Shown in pieces: positions 1 through 64,000 of a stretch of 64,000 nucleotides of DNA. The DNA lies in the NCBI GenBank assembly GCA_949825045.1, contig OX463836.1, positions 14,236,329 through 14,300,328 of the forward strand, given 5' to 3'. Numbering within the stretch: position 1 is the stretch's first letter; every line of letters begins with the position of its first letter. The notes under the pieces are model-generated. The model saw only the letters and a program-made list of their open reading frames with translations, made no database searches and was not told the DNA's origin. The position numbers and the translations under genes are program-made. The DNA is from Argyresthia goedartella. Its lineage: Eukaryota; Arthropoda; Insecta; Lepidoptera; Argyresthiidae.

Positions 1-1330
1 ATTGTGTTGATCATTATACGCTATTAATTAAATTAAATCATTACGGAGTTAGAAATAAAGCGTTAGATCTACTAAGATCATACCTAAGCAATAGAATTCA
101 AAAGGCAGAAGTTAACGGCGTAAAATCTGATGGATCGGGTGTTAAAATTGGCGTTCCACAAGGTTCCATATTAGGCCCTTTCTTATTCCTGGTATATATT
201 AACGATCTGCCTTTTATGGTGGAGAAATTAACCGACATAGTGTTGTTTGCTGATGATACTTCAATGGTCTAGAAAATTGAAAGACAAAAAGGAGATTTTG
301 ATGATATTAATGGTGTATTGTCTTTAACCTTGAATTGGTTCACAGTTAATAACTTATTGTTAAACGCTGGTAAAACCAAGTGTATCAAATTCTCACTTCC
401 AAATGTCAGGCAAGTTGAGACCAGTTTAGTGTTAGACAACAGCACGTTAGAATTAGTAAATTCTTGGAATAACCATTGATAGCAAATTGCAGTGGGGACC
501 CCACATAGATAAATTGACAGGTATATTAAGTTCTGCGGCTTACGCTGTTAGGAAAATCATACAAAGCACGGATGTGGCTACATCTAGGCTAGTATATTTT
601 AATTACTTTCATAGTGTGATGTTCTATGGTATCTTGTTGTGGGGGAAAGCAGCGGATATTCAAACTATTTTAATTTTACAGAAAAGAGCTATTCGAGCAA
701 TTTATAATTTAAAACGAACAGACTCCTTAAGAGAGCTTTTTAAAGAAATTGACATACTAACAGTAGCAAGTCAATTAATTTTCGAAAATATAATGTATGT
801 ACGCAAGAACCTTATAACATTTTCCAAACTTAGCGATAGCTGTAATGTTAACCTAAGAAATAATCACAGACTGTGTGCGCCCCGATTTAGACTCGCAAAG
901 GGTAGCCAATTCTTTCAAGGGTCAGTGCATTCTCTACTACAATAAGATACCTCTGGAGATTTTGAAATTGCCATTTGAGCAATTTAAAAAGCATGTTAAA
1001 GCGACTTTGTCGAAAAAGGGGTATACAATGTTCAAGATTACTTAAATGACAGGACTGTATGGGGTTAATCTGGCTCAACACAGACCTTGCTGTTAGTAAT
1101 TTTGTAATTATTTATTCCTGCTTATTAATCATAACAATTAAATTTTTCATATAGGTATTAGTTAATCACAACCTATTTTTAAAAGAGATCTAAAAATCAA
1201 TCTGTGGGAGTTTCTACGCCTTTCTTCTCCCACAGTGGTCCAATGTAGAGAAGAGGCAAAAAATTATGTTTGCTAAGTATATGTAAATATCTACAGTAAT
1301 AAAGTACTTTGACTTTGACTTTGACTTTCA
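1..1330 (+). mobile_element. Non-LTR retrotransposon 3' end (LINE family 1), broken
   Basis: The + strand encodes the second half of a LINE reverse transcriptase. The GVPQGSILGP motif lies near 152-180 and the FADDT catalytic motif near 247-261. A thumb/C-terminal region follows at about 478-945 (LQWGPHIDKL, then QKRAIRAIYNL). Reading needs a stop skipped near 270 and a frame change near 470, so the copy is dead. The tail at 1296-1330 is AATAAAG followed by a tandem TTTGACT, a 3' end typical of CR1/Daphne-like or jockey-like elements. The 5' part lies outside the window. The same family recurs, antisense, at 34845-35206 and 52724-53230. Confidence 0.85.
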
Positions 1331-2292
1331 ACCGGTGTCAGGTGTTGTAACACATGTCACCTGTTTGTTTTATTGGTTTTAGTGCATCGCAGATTCCCGT
1401 TGCGTAATTACGTAATTTGCGCAGCGTGCGATTGTATTCTCTCGATAAATGGAAGAGTTGTAAAAGATTAGATCTGGACTGGTATAGTAAGTATATAACA
1501 GTTGTGTATAGTGTAAATTAGTGTATAGGATTAAGTTAGTAAGTAACAACAATAATTTTAGATTGAAATAGTAATTCTGCAGTCCTAAGCCTGTGCAAAG
1601 TATGAAGGAAAATTTATTTGATCGTTATAATGTTACTAATAACTTTTAATAATTAACAAAAATAGCAGACCCTACATAATGCACTTTGCAAGCTACAACG
1701 GCAATAGAAAATATAATTTTCGTTACCTATCATTAGCAAGTTTGGCAATTTAGCAAATAGCAGAATAGCCATTTATTTAAGCAGCTTTAATAAATTAGCA
1801 CAGCAACTATATAAATTATTTAAAATTAGCATTTACACCCACCCACCTCTAGTTATTGCGGTGCCACATTCTACCGTAATTAGTTAAATATTACTATTTT
1901 ATAGGAATAAGGGAATAGGGGAGTCCCCAAGTTTTGACTTGTCTAATAGACAAGATGACAAATAATATACGACCTAATTACAAAGTTCATAAATATCTAG
2001 GATGTACGTACACTATAACTGCATGGTAATTTAAATAAGCTATACTGCTATACAAAAGCTATACTCTATCCCTACCACATTCAAACGCCGACTGTGAACG
2101 CATTTTTAGTCCTACTACTTACTTGAAGACGAAGAAAAGGAATCACTTGTCCACAAAATTTGCTGCTGGGAACCTCTTTACGCAACAGGCATGACAAGGC
2201 AAAAACTGTGTCGATTTCCATCCCACCCGTGAGATGATTAAAAAAAAGTGTCGGTGCATAAAAAAATGGATCAGTAGATATTTAACTTGATT
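1331..2292. other. Intergenic, no gene seen
   Basis: This AT-rich stretch lies between the LINE tail and the first copy of repeat X. I found no open frame with family features, no RNA gene and no clear repeat. It may hold upstream control sequence of the codanin-1 gene, but nothing specific can be pointed to. Confidence 0.5.
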
Positions 2293-2785
2293 TATCTACA
2301 CAAGTATCATAAACCCTCTTTACTGCGTTCAAAAACCGCACGTTACGATCAGCATTATGTTAAACTACTTGGTAAAAACTCGTTTCGTATCTGGAAAACT
2401 ACAGATAATGGTCATTATGTGTAGTTTTCCTACATATAATGACATTCAAATTTCGAACGCGGACGCCCACCCGCGTGCCATCCCTAGTTTGTCTGTGAAG
2501 TTGGTACTGACATTCAAATTTCGAACGCCGACGCCCGAAGTTGGTGCTACAGAACAAGCTAAATAACTGCAGAGCCACAATGCCGGTCAAACATGCGGTT
2601 CCTGAACATATCAAAGAGATGTTATGATATGTGTGTAGATAAACTAGTGTATGTAACTGTACATAATTAGGCATTAAAACTCTCGAGTGATATTATTATG
2701 AAACTCGCCTTCGGCTCGTTTCATAAACCCACTCTCGAGTTTTAATGCCCTCCATTATGCAGCAGTCACATAAACTACTATTAAG
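2293..2785. mobile_element. Repeat X copy 1 (MITE-like with palindromic tail)
   Basis: The left module (2293-2641) starts ATCTACACAAGTATCATAA and ends in an imperfect inverted copy, GTTATGATATGTGTGTAGAT, giving short terminal inverted repeats around ~350 bp. A second module (about 2670-2755) is a long hairpin. GGCATTAAAACTCTCGAGTG pairs with CACTCTCGAGTTTTAATGCC, and an inner TATGAAAC/GTTTCATA stem encloses CGCCTTCGGCTC. The same two-module unit recurs at 38629-39090, and partial copies lie at 15534-15880 and 26637-26805. It has no transposase, so it is probably a non-autonomous DNA element. Confidence 0.7.
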
Positions 2786-3092
2786 TGAGATTTTTGTGAT
2801 TTTTTATTGTTATGATCAATAAATAATAGTATACGTATTTATAATACAAACTATTCGGTTTTCTTGAACAATTTTATTATCAAAAGGTTACCGTATTTTT
2901 TTGTCTGACATACCATAACATTTTACCATTTACCGTTTTTTTAGACCAGCAACATCGTAATTTTGATAGAGAGAGTTGGAGACACTGACTGAATATGGGT
3001 CAATCAAGTTTTGTGATGACAGAATTTGGCGCGCAGTCATCACAATCGATTTGTCGAAGAATTACCTTCTTAATGGAGATTATCAGCTGAAA
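2786..3092 (+). other. Putative 5' UTR and proximal promoter of codanin-1
   Basis: This is the space between repeat X and the start codon at 3093. In the frame of the start codon there is no earlier ATG back to about 2976. I see no TATA box or initiator that I would defend, and the transcription start is not located. Confidence 0.35.
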
Positions 3093-3179
3093 ATGCCTGA
3101 AACAATAATTCAAAGTGTCTTAACACACAAAATTTCTCTGGAAGTGCTCGTGAAATGGCTTAACGATGAAACGATAGAG
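3093..3179 (+). CDS. CDAN1: codanin-1 exon 1 (coding part)
   Basis: Codes residues 1-29, starting MPETIIQSVL and including ISLEVLVKWLN, which matches the layout of the vertebrate N-terminal helix (a start, a hydrophobic helix, then V-V-W). ATG 3093 is the first ATG in this frame, in a good context (gaaaATGc). It ends GAG|gttata, a 5' splice site with a poor +3 to +6. Reading through gives a TAA within five codons, so splicing here is required. Intron 1 is only 73 bases. Confidence 0.82.
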
Positions 3180-6100
3180 GTTATATTTTTACTATAAAAA
3201 TATTGTCTTCAAGGTATTTACAATATAATTTTCATTGATTTGGTATTTGCAGGATACTCCTGAGTATGGCGCGTTGTTCTGCTACAGCCGGACTGAGTTT
3301 GTGGCTTATTTTATCTCGTTTTTGAGGAGTCAAACAGACAGGTGAGATCAATGTTTTGATGAAGTAAATTGCACTGCATCTCTTATCAGATAGAATGGCA
3401 GAGGCTACGTCCGCTTTATGATCTAGATACACTTGTTTAGGGTAAGTTAACTGCATCCGATGGGCTGCTACAGTATAGACACCCGTGTCATAACGTGTCA
3501 TTCGCTACTGTGACACCGGCACGAACGGACGCTTCCTAGCAGCGTACGCGACGATGCCCCGTAAATTAGCGACAACCTAGTTTTCGCAATATCGTTACGC
3601 CATGGCTGTACCAGCCAAGCGCGCGGACACCATCTTGGTGAACGAGCTGCTCGCCTTCGTACAACAGAAGCTGGACGTGATGGACGAGGTCTCCCTGGAG
3701 CAGATCTGCTCGACCAGCTTCAAGGAGGTTGAGATCGCCGCCGCCAAGACTGTGCTGCAAGAAACCGCCATCACCACTGTGCGCCTTGTCGCGCGGAGGG
3801 GTGCTGCAAGCGGGAAGAAGGATCTTCAGGACATCTTCCGGGTGTTCAAGGAGACCGAACCCGATGACGTCCCGACCTACGTGGCCCGCGACCTGAACAA
3901 GCTGCCGCCGGTGACATTCGACCACGTCGACGCCACCCGGCTGCTGAAGGATATCGTGCGACTACAGGCTGACGTCACCGACATCCGGAGCAAGTTGGAG
4001 ACTTCGGAAGGCATTTGCACTGAACTAAAACGTGAGTTGTTAGTATTGCGTCAGGCCAATACCTCGCTGCCGACGCAGCGAATAGCCGACGCGCGCGACG
4101 ACAACGCGACGGTCAGCAAAAATGCCCAACAAGCGACTGACCCAGTTACGCGGGTTGCTAAGCCCGCGTTGACGAACACCGCACCGCTTCGTGACGTCAC
4201 GAAGCCATGCCGACCAGCACCGAATGCGGTCTCTTCTGGTTCATCCAAATCACTGGAAGCCCAAAAAGAAACGTATGCTGCTGTGTCCCGCCGTGCCCGC
4301 CGCCGCCGCCCGCGCCCCGCACCGCCCGCCGCCGAACAACAGAAGCTGCAGGCTGCGCCGCGCGCGCAGCCGGCCAGGCCCGCTCGTGGCCCGCCGAACG
4401 CGACAGTTGATGGGGAAGGTTTCATCCTGGTTCAAACCAGGAAGCGCCGCTCCAGACGCAGCCGCAATCAGCGTGGCACCGCCCCCGCCGATGAGTGCAG
4501 CCTCAAAGCTGCCGCTCCCACGGCCCTAATCTACCTTTCCCGGCTCGACGTGAACATGACCTGCCAGGACATCGAGCGTCACATCCTGGAAAGGCTGAAG
4601 AAGAATCCGCCGCGCAGTCCCAAGCAGGCGACAGAGGTTTCGACGGTGCAGATTGATCTTTTGGAGTCAGATAGACCCAAGGACTTTCTGTCCTTCAAAC
4701 TTCGGGTGCCGGCCGATCTCAAGACAATGTTCCTGGCCAAAGATTACTGGCCGGAGGGCATTGTCTACCGACGCTATAGGGAAGCGAGACCGAAGACCAA
4801 AATCCCTAGCTAGGCTAGAGTTACTATTGTTATATTTTATATCTATGTCTAGTTTTAAGGTATCTATCGATATGGGATTTTACATCCTGAAATAAAGATT
4901 TTATTATTATTATTATTATAACCATATCATAGAATTGATCATATCATGAAATGGCCAACCATGATTGAATTAGAACTTTCATTGAACGGAGAAATATTTT
5001 AGGGAAAAACATTGTTATATTATTGGGCACCTGCTGGCAGTTATGATATTTATTTGGAAATTTTTTAATCTTACTGTCTCTGCCTACCAAGCGAGAGGTC
5101 CCGGGTTCAATCTCTGCCTGGGGGCGTCCCAGGTCTTGGATGTGATGTGTGTGACATCACTGTTTCTGGTTCCTATGACACAGGGTATCCTAGTGTGGGG
5201 CCAGAAGCAATGTATATGCCTGTATGTAAATATTATGTTGTGTTATGTTAATTATACAAAAATGTTTTATCATAAGAACTTCTGGCTGCATCTGTCAGTT
5301 GCAGAAACAATCTTTACATTTTATAGCCCCATTAATCGCTAATGGTGAGTCAGTCCTACATAATTCAGTTTTTTTGACACAACATGGCTCTTATTTCTGA
5401 GTATATAATGTTCAGGACAGTTCACACATCTTGATGTTATGCCCATTAGCATATAATTGGACTTTAAAATTTGAAGATAATTTCTGTAACTGGCTGTATG
5501 ACAAATATAGAGAGATACCTAGGCAATAAAACAATTAGATCGAGAAAGATTTATGTTCAAGTAGGTGTGGTGGCATCAATTTGTTGTATATTTATTGGTT
5601 CTCAAACAGATTTGCTTTTACTTTTTCAGCATACTTCAGACAAACAGCACAGCACTAAACTTAATACAACACCAGGGCACACCAGAAAAAATCCTAGGGC
5701 GTAAACACAGGCGGTCAGTGAGTGAACCAACTAGTGAAGCTGACGGCCAGAAGAACACTGATAGCCTGGTGGTGAAGACTGACCGCAACAGGAGCCATGA
5801 GTCACCTAACAGAGAAAAAAGTCAGAAAAAAACCGCCCGCCGGGTCAAGACTAAACTGTTCAACGACACAGACCGCAGCAACCCAAGCCTTAATCTGTCA
5901 GTTTCCTCGTCCAAAACTGATTCAGATGAATCCAGAGAGTCTAGACTGATTTGTGGAGTTGAACGACTCATACTGTCCAGTACTCCATTGAAACATGGAG
6001 CAAGCCCATCTGATTATCCAAACTTGCCGCTGACCAGTCCTGTGACACCACAATCTAGAAGTTTTGGCAACTATGAACGTTGTGACACCCCTAGATCTGG

Positions 6101-9100
6101 TCACAGACATTCAAGGTCCCAAGATAAATCACTTTTAGGTGATTTTCTCGCCAATGCTCAAGTCAAAAGTGCAAAGAAGAAACGGACCACACCAAAAAAT
6201 ATCTCCAATGAGGCAGAGGATAGTAAAGTTTTTGATCTAAGCAGCTCAGAGATGTTCCCTGAGATTGGTGTGCGAAAGTCCAGTTCCTTAAGATCAGAGA
6301 GGAGGCGAATCAAGCCAACGAACATAGATAAAACACCTCAAAAGAGTTTTTCACTCAATTCATTCAATTCAGAGTCTTTCCAGCAACCATCACCGTTAGC
6401 CCTAGAGGAAAATCAGGCTTTTAAACAACAAAAGCTGCAGCCAAAGGAATTAGCTAACAGTTTTGATGTCGAACGGAGCATATTAAAGCAAGAAAGACAA
6501 AAACTAATGGAGAAATTTAACATATTGAATACATCCAGTAGCCAAAAGTCACCACAGACACCCACTATCAAAGTCACTAAGAAAGATTCCTTTGAAAAAC
6601 AAACTTATAAGAATGCTGATGCAAGCAAAGTTACTTTCAAAGAGGAAATCGATATATTAGTAGAAATATACAAAATACTACTCAAAGACAATATGATCTT
6701 GAGCCTAAGCAGCGAAATATACTACCTCATATCAATATTAATGTCCCAACAGTATGAGGAGGACTATTTAGAAGCAGAAGAGAAATTGGACCAACGAAAT
6801 CTAGAATTCATACTAAAAACTATACACAACAGCACACACTTTGCTGTTAAATCACTCTGGCATCAACGGTTGATACTCGAATTCATGCTCGACAAGAACT
6901 CCCTAAAAGTTCTCGGAGAACACAAGAAAGTGAGAAGTTTCTATCCGGACTTGGCCAAGTTCCTACTAAATCTGTATGGAGTGAAGTGTGAGTCGGATAC
7001 AACTAAAGGGGATAAACCGGTTAGTGTAATCATTCTACAGAATCGGTACACCAATGGCGTGGTCTGTTTCAACTTCGAAACGGATAATGCGGATAACTTT
7101 CCATCGCTGTTGAGTTTTCAGAACTTTAAGAAGCAGCGGGATATGTTCTATGAAATACTCAGGTGAGCTTGCTTTAGAGTCGATGCAGACCACTGGATTT
7201 TTGATCGGCCGAAGTTTGGGCTGCCAGGCTAATTCGGCCGATGCCGAATCGTTGCATACATCTTCTATGTAAGAGCACAATTGAATTATCGGCCGATAGA
7301 AAGTCTAGTCTGTGGGTACTCTTATACTTTAAAGGTTCAATTCTGTAGCCGACTGAAACTGCAGACGGTGAGTCGCGAGAACAGGACAGCCAGCATAGTT
7401 ACCTGAACAAGAGAAAGCTTAGATATCTAGCGAGTGAACAACAGCGAGCCTTGTTTTATAGCGAGTGAACAAGAGATAGCGTTGTTACATAGCGAGTGAA
7501 AAAAAGAGAGCGGAGTTACCTAATGTCTCGCTCACTCGCTAGGTAACTGCGCTCGCCGTCTCGCTCACGCGACACCTCGCCTGCATCTGCGATTGGCTAC
7601 GAACTTGTACCTCAAGTTTGTCGATGTCGCAGGAATGTTCTAATACCCGTACACTTAAAAGTTTTCAAGGATACTTGCAAGCGTGCAGAAACTTGTCAAG
7701 ACGTCGTTTGAATTGACATGTTACCTGACAGATACAAAGAAAATTATGACGTGACTGACCCACCTCAGTAAGTCCCTCGTAAGTCGACAGGTAAGACAAC
7801 ATTTTTGCGACACCGACGCACCTTGCCGAAAACGCGACCGAAGTCCGGCGTGATTGTGCCCGCAATGCTATCAAGTTACGTAAGCTTCAATTAAGCAACG
7901 TAAATAAAAATTGATAAAAAATACTACTTCAAATAAAAAAAATGTTTTGTACCTACGTTGGAATTGGTTTGGGTGGTTAAATTCGTGTAAGTATGTGTAA
8001 AAAAATTATTTCTGACTTTTGAGTTAATTTGAAGTCGACTTATCGAGTAGACTAGTCGATTTTTTTTAATTAATTTTTATTTCGTAATTTTTTGTTGTTT
8101 CGTGTGGAATTTCTTGTAATGATAAGTTTTTCATGGATCCACTCTTTTAAGTACTGCTTAAAACCCCTCAACTCACCATGTTTCTTGCACTCCATACTGC
8201 ACTGCGTCAATATAATATGAGTAGATTCACAACTTCAGAAAATATTTTACCCCGCTAATTTTCAAGTTTTCAGTCTATTTTTCATAATTTGAAAACTTCC
8301 AAACCGATTTAGATAACACCTTCATCTATCATCCCTTCTTTGTTTCCCAGCTCTTATTAAGGTAGACTTAAACTTCATTGTCCAACCGATTCTGTGAACA
8401 CAAGCACTATTCCCTAATCTGGAGTAAGTATAAGCCAATAAAGAAAGAATGTCAAAATCCGATCCATAGTTTCGGAGCAACATGAAGACAAACATTAACA
8501 CAATCATACATACTCCTATGAAATTTTGTATACTTGTTTGGAAGCCCTAAAAGAATTACATGTGTGAATATTTTGCGTTTCCTATAATATTACATATCTA
8601 CTGAAGACCCGAATGGCGGAGTCGGCAGTGACCCTGCCTACGAAGCCAAAGGTCCCGGGTTCGAGTCCCGGTGGGGGCAAATATTTGTTTGATGAGAACG
8701 GATGTTTGTACCCTAGTCATGGTGGTTATCTATCTAAGTATAATATTTATCTATATAAGTATGTGTAGCGTTGTCTAGTACCCAAGATACAGGGAATCCT
8801 AGTTTGGGGCTAGATCAATGTGTGTAAATAGTGTCAAAGGTATCATTATTAAATTATTACTTAAGTATAGAATTAAGAACCTCTCCTTTTTGTGAAGTCG
8901 GTGAAAAATGATCCGCGGAGCTCGGTCGCGTCTTCGGCCATGGTGTGTCGGTAGTAGTCGTCACACTAAGTAATGGTATAGCCGACCCGGTCTGTCACAC
9001 CAGGCGGCCCAAATTGCGACATTCACAAGGCGTCAAAAGTAACTTGACTAAACGTACTGAACTGACAGCATGAAATCCGACAACTTTTGTTCGTTTTTAC

Positions 9101-12100
9101 GATTACTTTAATTATTTTACTCGTACTTGTGTTGTATACTTTATCGGTCTCAATAACACATACAACTTTATTTATTTATTTCTTTCTTTCTTTCCAGCTC
9201 TGTGGATAACTAACAGCTTATAAAGTATGATAATAGCCAAACTAAAACAAAAAAAGCCAATAAGAGCCACTTGTAGCAATAAAATATAAATAATTAATAA
9301 CTAGTCAAAGTTAGAATCAAAAACAGTTCACAGTAGATATAAAAACCAAGTTGAATGCATGAACCAAGAAAAATTAGAGTTATTCTAAAATTACAGATAT
9401 AGCTCAACACCAATAATGCCAGAATGCTACAGAATAAAAATAAATAAAAAATTAAGAACATAACCTTTTGTTAATGCGCCGCCTAACAGCAGCTACGCTG
9501 CTGCTGCCAAATAAGTCAAAATCAAAAGTAAGTTTATATCCAACACTATTTATATCCCGTCTTTTCAGATGGTATACAGAAACCCAGCACAACGGCAGTT
9601 CCAAATCGACCTTCCGCAGTCGAGTAAAGGCCCTGATCTCGCTGTCCGTGTCTCCGTTGAACCACGCCCACCTGGCCAGGCTGTGCACGTCGCACATGTT
9701 GGCAGAGTGCCTGCCTGCCACACAACAGGTATGCTTGCACAGCGTCACGCACAATCCCATACGGAGCTGCGGTGACAGTTGTGCCCACCGCCCACGTACA
9801 TGGCAAGCTAATGGGTAGTAAGTGTCTGATTTAACCAACTTGTTGGTTGGTTAAATCAGACACTTAACTAACTCTCTAGACCGTTAATTGAATGCCGACG
9901 TTTAACCCAGTCACTAGCATTTTGATTTAAATAAAGCATCGTCGAAAACGTTTAAACTCGTTGAACGTTTCGTTCACTCACTTGTCTGACGGAATTTTGT
10001 GACTTGGTTAAACGTCGGTATTTAATTAACGGTCTAGAGAGTTAGTTAAGGGTCTGATTTAACCAACTAACTGGACATACATACTATGCAGGCTGTCACG
10101 ATCACTCGCTCGGTAACTACGCTCATAGTCTCGCTCCCTCGCCTTAGCGACACGTCTGCAGTTGCGGTCGACTAAGTACTAAGGTGCACCTTAGGTCTCC
10201 GCCTGGCCCTATTCCTGTAAAAAAACAATGTAGTATGAATATATGCCCCAATCGAATGTATGTTGTCTATGATAGTATGAATTTTAATATGTTTGTCTGC
10301 AGGAAAGCAAGCTGAGTAAACTGCACAGGCGCCTGACCGGCCCCGCTACCCACGAGTCGCACCGCACTCCCAGCTTCACTGCCAAGGAGAGCTTCTACAA
10401 GTAAGCAAACTGCAGCGCCGCCTGACCGGCCCCGCCACACGAGTCGCACCGCACTCCCAGCTTCACTGCCAAGGAGAGCTTCTACAAGTAAGCAAACTGC
10501 AGCGCCGCCTGACCGGCCCCGCCACACGAGTCGCACCGCACTCCCAGCTTCACTGCCAAGGAGAGCTTCTACAAGTAAGCAAACTGCAGCGCCGCCTGAC
10601 CCGCCCCGCCACACGAGTCGCACCGCACTCCCAGCTTCACTGCCAAGGAGAGCTTCTACAAGTAAGCAAACTGCAGCGCCGCCTGACCGGCCCCGCCACA
10701 CGAGTCGCACCGCACTCCCAGCTTCACTGCCAAGGAGAGCTTCTACAAGTAAGCAAACTGCAGCGCCGCCTGACCCGCCCCGCCACACGAGTCGCACCGC
10801 ACTCCCAGCTTCACTGCCAAGGAGAGCTTCTACAAGTAAGCAAACTGCAGCGCCGCCTGACCGGCCCCGCCACACGAGTTGCACCGCACTCCCAGATTCA
10901 CTGCCAAGGAGAGCTTCTACAAATAAGCAAACTGCAGCGCCGCCTGACCCGCCCCGCCACACGAGTCGCACCGCACTCCCAGCTTCACTGCCAAGGAGAG
11001 CTTCTACAAGTAAGCAAACTGCAGCGCCGCCTGACCGGCCCCGCCACACGAGTCGCACCGCACTCCCAGATTCACTGCCAAGGAGAGCTTCTAGAAGTAA
11101 GCAAACTGCAGCGCCGCCTGACCGGCCCCGCCACACGAGTCGCACCGCACTCCCAGCTTCACTGCCAAGGAGAGCTTCTACAAGTAAGCAAACTGCAGCG
11201 CCGCCTGACCGGCCCCGCCACACGAGTCGCACCGCACTCCCAGCTTCACTGCCAAGGAGAGCTTCTACAAGTAAGCAAACTGCAGCGCCGCCTGACCGGC
11301 CCCGCCACACGAGTCGCACCGCACTCCCAGCTTCACTGCCAAGGAGAGCTTCTACAAGTAAGCAAACTGCAGCGCCGCCTGACCGGCCCCGCCACACGAG
11401 TCGCACCGCACTCCCAGCTTCACTGCCAAGGAGAGCTTCTACAAGTAAGCAAACTGCAGCGCCGCCTGACCGGCCCCGCCACACGAGTCGCACCGCACTC
11501 CCAGCTTCACTGCCAAGGAGAGCTTCTACAAGTCAGCAAACTGCAGCGCCGCCTGACCGGCCCCACCACACGAGTCGCACCGCACTCCCAGCTTCACTGC
11601 CAAGGAGAGCTTCTACAAGTAAGCAAACTGCAGCGCCGCCTGACCGGCCCCGCCACACGAGTCGCACCGCACTCCCAGCTTCACTGCCAAGGAGAGCTTC
11701 TACAAGTAAGCAAACTGCAGCGCCGCCTGACCCGCCCCGCCACACGAGTCGCACCGCACTCCCAGCTTCACTGCCAAGGAGAGCTTCTACAAGTAAGCAA
11801 ACTGCAGCGCCGCCTGACCGGCCCCGCCACACGAGTCGCAACGCACACCCAGCTTCACTGCCAAGGAGAGCTTCTACAAGTAAGCAAACTGCAGCGCCGC
11901 CTGACCCGCCCCGCCACACGAGTCGCACCGCAATCCCAGCTTCACTGCCAAGGAGAGCTTCTCAAGTAAGCAAACTGCAGCGCCGCCTGACCGGCCCCGC
12001 CACACGAGTCGCACCGCACTCCCAGATTCACTGCCAAGGAGAGCTTCTACAAGTAAGCAAACTGCAGCGCCGCCTGACCGGCCCCGCCACACGAGTCGCA

Positions 12101-15100
12101 CCGCACTCCCAGCTTCACTGCCAAGGGGAGCTTCTACAAGTAAGCAAACTGCAGCGCCGCCTGACCGGCCCCGCCACACGAGTCGCACCGCACTCCCAGC
12201 TTCACTGCCAAGGAGAGCTTCTACAAGTAAGCAAACTGCAGCGCCGCCTGACCGGCCCCGCCACACGAGTCGCACCGCACTCCCAGCTTCACTGCCAAGG
12301 AGAGCTTCTACAAGTAAGCAAACTGCAGCGCCGCCTGACCGGCCCCACCACACGAGTCGCACCGCACTCCCAGCTTCACTGCCAAGGAGAGCTTCTACAA
12401 GTAAGCAAACTGCAGCGCCGCCTGACCGGCCCCGCCACACGAGTCGCACCGCACTCCCAGCTTCACTGCCAAGGAGAGCTTCTACAAGTAAGCAAACTGC
12501 AGCGCCGCCTGACCGGCCCCGCCACACGAGTCGCACCGCACTCCCAGCTTCACTGCCAAGGAGAGCTTCTACAAGTAAGCAAACTGCAGCGCCGCCTGAC
12601 CGGCCCCGCCACACGAGTCGCACCGCACTCCCAGCTTCACTGCCAAGGAGAGCTTCTACAAGTAAGCAAACTGCAGCGCCGCCTGACCGGCCCCGCCACA
12701 CGAGTCGCACCGCACTCCCAGCTTCACTGCCAAGGAGAGCTTCTACAAGTAAGCAAACTGCAGCCCCGCCTGACCCGCCCCGCCACACGAGTCGCACCGC
12801 ACTCCCAGCTTCACTGCCAAGGAGAGCTTCTACAAGTAAGCAAACTGCAGCGCCGCCTGACCGGCCCCGCCACACGAGTCGCAACGCACACCCAGCTTCA
12901 CTGCCAAGGAGAGCTTCTACAAGTAAGCAAACTGCAGCGCCGCCTGACCGGCCCCGCCACACGAGTCGCACCGCACTCCCAGCTTCACTGCCAAGGAGAG
13001 CTTCTACAAGTAAGCAAACTGCAGCCCCGCCTGACCCGCCCCGCCACACGAGTCGCACCGCACTCCCAGCTTCACTGCCAAGGAGAGCTTCTACAAGTAA
13101 GCAAACTGCAGCGCCGCCTGACCGGCCCCGCCACACGAGTCGCAACGCACACCCAGCTTCACTGCCAAGGAGAGCTTCTACAAGTAAGCAAACTGCAGCG
13201 CCGCCTGACCCGCCCCGCCACACGAGTCGCACCGCACTCCCAGCTTCACTGCCAAGGAGAGCTTCTACAAGTAATACAGGCCCACTACTTCGAAGGCGAG
13301 TCAACACTTTATCTCAATAACTTGGCAATCTCTTGGCAGTTCATGTATACATCATCATATATACTGTATAGCTTATTGTATCTATTACATATAGGTACAT
13401 TTAATATCTCATCATTATTATTTATTAATATAAATTTTGGATTTCACGTCTTCTCCAATTAACTTCTGTGTATATACTTAGTGAGTTTTCAACTAGAATT
13501 AATATTAAAATATTTAAGTGATCTGCATTGTTGTATACCTGTTGTATAGACCTTAATAAATAAATAAAGAAATCTCCATACACAGCAAATTATTGTATAG
13601 GACAGAGGAGGCCATCTTTGTTATACCGAAGGTTTGGTCCGTCGAGGTATCTTGCCACAAAATTTTGGAAAAATATACCCCCTCCGATGCGAGAGTTGAA
13701 ATCAAGTCACATTCTAGATCTCGCCAGTCTTCTTTGTTGAAAGTAAAGTTTGTCTCTCTGTCTGGTGTTCTTCACATTATGACGGTCATGGTGTGTGGGG
13801 AACATGCTCAAGTTGCTTCTAACGTACCCTCGCCTCTAGCGTGTCCTGATTGGTGGACACAGAGTGGAGGTGCAAGCTCTTGCCTCAGCAGCCCCGCGTG
13901 GGAGAAGTATTGACGCCATGTTTTTGTGTGTTGCAGGGAGTTCATCATATTCGCGGAGAACGAATCGTTTCGCGCCCATCTCCGCGATTCCCTGGCCACT
14001 GAGATATGCGTGCTCAATGCCAAGCCCATTGGGAATTCGGACGACAGGGCCTCGAGTAAGCATCATTTTACTATATATTTTTTTAATAAAAAGTGTATAG
14101 TAAAATAGTTCTAAGATACGGTATTTGACTGCTAGTCAAAATAGATACTTTTTAGGAACTGTCAAAACGGTCATTTTGTTTGTTGTTTGTGTCAAACAAA
14201 CTTATAAGTAACTTGGTTACATATAAGGAGTATGAAAGTAGCCGCAACAATGACTTACAACATTTTACACTTACAAAGATAAAGATACCTAATCCCCATG
14301 TAAGAAACTTGAATACCATTATGCGGCGATACGGAACCCCTCGTGCACGGGTCGGACACGCACTTGTACGCTGGTATGGAACCCTTCGCGCGTGAGTGCG
14401 ACTCGCACTTGACCGTTATTTTTTTACCACAGCCACAAGCGCGGACATCGCAAAAGACTATCTAGACTTGCTGAAGAAGCTGAGACTGGTGTCCAAATTC
14501 CTGGGCTTCCTGACAGCAATGCCGTACATACAACTGCCTATAGAATATTCCACTAAGGTATGTAAACACTGAAAAAAAAACTGGACCAAAATTTATCTTC
14601 GGTCACCCTTCTTTCTTTTAATGTTGCAAGCTTTATACATATAAGTTACTTTATCTACACACGTCAATTGTCAATTGTAAGACGGGCTGGTTTCCGCAAC
14701 TCGACGACGAAAGCGCCTATTTTGCGTGTGGGTGGGAATGCGACATCATTCGAGCCAACCCAACTCCTCCAGGAACGCCAGTAGGCCCTTTACGTTACCG
14801 ACTATCCCTGGAAGGTCCCTCGATTGACCGAGGTGTTTAGCCCTGTAGTCCGCTACTCCTGTGCACTCCATGAGGACGTGAGCAGCCGTTTCTTCTGCCT
14901 CCAAGCAGGCTCTGCAAAGGGGGCTGTCGGTAACACCTAGGACATATAGATGTTTGTTAAAGAAACCATGGCCAGTAAGTGCTGCAGTTACCAGTCGCAT
15001 GCGCGGCCTACTAAGTCGAAGCAAGGTCTTAGCCAGCCTAGCGCTAGGGGACGGCAAGGCCAGCTTAGCCTGCCTGCACTCCTCATGGTTTGTCCAAAGA

Positions 15101-18100
15101 GTGGCATGATCATTCCTGGTCGACTCTCTCAGAAATGAGCGTACCATCTTGAAGGGAAGAGGGATGATAGGTTCGGGACCATACGCTGTCAAGCTAGATC
15201 CTTTACGCGCCAACTCATCCGCTGCATCGTTACCTCTTGATCCGCTGTGTCCTTTTATCCATTGAAGGATTACGCGGTTGTGTTGACATACCTCCATTAG
15301 TCGTTTGTGACACTCGTAGATTAGCCCTGAGTTAATAGTGTTGCTATTTAGGGCTTGTAGGACGGCCATGCTATCCGAGAGGATTCGAATGGAGGAATCT
15401 CTTACCTTTCTCGATGCTATGGCATTAGCGGCCGAGATGATGCCCATGCATTCAGCTTGAAAGACAGTATTATGGGCACCCAGTGGAATGGCTATCTTGA
15501 TGTTTAGGTCCTCCGAGAAGGTGCCTGAACCTGGTATCTACACACGTATCATAAACCCTCTTTACTGCGTCCAAAAACTACAAGTTACGACCAGCATAAT
15601 GATAAAAACTCATTTCTTATCTGAATAATGATCATTATGACCAAAATTTGTCAAATTATGACATTTAAATTTCGAACGCCGACGCTCACCTGCGTGCCGC
15701 CCCCAGTTTGTCTGTGAAGTTGGTACAGAACAAGCTAAACAACTGCAGAGCAATGATCAATGCCACAATGCCGGTCGAACATGCGGTTCCTGAACACATC
15801 AAAGAGAGCTTATGATATGTGTGTAGATTAACTAGTGTTTGTAACGGTACATAATTAGGCTTTAAAACTCTCGAGTGATATTATTATGTTTAACTATAAT
15901 GCCGTTATAATTCGTTTGTCTTTGTCTGTCACTTTGAAATTTGTGTTGGTGAGAAAAGGACAAAGCACATTTTAGCTATCATAGCTAAAATGTGCTTTGC
16001 ATAGCTATAAAACTTAACAAACCTATGTTTGTTAAGTTTTATGAATAAGGAGGCTAGTCTTGTAAAATCGATACAGTACAATAGAAGACAACGATTCGAT
16101 TAGAAAAATACGTCGATTGGTTTAAGAAGGTGTTTTAAAAAGGTGATTAGTATTGACTCCTTAGGAATTTTGACAACTTTCACTTCATAATTGTGTTTAT
16201 TCACATTATTTTAAAGTCCAAGTTGATCCGACTATCACTCAGAAACAATCTTTAAATTTAAAGCCTCGTAAAACGCTAAAAGGCGCTAACGTCAAGGTGT
16301 GTGAACTGCATCAAAATTAAAAATCATTTTTTATGGATCGATAGATCGTGTCTGCAACTGGCTGTATATGTATTATTTATGTCGTTGGTTGGTTAAATCA
16401 GACACTTAACTAACACCCTAGGCCCTAGACCGTTAATTAAAGACCGACGTTTAACCAAGTCACTAGCATTTTGATTTAAATAAAGTATCGTCGAAAACGT
16501 TTCATAACCTGTCTTACCGAAAGCCGGCGTGTTGGTTAAATAATGTAAAACAAGATGGCGTCACGACAACAGCTGATTACTTTCAGAGTCTAACTTTTCA
16601 CTACTGATAAGCTCAGGGCAAAACATTGCGGTAGCTTAGGTGAAGAGTAAAGGGGATGACCGGAGCGAAGCCCCCTTTATCCGTCGTGTTAGGTTGAACA
16701 TGTAAGAAAAATACTTAAAAATAAACTTAAGTACACATACAATATTTTTATGTGTACTCAAGTGTATTTATATTGTATCTGTCGTGTTGCCTAGCAACGT
16801 CTAGATAACTCGTTAAACGTTTCGTTCACTCACTTGTCTGACGGAACTTCAGCGAATTGGTTAAACGTCGGTCTTTTATCAACGGTCTAGGGAGGGGGTT
16901 AGAAGTGTCTGATTTAACCAACTAACTGCGACATTTATACCACGTCGTATCAAAAAAGTTACGTTTCAACAGTCCCCTCAAACGTCAATTTCGGAGTGGG
17001 AATTAATCGAATAATCGGAATGAATGAATTGGCCGACAGACACTGTAACACTAATTTTTTTTACCGTAAAGCGGCAACCCTCAAACTGTCACTTGGGTCC
17101 GGTTATACGGATTTCAGGGAACATATCTTGTTAATCCAAATTAACATCGTACCTATTTATTTTATAAAGGTCGATATCAGGGAACGAACGATCAATGGTC
17201 GTAGTTTCTGAAAACGTTGCCTCATGGAAAAGTCTCAACCAGTCCTTCATTCAATAAAGCCTTGCTCCTAGGACACCGTCTCGGACGGTCGGCCATAATG
17301 TAATCTCTCAGTTATATCATGTTCAATGCACGCCGACGCGTTTTCATCAATCAATCATATCAATCAATCATATCAGTGAAATCCGCAGTTTTCTCTTCAA
17401 CAAAACCCTTCTCGGTCGCTTTTATTATAATAAGTAATGTCAGTTTCTCAACGCATAGTGCGTAGTTCATTAGTCATAAATATATAGTGTTCAGTAAATT
17501 AAATTGTAGTCGTGTTAACCAAGTAAGCGTTTAACTTCCACAATCGTCAATCAGTAACTTACACACATTGATCTAGCCCCAAACTAGAGTTCCCTGTATC
17601 TTGGGTACTAGACAACGATTTACACACATTGATCTAGCCCCAAACTAGAGTTCCCTGTATCTTGGGTACTAGACAACGATTTACACACATTGATCTAGCC
17701 CCAAACTAGAGTTCCCTGTATCTTGGGTACTAGACAACGATTTACACACATTGATCTAGCCCCAAACTAGAGTTCCCTGTATCTTGGGTACTAGACAACG
17801 ATTTACACACATTGATCTAGCCCCAAACTAGAGTTCCCTGTATCTTGGGTACTAGACAACGATTTACACACATTGATCTAGCCCCAAACTAGAGTTCCCT
17901 GTATCTTGGGTACTAGACAACGATTTACACACATTGATCTAGCCCCAAACTAGAGTTCCCTGTATCTTGGGTACTAGACAACGATTTACACACATTGATC
18001 TAGCCCCAAACTAGAGTTCCCTGTATCTTGGGTACTAGACAACGATTTACACACATTGATCTAGCCCCAAACTAGAGTTCCCTGTATCTTGGGTACTAGA

Positions 18101-21100
18101 CAACGATTTACACACATTGATCTAGCCCCAAACTAGAGTTCCCTGTATCTTGGGTACTAGACAACGATTTACACACATTGATCTAGCCCCAAACTAGAGT
18201 TCCCTGTATCTTGGGTACTAGACAACGATTTACACACATTGATCTAGCCCCAAACTAGAGTTCCCTGTATCTTGGGTACTAGACAACGATTTACACACAT
18301 TGATCTAGCCCCAAACTAGAGTTCCCTGTATCTTGGGTACTAGACAACGATTTACACACATTGATCTAGCCCCAAACTAGAGTTCCCTGTATCTTGGGTA
18401 CTAGACAACGATTTACACACATTGATCTAGCCCCAAACTAGAGTTCCCTGTATCTTGGGTACTAGACAACGATTTACACACATTGATCTAGCCCCAAACT
18501 AGAGTTCCCTGTATCTTGGGTACTAGACAACGATTTACACACATTGATCTAGCCCCAAACTAGAGTTCCCTGTATCTTGGGTACTAGACAACGATTTACA
18601 CACATTGATCTAGCCCCAAACTAGAGTTCCCTGTATCTTGGGTACTAGACGACGATACACGTAATTATATAGATAAATAAAATACTTAGATAGACAAACA
18701 AACGACTAGGGTACAAACATCCGTTTTCATCAAACAAATATTTGCCCCCACCGGGACTCGGGCTTCGTAGGCAGGGTCACTGCCGACTCGGCCATTCGGG
18801 TCGATTCACATGTAGTACACATGGGTGGTGGCCCAGCTATACCCTTCGCTCCTGTGCTGCCTGGTCTGGAGTTCAGGTCTGGCTGGCATGCGACCCTGCT
18901 GCATTGAGGCGGAGCCGCGAGCAACCCCCGGCTGGGAGTTCGGCAGCTGGGTGTCTGAGTCCCATTCGGGGAGGGTTACCAGGTCCACTTCCATATCCGC
19001 TGGAGCGATGCGGGCTGCAATTTCATACCTGACGGGCACGTGCCACAAAGCGCTGAGTGGTGGAAATTACCAACCGCAAATACCACGTTATCGGTTTGCA
19101 CTGTTACAGTTACTTCATAAAATCTAGGTTATGTAGTTAAATTTTAACACAAGTTTCATAAAAAGGATTAGTTAAGCGTTATATGAACACGCATTTCTAA
19201 ATGAATATCAAGTGTTAGATATAAGTAAATCACGCATAGAAAAATGTCTTATAAATATTTCATTTACTTCAGTGATATGTTTACGAATATAAACAATAAC
19301 ATCTGTAGGTTTCGTATGTTTCCAGAGCCTACTATCCTACGTAATTAAATAATGACTTGTAAAAGCAATTATATAAAGTTCTTACTTCATTGCTATTTCA
19401 GCGGATGAAAATACGCTACAACACTTTTATGTAAACAAAACCTCACAGTAATATATGGCCTTTTTTTGTCTAAGGCCATAGATATTTTGCTGCTTATTAA
19501 TAGTACTGTCTATCTAGAATCGATTTCGATCGATCGAACTCGAGTGAGACGTCTTATAATAGAATAAACAACAATTGTACACCAGCAGCAACTGTATCAG
19601 CTGCAGGCAGCAAATTGTAACTCTAGCAGTTGGCGGCAAATTGCAGCCAGCATTGGTTCATGCGCCGGTTTTCGCGTGGGACCAGCGCTCCAGTGGCTAA
19701 AGATACAAAATGTAAGCTTTTCCCGGCAGACAGAAGCAAGCATCATTATTATTATTTTAACCAATTGGCTTTATTACCAAGCCATAACATTAATTTATCA
19801 GATATTTATAATGTATCGGCATAGATTTTGAGGTTTTTACCCTTAAGTTAGTCGATTATTGTAAGTAACAATTGGATGATGTCGTCGGCCGAAATGGCTT
19901 AGGCGCGGATTACTATTCTTTAGGCTCTGCCGATATCGACCCCGCTCACGTTTTAACGTTTTCGCCATTTCGGCTCGATCTTGGCACGGAACCCTTCGTG
20001 CGTTCGTCTGACTCGTACTTGGACGGTTTATTTATCACACTGTTTTCATTTTCAGACGGGTGCAGTGCACAGCGCGGTGCTGAAAGAACAGAAATTAGTC
20101 GTGCCGAAAGAAAAGGTGTTGGAAAACGAGCTAGCTATGAGGAACTATGTGAGTGTGTGATATTGCGCTAGCCATACCCCAGTACCCCAGCACCCCAGTA
20201 CCGCAGTACCCCAGCACCCCGATAACGCAGTACCCCAGCACCGCAGTACCCCAGCACCGCAGTACCCCAGCACCGCAGTACCCCAGCACCCCAGTACCCC
20301 AGCACCCCAGCACCCCAGTACCCCAGCACCCCAGCACCCCAGTAACGCAGCGCCGCAGTACCCCAGCATCCCAGTACCCCAGCACCGCAGTACCTCAGCA
20401 CCGCAGTAGCCCAGCACCGCAGTACCTCAGTACCCCAGCACCGCAGTACCCCAGTACTGGGGTAGTGACCCCAGTGACGCAGCACCGCAGTACCCCAGCA
20501 CCCCAGTACCCCAGTACCCCAGCACCCCAGTAACGCAGCGCCGCAGTACCCCAGCATCCCAGTACCCCAACACCGCAGTACCCCAGCACCGCAGTACCCC
20601 AGCACCCAAGCACCCCAGTACCCCAGCCCCCCAGCACCCCAGTACTCCAGCACCCAGTACCCCAGCACCCCAGTACCCCAGCACCGCAGTACCCCAGTAC
20701 CCTAGCACCCCAGTACCGCAGCACCCCAGTACCCCAGCACCCCAGTACCGCAGCACCCCAGTACCCCATTACCCCAGTACCCCAGCACCCAGTACCCCAG
20801 CACCGCAGCACCCCAGTACCCCAGCACCCCAGTACCGCAGCACCCCAGTACCCCAGCAGCCCAGTACCCCAGCACCCCAGTACCCCAGCACCGCAGTACC
20901 CCAGTACCCCAGTACCCCAGCACCCAGTACCCCAGCACCGCAGCACCCCAGTATCCCAGCACCCCAGTACCCCAGCACCCCAGCACCCCAGACCCCAGCA
21001 CCCCAGTACCCCAGCACCCCAGTACCGCAGCACCCCAGTACCCCAGCACTCCAGTACCCCAGCACCCCAGTACCGCAGAACCCCAGCACCGCAGCACCCC

Positions 21101-24100
21101 AGTACCCCAGTACCCCAGCACCCCAGTACCCCAGCACCCCAGTACCCCAGCACCCAGTACCCCAGTACCGCAGCACCCAGTACCCCAGCACCCAGTACCC
21201 CAGCACCGCAGCACCCCAGTACTCCAGCACCCCAGTACCCCAGCACCCCAGTACCCCAGCACCCAGTACCCCAGCACCGCAGCACCCCAGCACCCCAGTA
21301 CCCCAGTACCGCAGCACCCAGTACCCCAGCACCGCAGCACCCCAGTACCCCAGCACCCAGTACCCCAGTACCGCAGCACCCAGTACCCCAGCACCCAGCA
21401 CCGCAGCACCCCAGTACCCCAGCACCCCAGTACCCCAGCACCCAGTACCCCAGTACCGCAGCACCCAGTACCCCAGCACCCAGTACCCCAGCACCCCAGT
21501 ACCCCAGCACCCAGTACCCCAGTACCGCAGCACCCAGTACCCCAGCACCCAGTACCCCAGCACCGCAGCACCCCAGTACTCCAGCACCCCAGTACCCCAG
21601 CACCCAGTACCCCAGTACCGCAGCACCCAGTACCCCAGCACCCAGTACCCCAGCACTGCAGCACCCCAGTACTCCAGCACCCCAGTACCCCAGCACCCCA
21701 GACCCCAGCACCCCAGTACCCCAGTACCGCAGCACCCAGTACCCCAGCACCGCAGCACCCCAGTACTCCAGCACCCCAGTACCCCAGCACCCAGTACCCC
21801 AGTACCGCAGCACCCAGTACCCCAGCACCGCAGCACCCCAGTACCCCAGCACCCCAGTACCCCAGCACCGCAGCACCCCAGTACTCCAGCACCCCAGTAC
21901 CCCAGCACCGCAGTACCCCAGTACCCCAGTACCCCAGCACCCAGTACCCCAGCACCGCAGCACCCCAGTATCCCAGCACCCCAGTACCCCAGCACCCCAG
22001 ACCCCAGCACCCCAGTACCCCAGCACCCCAGTACCGCAGCACCCCAGTACCCCAGCACCCCAGTACCCCAGCACCCCAGTACCGCAGAACCCCAGTACCC
22101 CAGAACCCAGCACCGCAGCACCCCAGTACCCCAGTACCCCAGCACCCCAGTACCCCAGCACCCCAGTACCCCAGCACCCAGTACCCCAGTACCGCAGCAC
22201 CCAGTACCCCAGCACCCAGTACCGCAGCACCCAGTACCCCAGCACCCAGTACCCCAGTACCGCAGCACCCAGTACCCTAGCACCGCAGCACCCCAGCATC
22301 CCAGTACCCCAGCACCCAGTACCGCAGCACCCAGTACCCCAGCACCCAGTACCCCAGCACCGCAGCACCCCAGTACCCCAGCACCCCAGTACCCCAGCAC
22401 CCAGTACCCCAGTACCGCAGCACCCAGTACCCCAGCACCCAGTACCCCAGCACCGCAGCACCCCAGTACCCCAGCACCCCAGTACCCCAGCACCCAGTAC
22501 CCCAGCACCGCAGCACCCCAGTACCCCAGTACCGCAGCACCCAGTACCCCAGCACCGCAGCACCCCAGTACTCCAGCACCCCAGAACCCCAGCACCCAGT
22601 ACCGCAGCACCCAGTACCCCAGCACCCAGTACCCCAGCACCGCAGCACCCCAGTACCCCAGCACCCCAGTACCCCAGCACCCAGTACCCCAGTACCGCAG
22701 CACCCAGTACCCCAGCACCCAGTACCCCAGCACCGCAGCACCCCAGTACTCCAGCACCCCAGTACCCCAGCACCCCAGTACCCCAGCACCCAGTACCCCA
22801 GCACCGCAGCACCCCAGCACCCCAGTACCCCAGTACCGCAGCACCCAGTACCCCAGCACCGCAGCACCCCAGTACCCCAGCACCCAGTACCCCAGTACCG
22901 CAGCACCCAGTACCCCAGCACCCAGCACCGCAGCACCCCAGTACCCCAGCACCCCAGTACCCCAGCACCCAGTACCCCAGTACCGCAGCACCCAGTACCC
23001 CAGCACCCAGTACCCCAGCACCGCAGCACCCCAGTACTCCAGCACCCCAGTACCCCAGCACCCAGTACCCCAGTACCGCAGCACCCAGTACCCCAGCACC
23101 CAGTACCCCAGCACTGCAGCACCCCAGTACTCCAGCACCCCAGTACCCCAGCACCCCAGACCCCAGCACCCCAGTACCCCAGTACCGCAGCACCCAGTAC
23201 CCCAGCACCGCAGCACCCCAGTACTCCAGCACCCCAGTACCCCAGCACCCAGTACCCCAGTACCGCAGCACCCAGTACCCCAGCACCGCAGCACCCCAGT
23301 ACCCCAGCACCCCAGTACCCCAGCACCGCAGCACCCCAGTACTCCAGCACCCCAGTACCCCAGCACCCAGTACCCCAGTACCGCAGCACCCAGTACCCCA
23401 GCACCCAGTACCCCAGCACCGCAGCACCCCAGTACTCCAGCACCCCAGTACCCCAGCACCCAGTACCCCAGTACCGCAGCACCCAGTACCCCAGCACCGC
23501 AGCACCCTAGTACCCCAGCACCCCAGTACCGCAGTACCCAGCAATCAATGCTATTAAACCCCGTCTGATATTGGGTAACATAGCAGAGACATCACATAAC
23601 GTCACGCCTTTCCCATACGGGGTGGCCGAGGATTCAATACTCCTAGTTGTCCTAGTCTTTGATGTAGGTAGACTAGTTAAAATCCGACAATCAACTTTTT
23701 TACGGTTTTTACATACAAAAAATGTTACACATAGTTTAACCTCTCAAAAACCGAGGGTAGTAGTAAAACCTATAAGTTTTGAATTTTATTACCATGGCAT
23801 AAGGTTCAAAACCGCGATGCCTCGCACATAAGCGCGTTAGGTGAGTGGTTAAACTTCAAAACCGCGATGCCTCGCACATGGGCGCGTTAGGTGAGCGGTT
23901 AAACTTCAAAACCGCGATGCCTCGCACATAAGCGCGTTAGGTGAGCGGTTAAACTTCAAAATCGCGATGCCTCGCACATAACCGCGTTAGGTGAGCGGTT
24001 AAACTTCAAAATCGCGATGCCTCGCACATAAGCGCGTTAGGTGAGCGGTTAAACTTCAAAACCGCGATGCCTCGCACATAAGCGCGTTAGGTGAGCGGTT

Positions 24101-27100
24101 AAACTTCAAAATCGCGATGCCTCGCACATAAGCGCGTTAGGTGAGCGGTTAAACTTCAAAATCGCGATGCCTCGCACATAAGCGCGTTAGGTGAGCGGTT
24201 AAACTTCAAAACCGCGATGCCTCGCACATAAGCGCGTTAGGTGAGCGGTTAAACTTCAAAACCGCGATGCCTCGCACATAAGCGCGTTAGGTGAGCGGTT
24301 TAACTTCAAAATCGCGATCAAATTTCCAAAAAACTGTGATACAGCTGGGTCAATATAATGAATAGTTTCCAAATCCGTTTCCAGATCCAACCCACCATCG
24401 ACCTCAAAGGAATCCTGGCAGAAAGCAACGAGAAAGCCAGACTGTGCATCACCGTACCCTGGATCGTGCAATATCTATCTATGTTGGACTACACCACCCT
24501 CCGCACCGTCTACCACCAGCAGCTCCTATCATATCTCTTCGAAATATACACCCTCAAGCTGAAACTCGACAATGAGATGTCCATGAAACTCAACACAGTA
24601 ATATTCCTCAAACTGACTTTAGGCTGGCTCTTCGACTTACCTCAGTTTCCGCAAGATTTGTTTTACAACCGCCAGAAGTTTAACATGCTGGCGTCGTTCG
24701 CTAGTGAGGAGAACGTCGATTCTCTGGAATTGATCGACGAATCGATTCTTTTTGAGGTGTGTCCGTTCTTGCGGGATATTAACGTGCTGCTTCTGACTTG
24801 CAAGCCGGCGCAGGAGTTGAAGGAAGGGAGCAGTTTTAGGCACATCACTCCGGTGTCCATGAGCTTGAACCCTGAAGAGAGGATACGGAACAAGGAGAAG
24901 GAGATTCAGGTATGTTACTTTATGTATGTTACTGTATGTGGACGAGCGGTGTCTCCCAAGCGAGAGGTATCGGTTTCGAACCCCGGCTGTGCAAGAAAAA
25001 AAAATATTCCTCAAGTCGTGTGTGTTTACATGTTTGTGATGTCGTTGTTTCTGTTTCCCACGTCACAGGGTATCCCAGTGTGGGGCGAGAAGCAATGTAT
25101 TCTCCTATATGTAAATGTTATGTATTATGGCGTGAAGTGTGGAGGAGGGGAAGAGAGGCCTTTACCCAGCAGTGGGATGATGTAGGCTAATAATAATAAT
25201 GTATTATTATTATTATTATTCACATTTTTAATTATTATTAGTGTTTAGGCTAACAGAAACTTTTGCATGCCAATAACTGGCTAAGGCTAAACCTACTTTT
25301 CTAGACTTAAACAGCCTTACAGAAATCAGGAATTGTAATTCGATCAAAGAGTGCTAAATGCTGAGTTACCTGCGCCGCTGCAAACTGCGTAGGTTTACGG
25401 GTGGCTGGTGGAAAGTTTCGAGTTAGTACAACATGACAGTATTTTGCAACTTTGCACCCAAGTTTAGGCAGATTTATCAATTAACTTACCGTTACCGTTA
25501 CCATTCTTCATTTCTCGATTGTAGTCGCTAATAGTAATCAAGATGTCCTGGAAACTTGAAACTTGGCACAAAGTTCTACCACGAAGGGACAAGTCGGCAA
25601 ACAGTTAGATTTACGATTAAAAAAATCAAACAAAAAGCTGAGAAGTGTTGTGTGGTAAAGTTAAAACTAGTGGTTCTGTGACTGAAACTAATATAAGACC
25701 TCACTTCAATTTCAAAAATTGCAATACGTCTGTTGTATATAACGCCACAGCAAAGTTGATGATCTCAAACATAACTTATCTTAAATAACATTATAATGAT
25801 CTTAAATTTGATTAAAATTTCCTCCCATCAAAAATGGCGTTTGACATTTTTTTTACCAAATCAAGGAACTTGAGTGCCAATTTTCGTCAAAATCGGTTGG
25901 AAAATGCGAGCTACGGACAAAACTGCACTCTTCGCTCGCTCGGTGAATAATCTAGGTGTACCATGTCCACCGTCACCGTCGCAGGCGCGGCTAGAGGAGG
26001 AGTTCCTCAAGGCGCAGCCCTCCTCGACCCGCCGCGTGCTGGAGCTGGCGACGGAGCGCGTGACGTCATGGCGCGTCAAGTGTCTGGCGGGCGCGGCGCG
26101 GGACTGTCGCGCGCGCTGCCGGCTGCTCGCGCAACGCGCGCTCAGCAAGGGGAACACGGTAACAGTAACACTGCGTTCAAGTTTCTCGATTCATCGAAGA
26201 ATCGATTAAATATGTAAAGACAGAATGGTGGAATGAATCGATGAATCTTAGAATAATTAGATAATAATTATATGGATGTAGTGCAGGCAAATGAAACAAC
26301 AATTTGCCTGAGCCGGGGCATTTGGAACCTCAAGCTAAAATTGGTTCAAATGTTAAAGAATAGTTTTCTGCTTAATATCCCAAAGTTACAAAAAAATCAT
26401 CTTGGAGAAAATCCGCCATCTTGGAAATAACTAATTTCCAACATGGCGGCTGAACGGAACGTCTGATAGTTTAATTTTTGCGTGAAAATTACTTAATTTT
26501 AGGCTGTGTTAACTTCCAAACCACTAAAATTTATAAATAAAAAATACGTACTACTTTCTCTTTATTTTTATGAAATTTTATGCTATTCTACTTATTCGAA
26601 TAGTTCGGGTAATGGATTTCTTATTATTTTAATGTAAACACGTATAATAAACCCTCTTTACTGCGTCCAAAAACCACACATTACACCAGCATAATGATAA
26701 ACTTCTTGGTAAAAACTCATTTCTTATCTGATTTTGGTACATTATGACCAACACCCACTCTCGAGTTTTAATGCCCTCCGTTATGTAGCAGTCCAGTTAG
26801 TTTGGGCCACCGGGCCTTTTATTTTGTGAAGACTTTAATTGTTAAAATAACATCCTTCGTGACGTCACTTGTTCACAATTTTGGAACGGTTTTACTTGGG
26901 GCTGGTTGTTTCCGATTATAAAACTAAAAAACTATAATATCAATACATGTTTACGTTCCCACCGACTTATTGACTGACAGGTAAACTGTTGACACTTCAC
27001 AGATAACTGTCCTGTATAAACAGGACAGCCAACTTAACGGCGAAGGGAATTTGAACAAATTACTCCGTAGATGACAAATGACCGACATGAATTTTACACA

Positions 27101-30100
27101 TAATTCAGTAATCTTTTTAACATAAAATTTAGTTTATAAAATATACATTTCTGATAAATTAATAATTTAGAGGACAATCTTTCACAAATAAAACTAATAC
27201 TAAGCTCAATAAGGCTTGTGTTATGGGTACTAGACGACGATATATTTAATAGAAATAAATACTTATGTAAATAACATAGAAAACATCCAAGACTAAGAAA
27301 CAAATATTACACAAATTTTCGCCCTTCATGGGATTCGAACCCAGGACCGTCAGCTTCGTAGGCAGGGTCACTACCCGCTAGGCTCAACCGGTCGTCATTT
27401 GTCGTAATATTGTCAACTAAACGTTTTTGTTGAAATAGGTTCAGCTTGAGACATTTCTAGATTTATTGGACTACCTTGTCAAATACCGTATTGAACTTCC
27501 CAGACGAACCCAACACAAGTAGTGCGAGACATCTACACCGCGCAGCTAGACAAGCTGCGCTCGAGCGCGCTGGACACGTCGCGGCGGCTGGTCGCGCAGC
27601 GCGCCGGGCTGGCGCTGCAGGCGCTGCTGGCGGCGGGCAGCAACACGAAGGTAACAGATAGTGCGAGACATCTACACCGCGCAGCTAGACAAGCAGCGCT
27701 CGAGCGCGCTGGACACGTCGCGGCGGCTGGTCGCGCAGCGCGCCGGGCTGGCGCTGCAGGCGCTGCTGGCGGCGGGCAGCAACACGAAGGTAACAGATAG
27801 TGCGAGACATCTACACCGCGCAGCTAGACAAGTGCGCTCGAGCGCGCTGGACACGTCGCGGCGGCTGGTCGCGCAGCGCGCCGGGCTGGCGCTGCAGGCG
27901 CTGCTGGCGGCGGGCAGCAACACGAAGGTAACAGATAGTGCGAGACATCTACACCGCGCAGCTAGACAAGCAGCGCTCGAGCGCGCTGGACACGTCGCGG
28001 CGGCTGGTCGCGCAGCGCGCCGGGCTGGCGCTGCAGGCGCTGCTGGCGGCGGGCAGCAACACGAAGGTAACAGATAGTGCGAGACATCTACACCGCGCAG
28101 CTAGACAAGCAGCGCTCGAGCGCGCTGGACACGTCGCGGCGGCTGGTCGCGCAGCGCGCCGGGCTGGCGCTGCAGGCGCTGCTGGCGGCGGGCAGCAACA
28201 CGAAGGTAACAGATAGTGCGAGACATCTACACCGCGCAGCTAGACAAGTGCGCTCGAGCGCGCTGGACACGTCGCGGCGGCTGGTCGCGCAGCGCGCCGG
28301 GCTGGCGCTGCAGGCGCTGCTGGCGGCGGGCAGCAACACGAAGGTAACAGATAGTGCGAGACATCTACAACGCGCAGCTAGACAAGCAGCGCTCGAGCGC
28401 GCTGGACACGTCGCGGCGGCTGGTCGCGCAGCGCGCCGGGCTGGCGCTGCAGGCGCTGCTGGCGGCGGGCAGCAACACGAAGGTAACAGATAGTGCGAGA
28501 CATCTACACCGCGCAGCTAGACAAGCAGCGCTCGAGCGCGCTGGACACGTCGCGGCGGCTGGTCGCGCAGCGCGCCGGGCTGGCGCTGCAGGCGCTGCTG
28601 GCGGCGGGCAGCAACACGAAGGTAACAGATAGTGCGAGACATCTACACCGCGCAGCTAGACAAGCAGCGCTCGAGCGCGCTGGACACGTCGCGGCGGCTG
28701 GTCGCGCAGCGCGCCGGGCTGGCGCTGCAGGCGCTGCTGGCGGCGGGCAGCAACACGAAGGTAACAGATAGTGCGAGACATCTACACCGCGCAGCTAGAC
28801 AAGTGCGCTCGAGCGCGCTGGACACGTCGCGGCGGCTGGTCGCGCAGCGCGCCGGGCTGGCGCTGCAGGCGCTGCTGGCGGCGGGCAGCAACACGAAGGT
28901 AACAGATAGTGCGAGACATCTACAACGCGCAGCTAGACAAGCAGCGCTCGAGCGCGCTGGACACGTCGCGGCGGCTGGTCGCGCAGCGCGCCGGGCTGGC
29001 GCTGCAGGCGCTGCTGGCGGCGGGCAGCAACACGAAGGTAACAGATAGTGCGAGACATCTACACCGCGCAGCTAGACAAGCAGCGCTCGAGCGCGCTGGA
29101 CACGTCGCGGCGGCTGGTCGCGCAGCGCGCCGGGCTGGCGCTGCAGGCGCTGCTGGCGGCGGGCAGCAACACGAAGGTAACAGATAGTGCGAGACATCTA
29201 CACCGCGCAGCTAGACAAGCAGCGCTCGAGCGCGCTGGACACGTCGCGGCGGCTGGTCGCGCAGCGCGCCGGGCTGGCGCTGCTGGCGGCGGGCAGCAAC
29301 ACGAAGGTAACAGATAGTGCGAGACATCTACACCGCGCAGCTAGACAAGCAGCGCTTGAGCGCGCTGGACACGTCGCGGCGGCTGGTCGCGCAGCGCGCC
29401 GGGCTGGCGCTGCAGGCGCTGCTGGCGGCGGGCAGCAACACGAAGGTAACAGATAGTGCGAGACATCTACACCGCGCAGCTAGACAAGCAGCGCTCGAGC
29501 GCGCTGGACACGTCGCGGCGGCTGGTCGCGCAGCGCGCCGGGCTGGCGCTGCAGGCGCTGCTGGCGGCGGGCAGCAACACGAAGGTAACAGATAGTGCGA
29601 GACATCTACACCGCGCAGCTAGACAAGCAGCGCTCGAGCGCGCTGGACACGTCGCGGCGGCTGGTCGCGCAGCGCGCCGGGCTGGCGCTGCAGGCGCTGC
29701 TGGCGGCGGGCAGCAACACGAAGGTAACAGACGGTCCGTCACGGAGTCACCGCCGCCGTTTGGCCAGTGGGAGAATGTAAACAAACATCACAGTCTGCCG
29801 ATTCCGCAGACTGCAAACTGAACTAATTAAACCCGTTGACTGTTTGTGCGTTATATCTTTTTTGGCCTTGATACCTTTCCCGACATACCCTGGCCTGGCA
29901 ACGTGTTTTAGAGCTAGTTTGAATATGGAATTTATCATCAGTATACCTCAAGTTTTACACTATTAATTACTTTGTTTACCATCCTTTAATTTGGGTTTAC
30001 TATTTCTTTACTCAATCATCAAGCTTAACAACGCTAACTAAAGGCTTACAAATAAATTTATATTTCCAACTAGTTATATTTAAAGAACTATAGCCTAAAT

Positions 30101-33100
30101 TAACCCGACACATAAACCCGATACAACAAATACAAAATGTGCCAATCACACGCCAAACATGTTTGTTGTGCTGTGCAAAAGACATCTTAACTCATACGAG
30201 ATAATAATAAAAAAGTAATGTCGGCTATAGCCGACGTGGCGCCATCGGCACGACTTTCAGCTGTCAGCCAGTCAAGACTAGCGCGGTCAACAAAAGGTTA
30301 ATCTGGGTGTTATTTTATGCAACTTCTTTAAAATACCAGTTTCGTTTTCAAAATTAATTATTTTTCACTGAATTAATAGGTCAGCATCCAATTATAAGCT
30401 CCTCATAAGTACTTTTCAAGCAACTATGATGTTGTATTACAAGCTACGGTTAATATAACACAGCATAGTCATAATTCTATGACAACAAAATTTGTAATAT
30501 GTCTGCACATTGCCAGCTTCTAATAAATGTATCGACTGTACTTATATAACATTTTTTCAACGACCTCTAATTTCATAAAGTGATCTATTTTTATATGTTA
30601 GACTAATTGTTGACTGAATCTACTATAGGTATACTAGATTCGCATTATTATTTCGATATCGCCCTAGCACCGACTCATAAAAAACACAGTCTAGCCACAA
30701 GACTACCGGTTAGAAAGGACTGCCTAGGAAGTGGGGTGCCCTGTTTCGGATTTTCTATTTTATTCGACCTAAATTGTCGAAAATCTTGGAAAAATATGCA
30801 ATTTTGCATGATAAAGTATGATGATTTATTAATTTAGTAATTGAATAAATTAATTCATTCACTAATTTTGAGGCTAGAATTTGATTTTATTACTGGTTAG
30901 TCGTTGAATCTCTAAAATACATAGGTCACACTAAAAGTTTCCGGAACTGTCTACTTACATAAATAATATTTAAAAAGTAATTACAACATTTGAAAATGGA
31001 ACTCTTTGGCTGTAGAATGCAGTTTCATTTGACTGTCAATTGTTAATAAATTGTGGCGCCATTTTAAAAATTTCGTGTCTACTGTTAACATGGATTTAAC
31101 TCGGGAATTTTTTCATAGTATGATTTTCTACGATTTTAAGTGTAATTTGACAGCTCATCGGAGCCTCGCTTGGCTTCAATCTGCTTTTGGCGATGATGTA
31201 CCACGCAAGACGACTATTTATGGCTGGTTTGCAGATTTCAACCGCGGTCGTGTCAGTCTCAGTGACTCATCTCACGATGGTCGCCCCTCCACCGCTGTGA
31301 ACAACAAACACATCGATGCTGTGCGCCGTATGATCGAAACAGACAGGCATGTGACCTACCATGAGATTCGGGCATCCTTAGACAGAGGCATGAGTCAAAT
31401 ACAATTAATCCTACAAAAAACATTTGGATGCAATGCCATGCCTACCAGATTCAACGAAGGGGCGTCGTTTTTGGTGTGGGACATAGTAAGAGGTGACGAA
31501 ACAAGGATTTATTGCTACGATCCCAAAACAAAGCAGCAATCAAGCGTACAGGACTTTCAAGATGAGCCGAAACTAACCAAAGCGGCTCGCGTGAAAAGTG
31601 CATCTAAGCGGATGATTGCTTATTTTCTAAATAAAACTGGACACGTGGCTACTGTTGCTTTAGAGAATCGTCGTACCGTGAATAGTAACTGGTACACGAC
31701 CATTTATTTGCACGAAATTGTTGTCAAATATTTTCATCACCAGAAGAGTATGAAAAATACGTTTATGAGGTCACCACAGCGGAGTGGCACAAATGTTTTC
31801 AAAATTGGTTTAATCGTATAAAAAAGTGCATTTACGCAAAGGGAGATATTTTGAGAAACAATAAATTCATTTTGACCTTTAATAGTATTATTTTCTTCTT
31901 AATTCTGGAAACTTTTAGAGCGCCCTACATATATAAAAAAGCTCACTCACAAAACTTGCTGCTGAGTTATCAATTTTGTTGCTAAACTATTTATTGGTAA
32001 CGTTATATTATTGTTGTTTGTGTATTGGCGCTGGCTGTTTAATATTCTGTTGTATGATGATAAATTAAAATAATATACGTTAATAACAAAAAATATTTCA
32101 GCTTGCACTCATAATATCCCAATAAAATGTTGTCATTTCAATTTCAGGCTTTAGAAGCTGTGCTGGTGCGATCGTGTCTGAATAGAGTCCACAAATGGAT
32201 CTGTGATCATTGGGACAGCACCGGTAATACATTCTTGTATATTCGTTACAAGCAATTTAAATTCTTGCCGTGTTACCTCAAAAAATATTAAACAGCGTTT
32301 AACCTCAATACAAACGTCAAATCCTATACATTTTTGTTTTTAAACAAGTGTTGAACGGTAGTTTATTTTTTGTGGTAAGGCCTAGCCACTTTATTCCGAA
32401 ACTATTAAGACTACACAGTTGAAACTTAATATCTAGATGTTTTCTGTAAACCGCTTTACGATTTTGATACCAAAATTAAAAAGAAAAAAAAATGGGCTCA
32501 AAATTTTTTTTAGTGCCTAACCACAAAGAAATAAACTACTGTTCAACACTTGTTTAAAAACAAAAACGTATGGGATTTGACGTTTGTTTTGAGGTTAAAC
32601 GCTGTTTAATATTTTTTGTGGTAACACGGTTAATGTTTATAGTGAATTAATCACTGACTTTAGTCCGTGGTCTAGCGTTTTAAAGCTCGCCCGTGACAAC
32701 AGAGACTCGCGGCTTCGAATCCCGGTGTTGATCATGTACCAATGAGATAAGTATTTTTTCTGAAGTAAATTTCACGAGAAAACCTTCATATCTCCATAGC
32801 AACGGCGATGGGCTAGCCCGCTATCACGCATAATGGACTATTTAATTACTGGCGATACCTGGGAAATATCAGTGCCTCTGCCAACCCGCATGGGGCAAGG
32901 CGTGCCGCTACTAACTACTACTACTACTAACTACTTTTTTCTTTAAATACTAGTTTATCTATCCAGGTGTCCTATGCAAAGACATTGAGGGTGTTTTTTT
33001 TCTTTAAACACTAGTTTATCTTTTCAGATGTCCTATGCAAAGACATTGAGGGTGTTTATTTTCTTTAAATACTACTTTATCTATCCAGGTGTCCTACACA

Positions 33101-36100
33101 AAGACATTGAGGGTGTTTTTTTTAAATACTAGATTATTTTCCCAGATGTCCTATGCAAAGACATTGAGGGTGTTTATTTTCTTTAAACACTAGTTTATCT
33201 TCTCAGATTCCTATGTAAAGACATTGAGGGTATTTATTTTCTTTAAACACTAGTTTATATTTTCAGATGTCCTATGCAAAGACATTGAGGGTGTTTATTT
33301 TCTTTAAATACTACTTTATCTATCCAGGTGTCCTACACAAAGACATTGAGGGTGTTTTTTTTAAATACTAGATTATTTTCCCAGATGTCCTATGCAAAGA
33401 CATTGAGGGTGTTTATTTTCTTTAAACACTAGTTTATCTTCTCAGATTCCTATGTAAAGACATTGAGGGTGTTTTTTTTAAATACTAGATTATTTTCCCA
33501 GATGTCCTATGCAAAGACATTGAGGGTGTTTATTTTCTTTAAACACTAGTTTATCTTCTCAGATTCCTATGTAAAGACATTGAGGGTATTTATTTTCTTT
33601 AAACACTAGTTTATCTTTTCAGATGTCCTATGCAAAGACATTGAGGGTGTTTATTTTCTTTAAATACTACTTTATCTATCCAGGTGTCCTACACAAAGAC
33701 ATTGAGGGTGTTTTTTTTAAATACTAGATTATTTTCCCAGATGTCCTATGCAAAGACATTGAGGGTGTTTATTTTCTTTAAACACTAGTTTATCTTCTCA
33801 GATTCCTATGTAAAGACATTGAGGGTGTTTTTTTTCTTTAAACACTAGTTTATATTTTCAGATGTCCTATGCAAAGATATTGAGGGTGTTTAGTTTTTTT
33901 AAATACTACTTTATCTATCCAGGTGTCCTACACAAAGACATTGAGAGGTTTTTTTTTAAATACTAGTTTATCTTTCCAGATGTCCTACACAAAGACATTG
34001 AGGGTGTTTTTTTAAATACTAGTTTATCTTTCCAGATGTCCTATGCAAAGACATTGAGAGTGTTTATTTTCTTTAAACACGAATAATAATAATACCTTGG
34101 ACACTATTTACACACATTGATCTAGCCCCAAACCAGGATTAATTATATCTTGGGTACTAGACACCGACACACATAGTTATATAGATATATACTTAGATAG
34201 ATAAACAACCATGACTAGGGTACAAACATCAGTTCTCATCAAACAAACATTTGCCCCCACCGGGAATCGAACCCGGGACCCTTGGCTTCGTAGGCAGGGT
34301 CACTGCCGACTCGGCCATTCAGGTCATCTAACTAACACTAGTTTATCTTTACAGATGTCCTATGCAAAGATATAGAGGGTGAAGTGAAAAACCTTCTTAT
34401 ACTGGGAGACAGCGTACTTCTCGAAGATACTAACACGCACACAGACAATGTTCTCAGCATGACCCTACCTGAGGACGAGTTCTGTAGGGTCAACGTCAGC
34501 CCCTCCGCGGTCATTATCGACCTTAAGGTTGGTATTGAAGAAGTTGAAGGCCCACTTGCGTCGTTCCTATAACTCAGAGCTATTGGGTTAACTCAGTAAT
34601 TCCAACATAACATTTCAATATCCGGGTTAATTGGTTTGTGCAACTGAGCTGCAATAAATCACCAAGTTAAAAAACTAAAAAAATCTACTTCAAGTTCAAG
34701 CCCTATTTCTTCCTCCCCGGTCGGGATGAGAAATGAACTCTATGTACATGAAAAGTCCTCATCGAAACTATCGCTGCACGGAACCACAAACCGAAACGTC
34801 ACCTGTGTACATATTTTTTGTCTTTGTTGATTTTTTATTTTGACAAGGCAAAGTCAAATGTCTTTTATTACTGTAGATATTTACATATACTTAGCAATCG
34901 TCATTTTTTGCCCCTTCTCTACATTGGACCACTATGGGAGAAGAAAGGCGTATAAAAAGCGGATAGATTTTCATATCTCTTTTAAAATTTGCTTGTGCTT
35001 AACTAATACAAATATTACAATATTAATTATTAAAAATAATAAGCAGGAATAAATAATTACAAAATTATTAACAGCAAAGTCTGTGTTGAGCCAGATAAAC
35101 CCCATACAGTCCCGTCATTTAAGTAATCTTGAACATTGTAATATCCCTTTTTCGGCAAACTCGCTTTAACATGCTTTTTGAAATGCTCAAATGGCAATTT
35201 CAGAATAAAATAAAATATAAAATTTATAGGGTAATATTTAATCGCACAGCAAAAATACTGATTTTCTCACCAAAAAAGGATCAGCAAAAATACTTTTTAT
35301 GTTTTAAGTATTTTTGTTGTTCATACATGTTCAACCTAATACGAAGAATAAAAGGGGCTTCGCTTCGCTCACCCCCTTTACCCTTCACCTAAGCTACCGC
35401 AGTATTTTGCCCAGATATTTGCTGTGAAAATCAGTATATTTGCTGTGCAAATCAGTAATATTGATGTGCAGTTTAATATTTCCCAAATTTACATGGGACT
35501 ACCTCTGAAGTATGACCTATCAGAACAATCAGAACAATAATCATCAAAAATGATTCATAATTGACGAAATAACCACGTAAAAAAAAAACAATCGAGATAG
35601 AGAACCTCCTTTTGAAGTCTGTTGAAAACTACACACCTTAGAGCGAGCCAGAGGCAAATTAGACCAATTCAAGAGGCGTTACAACAGCTAACCTAAAAAA
35701 AAAGTATGAGAACCCGGTCTAATGGCAAGCCAAGAGCTGTCAAATTTATGTTTAATTTTTTTCGTCGCCTCAATATCTTAATCTGAGACGTATGTAAATC
35801 ATCTCCGTCTATCACGTTGTGCCTAAACATAAGCGCGTCTGTGCCTTGCCACCCCATACGAGAAAATACTTGACAGTAAGTTTGTTGACAGGAACAAATC
35901 TGCCTCCTCCTAGAAGACTCCACCCCGAGCTCGCTGGACGCGTGCCTGGCGCTCAGTGCGCTGGTGTGCGTGCGCGAGAACGTGTTCACACGCGTACCCA
36001 CACAGCGGACCCTAGTGCAGCTCACGAGGGACCTGCTCGCTGTTGTCGGTCAGTTTGTTCATTCACTCACTCACTCTTTTATATCGTCATTTAAGAACTG

Positions 36101-39100
36101 TCGTTCATTCATCACCATTATTATTATTATTATTTTATTGGAGAGGGAGAAAATGTAATTACCCATCGCCAGGAGTCAGACCTCCCTGCTATGTCCGGAT
36201 CCCCACATATTGAGCGGGCATCAGCTCGACTATACGGACTACAAACAACCCCTTTCTGTTTACAGTTATCTATGTTTGATTTTACTGTGAGCCATGGTTT
36301 TACTGTGAGCCATGGTTTTACTGTGAGCCACGGTTTTACTGTGAGCCATGGTTTTACTGTGAGCCATGGTTTTACTGTGAGCCATGGTTTTACTGTGAGC
36401 CATGGTTTTACTGTGAGCCATGGTTTTACTGTGAGCCATGGTTTTACTGTGAGCCATGGTTTTACTGTGAGCCATGGTTTTACTGTGAGCCATGGTTTTA
36501 CTGTGAGCCATGGTTTTACTGTGAGCCATGGTTTTACTGTGAGCCATGGTTGTACTGTGAGCCATGGTTGTACTGTGAGCCATGGTTTTACTGTGAGCCA
36601 TGGTTTTACTGCGAGCCATGGTTTTACTGTGAGCCATGGTTTTACTGTGAGCCATGGTTTTACTGTGAGCCATGGTTTTACTGTGAGCCATGGTTTTACT
36701 GTGAGCCATGGTTGTACTGTGAGCCATGGTTTTACTGTGAGCCATGGTTGTACGTACTGTGAGCCATGGTTTTACTGTGAGCCATGGTTTTACTGTGAGC
36801 CATGGTTTTACTGTGAGCCATGGGTTTACTGTGAGCCATGGGTTTACTGTGAGCCATGGGTTTACTGTGAGCCATGGGTTTACTGTGAGCCATGGGTTTA
36901 CTGTGAGCCATGGGGAATTAATTCATCACCAGAGATCGGATATTTGGAGGCATAGATGCAAGAAAGGAAATTAACCAAATTTCACTAATCACAATAATAA
37001 TAAAAAATAGGTACATTATTCGTACTTAATATAGTCTGAGGTTGTTTGTTATGCCAGTTTGGTAATTACCTACTTTACAATATATAAGGTAAATATGCCT
37101 CCGATTCTGTAGAATCGTTTGTATGATGTATGTAGAAAAATGATTGTAATCAGAACACTAAATTTGTCGATTCTGGAATCGGGTTTTTTTCTTTTTAAAA
37201 GAAAAGTAAGCCGTGTTGCAGTGTACGAGTTTCTTGCGCCGCTTCTTCTCCGCTGCCGTAACACGCTCCGAAGGGATAGTAGTTTGTCTTGCATTATATA
37301 GATTCGAATGAAGTTCAAAAAGTGTTCGTAAGAATCTATTTTGAAGTTTGAAGTTTTACGATACAAAAGTGCATTCCATAATAGCAACACCTCAACATTA
37401 GGTAAATATGTATCCGATTATCCGATCTCTGTTCCTAACTCATTCAGACCTAAATAACTCATTTCTGACTAGCGCTCACTCGCTCACTCAATGCATGCAC
37501 TCACTCTATATCTATAATCTCAGACTCATTCATTCATGAGTGAATGCATGACAGTAATTTAGTGTCATTCATTCATAAAAACATTCAAATAAAAATATAT
37601 ATATTTTTTTTCAACTAAAATACAGGCGTGAAACTCAATAAAAAAAAACAAGAAAAATTGTGTTTCTTTTTCAAACTCCGTGGTTCACACTTACCTAATT
37701 ACTAAATGAATAGTGATGGAAAACATCGTGAGGAGACCTTCATATCTCCATATCTGCGGCGATGGGTCAGCCCCCTGACACTCGAAACAGAATATCTGAT
37801 ACTTGGCTGAAGGTGATCTGTGCCTTTGCAACATGGTGTAGGAAAAGCTGTGACGCAACTAAATTATACTCATCGTTTCACAGCCAGCAAGAAACCCGAT
37901 CTCATAACAGAAGAATTTCTGAACCAAATTCACAAAATATGGAACCAGTGCTGTCCTGACCGGAAACGGAACTCCCCGGCTGCAGAATCACCGGCAATCC
38001 GGCCGGAAAGTCCGGAGCTACGCGGCCTCGGCCATGACGTCCGGATACCGACACCGGTATCCGATGAAGAAGAAAGCGGTGTAAACAGTGCTAAAACGGT
38101 TGTTCTATCAGAAGTCTGCGCTGATCAAAGTGATAGAACAGATTCAAGTGCCAAAGAACCGCAAATGCTTGTGACTCCAGTAAAAAACAGTTCTGAACAG
38201 AACAGAGAACAGAATTCCGCTCAAAACATCATATTTTCGACTCATACAGACCAAATTTCCGCCCATACCACTAAAGCTGCTGAAAAAAATACCGCTCAGA
38301 CCGAAATCGCGGAACCGAGTGATTCCTTCTTAGAATGCTTTGAGAGAATGTTATGTCCAAGAAATATAGTTCTGCTTAGCAATACTAAATGTGAAGCGAC
38401 TAAAGTGTGGGAAGCCATGGCGAAAGTGTTAATATTCATGCTGAAGAACGACTACTTGACTGAGGATTCTTTGACGGAGCAGTGCTTAGCTGTCTACAGG
38501 CAGGAGTGGCCTCAGGTATATATATATAATATATTACACTTTTATCAAAAGCCGTTCTGATCAGTTCAAACGCATTTTTCATTAAATCAAATATCACCTT
38601 AGTTCCTATGATCAACTAGTTAAATAATTATATCTACACACGTATCATAAACCCTCTTTACTGCGTCTAAAAACCGCACGTTAAGATCAGTAATAATGTA
38701 AAACTATTTCGTAAAAACTAATTTCTTATCTGAAAATTTGTACATTATGACCATAATGAAAAAAAAATTGACAAATTATGACATTCAAATTTCCAACGCC
38801 GACGCCCGCCTGCATGCCGCCCCTAGTTTGTCTGTAAAATTGGTACTACTGAACAAGCTAAACAACTGCAGAGCAATGATCAATGCCACAATGCTGGTCA
38901 AACATGCGGTTCCTGAACACATCAAAGAGAGCTTATGATATGTGTGTAGATAAACTAGTGTATGTAACTGTACATAATTAGGCATTAAAACTCTCGAGTG
39001 ATATTATTATGAAACCCGCCTTCGGCTCGTTTCATAAACCCACTCTCGAGTATTAATGCCCTCCATTATGTAGCAGTCACATAAACTACTATGAGACATG

Positions 39101-40981
39101 TTACACTAGTGACGAAAAGGCTTCTATAGATAGTAAAAATGGGGTTTGACTGGTCACGACGAGTTGTAATCACGAGCGTGTGTATACATACCACGTGACA
39201 TTTTATTATCTGATCATTTTTTGTGGAATCATGGCACCCATCATTATGGACAACTTTTCCCACGAAATATCGTAGCAAATGAAAAAAAATATTTGTCTTT
39301 GTACATTGACGCGATCAGCTGATTACTATGGGGACCCAAAAAAAAATATGTTTCTAGGGGAAAGTTGTTCATATGGTCTAAAATATGGTCACTAATTAAA
39401 TGTCATTAGCTGATTAATTAGCTGACTGCTGATATAATCCGTTGCTGACCATATGACATATATAAATAAGTAATTTATCGTCCATTATACGGTGATGGAA
39501 AACATTGTTAAGGAATCCTTCAATATCCAAAGCTACGGTGATGGGATAGCCCCATGACACATGAAATAAATGTGGGGACAATTTGGCCTCTGCCACCCCG
39601 TATAGGAAATGGCGTGACGCTTTGTTGTGTCATATAGTATTGTATAGCCTGTATATAGTATTGTATAGCCTGTATATAGTATTGTATAGGCTGTATATAG
39701 TATTGTATAGCCTGTATATAGTATTGTATAGCCTGTATATATGTAGTATTATATAGGCTGTATATAGTATTGTATAGGCTGTATATAGTATTGTATAGGC
39801 TGTATATAGTATTGTATAGGCTGTATATAGTATTGTATAGCCTGTATATATGTAGTATTATATAGGCTGTATATAGTATTATATAGGCTGTATATAGTAT
39901 TATATAGGCTGTATATAGTATTGTATAGGCTGTATATAGTATTGTATAGGCTGTATATAGTATTGTATAGGCTGTATATAGTATTGTATAGGCTGTATAT
40001 AGTATTGTATAGCCTGTATTTAGTATTGTATAGCCTGTATATATGTAGTATTGTATAGGCTGTATATAGTATTGTATAGGCTGTATATAGTATTGTATAG
40101 GCTGTATATAGTATTGTATAGGCTGTATATAGTATTGTATAGGCTGTATATAGTATTGTATAGCCTGTATATATGTAGTATTATATAGGCTGTATATAGT
40201 ATTATATAGGCTGTATATAGTATTATATAGGCTGTATATAGTATTGTATAGGCTGTATATAGTATTGTATAGGCTGTATATAGTATTGTATAGGCTGTAT
40301 ATAGTATTGTATAGGCTGTATATAGTATTGTATAGCCTGTGTATAGTATTGTATAGGCTATATATAGTATTGTATAGGCTGCATATAGTATTGTATAGGC
40401 TGTATATAGTATTGTATAGCCTGTGTATAGTATTGTATAGGCTGTATATAGTATTGTATATGCTGTATATAGTATTGTATAGGCTGTGTATAGTATTGTA
40501 TAGGCTGTGTATAGTATTGTATAGGCTATATATAGTATTGTATAGCCTGTATATAGTATTGTATAGGCTGTATATAGTATTGTATAGGCTGTATATAGTA
40601 TTGTATAGGCTGTGTATAGTATTGTATAGGCTGTGTATAGTATTGTATAGGCTATATATAGTATTGTATAGCCTGTATATAGTATTGTATAGGCTGTATA
40701 TAGTATTGTATAGGCTGTATATAGTATTGTATAGGCTGTATATAGTATTGTAATGGGCTGTATATAGTATTGAATAGACTGTTTATTGTATTGTGCAGAC
40801 AGTATTTTTCGTCCTTTGTTACTTATTCCGTTAAATATTTTGTCGACAGAATACCCTACGGAACCTCTCAGCGTGCATGAAGTCAGTGTCTCGCCAGTGG
40901 TCGCGAGGCAGCAAGTTCACTCTGTTCCTAGATCTGCTGGCAGAGTACTGCGGTGATTTAAACTGCGGGATATCAGATTAG
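3093..40981 (+). CDS. CDAN1: Codanin-1 (CDAN1 / discs lost homologue), complete 16-exon gene
   Basis: Known role: codanin-1 is a cytosolic protein that binds ASF1 and holds it away from histone H3-H4 delivery, and forms a complex with CDIN1. Loss affects cell-cycle progression, and human mutations cause congenital dyserythropoietic anaemia type I. Seen here: exons 3093-3179, 3253-3341, 5630-7162, 9569-9728, 10303-10400, 13937-14055, 14433-14557, 20056-20148, 24385-24909, 25985-26158, 27504-27650, 32148-32223, 34355-34527, 35892-36048, 37842-38515 and 40850-40981. They sum to 4362 bases, in frame with no stop: 1453 residues plus TAG (human about 1227). All introns are GT-AG; phases are 0,2,2,0,2,1,0,0,0,0,0,1,0,1,0. 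Key blocks are the N-terminal helix (1-29), FPEIG (about 268), the ASF1-type RRIKPT (284-289), PWIVQYLSMLD (about 793-803), LGWLFDLPQFPQDLF (about 847) and CPRNIVLL (about 1357). The extra length is mostly low-complexity sequence in exons 3 and 15. Identity is from remembered family sequence, not alignment. Confidence 0.9.
3253..3341 (+). CDS. CDAN1: codanin-1 exon 2
   Basis: The acceptor is tatttgcag and the donor is AG|gtgaga. It codes DTPEYGALFCYSRTEF, then VAYFISFLRSQTD, corresponding to the conserved EFV.F...FLR segment after the N-terminal helix in vertebrate codanin-1. It enters in phase 0 and leaves in phase 2. Confidence 0.85.
3480..4920 (+). mobile_element. Gag-only non-LTR retroelement in intron 2
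   Basis: A compact unit consists of one long open frame (3602-4813), about 80 bases of 3' UTR, AATAAAG at about 4892, and a pure ATT trinucleotide tail to about 4918. No reverse transcriptase or endonuclease frame is present on either side, so the copy lacks ORF2. The 5' edge is a guess, set near a short repeat of CGTGTCAT at about 3485-3505. It lies in the same orientation as the host gene. It is either an internally deleted LINE or a non-autonomous gag-carrying family. Confidence 0.65.
3602..4813 (+). CDS. Retroelement ORF1 / gag-like protein, 403 aa, open
   Basis: The protein has four parts. Residues 1-110 form a conserved helical domain with PTYVARDLNKLPPVTFDHVD. Residues about 112-150 form a heptad-rich coiled coil. 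Residues about 160-300 are a basic, proline- and alanine-rich linker with an RRARRRRPRP cluster. Residues about 310-403 form a C-terminal domain ending in the DYWPEGIVYRRY block. That architecture (coiled coil, basic linker, C-terminal nucleic-acid-binding module) fits a LINE ORF1, and I recognise the N- and C-terminal blocks as recurring in arthropod repeat proteins. No CCHC zinc knuckle is visible. The frame is fully open and GC-rich, unlike the surrounding AT-rich intron, suggesting recent insertion. A host function is unlikely but not excluded. Confidence 0.7.
   Translation: MAVPAKRADTILVNELLAFVQQKLDVMDEVSLEQICSTSFKEVEIAAAKTVLQETAITTVRLVARRGAASGKKDLQDIFRVFKETEPDDVPTYVARDLNKLPPVTFDHVDATRLLKDIVRLQADVTDIRSKLETSEGICTELKRELLVLRQANTSLPTQRIADARDDNATVSKNAQQATDPVTRVAKPALTNTAPLRDVTKPCRPAPNAVSSGSSKSLEAQKETYAAVSRRARRRRPRPAPPAAEQQKLQAAPRAQPARPARGPPNATVDGEGFILVQTRKRRSRRSRNQRGTAPADECSLKAAAPTALIYLSRLDVNMTCQDIERHILERLKKNPPRSPKQATEVSTVQIDLLESDRPKDFLSFKLRVPADLKTMFLAKDYWPEGIVYRRYREARPKTKIPS
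5055..5260 (+). mobile_element. SINE-B copy
   Basis: A tRNA-like head contains the B-box-like GGTTCAATCTC after CCAAGCGAGAGGTC. The body ends with AGGGTATCCTAGTGTGGGGC and AGAAGCAATGTAT. The same body recurs at 24944-25200 (GGGTATCCCAGTGTGGGGC). It lies in intron 2. Edges are approximate. Confidence 0.7.
5630..7162 (+). CDS. CDAN1: codanin-1 exon 3 (large, ASF1-binding region)
   Basis: The acceptor is ctttttcag at 5621-5629 and the donor AG|gtgagc. It codes residues 59-570. The first ~360 residues are polar, Ser/Lys/Arg-rich and look disordered. Within them lies EMFPEIG (about 266) followed by RRRIKPT (283-289), equivalent in order to the FPPVG and RRINPT elements of vertebrate codanin-1. 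The latter is the B-domain-like motif reported to bind ASF1. The last ~150 residues are helical and end QRDMFYEILR, matching the start of the folded core. It enters and leaves in phase 2. Confidence 0.88.
7163..9568 (+). other. Intron 3 of codanin-1
   Basis: The intron is mostly AT-rich unique-looking sequence. From 7365 to 7600 there is a degenerate repeat of AGCGAGTGAACAA-type units (roughly 40 bp) ending in CTCACTCGCTAGGTAACTGCG. A related block recurs at 10095-10165 in intron 4, so this is a dispersed repeat. A SINE-A copy lies at 8602-8845. No gene is seen inside the intron. Confidence 0.6.
8602..8845 (+). mobile_element. SINE-A copy (tRNA-derived)
   Basis: The head reads GACCCGAATGGCGGAGTCGG and contains GGGTTCGAGTCCC, which fit pol III A and B boxes. 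The body ends TACCCAAGATACAGGGAATC, then GGGGCTAGATCAATGTGTG. Other copies are antisense at 17562-18810, 27218-27396 and 34100-34330. The acceptor-stem halves do not pair, so this is a SINE head and not a working tRNA gene. Confidence 0.85.
9569..9728 (+). CDS. CDAN1: codanin-1 exon 4
   Basis: The acceptor is gtcttttcag and the donor CAG|gtatgc. In phase it completes an Arg codon and then codes WYTETQHNGSSKSTF, then RSRVKALISLSVSPLNHAHL and ARLCTSHMLAECL. This agrees with the conserved codanin segment of a tryptophan, a basic helix and an N-H-x-H-x-A-R-L stretch. It is the only frame that links exon 3 (phase 2) to exon 5 (phase 0). Confidence 0.85.
9815..10078. mobile_element. MITE W copy A, with an extra inverted end
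   Basis: Terminal inverted repeats of the type TTGGTTGGTTAAATCAGACA and its complement bound a short interior containing GATTTAAATAAAGCATCGTC. A second, inverted copy of the same end lies immediately to the left (9815-9840), making a palindrome centred on TTGTTG near 9842. The element is shorter than copies B (16379-16934) and C (split by the LTR element). It lies in intron 4. Confidence 0.8.
10303..10400 (+). CDS. CDAN1: codanin-1 exon 5 (founder of the 87-bp array)
   Basis: The acceptor is tttgtctgcag and the donor AA|gtaagc. It codes ESKLSKLHRRL, then TGPATHESHRTPSFTAKESF and Y plus a split Lys, which joins EFIIFAENESF of exon 6 and matches the vertebrate FFRDFI-type junction. It is open only in phase 0, as exon 4 demands. 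Reading past the donor gives AAG TAA, an immediate stop. The 3' part of this exon with its donor is repeated 33 times downstream. Confidence 0.87.
10401..13270 (+). repeat. 87-bp tandem array made of exon 5 plus its 5' splice site (33 units)
   Basis: Each unit starts GTAAGCAAACTGCAG, continues with a copy of exon 5 from CGCCTGACC to TTCTACAA, and ends at the next GTAAGC. Donor-to-donor spacing is 87 bases; 33 units minus one base (a deletion near 11963) gives the observed 2870. Every unit lacks 2 bases present in exon 5 (GCTACCCACGAG became GCCACACGAG), so all descend from one frameshifted founder. Units differ mainly by CCGG/CCCG and AGCTTC/AGATTC. Open minus-strand frames here are by-products of an 87-base (29-codon) period. 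It lies wholly in intron 5. Confidence 0.95.
13271..13936 (+). other. Rest of intron 5
   Basis: This is AT-rich sequence from the last array donor (AA|gtaata) to the exon 6 acceptor. No gene or clear element is seen. The segment from 13600 to 13920 has a more balanced composition but no supported coding frame. Confidence 0.5.
13937..14055 (+). CDS. CDAN1: codanin-1 exon 6
   Basis: The acceptor is tgtgttgcag and the donor A|gtaagc. It codes EFIIFAENESFRAHLRDSLA, then TEICVLNAKPIGNSDD. It corresponds to the conserved codanin block F-I-x-A-x-x-S-F...L. It enters in phase 2 and leaves in phase 1. Confidence 0.88.
14368..14432 (+). repeat. Repeat-derived block at the exon 7 acceptor
   Basis: GGAACCCTTCGCGCG, then GACTCGCACTTGACCG, lie directly before the polypyrimidine tract of exon 7. 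Nearly the same order (GGAACCCTTCGTGCG, GACTCGTACTTGGACG) precedes exon 8 at 19987-20030. I recognise this motif as a common dispersed sequence in lepidopteran genomes. A related GGAACCCCTCGTGCACGGG lies just upstream at 14333. Confidence 0.6.
14433..14557 (+). CDS. CDAN1: codanin-1 exon 7
   Basis: The acceptor is ttttttaccacag and the donor AAG|gtatgt. It codes TTSADIAKDYLDLLKKLRLV, then SKFLGFLTAMPYIQLP. The L.L.SKFLGF..(M/L)PY block is highly characteristic of codanin-1. It enters in phase 1 and leaves in phase 0. Confidence 0.92.
14738..15533 (-). pseudogene. LINE C-terminus: RNase H plus zinc motif, antisense in intron 7
   Basis: Read on the minus strand, an open stretch codes an RNase H domain (AECMGIISAANAIA, ILSDSMAVLQAL, WIKGHSGSRGNDAADELAR, so the E and two D residues of the active site are present). 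The first catalytic Asp region (TDGS-type) is missing because the copy is truncated at about 15533, directly against repeat X copy 2. A C-terminal CRACLEAEETAAHVLMEC zinc motif (C-x2-C-x8-H-x4-C) follows, and the frame ends GWLE. This is typical of I-, LOA- or R1-type LINEs that carry RNase H. Confidence 0.85.
15534..15880. mobile_element. Repeat X copy 2
   Basis: The left module matches 2293-2641 (TATCTACACACGTATCATAA to CTTATGATATGTGTGTAGAT). Only the first arm of the tail hairpin follows (GGCTTTAAAACTCTCGAGTG), after which the sequence diverges. It lies in intron 7. Confidence 0.75.
15961..16042. repeat. Two adjacent perfect palindromes
   Basis: 15961-15979 (CAAAGCACATTTTAGCTAT) is exactly mirrored by 15981-15999 with a single-base centre. 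16007-16022 (ATAAAACTTAACAAAC) is mirrored by 16027-16042 with a 4-base loop. They are 7 bases apart and would form two hairpins side by side in DNA or in the intron 7 transcript. Confidence 0.9.
16379..16934. mobile_element. MITE W copy B (full length)
   Basis: Its ends are ATGTCG-TTGGTTGGTTAAATC and its inverted counterpart ...CCAACTAACTGCGACAT, about 556 bp in all. The interior includes CGTCGAAAACGTTTC near 16490 and a GGTGAAGAGTAAAGGGG segment also seen at 35345-35400 (inverted) and 49325. No coding frame is present, so it is a non-autonomous DNA transposon. It lies in intron 7. Confidence 0.85.
17562..18655. repeat. 61-bp tandem array derived from the SINE-A tail (about 18 units)
   Basis: The unit is TTTACACACATTGATCTAGC, then CCCAAACTAGAGTTCCC and TGTATCTTGGGTACTAGACA, then ACGA; the period read from line offsets is 61. 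Units look identical by eye. The unit is the reverse complement of the 3' end of SINE-A (compare 8780-8845). The array is continuous with an antisense SINE-A head at 18656-18810, so a SINE tail has expanded in place. It lies in intron 7. Confidence 0.93.
18656..18810 (-). mobile_element. SINE-A head belonging to the 61-bp array
   Basis: This is the antisense SINE-A body and tRNA-like head: CAAATATTTGCCCCCACCGG, GGCTTCGTAGGCAGGGTCAC and TGCCGACTCGGCCATTCGGG. A short deletion removes part of the B-box region compared with 34252-34327. Confidence 0.85.
18811..19984 (+). other. Distal intron 7, no gene seen
   Basis: The GC-rich 18811-19060 has short open frames on both strands but no family feature, and I do not call a gene. 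The remainder is AT-rich. No other repeat is recognised. Confidence 0.4.
19985..20055 (+). repeat. Repeat-derived block at the exon 8 acceptor
   Basis: GGAACCCTTCGTGCG, then GACTCGTACTTGGACG, are followed by the pyrimidine tract CTGTTTTCATTTTCAG. This is the counterpart of 14368-14432 in front of exon 7. The two introns thus end in the same sequence family. Confidence 0.6.
20056..20148 (+). CDS. CDAN1: codanin-1 exon 8
   Basis: The acceptor is tcattttcag and the donor TAT|gtgagt. It codes TGAVHSAVLKEQKLVVPKEK, then VLENELAMRNY; 31 codons, phase 0 at both ends. The sequence is less conserved than its neighbours. It is supported by both splice sites and by frame continuity to exon 9. Confidence 0.8.
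20174..23555 (+). repeat. 3.4-kb C-rich minisatellite, 8/9-bp period, in intron 8
   Basis: The array mixes CAGTACCCC, CAGCACCCC and CAGTACCG or CAGCACCG units, with frequent 8-base versions (CAGCACC). It begins about 25 bases after the exon 8 donor. Longer blocks of tens of units are themselves repeated (for example around 21100-21700 and 22700-23200), showing higher-order duplication. The minus strand shows GGGG runs spaced by about 5 bases throughout. Very long open frames on both strands are artefacts of the period. Confidence 0.95.
23556..23800 (+). other. Spacer between two arrays in intron 8
   Basis: This short unique-looking stretch contains no supported gene. Confidence 0.5.
23801..24318 (+). 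repeat. 50-bp tandem array with donor-like motif (about 10 units)
   Basis: The unit is GCGCGTTAGGTGAGCGGTTA, then AACTTCAAAACCGCGATGCC and TCGCACATAA. Units differ at one or two positions (AACCGCG/AATCGCG). Each contains TTAG|GTGAGC, a near-consensus 5' splice site. The array ends about 70 bases before exon 9. Confidence 0.93.
24385..24909 (+). CDS. CDAN1: codanin-1 exon 9 (core block)
   Basis: The acceptor is ccgtttccag and the donor CAG|gtatgt; 175 codons, phase 0 at both ends. It codes residues 769-943, including CITVPWIVQYLSMLDY and LGWLFDLPQFPQDLFYN. The VPW(L/I)V.(F/Y)LS and LGWLF..P..P.DLF patterns are the strongest matches to vertebrate codanin-1 in the window. A later segment, FEVCPFLRDINVLL, matches the C-P-(Y/F)-x-x-(E/D) helix, and SSFRHITPVS the K-I-T-P segment. 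Confidence 0.95.
24944..25200 (+). mobile_element. SINE-B copy just after the exon 9 donor
   Basis: The tRNA-like GGTTTCGAACCCC follows CCCAAGCGAGAGGTATC. The body has GGGTATCCCAGTGTGGGGC and AGAAGCAATGTAT, and the tail is CCCAGCAGTGGGATGATGTA followed by AATAATAAT. It lies 34 bases into intron 9. Confidence 0.8.
25201..25984 (+). other. Rest of intron 9
   Basis: It opens with a (TAT)n microsatellite at about 25196-25220, followed by AT-rich sequence. No gene is seen. Open frames crossing 25870-26200 reflect exon 10 and its surroundings. Confidence 0.5.
25985..26158 (+). CDS. CDAN1: codanin-1 exon 10
   Basis: The acceptor is caccgtcgcag and the donor ACG|gtaaca; 58 codons, phase 0. It codes ARLEEEFLKAQPSSTRRVLE, then LATERVTSWRVKCLAGAARD, corresponding to the codanin block beginning Q.....PS.RR.VEF.(A/S)ER. 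It is very GC-rich, unlike the flanking introns. Confidence 0.88.
26159..27217 (+). other. Intron 10, proximal and middle part
   Basis: This is AT-rich sequence with a deleted copy of repeat X at 26637-26805. No gene is seen. SINE-A follows at 27218-27396. Confidence 0.5.
26637..26805. mobile_element. Repeat X copy 3 (internally deleted)
   Basis: It starts ACACGTATAATAAACCCTCT and jumps, after TTATGACC, to the tail-hairpin end CCCACTCTCGAGTTTTAATG, then CCCTCCGTTATGTAGCAGTC. The middle is lost. Confidence 0.7.
27218..27396 (-). mobile_element. SINE-A relative, antisense
   Basis: Antisense features are GGGTACTAGACGACGAT, TTTCGCCCTTCATGGGATTC, GAACCCAGGACCGTCAGC and TTCGTAGGCAGGGTCACTAC. Diverged from the other SINE-A copies. 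It lies in intron 10. Confidence 0.75.
27504..27650 (+). CDS. CDAN1: codanin-1 exon 11 (founder of the 139-bp array)
   Basis: The acceptor is ttgaacttcccag and the donor AAG|gtaaca; 49 codons, phase 0 at both ends. It codes TNPTQVVRDIYTAQLDKLRS, then SALDTSRRLVAQRAGLALQA and LLAAGSNTK, an amphipathic helical stretch. Only this first copy is preceded by a plausible pyrimidine-rich acceptor and carries the extra 16 bases. Reading past its donor shifts frame by +1 per unit and soon meets TAG. Confidence 0.85.
27651..29723 (+). repeat. 139-bp tandem array made of exon 11 plus its 5' splice site (15 units)
   Basis: Each unit is GTAACAGA (first 8 intron bases) plus the last 131 bases of exon 11, from TAGTGCGAGAC to AACACGAAG. 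The founder plus 15 units gives 16 copies. Three units are 138 bp (ACAAGTGCGC for ACAAGCAGCGC) and one lacks 9 bases near 29280, which accounts exactly for the 2073-base span. Copies are otherwise almost identical. A CTACAACGC/CTACACCGC variant recurs at 28365 and 28920, showing block duplication of about 555 bases. It lies in intron 11. Confidence 0.96.
29724..30921 (+). other. Intron 11, middle part
   Basis: This is AT-rich sequence after the last array donor. No gene or recognised element is seen up to the mariner copy. Confidence 0.5.
30922..31927 (+). mobile_element. mariner-family transposon, deleted
   Basis: Imperfect inverted ends: left TAGGTCACACTAAAAGTTTC, right GAAACTTTTAGAGCGCCCTA, flanked by TA-rich sequence as expected for TA target sites. 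The length is 1006 bp against about 1.3 kb for intact mariners. It lies in intron 11. Confidence 0.88.
31051..31821 (+). pseudogene. mariner transposase remnant
   Basis: The frame is open but internally deleted; the likely start is the ATG at 31090 (MDLTREFFHSMIFYDF). An N-terminal helix-turn-helix region is followed by TIYGWFADFNRGRVSLSD and HDGRPSTAV. The first catalytic Asp is in GDETRIYCYDPKTKQQ. The linker between the DNA-binding and catalytic parts is shortened near residue 120-130 of the frame. The second catalytic region expected after the TGHVATVALENRRTVN block is missing. The protein cannot carry a full DD(34)D site, so the copy is inactive. Confidence 0.88.
32148..32223 (+). CDS. 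CDAN1: codanin-1 exon 12
   Basis: The acceptor is tttcaatttcag and the donor CG|gtaata. It codes ALEAVLVRSCLNRVHKWICD, then HWDST. This matches the short helical A..A(V/L)..(K/R)...WL region of vertebrate codanin-1. It enters in phase 0 and leaves in phase 1. Confidence 0.83.
32267..32632. mobile_element. Foldback MITE in intron 12
   Basis: A ~115-bp arm starting CCGTGTTACCTCAAAAAATA is mirrored by an arm ending TTTTTTGTGGTAACACGG. Inside the arms AAACAAGTGTTGAACGGTAG pairs with CTACTGTTCAACACTTGTTT. No coding frame is present. It begins 44 bases after the exon 12 donor. Confidence 0.88.
32655..32935 (+). mobile_element. SINE-C copy
   Basis: A tRNA-like head (GGCTTCGAATCCCGGT as B box) is followed by the body CCTTCATATCTCCATAGCAA, then CGGCGATGGGCTAGCCC. 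The 3' end is GCCTCTGCCAACCCGCATGG, then GGCAAGGCGTGCCGC, with an ACT trinucleotide tail. Its 3' half recurs at 37720-37860 and 39485-39625. Confidence 0.75.
32936..34085 (+). repeat. ~58-bp tandem array of the exon 13 acceptor plus exon start (19 units)
   Basis: Each unit is TTTAAACACTAGTTTATCTT, then TTCAG|ATGTCCTATGCAAA and GACATTGAGGGTG. This is the end of intron 12, its AG, and about 26 bases matching the true exon 13 start (ATGTCCTATGCAAAGATATA). Nineteen copies precede the real site. Variants (CAGGTGTCCTACAC, CAGATTCCTATGTA, missing CTT) recur in a fixed order about every four units, so blocks have been duplicated. Every unit keeps a YAG acceptor. Confidence 0.95.
34100..34330 (-). mobile_element. 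SINE-A copy between the acceptor array and exon 13
   Basis: Antisense body TTGATCTAGCCCCAAACCAG and head GCCCCCACCGGGAATCGAAC, then CCGGGACCCTTGGCTTCG. It has the most complete tRNA-like head in the window. It separates the last array unit from the true exon 13 acceptor, so it inserted after (or at the edge of) the array. Confidence 0.9.
34355..34527 (+). CDS. CDAN1: codanin-1 exon 13 (founder of the 58-bp array)
   Basis: The acceptor is ttatctttacag and the donor AAG|gttggt. It completes an Asp codon, then codes VLCKDIEGEVKNLLILGDSV, then LLEDTNTHTDNVLS and EFCRVNVSPSAVIIDLK. It enters in phase 1 and leaves in phase 0. It is less conserved than exon 9 and is supported by frame and splice sites. 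Confidence 0.83.
34845..35206 (-). mobile_element. LINE family 1, 5'-truncated 3' end, antisense
   Basis: Reverse complement of the segment about 955-1320: the (minus-strand) end reads TTGACTTTGCC next to the tail, with CTTTCTTCTCCCATAGTGGT and the AACATGTTAAAGCGA-type segment at the other side. It is non-coding here and lies in intron 13. Confidence 0.8.
35228..35495. mobile_element. Foldback MITE with interior like MITE W
   Basis: The left end ATATTTAATCGCACAGCAAA is mirrored by the right end, which holds GCTGTGCAAATCAG and GCACAT/CAGTTTAATATT. The interior has GTTCAACCTAATACGAAG and AAAGGGGCTTCGCTTCGCTC, shared (inverted) with MITE W copies B and C. It lies in intron 13. Confidence 0.65.
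35892..36048 (+). CDS. CDAN1: codanin-1 exon 14
   Basis: The acceptor is tttgttgacag and the donor TCG|gtcagt. It codes EQICLLLEDSTPSSLDACLA, then LSALVCVRENVFTRVPTQRT and LVQLTRDLLAVV. The Q..L...(T/S)..LA(S/V)L(L/V)V ending corresponds to the helix preceding the C-terminal domain in vertebrates. It enters in phase 0 and leaves in phase 1. It is GC-rich. Confidence 0.87.
36284..36914 (+). repeat. 18-bp tandem array in intron 14 (about 35 units)
   Basis: The unit is TTTTACTGTGAGCCATGG, with rare G/T changes (GTTGTACTG) and a block of GGGTTTACTG units at the right end. Because 18 is a multiple of 3 and the unit lacks stops, long repeat-coded frames occur on both strands; I do not consider them genes. 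Each unit contains CT|GTGAGC, a donor-like hexamer. Confidence 0.95.
36915..37719 (+). other. Intron 14, distal part
   Basis: This is AT-rich sequence with scattered CACTCACT and CATTCATTCA simple repeats around 37460-37570. No gene is seen. Confidence 0.5.
37720..37860 (+). mobile_element. SINE-C 3' fragment spanning the exon 15 acceptor
   Basis: TGATGGAAAACATCGTGAGG, CCTTCATATCTCCATATCTG, CGGCGATGGGTCAGCCCCC, then CCTTTGCAACATGGTGTAGG and AAAAGCTGTGACGC. The same order occurs at 39485-39625 (CCTCTGCCACCCCGTATAGG, then AAATGGCGTGACGC) and at 32780-32920. The exon 15 AG at 37840-37841 lies inside this homology. Confidence 0.75.
37842..38515 (+). CDS. CDAN1: codanin-1 exon 15 (C-terminal domain with long insert)
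   Basis: The acceptor is catggtgtag and the donor CAG|gtatat. It codes residues 1186-1410. It opens with GKAVTQLNYTHRFTASKKPD and LITEEFLNQIHKIWNQCC, the helical segment before the C-terminal block. About 115 polar residues rich in S, E, N, Q and T follow, probably disordered and not seen in vertebrates. Then comes SFLECFERMLCPRNIVLLSN and a helical block ending QEWPQ, equivalent to the vertebrate L.SPRN..LL to QWP region. The first codons lie in SINE-like sequence. Confidence 0.9.
38629..39090. mobile_element. Repeat X copy 4 (both modules)
   Basis: The core 38629-38953 has inverted ends TATCTACACACGTATCATAA / TTATGATATGTGTGTAGATA. The tail hairpin 38980-39062 has GGCATTAAAACTCTCGAGTG, then the TATGAAACCCGCCTTCGGCT stem. 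It lies in intron 15. Confidence 0.8.
39091..39484 (+). other. Intron 15, middle part
   Basis: This is AT-rich sequence. No gene or recognised element is seen. Confidence 0.5.
39485..39625 (+). mobile_element. SINE-C 3' fragment
   Basis: GGTGATGGAAAACATTGTTA, CGGTGATGGGATAGCCCCAT and the 3' end GCCTCTGCCACCCCGTATAG match the SINE-C body. It abuts the 21-bp array. Confidence 0.7.
39632..40800 (+). repeat. 21-bp tandem array in intron 15 (about 55 units)
   Basis: The unit is TATAGTATTGTATAGGCTGTA, with CC/GG exchange (TATAGCCTG/TATAGGCTG), some GTGTA/GTATA changes and insertions of ATGTA. The array ends about 50 bases before the last exon. Open repeat-coded frames (seven-residue period) are artefacts. 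Confidence 0.95.
40850..40981 (+). CDS. CDAN1: codanin-1 exon 16 and stop
   Basis: The acceptor is ttgtcgacag. It codes NTLRNLSACMKSVSRQWSRG, then SKFTLFLDLLAEYCGD, ending with TAG at 40979-40981. It corresponds to the short C-terminal helix after the QWP motif. It enters in phase 0. Confidence 0.87.
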   Translation, partial: NTLRNLSACMKSVSRQWSRGSKFTLFLDLLAEYCGDLNCGISD

Positions 40982-41113
40982 ACGTGAAAATCTCCATCTG
41001 CCATACCGTCTGGGAAATGGCCAGACAGACTATATGCATAAGTGTAATGAAAAAGCAAGATATAATGATAGAAAGAAAGAAAAGCTATTTATCCGCCACA
41101 TAGAATGAACCTG

Positions 41114-41182
41114 AATAAAAACCTTAAATTCAGAAACAAAGTGAAAATATCCTTGTGTGTAATTTGCTTTTATAGAAATAAA
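41114..41182 (+). terminator. Candidate polyadenylation signals of codanin-1
   Basis: AATAAA occurs at 41114-41119 and again at 41177-41182, about 135 and 195 bases after the stop codon. Either could end the transcript. The 3' UTR would then be short and lie before MITE W copy C. Confidence 0.55.
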
Positions 41183-41396
41183 GTGTAGGTGCAAGCATGA
41201 CAAATAACTTGAAATCTGTAAACACCAAAGTATGTGTCTCTTCTAAACGTAAAATTGTAGTAGAACGTTATGTATAATGTTTCAAAAATATATGTGATTT
41301 AGAGGCTGCAATTTAATTGTGTGCAAAAGACAACTAAGGTCTGTGTTTTCATACTTGGGCTAACGACATTCCGTAGATTACCGCAATATGTTATAG

Positions 41397-41446
41397 ATGT
41401 CGCAGTTGGTTGGTTAAATCAGACACTTAACTAACTTTCTAGACCG
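41397..41446. mobile_element. MITE W copy C, left part (split by the LTR element)
   Basis: The left end ATGTCGCAGTTGGTTGGTTA continues to TTTCTAGACCG. The same element resumes at 49165 after the retrotransposon. Confidence 0.9.
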
Positions 41447-42792
41447 TGTAACGTTGTAAGTTACCGTTGTCTTCACTCTATCATTAACTGGTCTTATTTT
41501 AAATTTAAGTAGTAATTCTCTTAATAAAACTACCAAATGAGGCTAGTAATCACAGTATTGATTTTCACGCGCTGTACTGGCAGCATTCCACTGTTGACGA
41601 CTCGCTCGCTCTGCTATGATTGGCCCGTTTTGAACTAACTAGCCGTGACCGCAACTTGACTTTGCGGCGCCGGCGGGATTCCGAAAACTCACTCAGCACT
41701 GTGCGCACGTCCGTCCTACTGGCGCTCTGTAACGGTCCCTTTTTACCGTACGCCGACGAACGACTCTAAGCAGTGGTTGCTTACGTTTAATCATAACGTA
41801 CTACTGGTGGTTACGTTTTAGTTTTGTCTGTGCTTCATATTAACCCCGATTGAGGTGAGTGGTGAAAGATACTGTTTTAAAATCATCTTACCGTTAGGTA
41901 CTTTCGGGCTTACTCATTTGTGTCCAGAATCATCTCATTTCATTTATTGCTTGTTGCGTTTTATTCCTTTTAGACTCGCTAATTATTATTTCGCGATATT
42001 CACATCGCATTGTAACGCAAATTGCTACCCGCTTTTAGACACGCGTTAGTGTGTCTTGGCTTCTTATAGAATGTCTGGAAAATATGTTCAGCTTACTAAA
42101 TTATACTAGCTACCTTTTTGTGTGGAAATTGTTGATTGTTACCGGCAGATTTCATATTTGGGCATTTCATAAAATGTCCGGATTGTTTGCATAATGTCCC
42201 AAGTGAGGTCTGCCGATAAACAAATAAATATCCTTTTTTCATATATAGAAATAATTAATGTTACCGGCAGATTGCACATTTGGACATTTTGTAGAATGTC
42301 CGATTATTTGTAAAATGTCCCAAGTGGGGTCTGCCGATAACAAATATGAATGCTTGCTTGTTTTTATTCCTAGCACTGTATTTTCCCTTGTATATGTAAC
42401 TCCGTTCTGATTGTTACCACCACGACAACACTATTCTTTTCTTGGCGGGTGGAGCATTCGGACGGAGTGCAGTAACAGATGTTAAAGGAGGAACGGTTTC
42501 GAATTCCAGTTCGGGGTTCCTGGCACCTCTTCGGGATCACCGCTTTTCTTGCTACCCTACGGTTTCCCGGTTCCTGACACCGCTTCGGGCTAACCTGCTT
42601 CCCTGCTCCGGCTGCATTCGGACCGTTACTTCTCCGACGTCAGCGGCACTCCGACTACGGCAAAACCCGCAGGGAAGATTCGTTGCTGCGTAACCAGGGT
42701 CAGACTACATTTGGAGAACCCACGTTAAATAAAATTTCTTGTTGGCTACCTATTTGGAATCTTTTTATTCCTCTCCAAGTAGGGACGTCACA
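41447..42792 (+). repeat. 5' LTR
   Basis: It starts TGTAACGTTGTAAG and ends GGGACGTCACA. It contains two imperfect copies, about 125 bases apart, of a block TTACCGGCAGATT...GTCTGCCGATAA (42137-42235 and 42260-42340). A likely polyadenylation signal AATAAA is at about 42727. It has no convincing coding frame. Confidence 0.95.
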
Positions 42793-42793
42793 G

Positions 42794-42811
42794 TGGCGCC
42801 CATAACGTGGT
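42794..42811 (+). other. Primer-binding site
   Basis: TGGCGCCCATAACGTGG follows one base after the LTR. The TGGCGCC start matches the 3' end of a tRNA, as in tRNA-Lys-primed elements; the exact tRNA cannot be fixed from this sequence. Confidence 0.75.
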
Positions 42812-43308
42812 TAGTCTGGCCTTGCTTACGCTGTAAGTAGTTAGTTGTTTGTGTGTGCGTGTTTTTGTAAACGTTTACCTGTGTTGTAATTTTGGTTTTG
42901 CTTAGCAACTTCTGTGTACGTGGTTATTATTCAAACTTTTAAATTGTAGTGTTTTTTTCAAATTCCTACGTTGGTTTTAATTTCTCGTTCTCTTATAAAA
43001 AAATTAACCACCTACCCACTAGTTGCAATATTTTTATTTGCAGTTTTAACATATATATTTTTTTCTACATCGTCATTCACTTCATTCATACCGTCAAAAC
43101 CTAACGTACATAAATCATTTTGTAACAGAACGGAGACTAATTAGTAGCGTCATTTTCAATTCCTTGATTTCTCTTCCTGTGCTGTCCCGGGAAATCAAAA
43201 AAGAATACGGCAGTTGCATTTCCTCCTGTGCATGTCGTAAGAGGCGACTAAAGGAATCAGTACACTTTCACTACTCATCTCTTTGGTATTTATTATTTGA
43301 GCTGCATC

Positions 43309-44571
43309 ATGTCTTTTCAAATTAAGTTTCTCTCTCTAAACAAAGCAGAACTGGAGTACGAAGTTGCCATCAGAGGTGAAAACCCAGGCACTACCGTAGA
43401 AATTTTACGTAAACAAATAACTAAACTTGTGACAGAATACCCGTCAGAGGACGTTCTGTTATCTCACCTTGAACCTAAGGACGACTTACTTGCAGTCGTC
43501 AAAATCTTGGACAAAGTGCAATCTACTCTTGACGGACCTGCACCAGATAGATCCTCTCTTCTTAGGACACAAAATCTGATGCACCATGTCTATCACAGAT
43601 TAAGTCGGGTACCTACGGATGAAAAGTTCGAAACGGGCCATGATCAACTGTCGGAGATTTACCGAAAATATTATTCGAAGATCCTAGCTCTCTTATCACA
43701 AGCAAAGGATCCCCTTTCAATATCTTCCTCGTCTAATACTGCGTGTAGGGAATCAACGCCATCTGTTAGTGGCGCGAGCGTGATTTCTGTAACTTGCGAG
43801 CGTAGCAATACTTCCGAACTTAGTAAATTGAAGTACGACGGGAAATCATGTGTTCGGGCTTTTATCGAAAGGGTTTCGGAACTGTGTCAGGCCAGAAATA
43901 TTTCGGACTCCAAACTTCTGTCCTATGCAACGGAAATTTTCACCGATCAAGCATTGCACTGGTTCCGAAGTATAAGAGATAGCGTTAACAACTGGTCGGA
44001 TCTCAAATCTCTGTTGTTAGAGGATTTCAGCCAAACTGACTATGATTATCGTCTACTTTCTGAAATTAGGGCTCGCACTCAGGGCGAATCAGAAACGATA
44101 ACCATTTATCTTTCCATAATGGCAGGAATGTTTTCGCGCTTATCGAAACAATTATCCGAAGAGGACAAATTAGAGATACTATTGCACAATATCCGGCCAT
44201 GTTATGCGAGTACGTTGGCCTCGGCAACTCAGATTGTGGATATTGGGGTATTGAGAACGTTGTGCAAAAATTACGAAAATATACAAACCCGTATGTCACA
44301 CTTTCGCGAGCCACCAACGATTACCACACACACACTAGCACCCGAATTTGCTTACAAGCCATGTAAGACGAAATCTGACAACCATGTCTCTGCGATCGCT
44401 CCTGCAACAACTGTAAAGTCAAATAACTTTTGTCTAAGATGCCGCTCTAACACTCACAATCTTCGTCAGTGTAAGGTTAGTCGTGACGTCATCGTCTGTT
44501 TTGGGTGCGGTAATAAAGGTGTAAAGAAACCTGAATGCCCTAAATGTACTCCTACCGTTCAAAAAAACTAA
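43309..44571 (+). CDS. gag: Gag polyprotein of the LTR element (420 aa)
   Basis: I choose the ATG at 43309 (tcATGtct); the frame is also open upstream but without ATG. The protein has a helical capsid-like region (SCVRAFIERVSELCQ, then ALHWFRSIRD and LLLEDFSQTDYD), as in arthropod Ty3/gypsy Gag. The nucleocapsid end has one classical CCHC knuckle, CLRCRSNTHNLRQC, and a second, CFGCGNKGVKKPEC, whose His position is replaced. It ends TAA at 44569-44571, directly after a slippery run. It forms the virus-like particle of the element. Confidence 0.93.
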   Translation: MSFQIKFLSLNKAELEYEVAIRGENPGTTVEILRKQITKLVTEYPSEDVLLSHLEPKDDLLAVVKILDKVQSTLDGPAPDRSSLLRTQNLMHHVYHRLSRVPTDEKFETGHDQLSEIYRKYYSKILALLSQAKDPLSISSSSNTACRESTPSVSGASVISVTCERSNTSELSKLKYDGKSCVRAFIERVSELCQARNISDSKLLSYATEIFTDQALHWFRSIRDSVNNWSDLKSLLLEDFSQTDYDYRLLSEIRARTQGESETITIYLSIMAGMFSRLSKQLSEEDKLEILLHNIRPCYASTLASATQIVDIGVLRTLCKNYENIQTRMSHFREPPTITTHTLAPEFAYKPCKTKSDNHVSAIAPATTVKSNNFCLRCRSNTHNLRQCKVSRDVIVCFGCGNKGVKKPECPKCTPTVQKN

Positions 44572-47500
44572 TTAGCCAGAATTGGGACGGTTCTAAGGGT
44601 CATTTCGATAGAGTAGATTTTGAAAAATGGCTACAAACCCTTAGAAACTTCTTCTCTAGTTTCAGAGTCGCCTCAATTCTGGATAGTAAACCAACAAAGG
44701 ACAGTAGACCCTATATTTCCGTTAGAATCGGGGACATCCCTGCTTCTGGTCTACTCGATTCTGGATCTGCTGTCACTATTCTCGGCAATGATTCTCATAA
44801 ATTATTGTCGGACCATGGTCTAAAAGTATTTACCGATGATTGTATCTCCGTGACTGCTGCTGGAGGCCAGTCCCTTCAAAGTATTGGCTACATCAATCTT
44901 CCCATTCACTTTGAAGAACAATTCCACATTATTAAGGGTTACGTGTTACCAAATGTGGACAGCCCACTTATCCTAGGCATTGACTTTTGGCGGATTTTCA
45001 ATATTTGTCCCAAATACTTAGGTAGCATCACCTTGTCCAACTCTTCTTTGGCAGAAATAAGTATCGACAAAAATGAGACTTTTATACAGTCTTACGATAA
45101 TCTCTCTGATTCACAAAAGTCCACAGCCGATTCAATTGTCAGTCAATTCCAGGAAATCTCCACTGACAGTATGGGCCTTGGTAGAACTAGTCTTATAACT
45201 CACCATATCGATACTGGTGACTCTCAACCTATAAGACAACGTTACTATCGAATGTCACCTGAGAAGCAGCGAATTTTGGTAGAGCAAGTCGACGAAATGC
45301 TAGCGTTAGATGTAGTTGAACCTTGCGAGAGCGCTTGGTCGTCCCCTGTCCTCATTGTCTATAAAAAGAATGGACAACCTCGCTTTTGCCTCGACAGCCG
45401 TAAACTGAATTCGGTCACAAAAAAGGACGCATATAACCTACCCTATATAACTGAAATATTAGACAACCTACGCGATGCAAAATTCCTATCTAGCGTAGAT
45501 TTGTCGAAAGCGTTCTGGCAAATTCCAATAGCTCCAGAAGATCAAGACAAAACTGCATTCTATGTTCCAGGCAGAGGAACTCTCCGTTTTAAGACCACTG
45601 CTTTCGGTCTCACCAATGCCCCTGCCACTCAACAAAGGCTTGTCGATCTTCTGTTCGGGAATTTTGATCTAAAGGCGTTCGCATATTTAGATGATATTAT
45701 TATCATCAGCAGCAGCTTTGAGGAACACGTGTCCTTACTACTAGGCGTGCTGCATAAATTAAAACAAGCGAACTTATCCATCAACCTTGAAAAATGCAAG
45801 TTCTTCAGAAATGAGTTGAAGTACTTGGGTTATGTTGTGGATGCGCATGGCCTTCGCACTGATCCTGAAAAAGTCGAGGCTATCCTTAATTTCCCAACAC
45901 CCACAAAAAAAAAAGATCTTAAAAGCTTCCTTGGAACAGCCACGTGGTACCGCCGTTTCGTCCCCAACTTTAGCACTATTGCCGGACCACTCAACCAGCT
46001 GACTTCAAGTAAGAAGAACGCACCCAAGTTTCAGTGGACAACTGAAGCTGATGATGCTTTTAATAAGCTAAAAGAGTGTCTTGTATCAGCCCCGGTTCTC
46101 TCTTGTCCCAATTACGATTTACCGTTCGAAGTACACACTGATGCGAGCAATTTTGGGATTGGTGCCATGCTCACACAAACGATTGATGGTAAAGAACATC
46201 CGATTGCATACATGAGTAGGGCGTTGTCGGGATCTGAGAAGAACTACAGTATAACCGAGAGGGAGACGCTAGCAGTTTTAACCGCTCTAGAACACTGGCG
46301 GTGTTACTTGGAAAACGGAAAAACCTTTACCGTTTACACCGACCACTCCGCGCTCAAATGGTTCTTGTCACTGGACAACCCTACCGGAAGACTAGCACGC
46401 TGGTGTGTGAGGTTGTCTGCCTTTAATTTCGAACTTAAACATCGTCGTGGGGTCGATAATGTCATTCCAGATGCACTATCTCGTGCTTTCCCATGTGCTT
46501 CTATCAGTACGGTCAACTCTAATTTGACTACTACTGACACATGGTACAAAAACATTTATAACGGTTGTTTAGAAAAGCCGAACCTCTTTCCTAACTACTT
46601 GATCGAAGGTGGTGCTCTCTATCGCCACTCCAAAAATAAGTGCGAAATGATTTCGGAGTTTTCCTGGAAGGAAGTGGTGCCGAAAGAATTGCGTGACAGC
46701 GTCATAGAGGAGAATCATGCTGACCCTACTGCTGCTCACTTGGGTATTTTCAAGACCTATCGACGCTTACTTCTTCGATACTACTGGCCGGGCATGCACC
46801 AAGACGTCGTACGTTTTGTTGGTTCTTGTTCAAAATGTCTCACTTACAAACCACAAAACCATCCGACGCTGGGTACGATGGGTCGACCTAAACAATGCTC
46901 ACGGCCGTTTCAAATGATATCCATTGATTTCATAGGTCCACTTCCGGTCAGTCGAAAGCAGAATAGTTATATTTTGGTCGTAACATGTTGCTTCTCAAAA
47001 TATTGCCTTATTTTTCCCATGCGACGCGCTACTTCGGAAGCTGTCGTCAAGGCTCTGGAGGACTCTGTGTTTCTGGTCCACGGAATCCCACAGACAATAT
47101 TCCTTGACAATGGTACCCAGTTTATTAGCTCGGTAACAAATACCCTCTTTAAGAAATACAAGATACCTAACGTATTCTTCTCTCCGAGATATACTCCGCA
47201 AGTAAACACTGTCGAGCGCTATAACAAAACAATAGTTACATGTATTTCCACCTACGTGGACAATGACCACAGAACCTGGGACACTAATATTCCCAAAATA
47301 CAGTATGCCATTAACAACTCCGTCAATGAAGCAACTGGCTACACTCCATCGTTCCTCGTGTACGGACGAGAAACGGTTACTTGTGGTTCTCATTATACAG
47401 ATAACGATCTGGGTGAGGAACTACTATTTCTGCCACGCGACATTTACGCTGAAAATCTGGGTCACCTGTCAAAATATTTTGATAAGGTACAGGCATCTCT

Positions 47501-47762
47501 TTGGCACGCACATAAAAAAAATACGGCGCACTATAATCTTAGGCGGAAAGAGGCAGAATTCAGCGTAGGCGACATTGTCCTAAAACGTGCTTATGTCTTG
47601 AGTGATAAAGACAAGTACTTTAGTAAAAAGTTAGCGCCCAAATATACCAAATGTCGCGTCTCCGCTAAGAAATCACCCTTGGTATACATTTTAGAGGATA
47701 TGACGGGAAAGGACTTAGGCACCTGGCATGTTAAGGATCTAAAACTAGTTAAGAATATTTAG
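44544..47762 (+). CDS. pol: Pol polyprotein: protease, reverse transcriptase, RNase H, integrase
   Basis: An open frame of 1072 codons overlaps gag by 28 bases. An ATG exists at 44544, but expression is probably by frameshift at 44562-44568. Counting from 44544: protease LLDSGSAVTIL (DSG at 72-74); reverse transcriptase with SSVDLSKAFWQIP (about 316-328) and YLDD (381-384); RNase H with HTDAS (D533), E574, YTDHSAL (D600) and D643; integrase with zinc ligands H725, H732, C762, C765 and catalytic D795, D855, E891. All key residues are present with no stop or frameshift. The C-terminus ends with a basic tail without an obvious chromodomain. Confidence 0.96.
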   Translation: MYSYRSKKLISQNWDGSKGHFDRVDFEKWLQTLRNFFSSFRVASILDSKPTKDSRPYISVRIGDIPASGLLDSGSAVTILGNDSHKLLSDHGLKVFTDDCISVTAAGGQSLQSIGYINLPIHFEEQFHIIKGYVLPNVDSPLILGIDFWRIFNICPKYLGSITLSNSSLAEISIDKNETFIQSYDNLSDSQKSTADSIVSQFQEISTDSMGLGRTSLITHHIDTGDSQPIRQRYYRMSPEKQRILVEQVDEMLALDVVEPCESAWSSPVLIVYKKNGQPRFCLDSRKLNSVTKKDAYNLPYITEILDNLRDAKFLSSVDLSKAFWQIPIAPEDQDKTAFYVPGRGTLRFKTTAFGLTNAPATQQRLVDLLFGNFDLKAFAYLDDIIIISSSFEEHVSLLLGVLHKLKQANLSINLEKCKFFRNELKYLGYVVDAHGLRTDPEKVEAILNFPTPTKKKDLKSFLGTATWYRRFVPNFSTIAGPLNQLTSSKKNAPKFQWTTEADDAFNKLKECLVSAPVLSCPNYDLPFEVHTDASNFGIGAMLTQTIDGKEHPIAYMSRALSGSEKNYSITERETLAVLTALEHWRCYLENGKTFTVYTDHSALKWFLSLDNPTGRLARWCVRLSAFNFELKHRRGVDNVIPDALSRAFPCASISTVNSNLTTTDTWYKNIYNGCLEKPNLFPNYLIEGGALYRHSKNKCEMISEFSWKEVVPKELRDSVIEENHADPTAAHLGIFKTYRRLLLRYYWPGMHQDVVRFVGSCSKCLTYKPQNHPTLGTMGRPKQCSRPFQMISIDFIGPLPVSRKQNSYILVVTCCFSKYCLIFPMRRATSEAVVKALEDSVFLVHGIPQTIFLDNGTQFISSVTNTLFKKYKIPNVFFSPRYTPQVNTVERYNKTIVTCISTYVDNDHRTWDTNIPKIQYAINNSVNEATGYTPSFLVYGRETVTCGSHYTDNDLGEELLFLPRDIYAENLGHLSKYFDKVQASLWHAHKKNTAHYNLRRKEAEFSVGDIVLKRAYVLSDKDKYFSKKLAPKYTKCRVSAKKSPLVYILEDMTGKDLGTWHVKDLKLVKNI
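44562..44568 (+). promoter_or_regulatory. -1 ribosomal frameshift site between gag and pol
   Basis: In the gag frame the sequence is CAA AAA AAC TAA, so A_AAA_AAC is a perfect X_XXY_YYZ heptamer placed directly before the gag stop. The pol frame is -1 relative to gag and is open across this point (AAA AAA CTA). Slippage would fuse Gag to Pol. Confidence 0.85.
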
Positions 47763-47804
47763 AATTAGGTTTTGGATTTTCATTACGTATGAAAACCCTT
47801 TACT

Positions 47805-47818
47805 GGGCGAGGGGGTAT
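47805..47818 (+). other. Polypurine tract
   Basis: GGGCGAGGGGGTAT lies immediately before the 3' LTR and primes plus-strand synthesis in this class. Confidence 0.8.
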
Positions 47819-49164
47819 TGTAACGTTGTAAGTTACCGTTGTCTTCACTCTATCATTAACTGGTCTTATTTTAAATTTAAGTAGTAATTCTCTTAATAAA
47901 ACTACCAAATGAGGCTAGTAATCACAGTATTGATTTTCACGCGCTGTACTGGCAGCATTCCACTGTTGACGACTCGCTCGCTCTGCTATGATTGGCCCGT
48001 TTTGAACTAACTAGCCGTGACCGCAACTTGACTTTGCGGCGCCGGCGGGATTCCGAAAACTCACTCAGCACTGTGCGCACGTCCGTCCTACTGGCGCTCT
48101 GTAACGGTCCCTTTTTACCGTACGCCGACGAACGACTCTAAGCAGTGGTTGCTTACGTTTAATCATAACGTACTACTGGTGGTTACGTTTTAGTTTTGTC
48201 TGTGCTTCATATTAACCCCGATTGAGGTGAGTGGTGAAAGATACTGTTTTAAAATCATCTTACCGTTAGGTACTTTCGGGCTTACTCATTTGTGTCCAGA
48301 ATCATCTCATTTCATTTATTGCTTGTTGCGTTTTATTCCTTTTAGACTCGCTAATTATTATTTCGCGATATTCACATCGCATTGTAACGCAAATTGCTAC
48401 CCGCTTTTAGACACGCGTTAGTGTGTCTTGGCTTCTTATAGAATGTCTGGAAAATATGTTCAGCTTACTAAATTATACTAGCTACCTTTTTGTGTGGAAA
48501 TTGTTGATTGTTACCGGCAGATTTCATATTTGGGCATTTCATAAAATGTCCGGATTGTTTGCATAATGTCCCAAGTGAGGTCTGCCGATAAACAAATAAA
48601 TATCCTTTTTTCATATATAGAAATAATTAATGTTACCGGCAGATTGCACATTTGGACATTTTGTAGAATGTCCGATTATTTGTAAAATGTCCCAAGTGGG
48701 GTCTGCCGATAACAAATATGAATGCTTGCTTGTTTTTATTCCTAGCACTGTATTTTCCCTTGTATATGTAACTCCGTTCTGATTGTTACCACCACGACAA
48801 CACTATTCTTTTCTTGGCGGGTGGAGCATTCGGACGGAGTGCAGTAACAGATGTTAAAGGAGGAACGGTTTCGAATTCCAGTTCGGGGTTCCTGGCACCT
48901 CTTCGGGATCACCGCTTTTCTTGCTACCCTACGGTTTCCCGGTTCCTGACACCGCTTCGGGCTAACCTGCTTCCCTGCTCCGGCTGCATTCGGACCGTTA
49001 CTTCTCCGACGTCAGCGGCACTCCGACTACGGCAAAACCCGCAGGGAAGATTCGTTGCTGCGTAACCAGGGTCAGACTACATTTGGAGAACCCACGTTAA
49101 ATAAAATTTCTTGTTGGCTACCTATTTGGAATCTTTTTATTCCTCTCCAAGTAGGGACGTCACA
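47819..49164 (+). repeat. 3' LTR
   Basis: Same length (1346) and, as far as I can read, same sequence as the 5' LTR. It ends GTCACA before the duplicated ACCG. Confidence 0.95.
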
Positions 49165-49609
49165 ACCGTTAATTAAATAACGACATTTTGATTTAAATAA
49201 AGCATCGTCGAAAACTTTTAACAATCTGTCTTACCAAAAGCCGGCGTGTTGGAAAACAAGATGGCGTCACGAAAATAGCTGATTTGCACAGCTTATATCA
49301 GGGCAAAACATTGCGGTAGCTTAGGTGAAGGGTAAAGCGGGTGAGCGAGGCGAAACCCCCTTTATCCTTCGTGTTAGGTTGAACATTTACATGAACATGA
49401 AACAAGAACAACAAAAAATACTTAAAACATAAACTTAAGTACACATAAAAAAATGTATATGTCTTGTTGCCTGGGAACGTTTAGACAACTCGTTAAACGT
49501 TTCGTTCACTCAATTATCTGACCGAATTTTAGTGACTTGGTTAAAAGTCGGCATTTAATTAACGGTCTAGATTAGTTAAGTGTCTGATTTAACCAACTAA
49601 CTGCGACAT
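49165..49609. mobile_element. MITE W copy C, right part
   Basis: It resumes ACCGTTAATTAAATAACG, has GATTTAAATAAAGCATCGTC and the AGCTTAGGTGAAGGGTAAAG-type interior, and ends CCAACTAACTGCGACAT. Together with 41397-41446 it forms one MITE of about 490 bp. Confidence 0.9.
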
Positions 49610-50559
49610 AGATACAAGTTAGAACACTCGGGCACTTATTCTTTAAATTGCCCTTTTAAATAACACTTAAGCAAAATCCTAATAAAAAAAAATTGACGAA
49701 ATTCCCGCACACAGATTGTCAGAGCGTCCGCCATACTAATTCCGCCATTGTTGTTTACTACTTAGCTAAAGTATACGAACTCAGACCGAAGCTGAATTAT
49801 TCTATGGGATTGATGTTAGGTTCTAACGCTTAATTCTTCGTAAGTCAGAGTGAGTGAGTGAGTGAGAGATAGAGAGCGCTATCAATCCTCGAGACTAACT
49901 GACCGAACTATTTATTAATATTCAAGTACTTAACTCACCCACTGTGAGTGTTCACTTTCAATGTTCAAGATTTCACTTTATCATCAGGAGTAATGATGCA
50001 ATTTGAGGAAATTAATGGAATGTTGGCGATAGAAGAGTAACAGAACAGATGATATTGAAATCCACTAACGTAGATCTGAACTGTTAGGTTGTAAATTATG
50101 AACCCGTGTTTGATCCGGACGTGTTCTAATTAGTCATACATAGTTATTATGCGCCTTTGCTAAAACTAGTCTACATATAATTATGTCAACTTAACACAAA
50201 GGACGAAGGTAGCTTCGCTATGCTCTATTGTCCTTCGCCTGTCCTTGGGCCCAATTCTCGTATGTGAAACGCATAGCGGCGCCAAATGCCTTAATTGGCA
50301 GTCAGTTGCCGCCGACAAGCGAAACACGGCATTTTCACCCCCTTTGAAGCAATCGATATGCGTTTTCCATAACAGATTAGGGCCCCTGACCCACGACTTC
50401 ACCCTGAGACGCCCCGGCTCGTTTAAATTAACGTGTTCTGTTGGTTGATTATCCATTGCTATTGCAACTCCCAGATTTCGGAGATTTGATAAGGGTGTTG
50501 GTTATTTATTACGTTATTTTAAAATGTTATAAAATAATACCATCCGAAATAATAATATT
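49610..50559. other. Intergenic, no gene seen
   Basis: This stretch is AT-rich with a GAGTGAGT simple-sequence run at about 49851-49868. A more GC-balanced block at 50180-50460 has open frames on both strands but no recognisable protein. Confidence 0.5.
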
Positions 50560-51195
50560 TACCTGTATATAATTGAGTCCGTGATCCCAGAAGAAAGAAC
50601 GATTTATATAGATTCTGATTATGCACATATTTAGTGTGTTGTTAAATATACATGTGACCAAAATTTGTTTGTACACGGGGGCTGAAATATTTCTCAAAAA
50701 CACTTCCTGCTTTCTAGCACGTTTCGAAACGTGATGGCTTAATATGCAAATATTTAGTGTGTTGTAGATGTTTCCATTCCAACAACCGGTGTGATTGAAC
50801 AAATCACTGATATTAATTATTACCATAATGGGTAGGTAGGCATGTACTAAGCTACTTAGGTGTGTTTCATTTTGGGAAGTTATTTGCAGAACTTTTCTTA
50901 TCATTTACCCACTAACAAGTGTTCCACTTCATTGTACTGCATATAACCATATAAAATGTTGATGGTATGTCGGACTCTTTTGGATCATCACTTTAATGTG
51001 ATCGTATTGTCGTCGAAATTGCAATTTTCAAAAAAGAACTGTATTTCTACGACTTTTTGGTTTTGAAAGTTAATAATTACACTCTACATTTCGGTCACAT
51101 TTATATCTAACAACACACTAAATACGATCAGAATCAGAATCTCTCTAAATTGTACTTTCTTGCCAGGATCACGGACTCTGTATAATTAAAGACAT
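50560..51195. mobile_element. Foldback element with ~100-bp inverted arms
   Basis: The left arm has TATATAATTGAGTCCGTGAT, AGATTCTGATTATGCACATA, then TTTAGTGTGTTGTTAAATAT. The right arm, reverse-complemented, has AATTATACAGAGTCCGTGAT, AGATTCTGATTCTGATCGTA, then TTTAGTGTGTTGTTAGATAT. Part of the arm (ATATTTAGTGTGTTG) is repeated once more at 50747-50766. No transposase is present. Confidence 0.8.
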
Positions 51196-52080
51196 GTTAA
51201 AGACAATTTATGTTTCAATACGAATAAAAAGAATCCTCGGAAAAATATACATGAAAAAAATTAGGAAGGTCTTCCATAAGCGAAAGTTCAATCAAAAATG
51301 TGAAACGTGTCGTTTAGTTATCAACGCCACTGAGTAGGCCGGCGCGAAATGATGAGTCGTGAAGCATGAGCTTTTATTAGCTTATCTGATAAAATATGTT
51401 TTTACAAAACGAAAATTACAAATTTACTGACAAATTGATTGACTATCTGCTCAATGAGATCAAATTTTTCGCAGCCAGATGAAAAATCGAAATATTTAAA
51501 AGCGATTTTAAATTAAAAGTTTTGTATATCCAATTTTTAAAATATTTACAGTTAATGTTAAGTTTTGTACAGTTACGTCTAGGCCATGTTTTTATTGTTT
51601 ATTGTGTATTTAAAAACATAAATAAAGACGTAGAATATGTTATGTTTGTTTCATTGCCTAAATTAACGGCTTCTCAAATGAATACTGAGATTGACTATAC
51701 CGGTGAATATTAGTATACTTGGGAGCGCAAAATATTGTCAGAAGTTTTTAACTAAAGGGCCTTATACAAGGCTACCAGCAAAGCATCACATCAGTAGATA
51801 TAATCCGTTGCTTCCAGCCAAATTTCGTAAAACGTAAATCATCCCCAGTGCGACACCTTGTTGTCTGACAAGTTAGTACATATGTCCACACCTTAACCTT
51901 AGTTTTCCATCGGATTTCGAATGTTTAAATGCAACATAAGGTTGACAATTATGAGTTGGCCCCTGTCCGTATTGAGGGTTAAATTATTTGTTTAATACTT
52001 ACGATGTATCGACGTCGGTTGCATTTACAAAATTGTACCTGACGCTAAGTTTCTTGGCATCTGAGTGCTGCCTGGAGGGG
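51196..52080. other. Intergenic, no gene seen
   Basis: AT-rich sequence with short open frames but no family features. Confidence 0.45.
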
Positions 52081-52268
52081 GTTACGACTAGGGAATGCAA
52101 TCCCGATCCCGCGGGAACCTGAGGCATTATACGGGATCAATCCCGAACCGAAAAATCGAACGAGATTATCGGATTGATGATCCAAGCAACGCAAGCTCCA
52201 GCTAGCGTTGTGTTAAAGCTTGCACCTCTACATCAGCTCAGTTACGCTCACGGTCTACAGTTAGCAAT

Positions 52269-52599
52269 CATCATCATCATCATTTCAGCCTGTTAACGTC
52301 CACTGCTGAACATAGGCCTCTCCAATCGCACTCCAGCGTGACCGGTCCGTAGCCACCTGCATCCAACGAGATCCAGCGATCCGCACCAGGTCGTCGGTCC
52401 ATCTCGTAGGTGGCCGACCCACACTGCGCTTGCCAGTACGTGGTCTCCATTCAAGGACCTTTTTGCCCCATCGGCCATCCGATCTTCGCGCTATGTGGCC
52501 TGCCCATTGCCACTTCAGCTTGCTTATCCTACGGGCTATGTCAGCAACTTTGGTTCTTCTACGGATCTCCTCATTTCTGACTCGATCTCGTAGAGAGAG
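52269..52599 (-). mobile_element. RTE-clade LINE 3' end, inside the hAT
   Basis: The minus strand codes the RTE C-terminal signature: LRDRVRNEEIRRRTKVADIA, then KLKWQWAGHIARRSDGRW and TGKRSVGRPPTRWTDDLVRI. The 3' tail is (ATG)n, seen here as (ATC)n at 52269. It is flanked by a 10-bp duplication AGTTAGCAAT (52259-52268 and 52600-52609). Confidence 0.92.
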
Positions 52600-52723
52600 A
52601 GTTAGCAATAACAGGCGTGATTTATAAAAAGAACACTTCGCAAGAATAGGATGCTGAGCAAGCACATGAAGATATTGAGAATTATAGCACCGACGAAGGG
52701 GAAGATGACTCGGAGGACAGTCA

Positions 52724-53230
52724 AGTCAAAGATTTTTATTCATAATAGCAGAAAAATTGAGACTAATGAACGACATAACATAATCAAGCATAATATAACA
52801 TTAAGTAGGTGCCTTATTATTACATAAAACATAATATTTAGGGTGCAATGAATTGGTTTAAATTTTTTATTGTAGAAGCGTATACAGTGTCCCATAAAAG
52901 AACTGCTAACTTTTGTGAGTCTGAACATTGGAAAAGAAAGTTTGTTTATTTCTAGTTTGCACATTGTGGCGGCTATCAATGGTTTTAAAGCTACTGATAT
53001 TTTTCTCAGATACATTATGTTTTCATAGATATATTGATTTGCAACTGTTAGGATGTTGGTTTCTTTGAAGAAATCTCTCAGAGATTCTCTATTACATAGC
53101 TTATAAATAAATCGGATCGCTCTCTTCTGCAAAATGAAGATGGTCTCAATGTCAGCAGCCCGTCCCCATAGTAGTATGCCGTAGGACAGAATGCTATGGA
53201 AATATCTAAAATATACAAGCCTAGCAGATA
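52724..53230 (-). mobile_element. LINE family 1 fragment, inside the hAT
   Basis: The minus strand codes QKRAIRFIYKLCNRESLRDF, then FKETNILTVANQYIYENIMY, the same C-terminal region as 680-800. The tail end at 52724 reads CAAGTCAAAGATTTTTATT. It interrupts the hAT transposase frame. Confidence 0.85.
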
Positions 53231-53249
53231 ACGAGGTTTTCGCTTCGCT

Positions 53250-54400
53250 TTTCTTCTTTACAGGTTGATCTGGCCTCGGAGTACCAAGCCATCATATCTA
53301 AACTGAGAAAACTCGTTAAACTTTTTAAGAACTCCCCGACGAAGAACGATGTTCGGCAGACCTACATTCAGGAAGAGTTTGTTAAAACTATTCAGCTGAT
53401 TCTTGATTGCAAAACTAGATGGTCCAGTCTTGCGGACATGATAAGTACATACAACAGAGTCAAGCAATGTGTGGGAAAAACATTAATCGATCTGACATTT
53501 GGCTCTAACTCGGAATACTCTTTCACTGATGAAGAACATGCGGTCCTTATTGACTTTTAACGTACATTTGAGCCCATTAAATTAACAGCCAAAGTTTTGT
53601 GCCGTAGCAATACATGTACAAGTAATAACAGCAGAACATGTACTGCGTTTTTAAATTCGAAAACTTGAAGACGCCATTATCAAAAAAGCTGGTCGATTCG
53701 TTAAAAATACGTATTTCGGAACGACGAACGAATGCAACTGCGGTTTTGTTGTATTTAAAAAGTCCAACGCAATATCAATCCGATAAGCAAACATTGGCTG
53801 ACAACGAAGCTTTTAAAATGCCTGCTAAGAGTGTCGTACGAAAAGAAATAAAAGATAAAATTCAGCGATTTCTGGTGGAGATATTGTCAATCTAACAGCA
53901 AATGAAGATGAAGAAACCCTGCCTCTATCAATGATTGCAGAAGAGATGCAGTTGTCGCGCTCGCTTGCTCAAACATCGGGTATTGCAACAGCAACAGCTT
54001 CAACCGGTCCATCTTCTTTTCAAGCTGAATTAGAAGAAGCTCTTAAACTATCTCTAATCCTATAAATCTAATCCTCCTTGCACGCTCACCGACGATACCG
54101 ACAGATTGGAAACATTAATAAAAAAAGAGATGAATCTGTAATAATGTGGGGGAAATAGAGGCCCATATTTACTACTTATAATTTACTGTAGTTGACAGGC
54201 TGTGTTTGTGTTAAATAAATAAATATTTAGAATTCGCCTACAATTGTTTACTTTCATTAGTCCCAGGTCCAGTGTTAAAGCCCGAGAGGGCATTTTCAGC
54301 TGCTGGGTACCTAGCATCTGAAATAAAATGCCGCCTAACAGATAAAACTATCGACATGTTATGCTTTCTTCGAAGTCATTTTCAAAATCTCCCCAATTAA
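53250..54400 (+). pseudogene. hAT transposase remnant
   Basis: Pieces in changing frames: LDCKTRWSSLADMISTYNRV (about 53400-53460), the KPLSKKLVDSLK-like helical part at 53640-53895, and the C-terminal dimerisation domain KPERAFSAAGYL, then CRLTDKTIDMLCFLRSHF (about 54275-54390). C-K-T-R-W-S-S and the ERAFS..G...(S/T)..R..L motif identify the hAT superfamily. Several stops and frame shifts make it non-functional. The catalytic N-terminal part is largely lost or displaced by the LINE insertion. Confidence 0.85.
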
Positions 54401-54822
54401 GCGAATGTTTTTTTTTCTTTTATTTTATTGTTTATGGCATTTAACTAAAGTTTTTCAGATTAATATAAAAAAATATTTTGAATAAAATTTGTGTACTTAC
54501 TTTATTTATCAACCTAACATAGTGAATGAAGTGATGATGAATGAATGGTGCTTCTCCAGCCAGGGTTCTAAACCTGTTCCGGTCTTTCGGCCGGCATACC
54601 AGAGGGCACAAGTTTTGAGGGGGGGCGGAATGACCTGCTCTTTAGGAAGGGAAGGATAGTGAATTCAATCGACCGACTCTTCAGCCTGAAGCCAATACAG
54701 GATATGTGGAATGGGGAGGATGTGGGATTTGCAGAGCAGCTGTTGTTTTCTTCAAGTTCTTGTTTTCCTTCTATTTTCAGTTATTGTTAATAGTTGAGTT
54801 TCCTGAGTCGTGTTCGTTTGGG

Positions 54823-55167
54823 TTATCCGGTAAGTTCCCAGTTTCGCTTTTGCTGTCTGTTTCTGGGATACGGTATATTTGCCTCTAGGCCATCCTGACA
54901 TCGTCCCTGTTGTGTGATGATTCTGTCCAGTAACTGTGTTTGATGTTTGATGTCATGCTTAAGGAAATCTTTCCAGGTGTATATAAGTCGGCCGGCTTTC
55001 TTCTTCCTTGCTTCGTATTTGAATGGAGCGTGTAGTAAGTGCTGTTGTGGGCGTCGCAGAATATGTATAGTAACATATCCGGTGGTTTTTGATTCGTTTG
55101 GATATCGTTTTGTCCTGTAGTCAGTCATGAATTTTGTGGTATCTTGGATAGCTTCTGGCGTTCTCAA
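54823..55167 (-). pseudogene. Possible LINE C-terminal segment
   Basis: The open minus-strand frame includes HILRRPQQHLLHAPFKYEAR and KKKAGRLIYTWKDFLKHDIK. The G-R-x-x-x-T-W-x-D-x-L-x-x-D pattern is like the C-terminus of RTE- and CR1-like LINE proteins. The assignment is tentative. Confidence 0.4.
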
Positions 55168-55539
55168 ACATGTCTCTGAGGATCAGGCGTTCATATACTG
55201 ACTGTCAACTGTTTGCTTTAGTGAGGGTTGCCGCTTTTTGTCCGTATTTTATAAACAGTGCAGTGACCATTTTGTAAATCAGGCGCACTATATTTCAGTC
55301 TATGTTGGATTTCTTTATAAAATGCATTAGGGCCTTGGAATTGCATATGGCTTGCCGGCACCTCTTTTTTAATGGGTCCTATGTCCTGCCGTAATATATG
55401 TGCCGAGATATTTGATTTCTACTATCTTCTTAACTACGTCCAATTCACTGGTTGTTTATGGGGTCTCTTATAAGAATTTTCGTCTTTCTACTTTTAAGTT
55501 TGCCATGAGCAGTTCTCCGATGATATTTAATTATTCACT

Positions 55540-55696
55540 TTTAGCTACTCCGCGGCATAGCAGCGCTGCGTATAAACGCTCCTTCAGGCTGCGGGCGGTC
55601 CGCCTCTGGAACGCACCTCTTTGCACTATAAGAGACAGTCCGACTCTTTTTTCTTTTAAGAAACATATTAAAGAGCTCTACATGTCTCTTTCGTAA
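55540..55696 (+). pseudogene. LINE C-terminus, + strand
   Basis: Codes ATPRHSSAAYKRSFRLRAVR, then LWNAPLCTIRDSPTLFSFKK. The R(H)...Y..SF...A.RLWN.LP..IR...S...FK pattern is the usual end of jockey- and CR1-type ORF2 proteins. The preceding domains are absent. Its orientation is opposite to the OTU-bearing frames, so it is probably a separate nested fragment. Confidence 0.65.
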
Positions 55697-56439
55697 AAGT
55701 TATTGTATTTATTTTATTATATGTAAGGTTTATGTATATATCTGTAATTATTTCGTATTTGCTATCTGTATTTTACAGATATTTTAATTTATTCCTAGGC
55801 ATTTTAGTTATAGTAATTATCGTGCACTGCCTACCCTTTTATGATAGCAATTCCTGTAATGCCTTGTTTTGCTGGAAGAAATCTCTTTTCAGAGACAAGC
55901 TCGCCCTTGTACATGCATTTTCTTTTGATGTAACTTTTAAAATATTTGTGTGCAATATTGTGAAGGAGGTTTGTTCCTATAATTCCCTTTTTCCTGTATT
56001 TCTTTATAGCGTCTTGTCCGATGCGAGCATACAGATACCAGAGATAGTGTTTTGACATATGTATCATGTTTGTTTCCTGTATATAGGCTATGTGTATGTT
56101 TTTGTTAGTCAATTCCGCGTCAATGTTGAGTCTTTTAGTTATTTCGGCGCATCCTCTAACCTTTCAAGTAGCAATGCGCATACGCTCGCATGTGACTTGT
56201 GGTTTAAATATGGGTCTGTTTCGTATCATCGTATATCCGGTGTTGTCTGGGATGTCTTCTGTTGATGGAATGGTTGACCCTGAGGAGGTCATGGGTGTTG
56301 CATTAAGTATCGGCGAAAGTATGGTGTTATCAGTTTGGTTATCGGTTGCTTGATTCGTGGGTAAATTTGGCGATTCAAGCAAGTAAACGCTGTCGTAGTG
56401 GTGTCCTGTGACGTTGAGGTTGGGATGGATTCTTGGGCG

Positions 56440-56740
56440 ATGGTGTATTTTGCTGGTGGATTGTTGCGTTAAGTAGAAAGTATTCGGCAGCTGGTATTAT
56501 AATCTCCTCTCCAGCCCAAGTACCGTAATTGCGTAGATTTTCAGTGGTGAGTTGTTAAGGATTTCAGGCTCGGTGATTGCGAGCTTTGTTCTGTTCATCG
56601 CCGTTTTCTTCTACATATTTAACTAGGTCCTTACGAATGTGAGTGTGGTTGCATGTTAATTGACATAGGTGATTAATTTAGTCAGCAATTGCGTCGAATA
56701 GGCAGTTATCATCTCAGCGTTGGTAAGGCTTCCATTAGGT
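56440..56740 (-). pseudogene. Second OTU-like copy, frame-broken
   Basis: On the minus strand, short pieces repeat the layout of 57158-57439: a stretch that can be read DNCLFDAIAD near 56710, then HTHIRKDLVKYVEE, and TWAGEEIIIPAAEYFLL near 56520. Frames change between the pieces, so it is not translatable as one protein. Confidence 0.5.
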
Positions 56741-57157
56741 TATGTTCTTGGGATGTTGTTGAAAGAAAGAACTTAGATATAGCGTGATTTATTTGAACTA
56801 CCTTTGTCTACGATTAACAGATCGTACGGGTTGCGATTGTCAAAGTTTGTGCATATCTTCGTGCGCCCTTATTCTCGGTAGAGAGCCGCTTAGGACAAAA
56901 AGTCTCCGATTTTATTGTTGTTATTGTTCATCAGTGGAAGTCTTTTGTTAATTGCCTGTTTTCTGGAAGATGGTGAAATTATCCTTTTATGATGTGCAAT
57001 TGTTTGCTGTTTCTCGCTATTTCTCAGAATATGCAGTTATGTAGTAGACGGGCTTGCATTATTGTTTTATTTTTGTGGGCTTGTCGGACCGGATAAAGTT
57101 AGAAATGGTTATGTTTTGTTTTACTATTATTGGGTAGGTTCCTGCTTAGTTTTGTAT

Positions 57158-57439
57158 TTAGGTATGATGGATCGCTACACTTATTACGTAGAACTCCGCG
57201 GCTGCTATGATAATTTCTTCACCGCCCCACGTGCCCTGTATGTGGAGATTTTTTATGTACTCAGTGAAAGCTTCTGCGTTTGGTGCGTCGATCGCATGTT
57301 TGATGCGTGGATAATTGCTGTTAGCTTCCACGTATCTAGCTAAGTCGCTTCTGATGTGGGTATGGTTGAATGTCGCTCCAAACAGATGGTTGATTTTGTC
57401 TGCAATTGCATGGAACAGGCAGTTTCCATCTCTGGGCAT
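57158..57439 (-). pseudogene. OTU-domain cysteine protease fragment
   Basis: The minus-strand frame has PRDGNCLFHAIADKI, carrying the catalytic D-G-N-C of OTU deubiquitinases, then THIRSDLARYVEAN and YIKNLHIQGTWGGEEIIIAA, the OTU core helix and G-x-x-x-E segment, and ends VAIHHT with the catalytic His. It is 93 codons, a near-minimal OTU core. OTU proteases occur in host enzymes and in some retrotransposons and viruses. The setting inside a flanked insertion favours a mobile-element origin. Confidence 0.7.
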
Positions 57440-58974
57440 TGGTAGAGTTTAGATTGTGAGATATTACTACAGGAGAAAGCCTCGTGGTATTTTAGCTAAT
57501 ATGAATGTGTGTGTGTGGGTTGTTTCTAAGAGGTGTACGGCCGGTATGATGAGAGACGCTGTTTGGCTTTTTACGATCTATTTTTATTCTTATGTTTCCC
57601 GGTATTTCAAAGATGGGCTGACACCATAGAATGGGTGCCAGATGTGTGAGGGAACGTTGTGAGCCTTTTGTGCTTCGAAGCTTTTTCAATTGTTCCTAAA
57701 TAGCAGTCAATTGTTTTGTCTAGTTTCTGGGAGTTTGGTGAGATGGCATTTTTATGGCCTGCACTTGTTTAGTTTTTGTTTACTGTCGGGTTTAGTATAT
57801 TTGCAGTTTAGCTACATAAAAATAATTCTAGGATTGTTAAGTTTTGGGTTGGCTTATTCACTGAGTTTCAGGGTTTAGTGGATGGTTATTGTTAATGACT
57901 GTTTTGAATGGTCTTTCGAAGATGAGGAGAAAATAAATCTTGAGGAGAATTATCTCGAATTTATTTTCAGGCAAAGCAATATAAGTATATGTAGCTATAA
58001 TAATGTTTTATTAGTTGATTTTGATATTGCGTAGGTAGGGAATTGTTATATCCTGCCTATGACGCACCTATAAATGTGATTATGCCTTAGTCAATAGGGG
58101 CGACCGCGGCCGCGGTAAGTGGTGGTTTATTATTGTCAGGCGGCGAGTGGTGCTGAGAGAAATAAAGTTAGAGGTAGGTAATCACTATCAATGATGTCCT
58201 AATCGGAATGATCTCACCAGGTTGGTGTGTTTAGCGGCGGTGGTGGTGGAGGCAGTAGCGTTGAGGGTGTGTTGCGTAGGCGTCGCTCGCTGCCGGCCTG
58301 TCGCTGCGTGGCTCAGACGTGCACCTGGCCTAGAATAAATTCTAGGGCTTGCACAGATGGGATGCCTAAGAGTATCGCGCAGTTCTCTGGGCATTCATTA
58401 CACTTGACCGCACTAGTATCATCACAATCACTGAAATGCGTGGTATTGCACAGATGGGGTGCCTAGATGGATCACGCACATTCCCCAGGTAACCCTTACA
58501 GTAACACGCGGTATAAGCCAGGCTCGTTTTCGGGCCTCCGGAGGCAGAACAAAAGGCGCGCGCCGGGGATGAAAACTATTGTTTGTTTAAATGCATTTGG
58601 GAGATCTCGGGGGGACACGTCCGTTCGGTCCGGCAACACAAACGCCACCTTTATTTATCAACCTAACATAGTGATAAAAAATACTTCTAGCTAAATCTAC
58701 CAACTGATTGGAAAGAAGCTTAAGCTTTAATGGAATTATTAATTATGTTCATTTTATTAATATTGCTGCCATAAAAACTCAAGGCGTCGTTAATATGCTA
58801 TGCAGCTCTAAAACAAAAACAAATGTGTTCGGGATCCCGCGGGATTGAAAATTCTAATCCCGAGGTATCCCGAAAGCTGCGTTCCCGATGGGGATTGCAT
58901 TTCCTAGTTACGACGCATGGTAACAAGAGAGATGCAAACATTAGCGGGAGAGAACCCATCTAATTCTATAAAAT

Positions 58975-59230
58975 TAATTCAAACCAAACTTAACTTATCG
59001 TAATCGAATTCATACTAACCCAATTTTTCGTAATCTAATTCATCGTAACCAATCTCATCGCCATCTAATTTGTCCTAACTAAACTTATCGTAATATTTTT
59101 CATCCTAACCCAAACTTTTGTAACCTATGTAAGTAATTCATCCTAACCCAACTTACACTATAAAATCAATTCCAACCCAACTTATCGTATCTAATGAATC
59201 CTAATCCAACTTCTAATTATAATTCACCCT
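58975..59230. repeat. Degenerate ~20-bp repeat
   Basis: TAATCTAATTCATCGTAACC, TCATCCTAACCCAA and AACTTATCGTAAT recur with changes, as in an old minisatellite. Confidence 0.6.
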
Positions 59231-60444
59231 TATTCCTCCAATTCCTTCCAAATTCCCTTATTTGCGGACGATAGTTTTACGTGATAACGTCATAAGCATA
59301 AGAAACGCTTAGGCCGATCGTGCCTCTCTATCGCTTATTCCACGCTCTCGCTCGACTCAGGCGGAACGTGACACTTTTTCGTGTGTGCATCCGGCGTTCA
59401 TCGATTTATAAGTTATAATATAATTCGTTATCACGTCAAAAATATAGGCTGCTGATCGAATCGATTACATAAATTAAACGTTTTTATCGTTTTTTTATGA
59501 CTTCACCTTTCTGTTACCCTTCAAATGTGAAAGCTAGAAATAAAACGCAGATGCTGAGAATGACACAGATCTTTATTACAATCAATAGAAGATACGTTTA
59601 AATACACGGAAAAAGTACAAGACATTAAGTTATCGTTTTCGCCTAAAGTAATTAATTACACTGTGCGTGATTACATTACAAAGCACCGGTTGTGTACAAA
59701 ATGCTTAAAAATAAGTACCTAGCAATAAAACAGTATTTTCTGTTATAACTTAGGCATGTTGTATAATGGGCGGCACTTTAAAATAGGTACCATAAGATAT
59801 TTGTAGTTGGATGGGAAAACTTACACTGGTCGAAAAATGTATAAAAGGTGTCGGAAATCCGGTATTTGACAAGGTTGTTAATCCGTCAGGAACCTTCTAT
59901 CTTATCACACACGCCTTGAAGCCCTTGAAGCATGTTTTGTTTCACAGGAGTGACATGTTATGGAAGATGCCTACTCCGTTCACAGTTGTGTTACTTCTGG
60001 CGTATGTCATCATAACAAAGGAAGGGACGGAGCTGTGTCAATCTCCTCCTTATTTCGTTTAGAAAATGAAAGGGAGACTGACGCATAACCCTGTCCCTTA
60101 CTTTCTGCGTGATAACACATCTCACAGGTAAAATAAGTGCGAACGGAGTAATAGTAATTTTCAGAACTGTTTTTTTTTTTAATATTATGTTTTACGGCCC
60201 AGGAATCTGGTCCATTTAGGCCAGTCAAAACGCTCCTTATGTTCGAGAGTTGAATGTAATTACGTCATAATATTTTAATTCTTATTTATTCATCGTAAAT
60301 AGTCACATACTCATTTCAACTGCTAATTATAAAATGCCGCTGTTATACAAATGCAAAGTCAAGGTTGGTAAAAAATGAAGTACAATCGAAATTCTTAAAA
60401 TAATTAATGTTTTAACCAAAAATTTACTAATGGACTCATGTCCC

Positions 60445-60479
60445 GTGGTTACACCAGTTTGTTACACTGGTGTAACCAC
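60445..60479. repeat. Perfect hairpin
   Basis: GTGGTTACACCAGT (60445-60458) pairs with ACTGGTGTAACCAC (60466-60479), leaving a 7-base loop. Confidence 0.85.
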
Positions 60480-61798
60480 AGACCATCCATAAGCCTATAA
60501 AAGGACGGATTATAAAATAATATTAAGATATATTTATTCTTATCGGGTTAATCACAAAATAAACTATACATTTGTACCGTAGGCTAGATTTGCTTCGTAT
60601 AGAATTTACTACAGGGCTATAGGATATTTTGTTGTTTGCATTCGGCATTGTTCGGGTGTTGGCCGTGTTCCACCTATTTAGGTATTTATTTACAAATAAG
60701 AGCTCAGATATACTAGGTACATATGTCGAAGGGAACGTTCCGGGGCACTGTGCCACGTGACAGTCACGTTGCAGCGACATGTTGGGGGAAATTTGTCCGC
60801 TAGTTTATCTCAGCCTTTGTTGGTTCGCGAAATATTCTTGGTTTTTTATAATAATCGTGTCATTAAAGCCTCCACAGCTTTCAAACCCTGATTTTCATTT
60901 ACTTTACATTAGAACTAAGGAATCATAATATTTAAGAATTATAATTATATTGAAATCTTCCATCTCTGTCTTAATATGGCAGTTATAAGCCGCCTCCAAT
61001 AGTGACGACAGTTTTGAACTATTATTTTCCTTATTTAAAAAAACATACGCTTGCATCGTGCAGCACCATAAACATGATAGAAGTGAATATTCTTAAGCAC
61101 CTCTAAATAATTATGAATTTGAAATTCGAAAGTCCAACGGAAAACGGCAACGTCAAACGTTGGTCTCAACCTCTTGCTCCCACCTCATTCTTGCCCACTT
61201 TTAACATCAAAAATTACTAAGTTAGTTAGTGTGGTTGTGTAATGTATGCAATTTATAAACTAATACAAAACGATCGCCACTAAAGTCGACATTTAGTTGG
61301 TCAAATTGCTAAAAAACTTTTCGTAAAAATATTAAATAATCTATTTAAAAAGCACCTTAATATAAATAGTGATATCAAAAACTAACACTAATATCAAAAA
61401 GTAATTTTACTTTTACAAATAGCACAGTACAATATCTTAATTTTTAAATATAAAGCACACAATTGTATCATTAAATTCTTATTATTTTAATGAGATTTCT
61501 TCATCAAAAACGTACTTAAATCAATAAATGTCATAATAATACTTTAATATTATAATGTAACATATAAAATTCGGTATCGGTGGATTAAGGGAGTTCTATT
61601 TTGTGATGAACAGCAGCTCCATGTGTATCTCTTGACATCCATCCCCATACCCTTGAAGGATATTGCGATTGTGATTGCTACTGCAATTTTATGTGTCAAA
61701 TAATTGTGCTCTGATCAATTTCAAGTTGGCAATATACTTCAAACACCGAAAAGATCTGCCAACCCTTTAAAACTGACGTATTGTAGTATATTCGCCAA

Positions 61799-61827
61799 CT
61801 TCAAATGTGATTATTTCACATTTGAAG
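61799..61827. repeat. Perfect hairpin
   Basis: CTTCAAATGTGA and TCACATTTGAAG flank TTATT. It resembles a short inverted repeat and may be the relic of a MITE end. Confidence 0.75.
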
Positions 61828-61967
61828 CGATTTTTATTATCTGAAGGTAGTGGTCTTATCATGCAAATCCGACATCTAGGAATTTCGATGGCTTTTGAAA
61901 AATGTACTTATCACAACACGATTATTTTGACAGGAGCTGTATATTATTCTGAATTTGCTTGTTTATG

Positions 61968-63272
61968 CGATGCCCCGGAATGTGTCAAGAGTCACCACAC
62001 GGATGTGGCTAGCTTGTTTTTGCGATGCCACAGGATGTATCAAGAGACACCACACGGATGTGGCTAGCTTGTTTATGCGATGCCACGGGATCTATCAAGA
62101 GACACCACACGGATGTGGCTAGCTTGTTTTTGCGATGCCACGGGATGTGTCAAGAGACACCACACGGATGTGGCTAGCTTGTTTTTGCGATGCCACAGGA
62201 TGTATCAAGAGACACCACACGGATGTGGCTAGCTTGTTTTTGCGATGCCACAGGATGTATCAAGAGACACCACACGGATGTGGCTAGCTTGTTTATGCGA
62301 TGCCACGAGATGTGTCAAGAGACACCACACGGATGTGGCTAGCTTGTTTTTGCGATGCCACAGGATGTATCAAGAGACACCACACGGATGTGGCTAGCTT
62401 GTTTTGCGATGCCACAGGATGTATCAAGAGACACCACACGGATGTGGCTAGCTTGTTTTTGCGATGCCACAGGATGTATCAAGAGACACCACACGGATGT
62501 GGCTAGCTTGTTTATGCGATGCCACGGGATGTGTCAAGAGACACCACACGGATGTGGCTAGCTTGTTTTTGCGATGCCACAGGATGTATCAAGAGACACC
62601 ACACGGATGTGGCTAGCTTGTTTTTGCGATGCCACAGGATGTATCAAGAGACACCACACGGATGTGGCTAGCTTGTTTATGCGATGCCACAGGATGTATC
62701 AAGAGACACCACACGGATGTGGCTAGCTTGTTTATGCGATGCCACAGGATGTATCAAGAGACACCACACGGATGTGGCTAGCTTGTTTTTGCGATGCCAC
62801 GGGATGTATCAAGAGACACCACACGGATGTGGCTAGCTTGTTTATGCGATGCCACGGGATGTGTCAAGAGACACCACACGGATGTGGCTAGCTTGTTTAC
62901 GCGATGCCACGAGATGTGTCAAGAGACACCACACGGATGTGGCTAGCTGGTTTTTGCGATGCCACAGGATGTATCAAGAGACACCACACGGATGTGGCTA
63001 GCTTGTTTATGCGATGCCACGAGATGTGTCAAGAGATACCACACGGATGTGGCTAGCTTGTTTTTGCGATGCCACAGGATGTATCAAGAGACACCACACG
63101 GATGTGGCTAGCTTGTTTATGCGATGCCACGGGATGTATCAAGAGACACCACACGGATGTGGCTAGCTTGTTTATGCGATGCCACGGGATGTATCAAGAG
63201 ACACCACACGGATGTGGCTAGCTTGTTTTTACGATGCCACAGGATGTATCAAGAGACACCACACGGATGTAG
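61968..63272. repeat. 55-bp tandem array (about 24 units)
   Basis: The unit is GCGATGCCACAGGATGTATC, then AAGAGACACCACACGGATGT, then GGCTAGCTTGTTTTT. It contains the near-palindrome CCACACGGATGTGG. Units alternate TTTTTGC/TTTATGC and CAGGATGTATC/CGGGATGTGTC. Because 55 is not a multiple of 3, the frame rotates and no long frame persists. Confidence 0.95.
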
Positions 63273-64000
63273 CTAGATTTTTTAAAGAAATTTTGACTTC
63301 GGCCCTGAATCTAAGCTACGGGTTACATTTTGCAGTATAGATTCAGCCTATTGGATCTAATAAGTAAAACTCCAAGTATGAAGAAACTCGGCTACTTCAA
63401 TGACCCTCATATCTTGTATGAATACTACATTTATTTTACAGTATTTAACGGTAATCAAAAATATTATTAATAACTCAAGTGCCCCTCGAGTCGCGCATGG
63501 AAACTCGAATAGCAATAGTATATCAATTGCTCCCAAGGGCGCAAAATGCCGTATTCGGTAGTCAGTCTCCAAACAAAATAGGAGTCTCCGACAAGTGAAA
63601 TGCTAATGCTACTGAAGTTCCACATGCGACTCGACACCCAGTTCGATTGATTTCACGTATTGAATCCCCTTTTGGATCTTTTACCACCCAACCTAAATGT
63701 TGAAAATATTGTAAGCTATTTGACACCAATTCTAACAAGTGGATAAGTGCGAAATCTTATCTCGATTCTGTAACTCTTGAAATATTCCGTTTCCTTTCAA
63801 ATTGATATTTCACAAATGACAGTCGCTTTAAATGACAGCTCCTGACACTAATATCGCGCTCTGATTGGTTAAACGTCAATTTCGAGTAAGCAGATATCCT
63901 TCTAAACATCAATTTGAAGTAAGCAGAATGAAATCTTTCAAAATATCAATTTGAAGTTAGCAGAAATCCTTCAAAATATCAATTTGAAGTAAGCACACAT
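63273..64000. other. No gene seen; short tandem repeat at the right edge
   Basis: 63870-64000 carries about four units of roughly 30-36 bases built on ATCAATTTGAAGTAAGCAGA, running out of the window. The rest is AT-rich with no supported gene. Confidence 0.55.

Follow-up and report, generated by a model that had tools for sequence, protein, structure and literature searches.

The window analysed here is a stretch of 64,000 nucleotides of Argyresthia goedartella DNA (C31:14236329-14300328), within an assembly of 1.109 Gb in 89 contigs that was covered by our whole-genome searches. Its forward strand holds, at 3093..40981, the coding gene of lepidopteran codanin-1 (dlt). A model in which splice sites were placed by eye and the exons joined yielded 16 coding exons encoding 1439 aa in a single open frame, with a GT start and an AG end in 15 of 15 introns. 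The spliced protein matched the Pfam family Codanin-1_C (PF15296, 3e-18) and aligned over its whole length with 14 codanin-1 entries from Lepidoptera at 53-63% identity, Plutella xylostella being the closest among them.

Combining this model with TRF, we found that three exon-intron junctions of codanin-1 are tandemly repeated, the extra copies being intronic, and that both boundary types are affected, the 5' boundary in arrays 1 and 2 and the 3' boundary in array 3. A sequence-only reading of the same DNA had claimed as much, and the TRF arrays, the spliced model, the PF15296 match and the orthologues bear it out. The 33, 15 and 19 copies which that reading counted are those besides the working exon; with the working copy included, the arrays comprise 34, 16 and 20.

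Three amplified junctions in codanin-1

Array 1 (10318..13274, forward strand) consists of 34 units of 87 bp, each corresponding to exon 5 minus its first 15 nt, followed by the donor within 6 nt of intron (TRF: period 87, 34.0 copies, 97% matches). The 3' part of the working exon 5 (10303..10400, forward strand) is unit 1, 89 bp long including its 6 intron nt; beyond it, 31 spacings are 87 bp and one is 86 bp, and the final unit is shortened. The donor GT is intact in 33 of the 34 units, and the GTAAGC hexamer of the working copy recurs in 30 decoys. The 31 full-length copies are 99.1% identical to the consensus, which 15 of them match exactly, with divergent copies at the ends. The working exon differs from this consensus by substitutions and by a frame-shifting 2-nt indel. 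Since protein alignment shows that the working exon 5, and not the array copies, keeps the reading frame of the orthologues, the copies of array 1 seemingly descend from a mutated copy of exon 5. A whole-genome search with the 87-bp unit returned 34 matches, every one within array 1, such counts being lower bounds. A dispersed satellite family was considered for this unit and rejected because the matches lie in the array only, with the proviso that absence of a match does not prove rarity.

Array 2 (27520..29731, forward strand) is made up of 16 units of 139 bp (TRF: period 139, 16.0 copies, 98% matches), each comprising exon 11 minus its first 16 nt, the donor and 8 nt of intron. Unit 1 is the 3' part of the working exon 11 (27504..27650, forward strand), which departs from the array consensus at a single base (codon CTG, against CAG in the consensus), and the donor GT is intact in 16 of 16 units. 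Starting exon 11 at 27520 brings in an in-frame TAG, but with the acceptor at 27504 the frame stays open. We considered whether the unit might be exactly one exon, a hint of an RNA intermediate, and rejected this because the unit begins 16 nt inside exon 11.

Array 3 (32937..34077, forward strand) repeats the 3' splice site of intron 12 together with the start of exon 13 in 19 copies spaced 56-61 bp apart (TRF: period 61, 19.2 copies, 85% matches, with longer periods too), and the start and acceptor of the working exon 13 (34355..34527, forward strand) form the 20th copy. CAG is found in 19 of 19 copies with a search pattern that itself demanded CAG, and the TRF count of 19.2 indicates that few copies can lack it. 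Between the array and the exon lies a SINE-like insertion (34081..34333, forward strand; approximate limits, by eye) flanked on either side by AACAC, also judged by eye, from which it follows that exon 13 probably once adjoined the array.

The working exon is the outermost copy in all three arrays and differs each time from the array consensus. As anatomy, with the decoys intronic, this agrees with the sequence-only reading, but as a clue to mechanism the position fails: where the unit takes in an exon only partly, the remainder lies outside the array, so that the copy joined to this remainder must be an end copy. The outermost position is thus forced by geometry and provides no separate evidence of mechanism.

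Codanin-1 also carries arrays that touch no junction. A 3.4-kb array of 8-bp units (ACCCCAGC/T type) occupies 20176-23543 in intron 8, starting about 27 nt past the exon 8 donor, and 18 near-identical 61-bp copies of an apparent SINE tail lie at 17559-18656. Further intronic arrays that span no junction were located at 23805-24318 (50 bp), 36280-36913 (18 bp) and 39632-40794 (21 bp), and outside the gene 24 copies of a 55-bp unit extend over 61957-63283. By eye, single SINE-like copies related to the 17559-18656 array were seen at about 8600-8850 and at 34081-34333. Inspection by eye likewise pointed to transposon pieces in intron 7 (14746-15537, with an antisense RNase H-like frame) and intron 11 (31033-31821, with a mariner-like transposase frame). 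Just downstream of codanin-1, the list of open reading frames shows long frames at 43252-47762 that look by eye like a Ty3-type retrotransposon, resembling gag and a protease-reverse transcriptase-integrase polyprotein.

Junction arrays in other genes and other Lepidoptera

A Pfam family search of the same genome revealed an ABC-transporter exon repeated six times in tandem (C3:23356673-23357857; TRF: 191 bp x 5.8, 97%), the unit starting about 40 nt inside the exon, as placed by eye, and ending 4 nt beyond the donor. On C19, a kinesin exon continues into a 59 bp x 3.4 array (83%, TRF), whose units each hold about 11 nt of the exon and end about 48 nt into the intron. Junction arrays therefore recur in unrelated genes, which contradicts the suggestion of a tolerance peculiar to codanin-1. 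As side observations, the last copy of the ABC-transporter exon array with donor on C3 (stretch L041, 1575-2678) is truncated and diverged, and a C4 array near a kinesin exon, considered as a third control case, was rejected: it stops upstream of the exon and is purely intronic. Inspection by eye of the match tables for kinesin (94 matches), kinase (136 matches; best 130 of 555 candidates scored) and cytochrome P450 (94 matches; best 92 of 287 scored) showed no exon repeated in a tandem run. These tables miss short units, the C19 kinesin array having gone unflagged; many kinase and P450 genes look intronless, which makes the null weak there.

To set these arrays against chance, we used the 30 top-ranked kinesin and 30 top-ranked ABC matches, each extended by 1.5 kb in both directions, together with 11 further stretches picked for multiple matches, so that the sample is not random; the codanin-1 window loci (L001-L008) were excluded. 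These 208,972 distinct bases contain 16 arrays with a period >=20 and >=2.5 copies (77 per Mb), of which 2 span a junction. The sample comprises 103 exon matches, 108 having been counted of which six are copies of one ABC exon, and hence 206 junctions, an upper figure given that some matches may share an exon or lie in intronless genes. From density and mean unit length, 0.96 junction arrays were expected, and the 2 observed do not depart from this (P(>=2) 0.25).

Among the 30 junctions of codanin-1, a gene picked for its arrays, 3 junction arrays compare with 0.14 expected (P 0.0004), or with 0.37 at the gene's own array density (P 0.004). Fisher's test on exons, 3 of 16 in codanin-1 against 2 of 103 control matches, gave P 0.017, a value biased by the same choice of gene, and random placement of the 8 codanin-1 arrays with a period >=20 put at least 3 of them on a splice junction with P ~0.004, which overstates the case because codanin-1 was chosen for this feature. 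For this reason, a real local excess in codanin-1 is possible, and P values from a gene so picked do not prove it. In the comparison with chance raised by the sequence-only reading, the 209 kb of control genic DNA lie near expectation, and codanin-1 lies above it with a bias of selection.

We consider it probable that these are ordinary minisatellites, born and then multiplied by unequal exchange in a genome rich in arrays, and that purifying selection has preserved a single copy of each exon. Short tandem duplications would arise wherever breakpoints happen to fall, and would then expand and be homogenised through unequal exchange or slippage. A segment that by chance straddled a junction would yield an array in which an end unit stays joined to the remaining exon sequence; this end copy would be held coding and properly spliced by purifying selection, and the other copies would be intronic. 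The rate of junction arrays in unrelated genes (2 among 103 exon matches, 0.96 expected) speaks for this account, as does the presence in codanin-1 of arrays that touch no junction, one of them apparently derived from a SINE tail. Against it stand the 3 junction arrays of codanin-1, where 0.14-0.37 were expected, and the junction repeats that the same gene shows in other Lepidoptera.

Regarding these, long tandem repeats were detected in 5 of the 45 lepidopteran codanin-1 proteins of our search result, a set from which P0041 was excluded and in which exon numbers were given by eye according to the codanin-1 boundaries of the window. Three of them contain a repeated exon end that reads on into an apparent translated GT donor, at exon 4 in both Plutella (P0002) and Chrysodeixis (P0045) and, less directly, at exon 14 in Aphomia (P0020); Mythimna (P0004), with a tandem coding repeat near exon 10, and Ostrinia nubilalis (P0039), with one in exons 7-8, are less clear cases. 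The segments in P0002, P0020 and P0045 are apparently translated intron, and the repeats in all five entries are possibly gene-model errors caused by arrays. We left the low-complexity PRSP repeats of Arctia (P0015) out of the junction cases, and P0016, P0031 and P0043, with 1-3 repeated 7-mers each, out of the count. Such repeats were absent from 14 of 14 other codanin-1 proteins, either non-lepidopteran or unassigned to species. As a control, guanylate cyclase had no such repeats in 31 lepidopteran entries among the matches listed (beta: 4 lepidopteran clusters in the best 120 of 587 matches; alpha: 27 lepidopteran entries in the best 120 of 901). The difference from codanin-1 is suggestive and not significant (Fisher P 0.07 for 5/45 and 0.20 for 3/45), with a control that is far more conserved, Lepidoptera collapsed at 90% identity and low-scoring aberrant entries escaping the best-120 lists. 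Annotated proteins of related species, the comparison proposed by the sequence-only reading, do show junction-like repeats (3 of 45), at exons other than those amplified here as mapped by eye.

One might argue from this distribution that codanin-1 is a hot spot in Lepidoptera, or is more tolerant of such arrays than other genes, since three lepidopteran proteins carry exon-end repeats and two more carry coding repeats with none in the control. We regard this as unlikely: neither Fisher value is below 0.07, the control is the more conserved family drawn from best-120 lists, another Plutella entry (P0001) is without the repeat of P0002, and a protein survey reveals only those arrays that gene predictors have absorbed.

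The ends of the units offer a different lead. They lie 6 nt past the exon in array 1, 8 nt in array 2, 4 nt in the ABC array and about 48 nt in the kinesin array, so that in three of four donor arrays no more than 4-8 nt of intron belong to the unit, a pattern not expected of random breakpoints (n=4, post hoc). U1 pairing at the donor ends about where the units of arrays 1, 2 and ABC end. A mutational process tied to transcription or to splice sites, whether through R-loops, U1-bound nascent RNA or GT-seeded end joining, might accordingly favour duplications at junctions, and the occurrence of three junction arrays in one gene would fit it. Yet the kinesin units end far from the donor and array 3 sits at an acceptor, the control junctions carry 2 arrays against 0.96 expected (P 0.25), and the +4 to +8 pattern, noticed post hoc on four arrays, remains a lead only; we hold such a process to be distinctly unlikely. 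We are equally doubtful of the broader proposal that a donor-site-linked process continually makes splice-junction satellites in Lepidoptera, with codanin-1 a recurrent hot spot hit at different junctions in each species.

Decoy splice sites and their tolerance

We scored splice sites using small matrices built from the 15 donors and 15 acceptors of codanin-1 itself, with real acceptors scored leave-one-out. The best decoy donors scored equal to real ones (9.3 and 8.9). The best acceptors within arrays 1 and 2 reached 1.5 and 0.6, respectively, where real acceptors range from 0.8 to 13.2, and one AG in array 1 outscores the weakest real acceptor. The 19 decoy acceptors of array 3 scored 8.3-13.0, as against 12.5 for the real exon 13 acceptor. 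We then modelled 66 decoy uses (32 donors in array 1, 15 donors in array 2 and 19 acceptors in array 3), none of which yielded a full-length protein, all stopping early. As frequent use of inner copies would break the gene, we infer that splicing selects the outermost copy in vivo.

Exon definition likely accounts for the tolerance of arrays 1 and 2, as their decoy donors would have hardly any usable 3' splice site upstream. Array 3 contains four 61-nt stretches bounded by an acceptor and a CAG|GT donor, and exon definition alone would consequently be insufficient for its tolerance. These pseudo-exons and AG|GT sites, along with the truncation predicted in 66 of 66 decoy uses, might be taken to mean that the decoys are functional, tuning codanin-1 output by unproductive splicing or acting as recursive splice points. 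This appears very improbable, as the donor hexamers of array 1 are no less variable than the rest of the copies (2/186 sites versus 22/2511 elsewhere), acceptors are almost absent from arrays 1 and 2, and the repeats of the orthologues lie, by eye, at other exons. That the arrays are assembly artefacts is scarcely credible. Assemblies do fail at long runs of near-identical units, and copy numbers may be wrong, but the window lies within a 24.9-Mb contig, variants are interspersed among the copies, array 3 has higher-order periods, three separate arrays leave the gene intact, and other genes hold similar arrays.

Relation to mirages and other known systems

Amplified splice sites are not without parallel. 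Turri et al. (1995) reportedly described, in the human gene 6-16 (G1P3/IFI6), a minisatellite with multiple splice donor sites. The likeness is that minisatellite units carry exon-end donors; the units there are reportedly short and several donors are reportedly used, whereas the use of decoys in codanin-1 is modelled. Zhuo et al. (2007) reportedly traced human introns to tandem arrays. In potato RdRp, an intron was gained by tandem duplication across an intron-exon boundary, with the splice signals copied (PMC4974935). That case involved a new intron, unlike codanin-1, whose spliced model requires none. Work on human segmental duplications reports internal tandem repeats at exon-intron boundaries that alter introns (PMC2812944), averaging about four units of 30 bp in recent paralogues, compared to up to 34 units here.

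The closest counterpart is found in amphioxus. The sequence-only reading knew of no described class of splice-junction satellites; two reports, however, describe 'mirages', minisatellite-like tandem duplications that span an exon-intron boundary, 5' or 3' (PMC3087553), in the genes for Adh3, the globins BflGb6 and BflGb9, troponin C and PGBD5 (PMC3087553, PMC3902484), the 2013 report having added PGBD5 and cited lancelet troponin C (PMC3902484). Inner mirage units are homogenised, edge units are excluded from this, the working exon adjoins the array, two BflGb6 haplotypes have 6 and 3 units, and mirages were examined for splicing and length polymorphism (PMC3087553). Among the matches listed in a search of open-licence literature, we found no report of junction-spanning arrays in Lepidoptera, which leaves their absence from the literature unproven.

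The likeness is close. The unit contains an exon-intron boundary in the three codanin-1 arrays as well as in the ABC and kinesin arrays; 5' and 3' boundaries are both affected, here in codanin-1 itself; the inner units of array 1 are homogenised next to a divergent exon copy, and the exon copy of array 2 is one base off; and several genomic loci are involved, here two further genes among 103 exon matches. The differences are the lepidopteran host, the longer arrays (34 and 16 units, where the two BflGb6 haplotypes have 6 and 3), and the presence of three arrays in one gene. Judging from their sequence, and with splicing modelled, the codanin-1 arrays are junction minisatellites of the mirage type, a kind known from lancelets.

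Such arrays are natural competition tests of splice-site choice, and they may explain odd repeats in annotated lepidopteran proteins, which calls for caution with gene models. In Lepidoptera, for which numerous genome assemblies exist, the birth of mirages, their tolerance and their influence on splicing can be measured on a large scale. Mirage arrays, as known from lancelets, now extend to an insect order.
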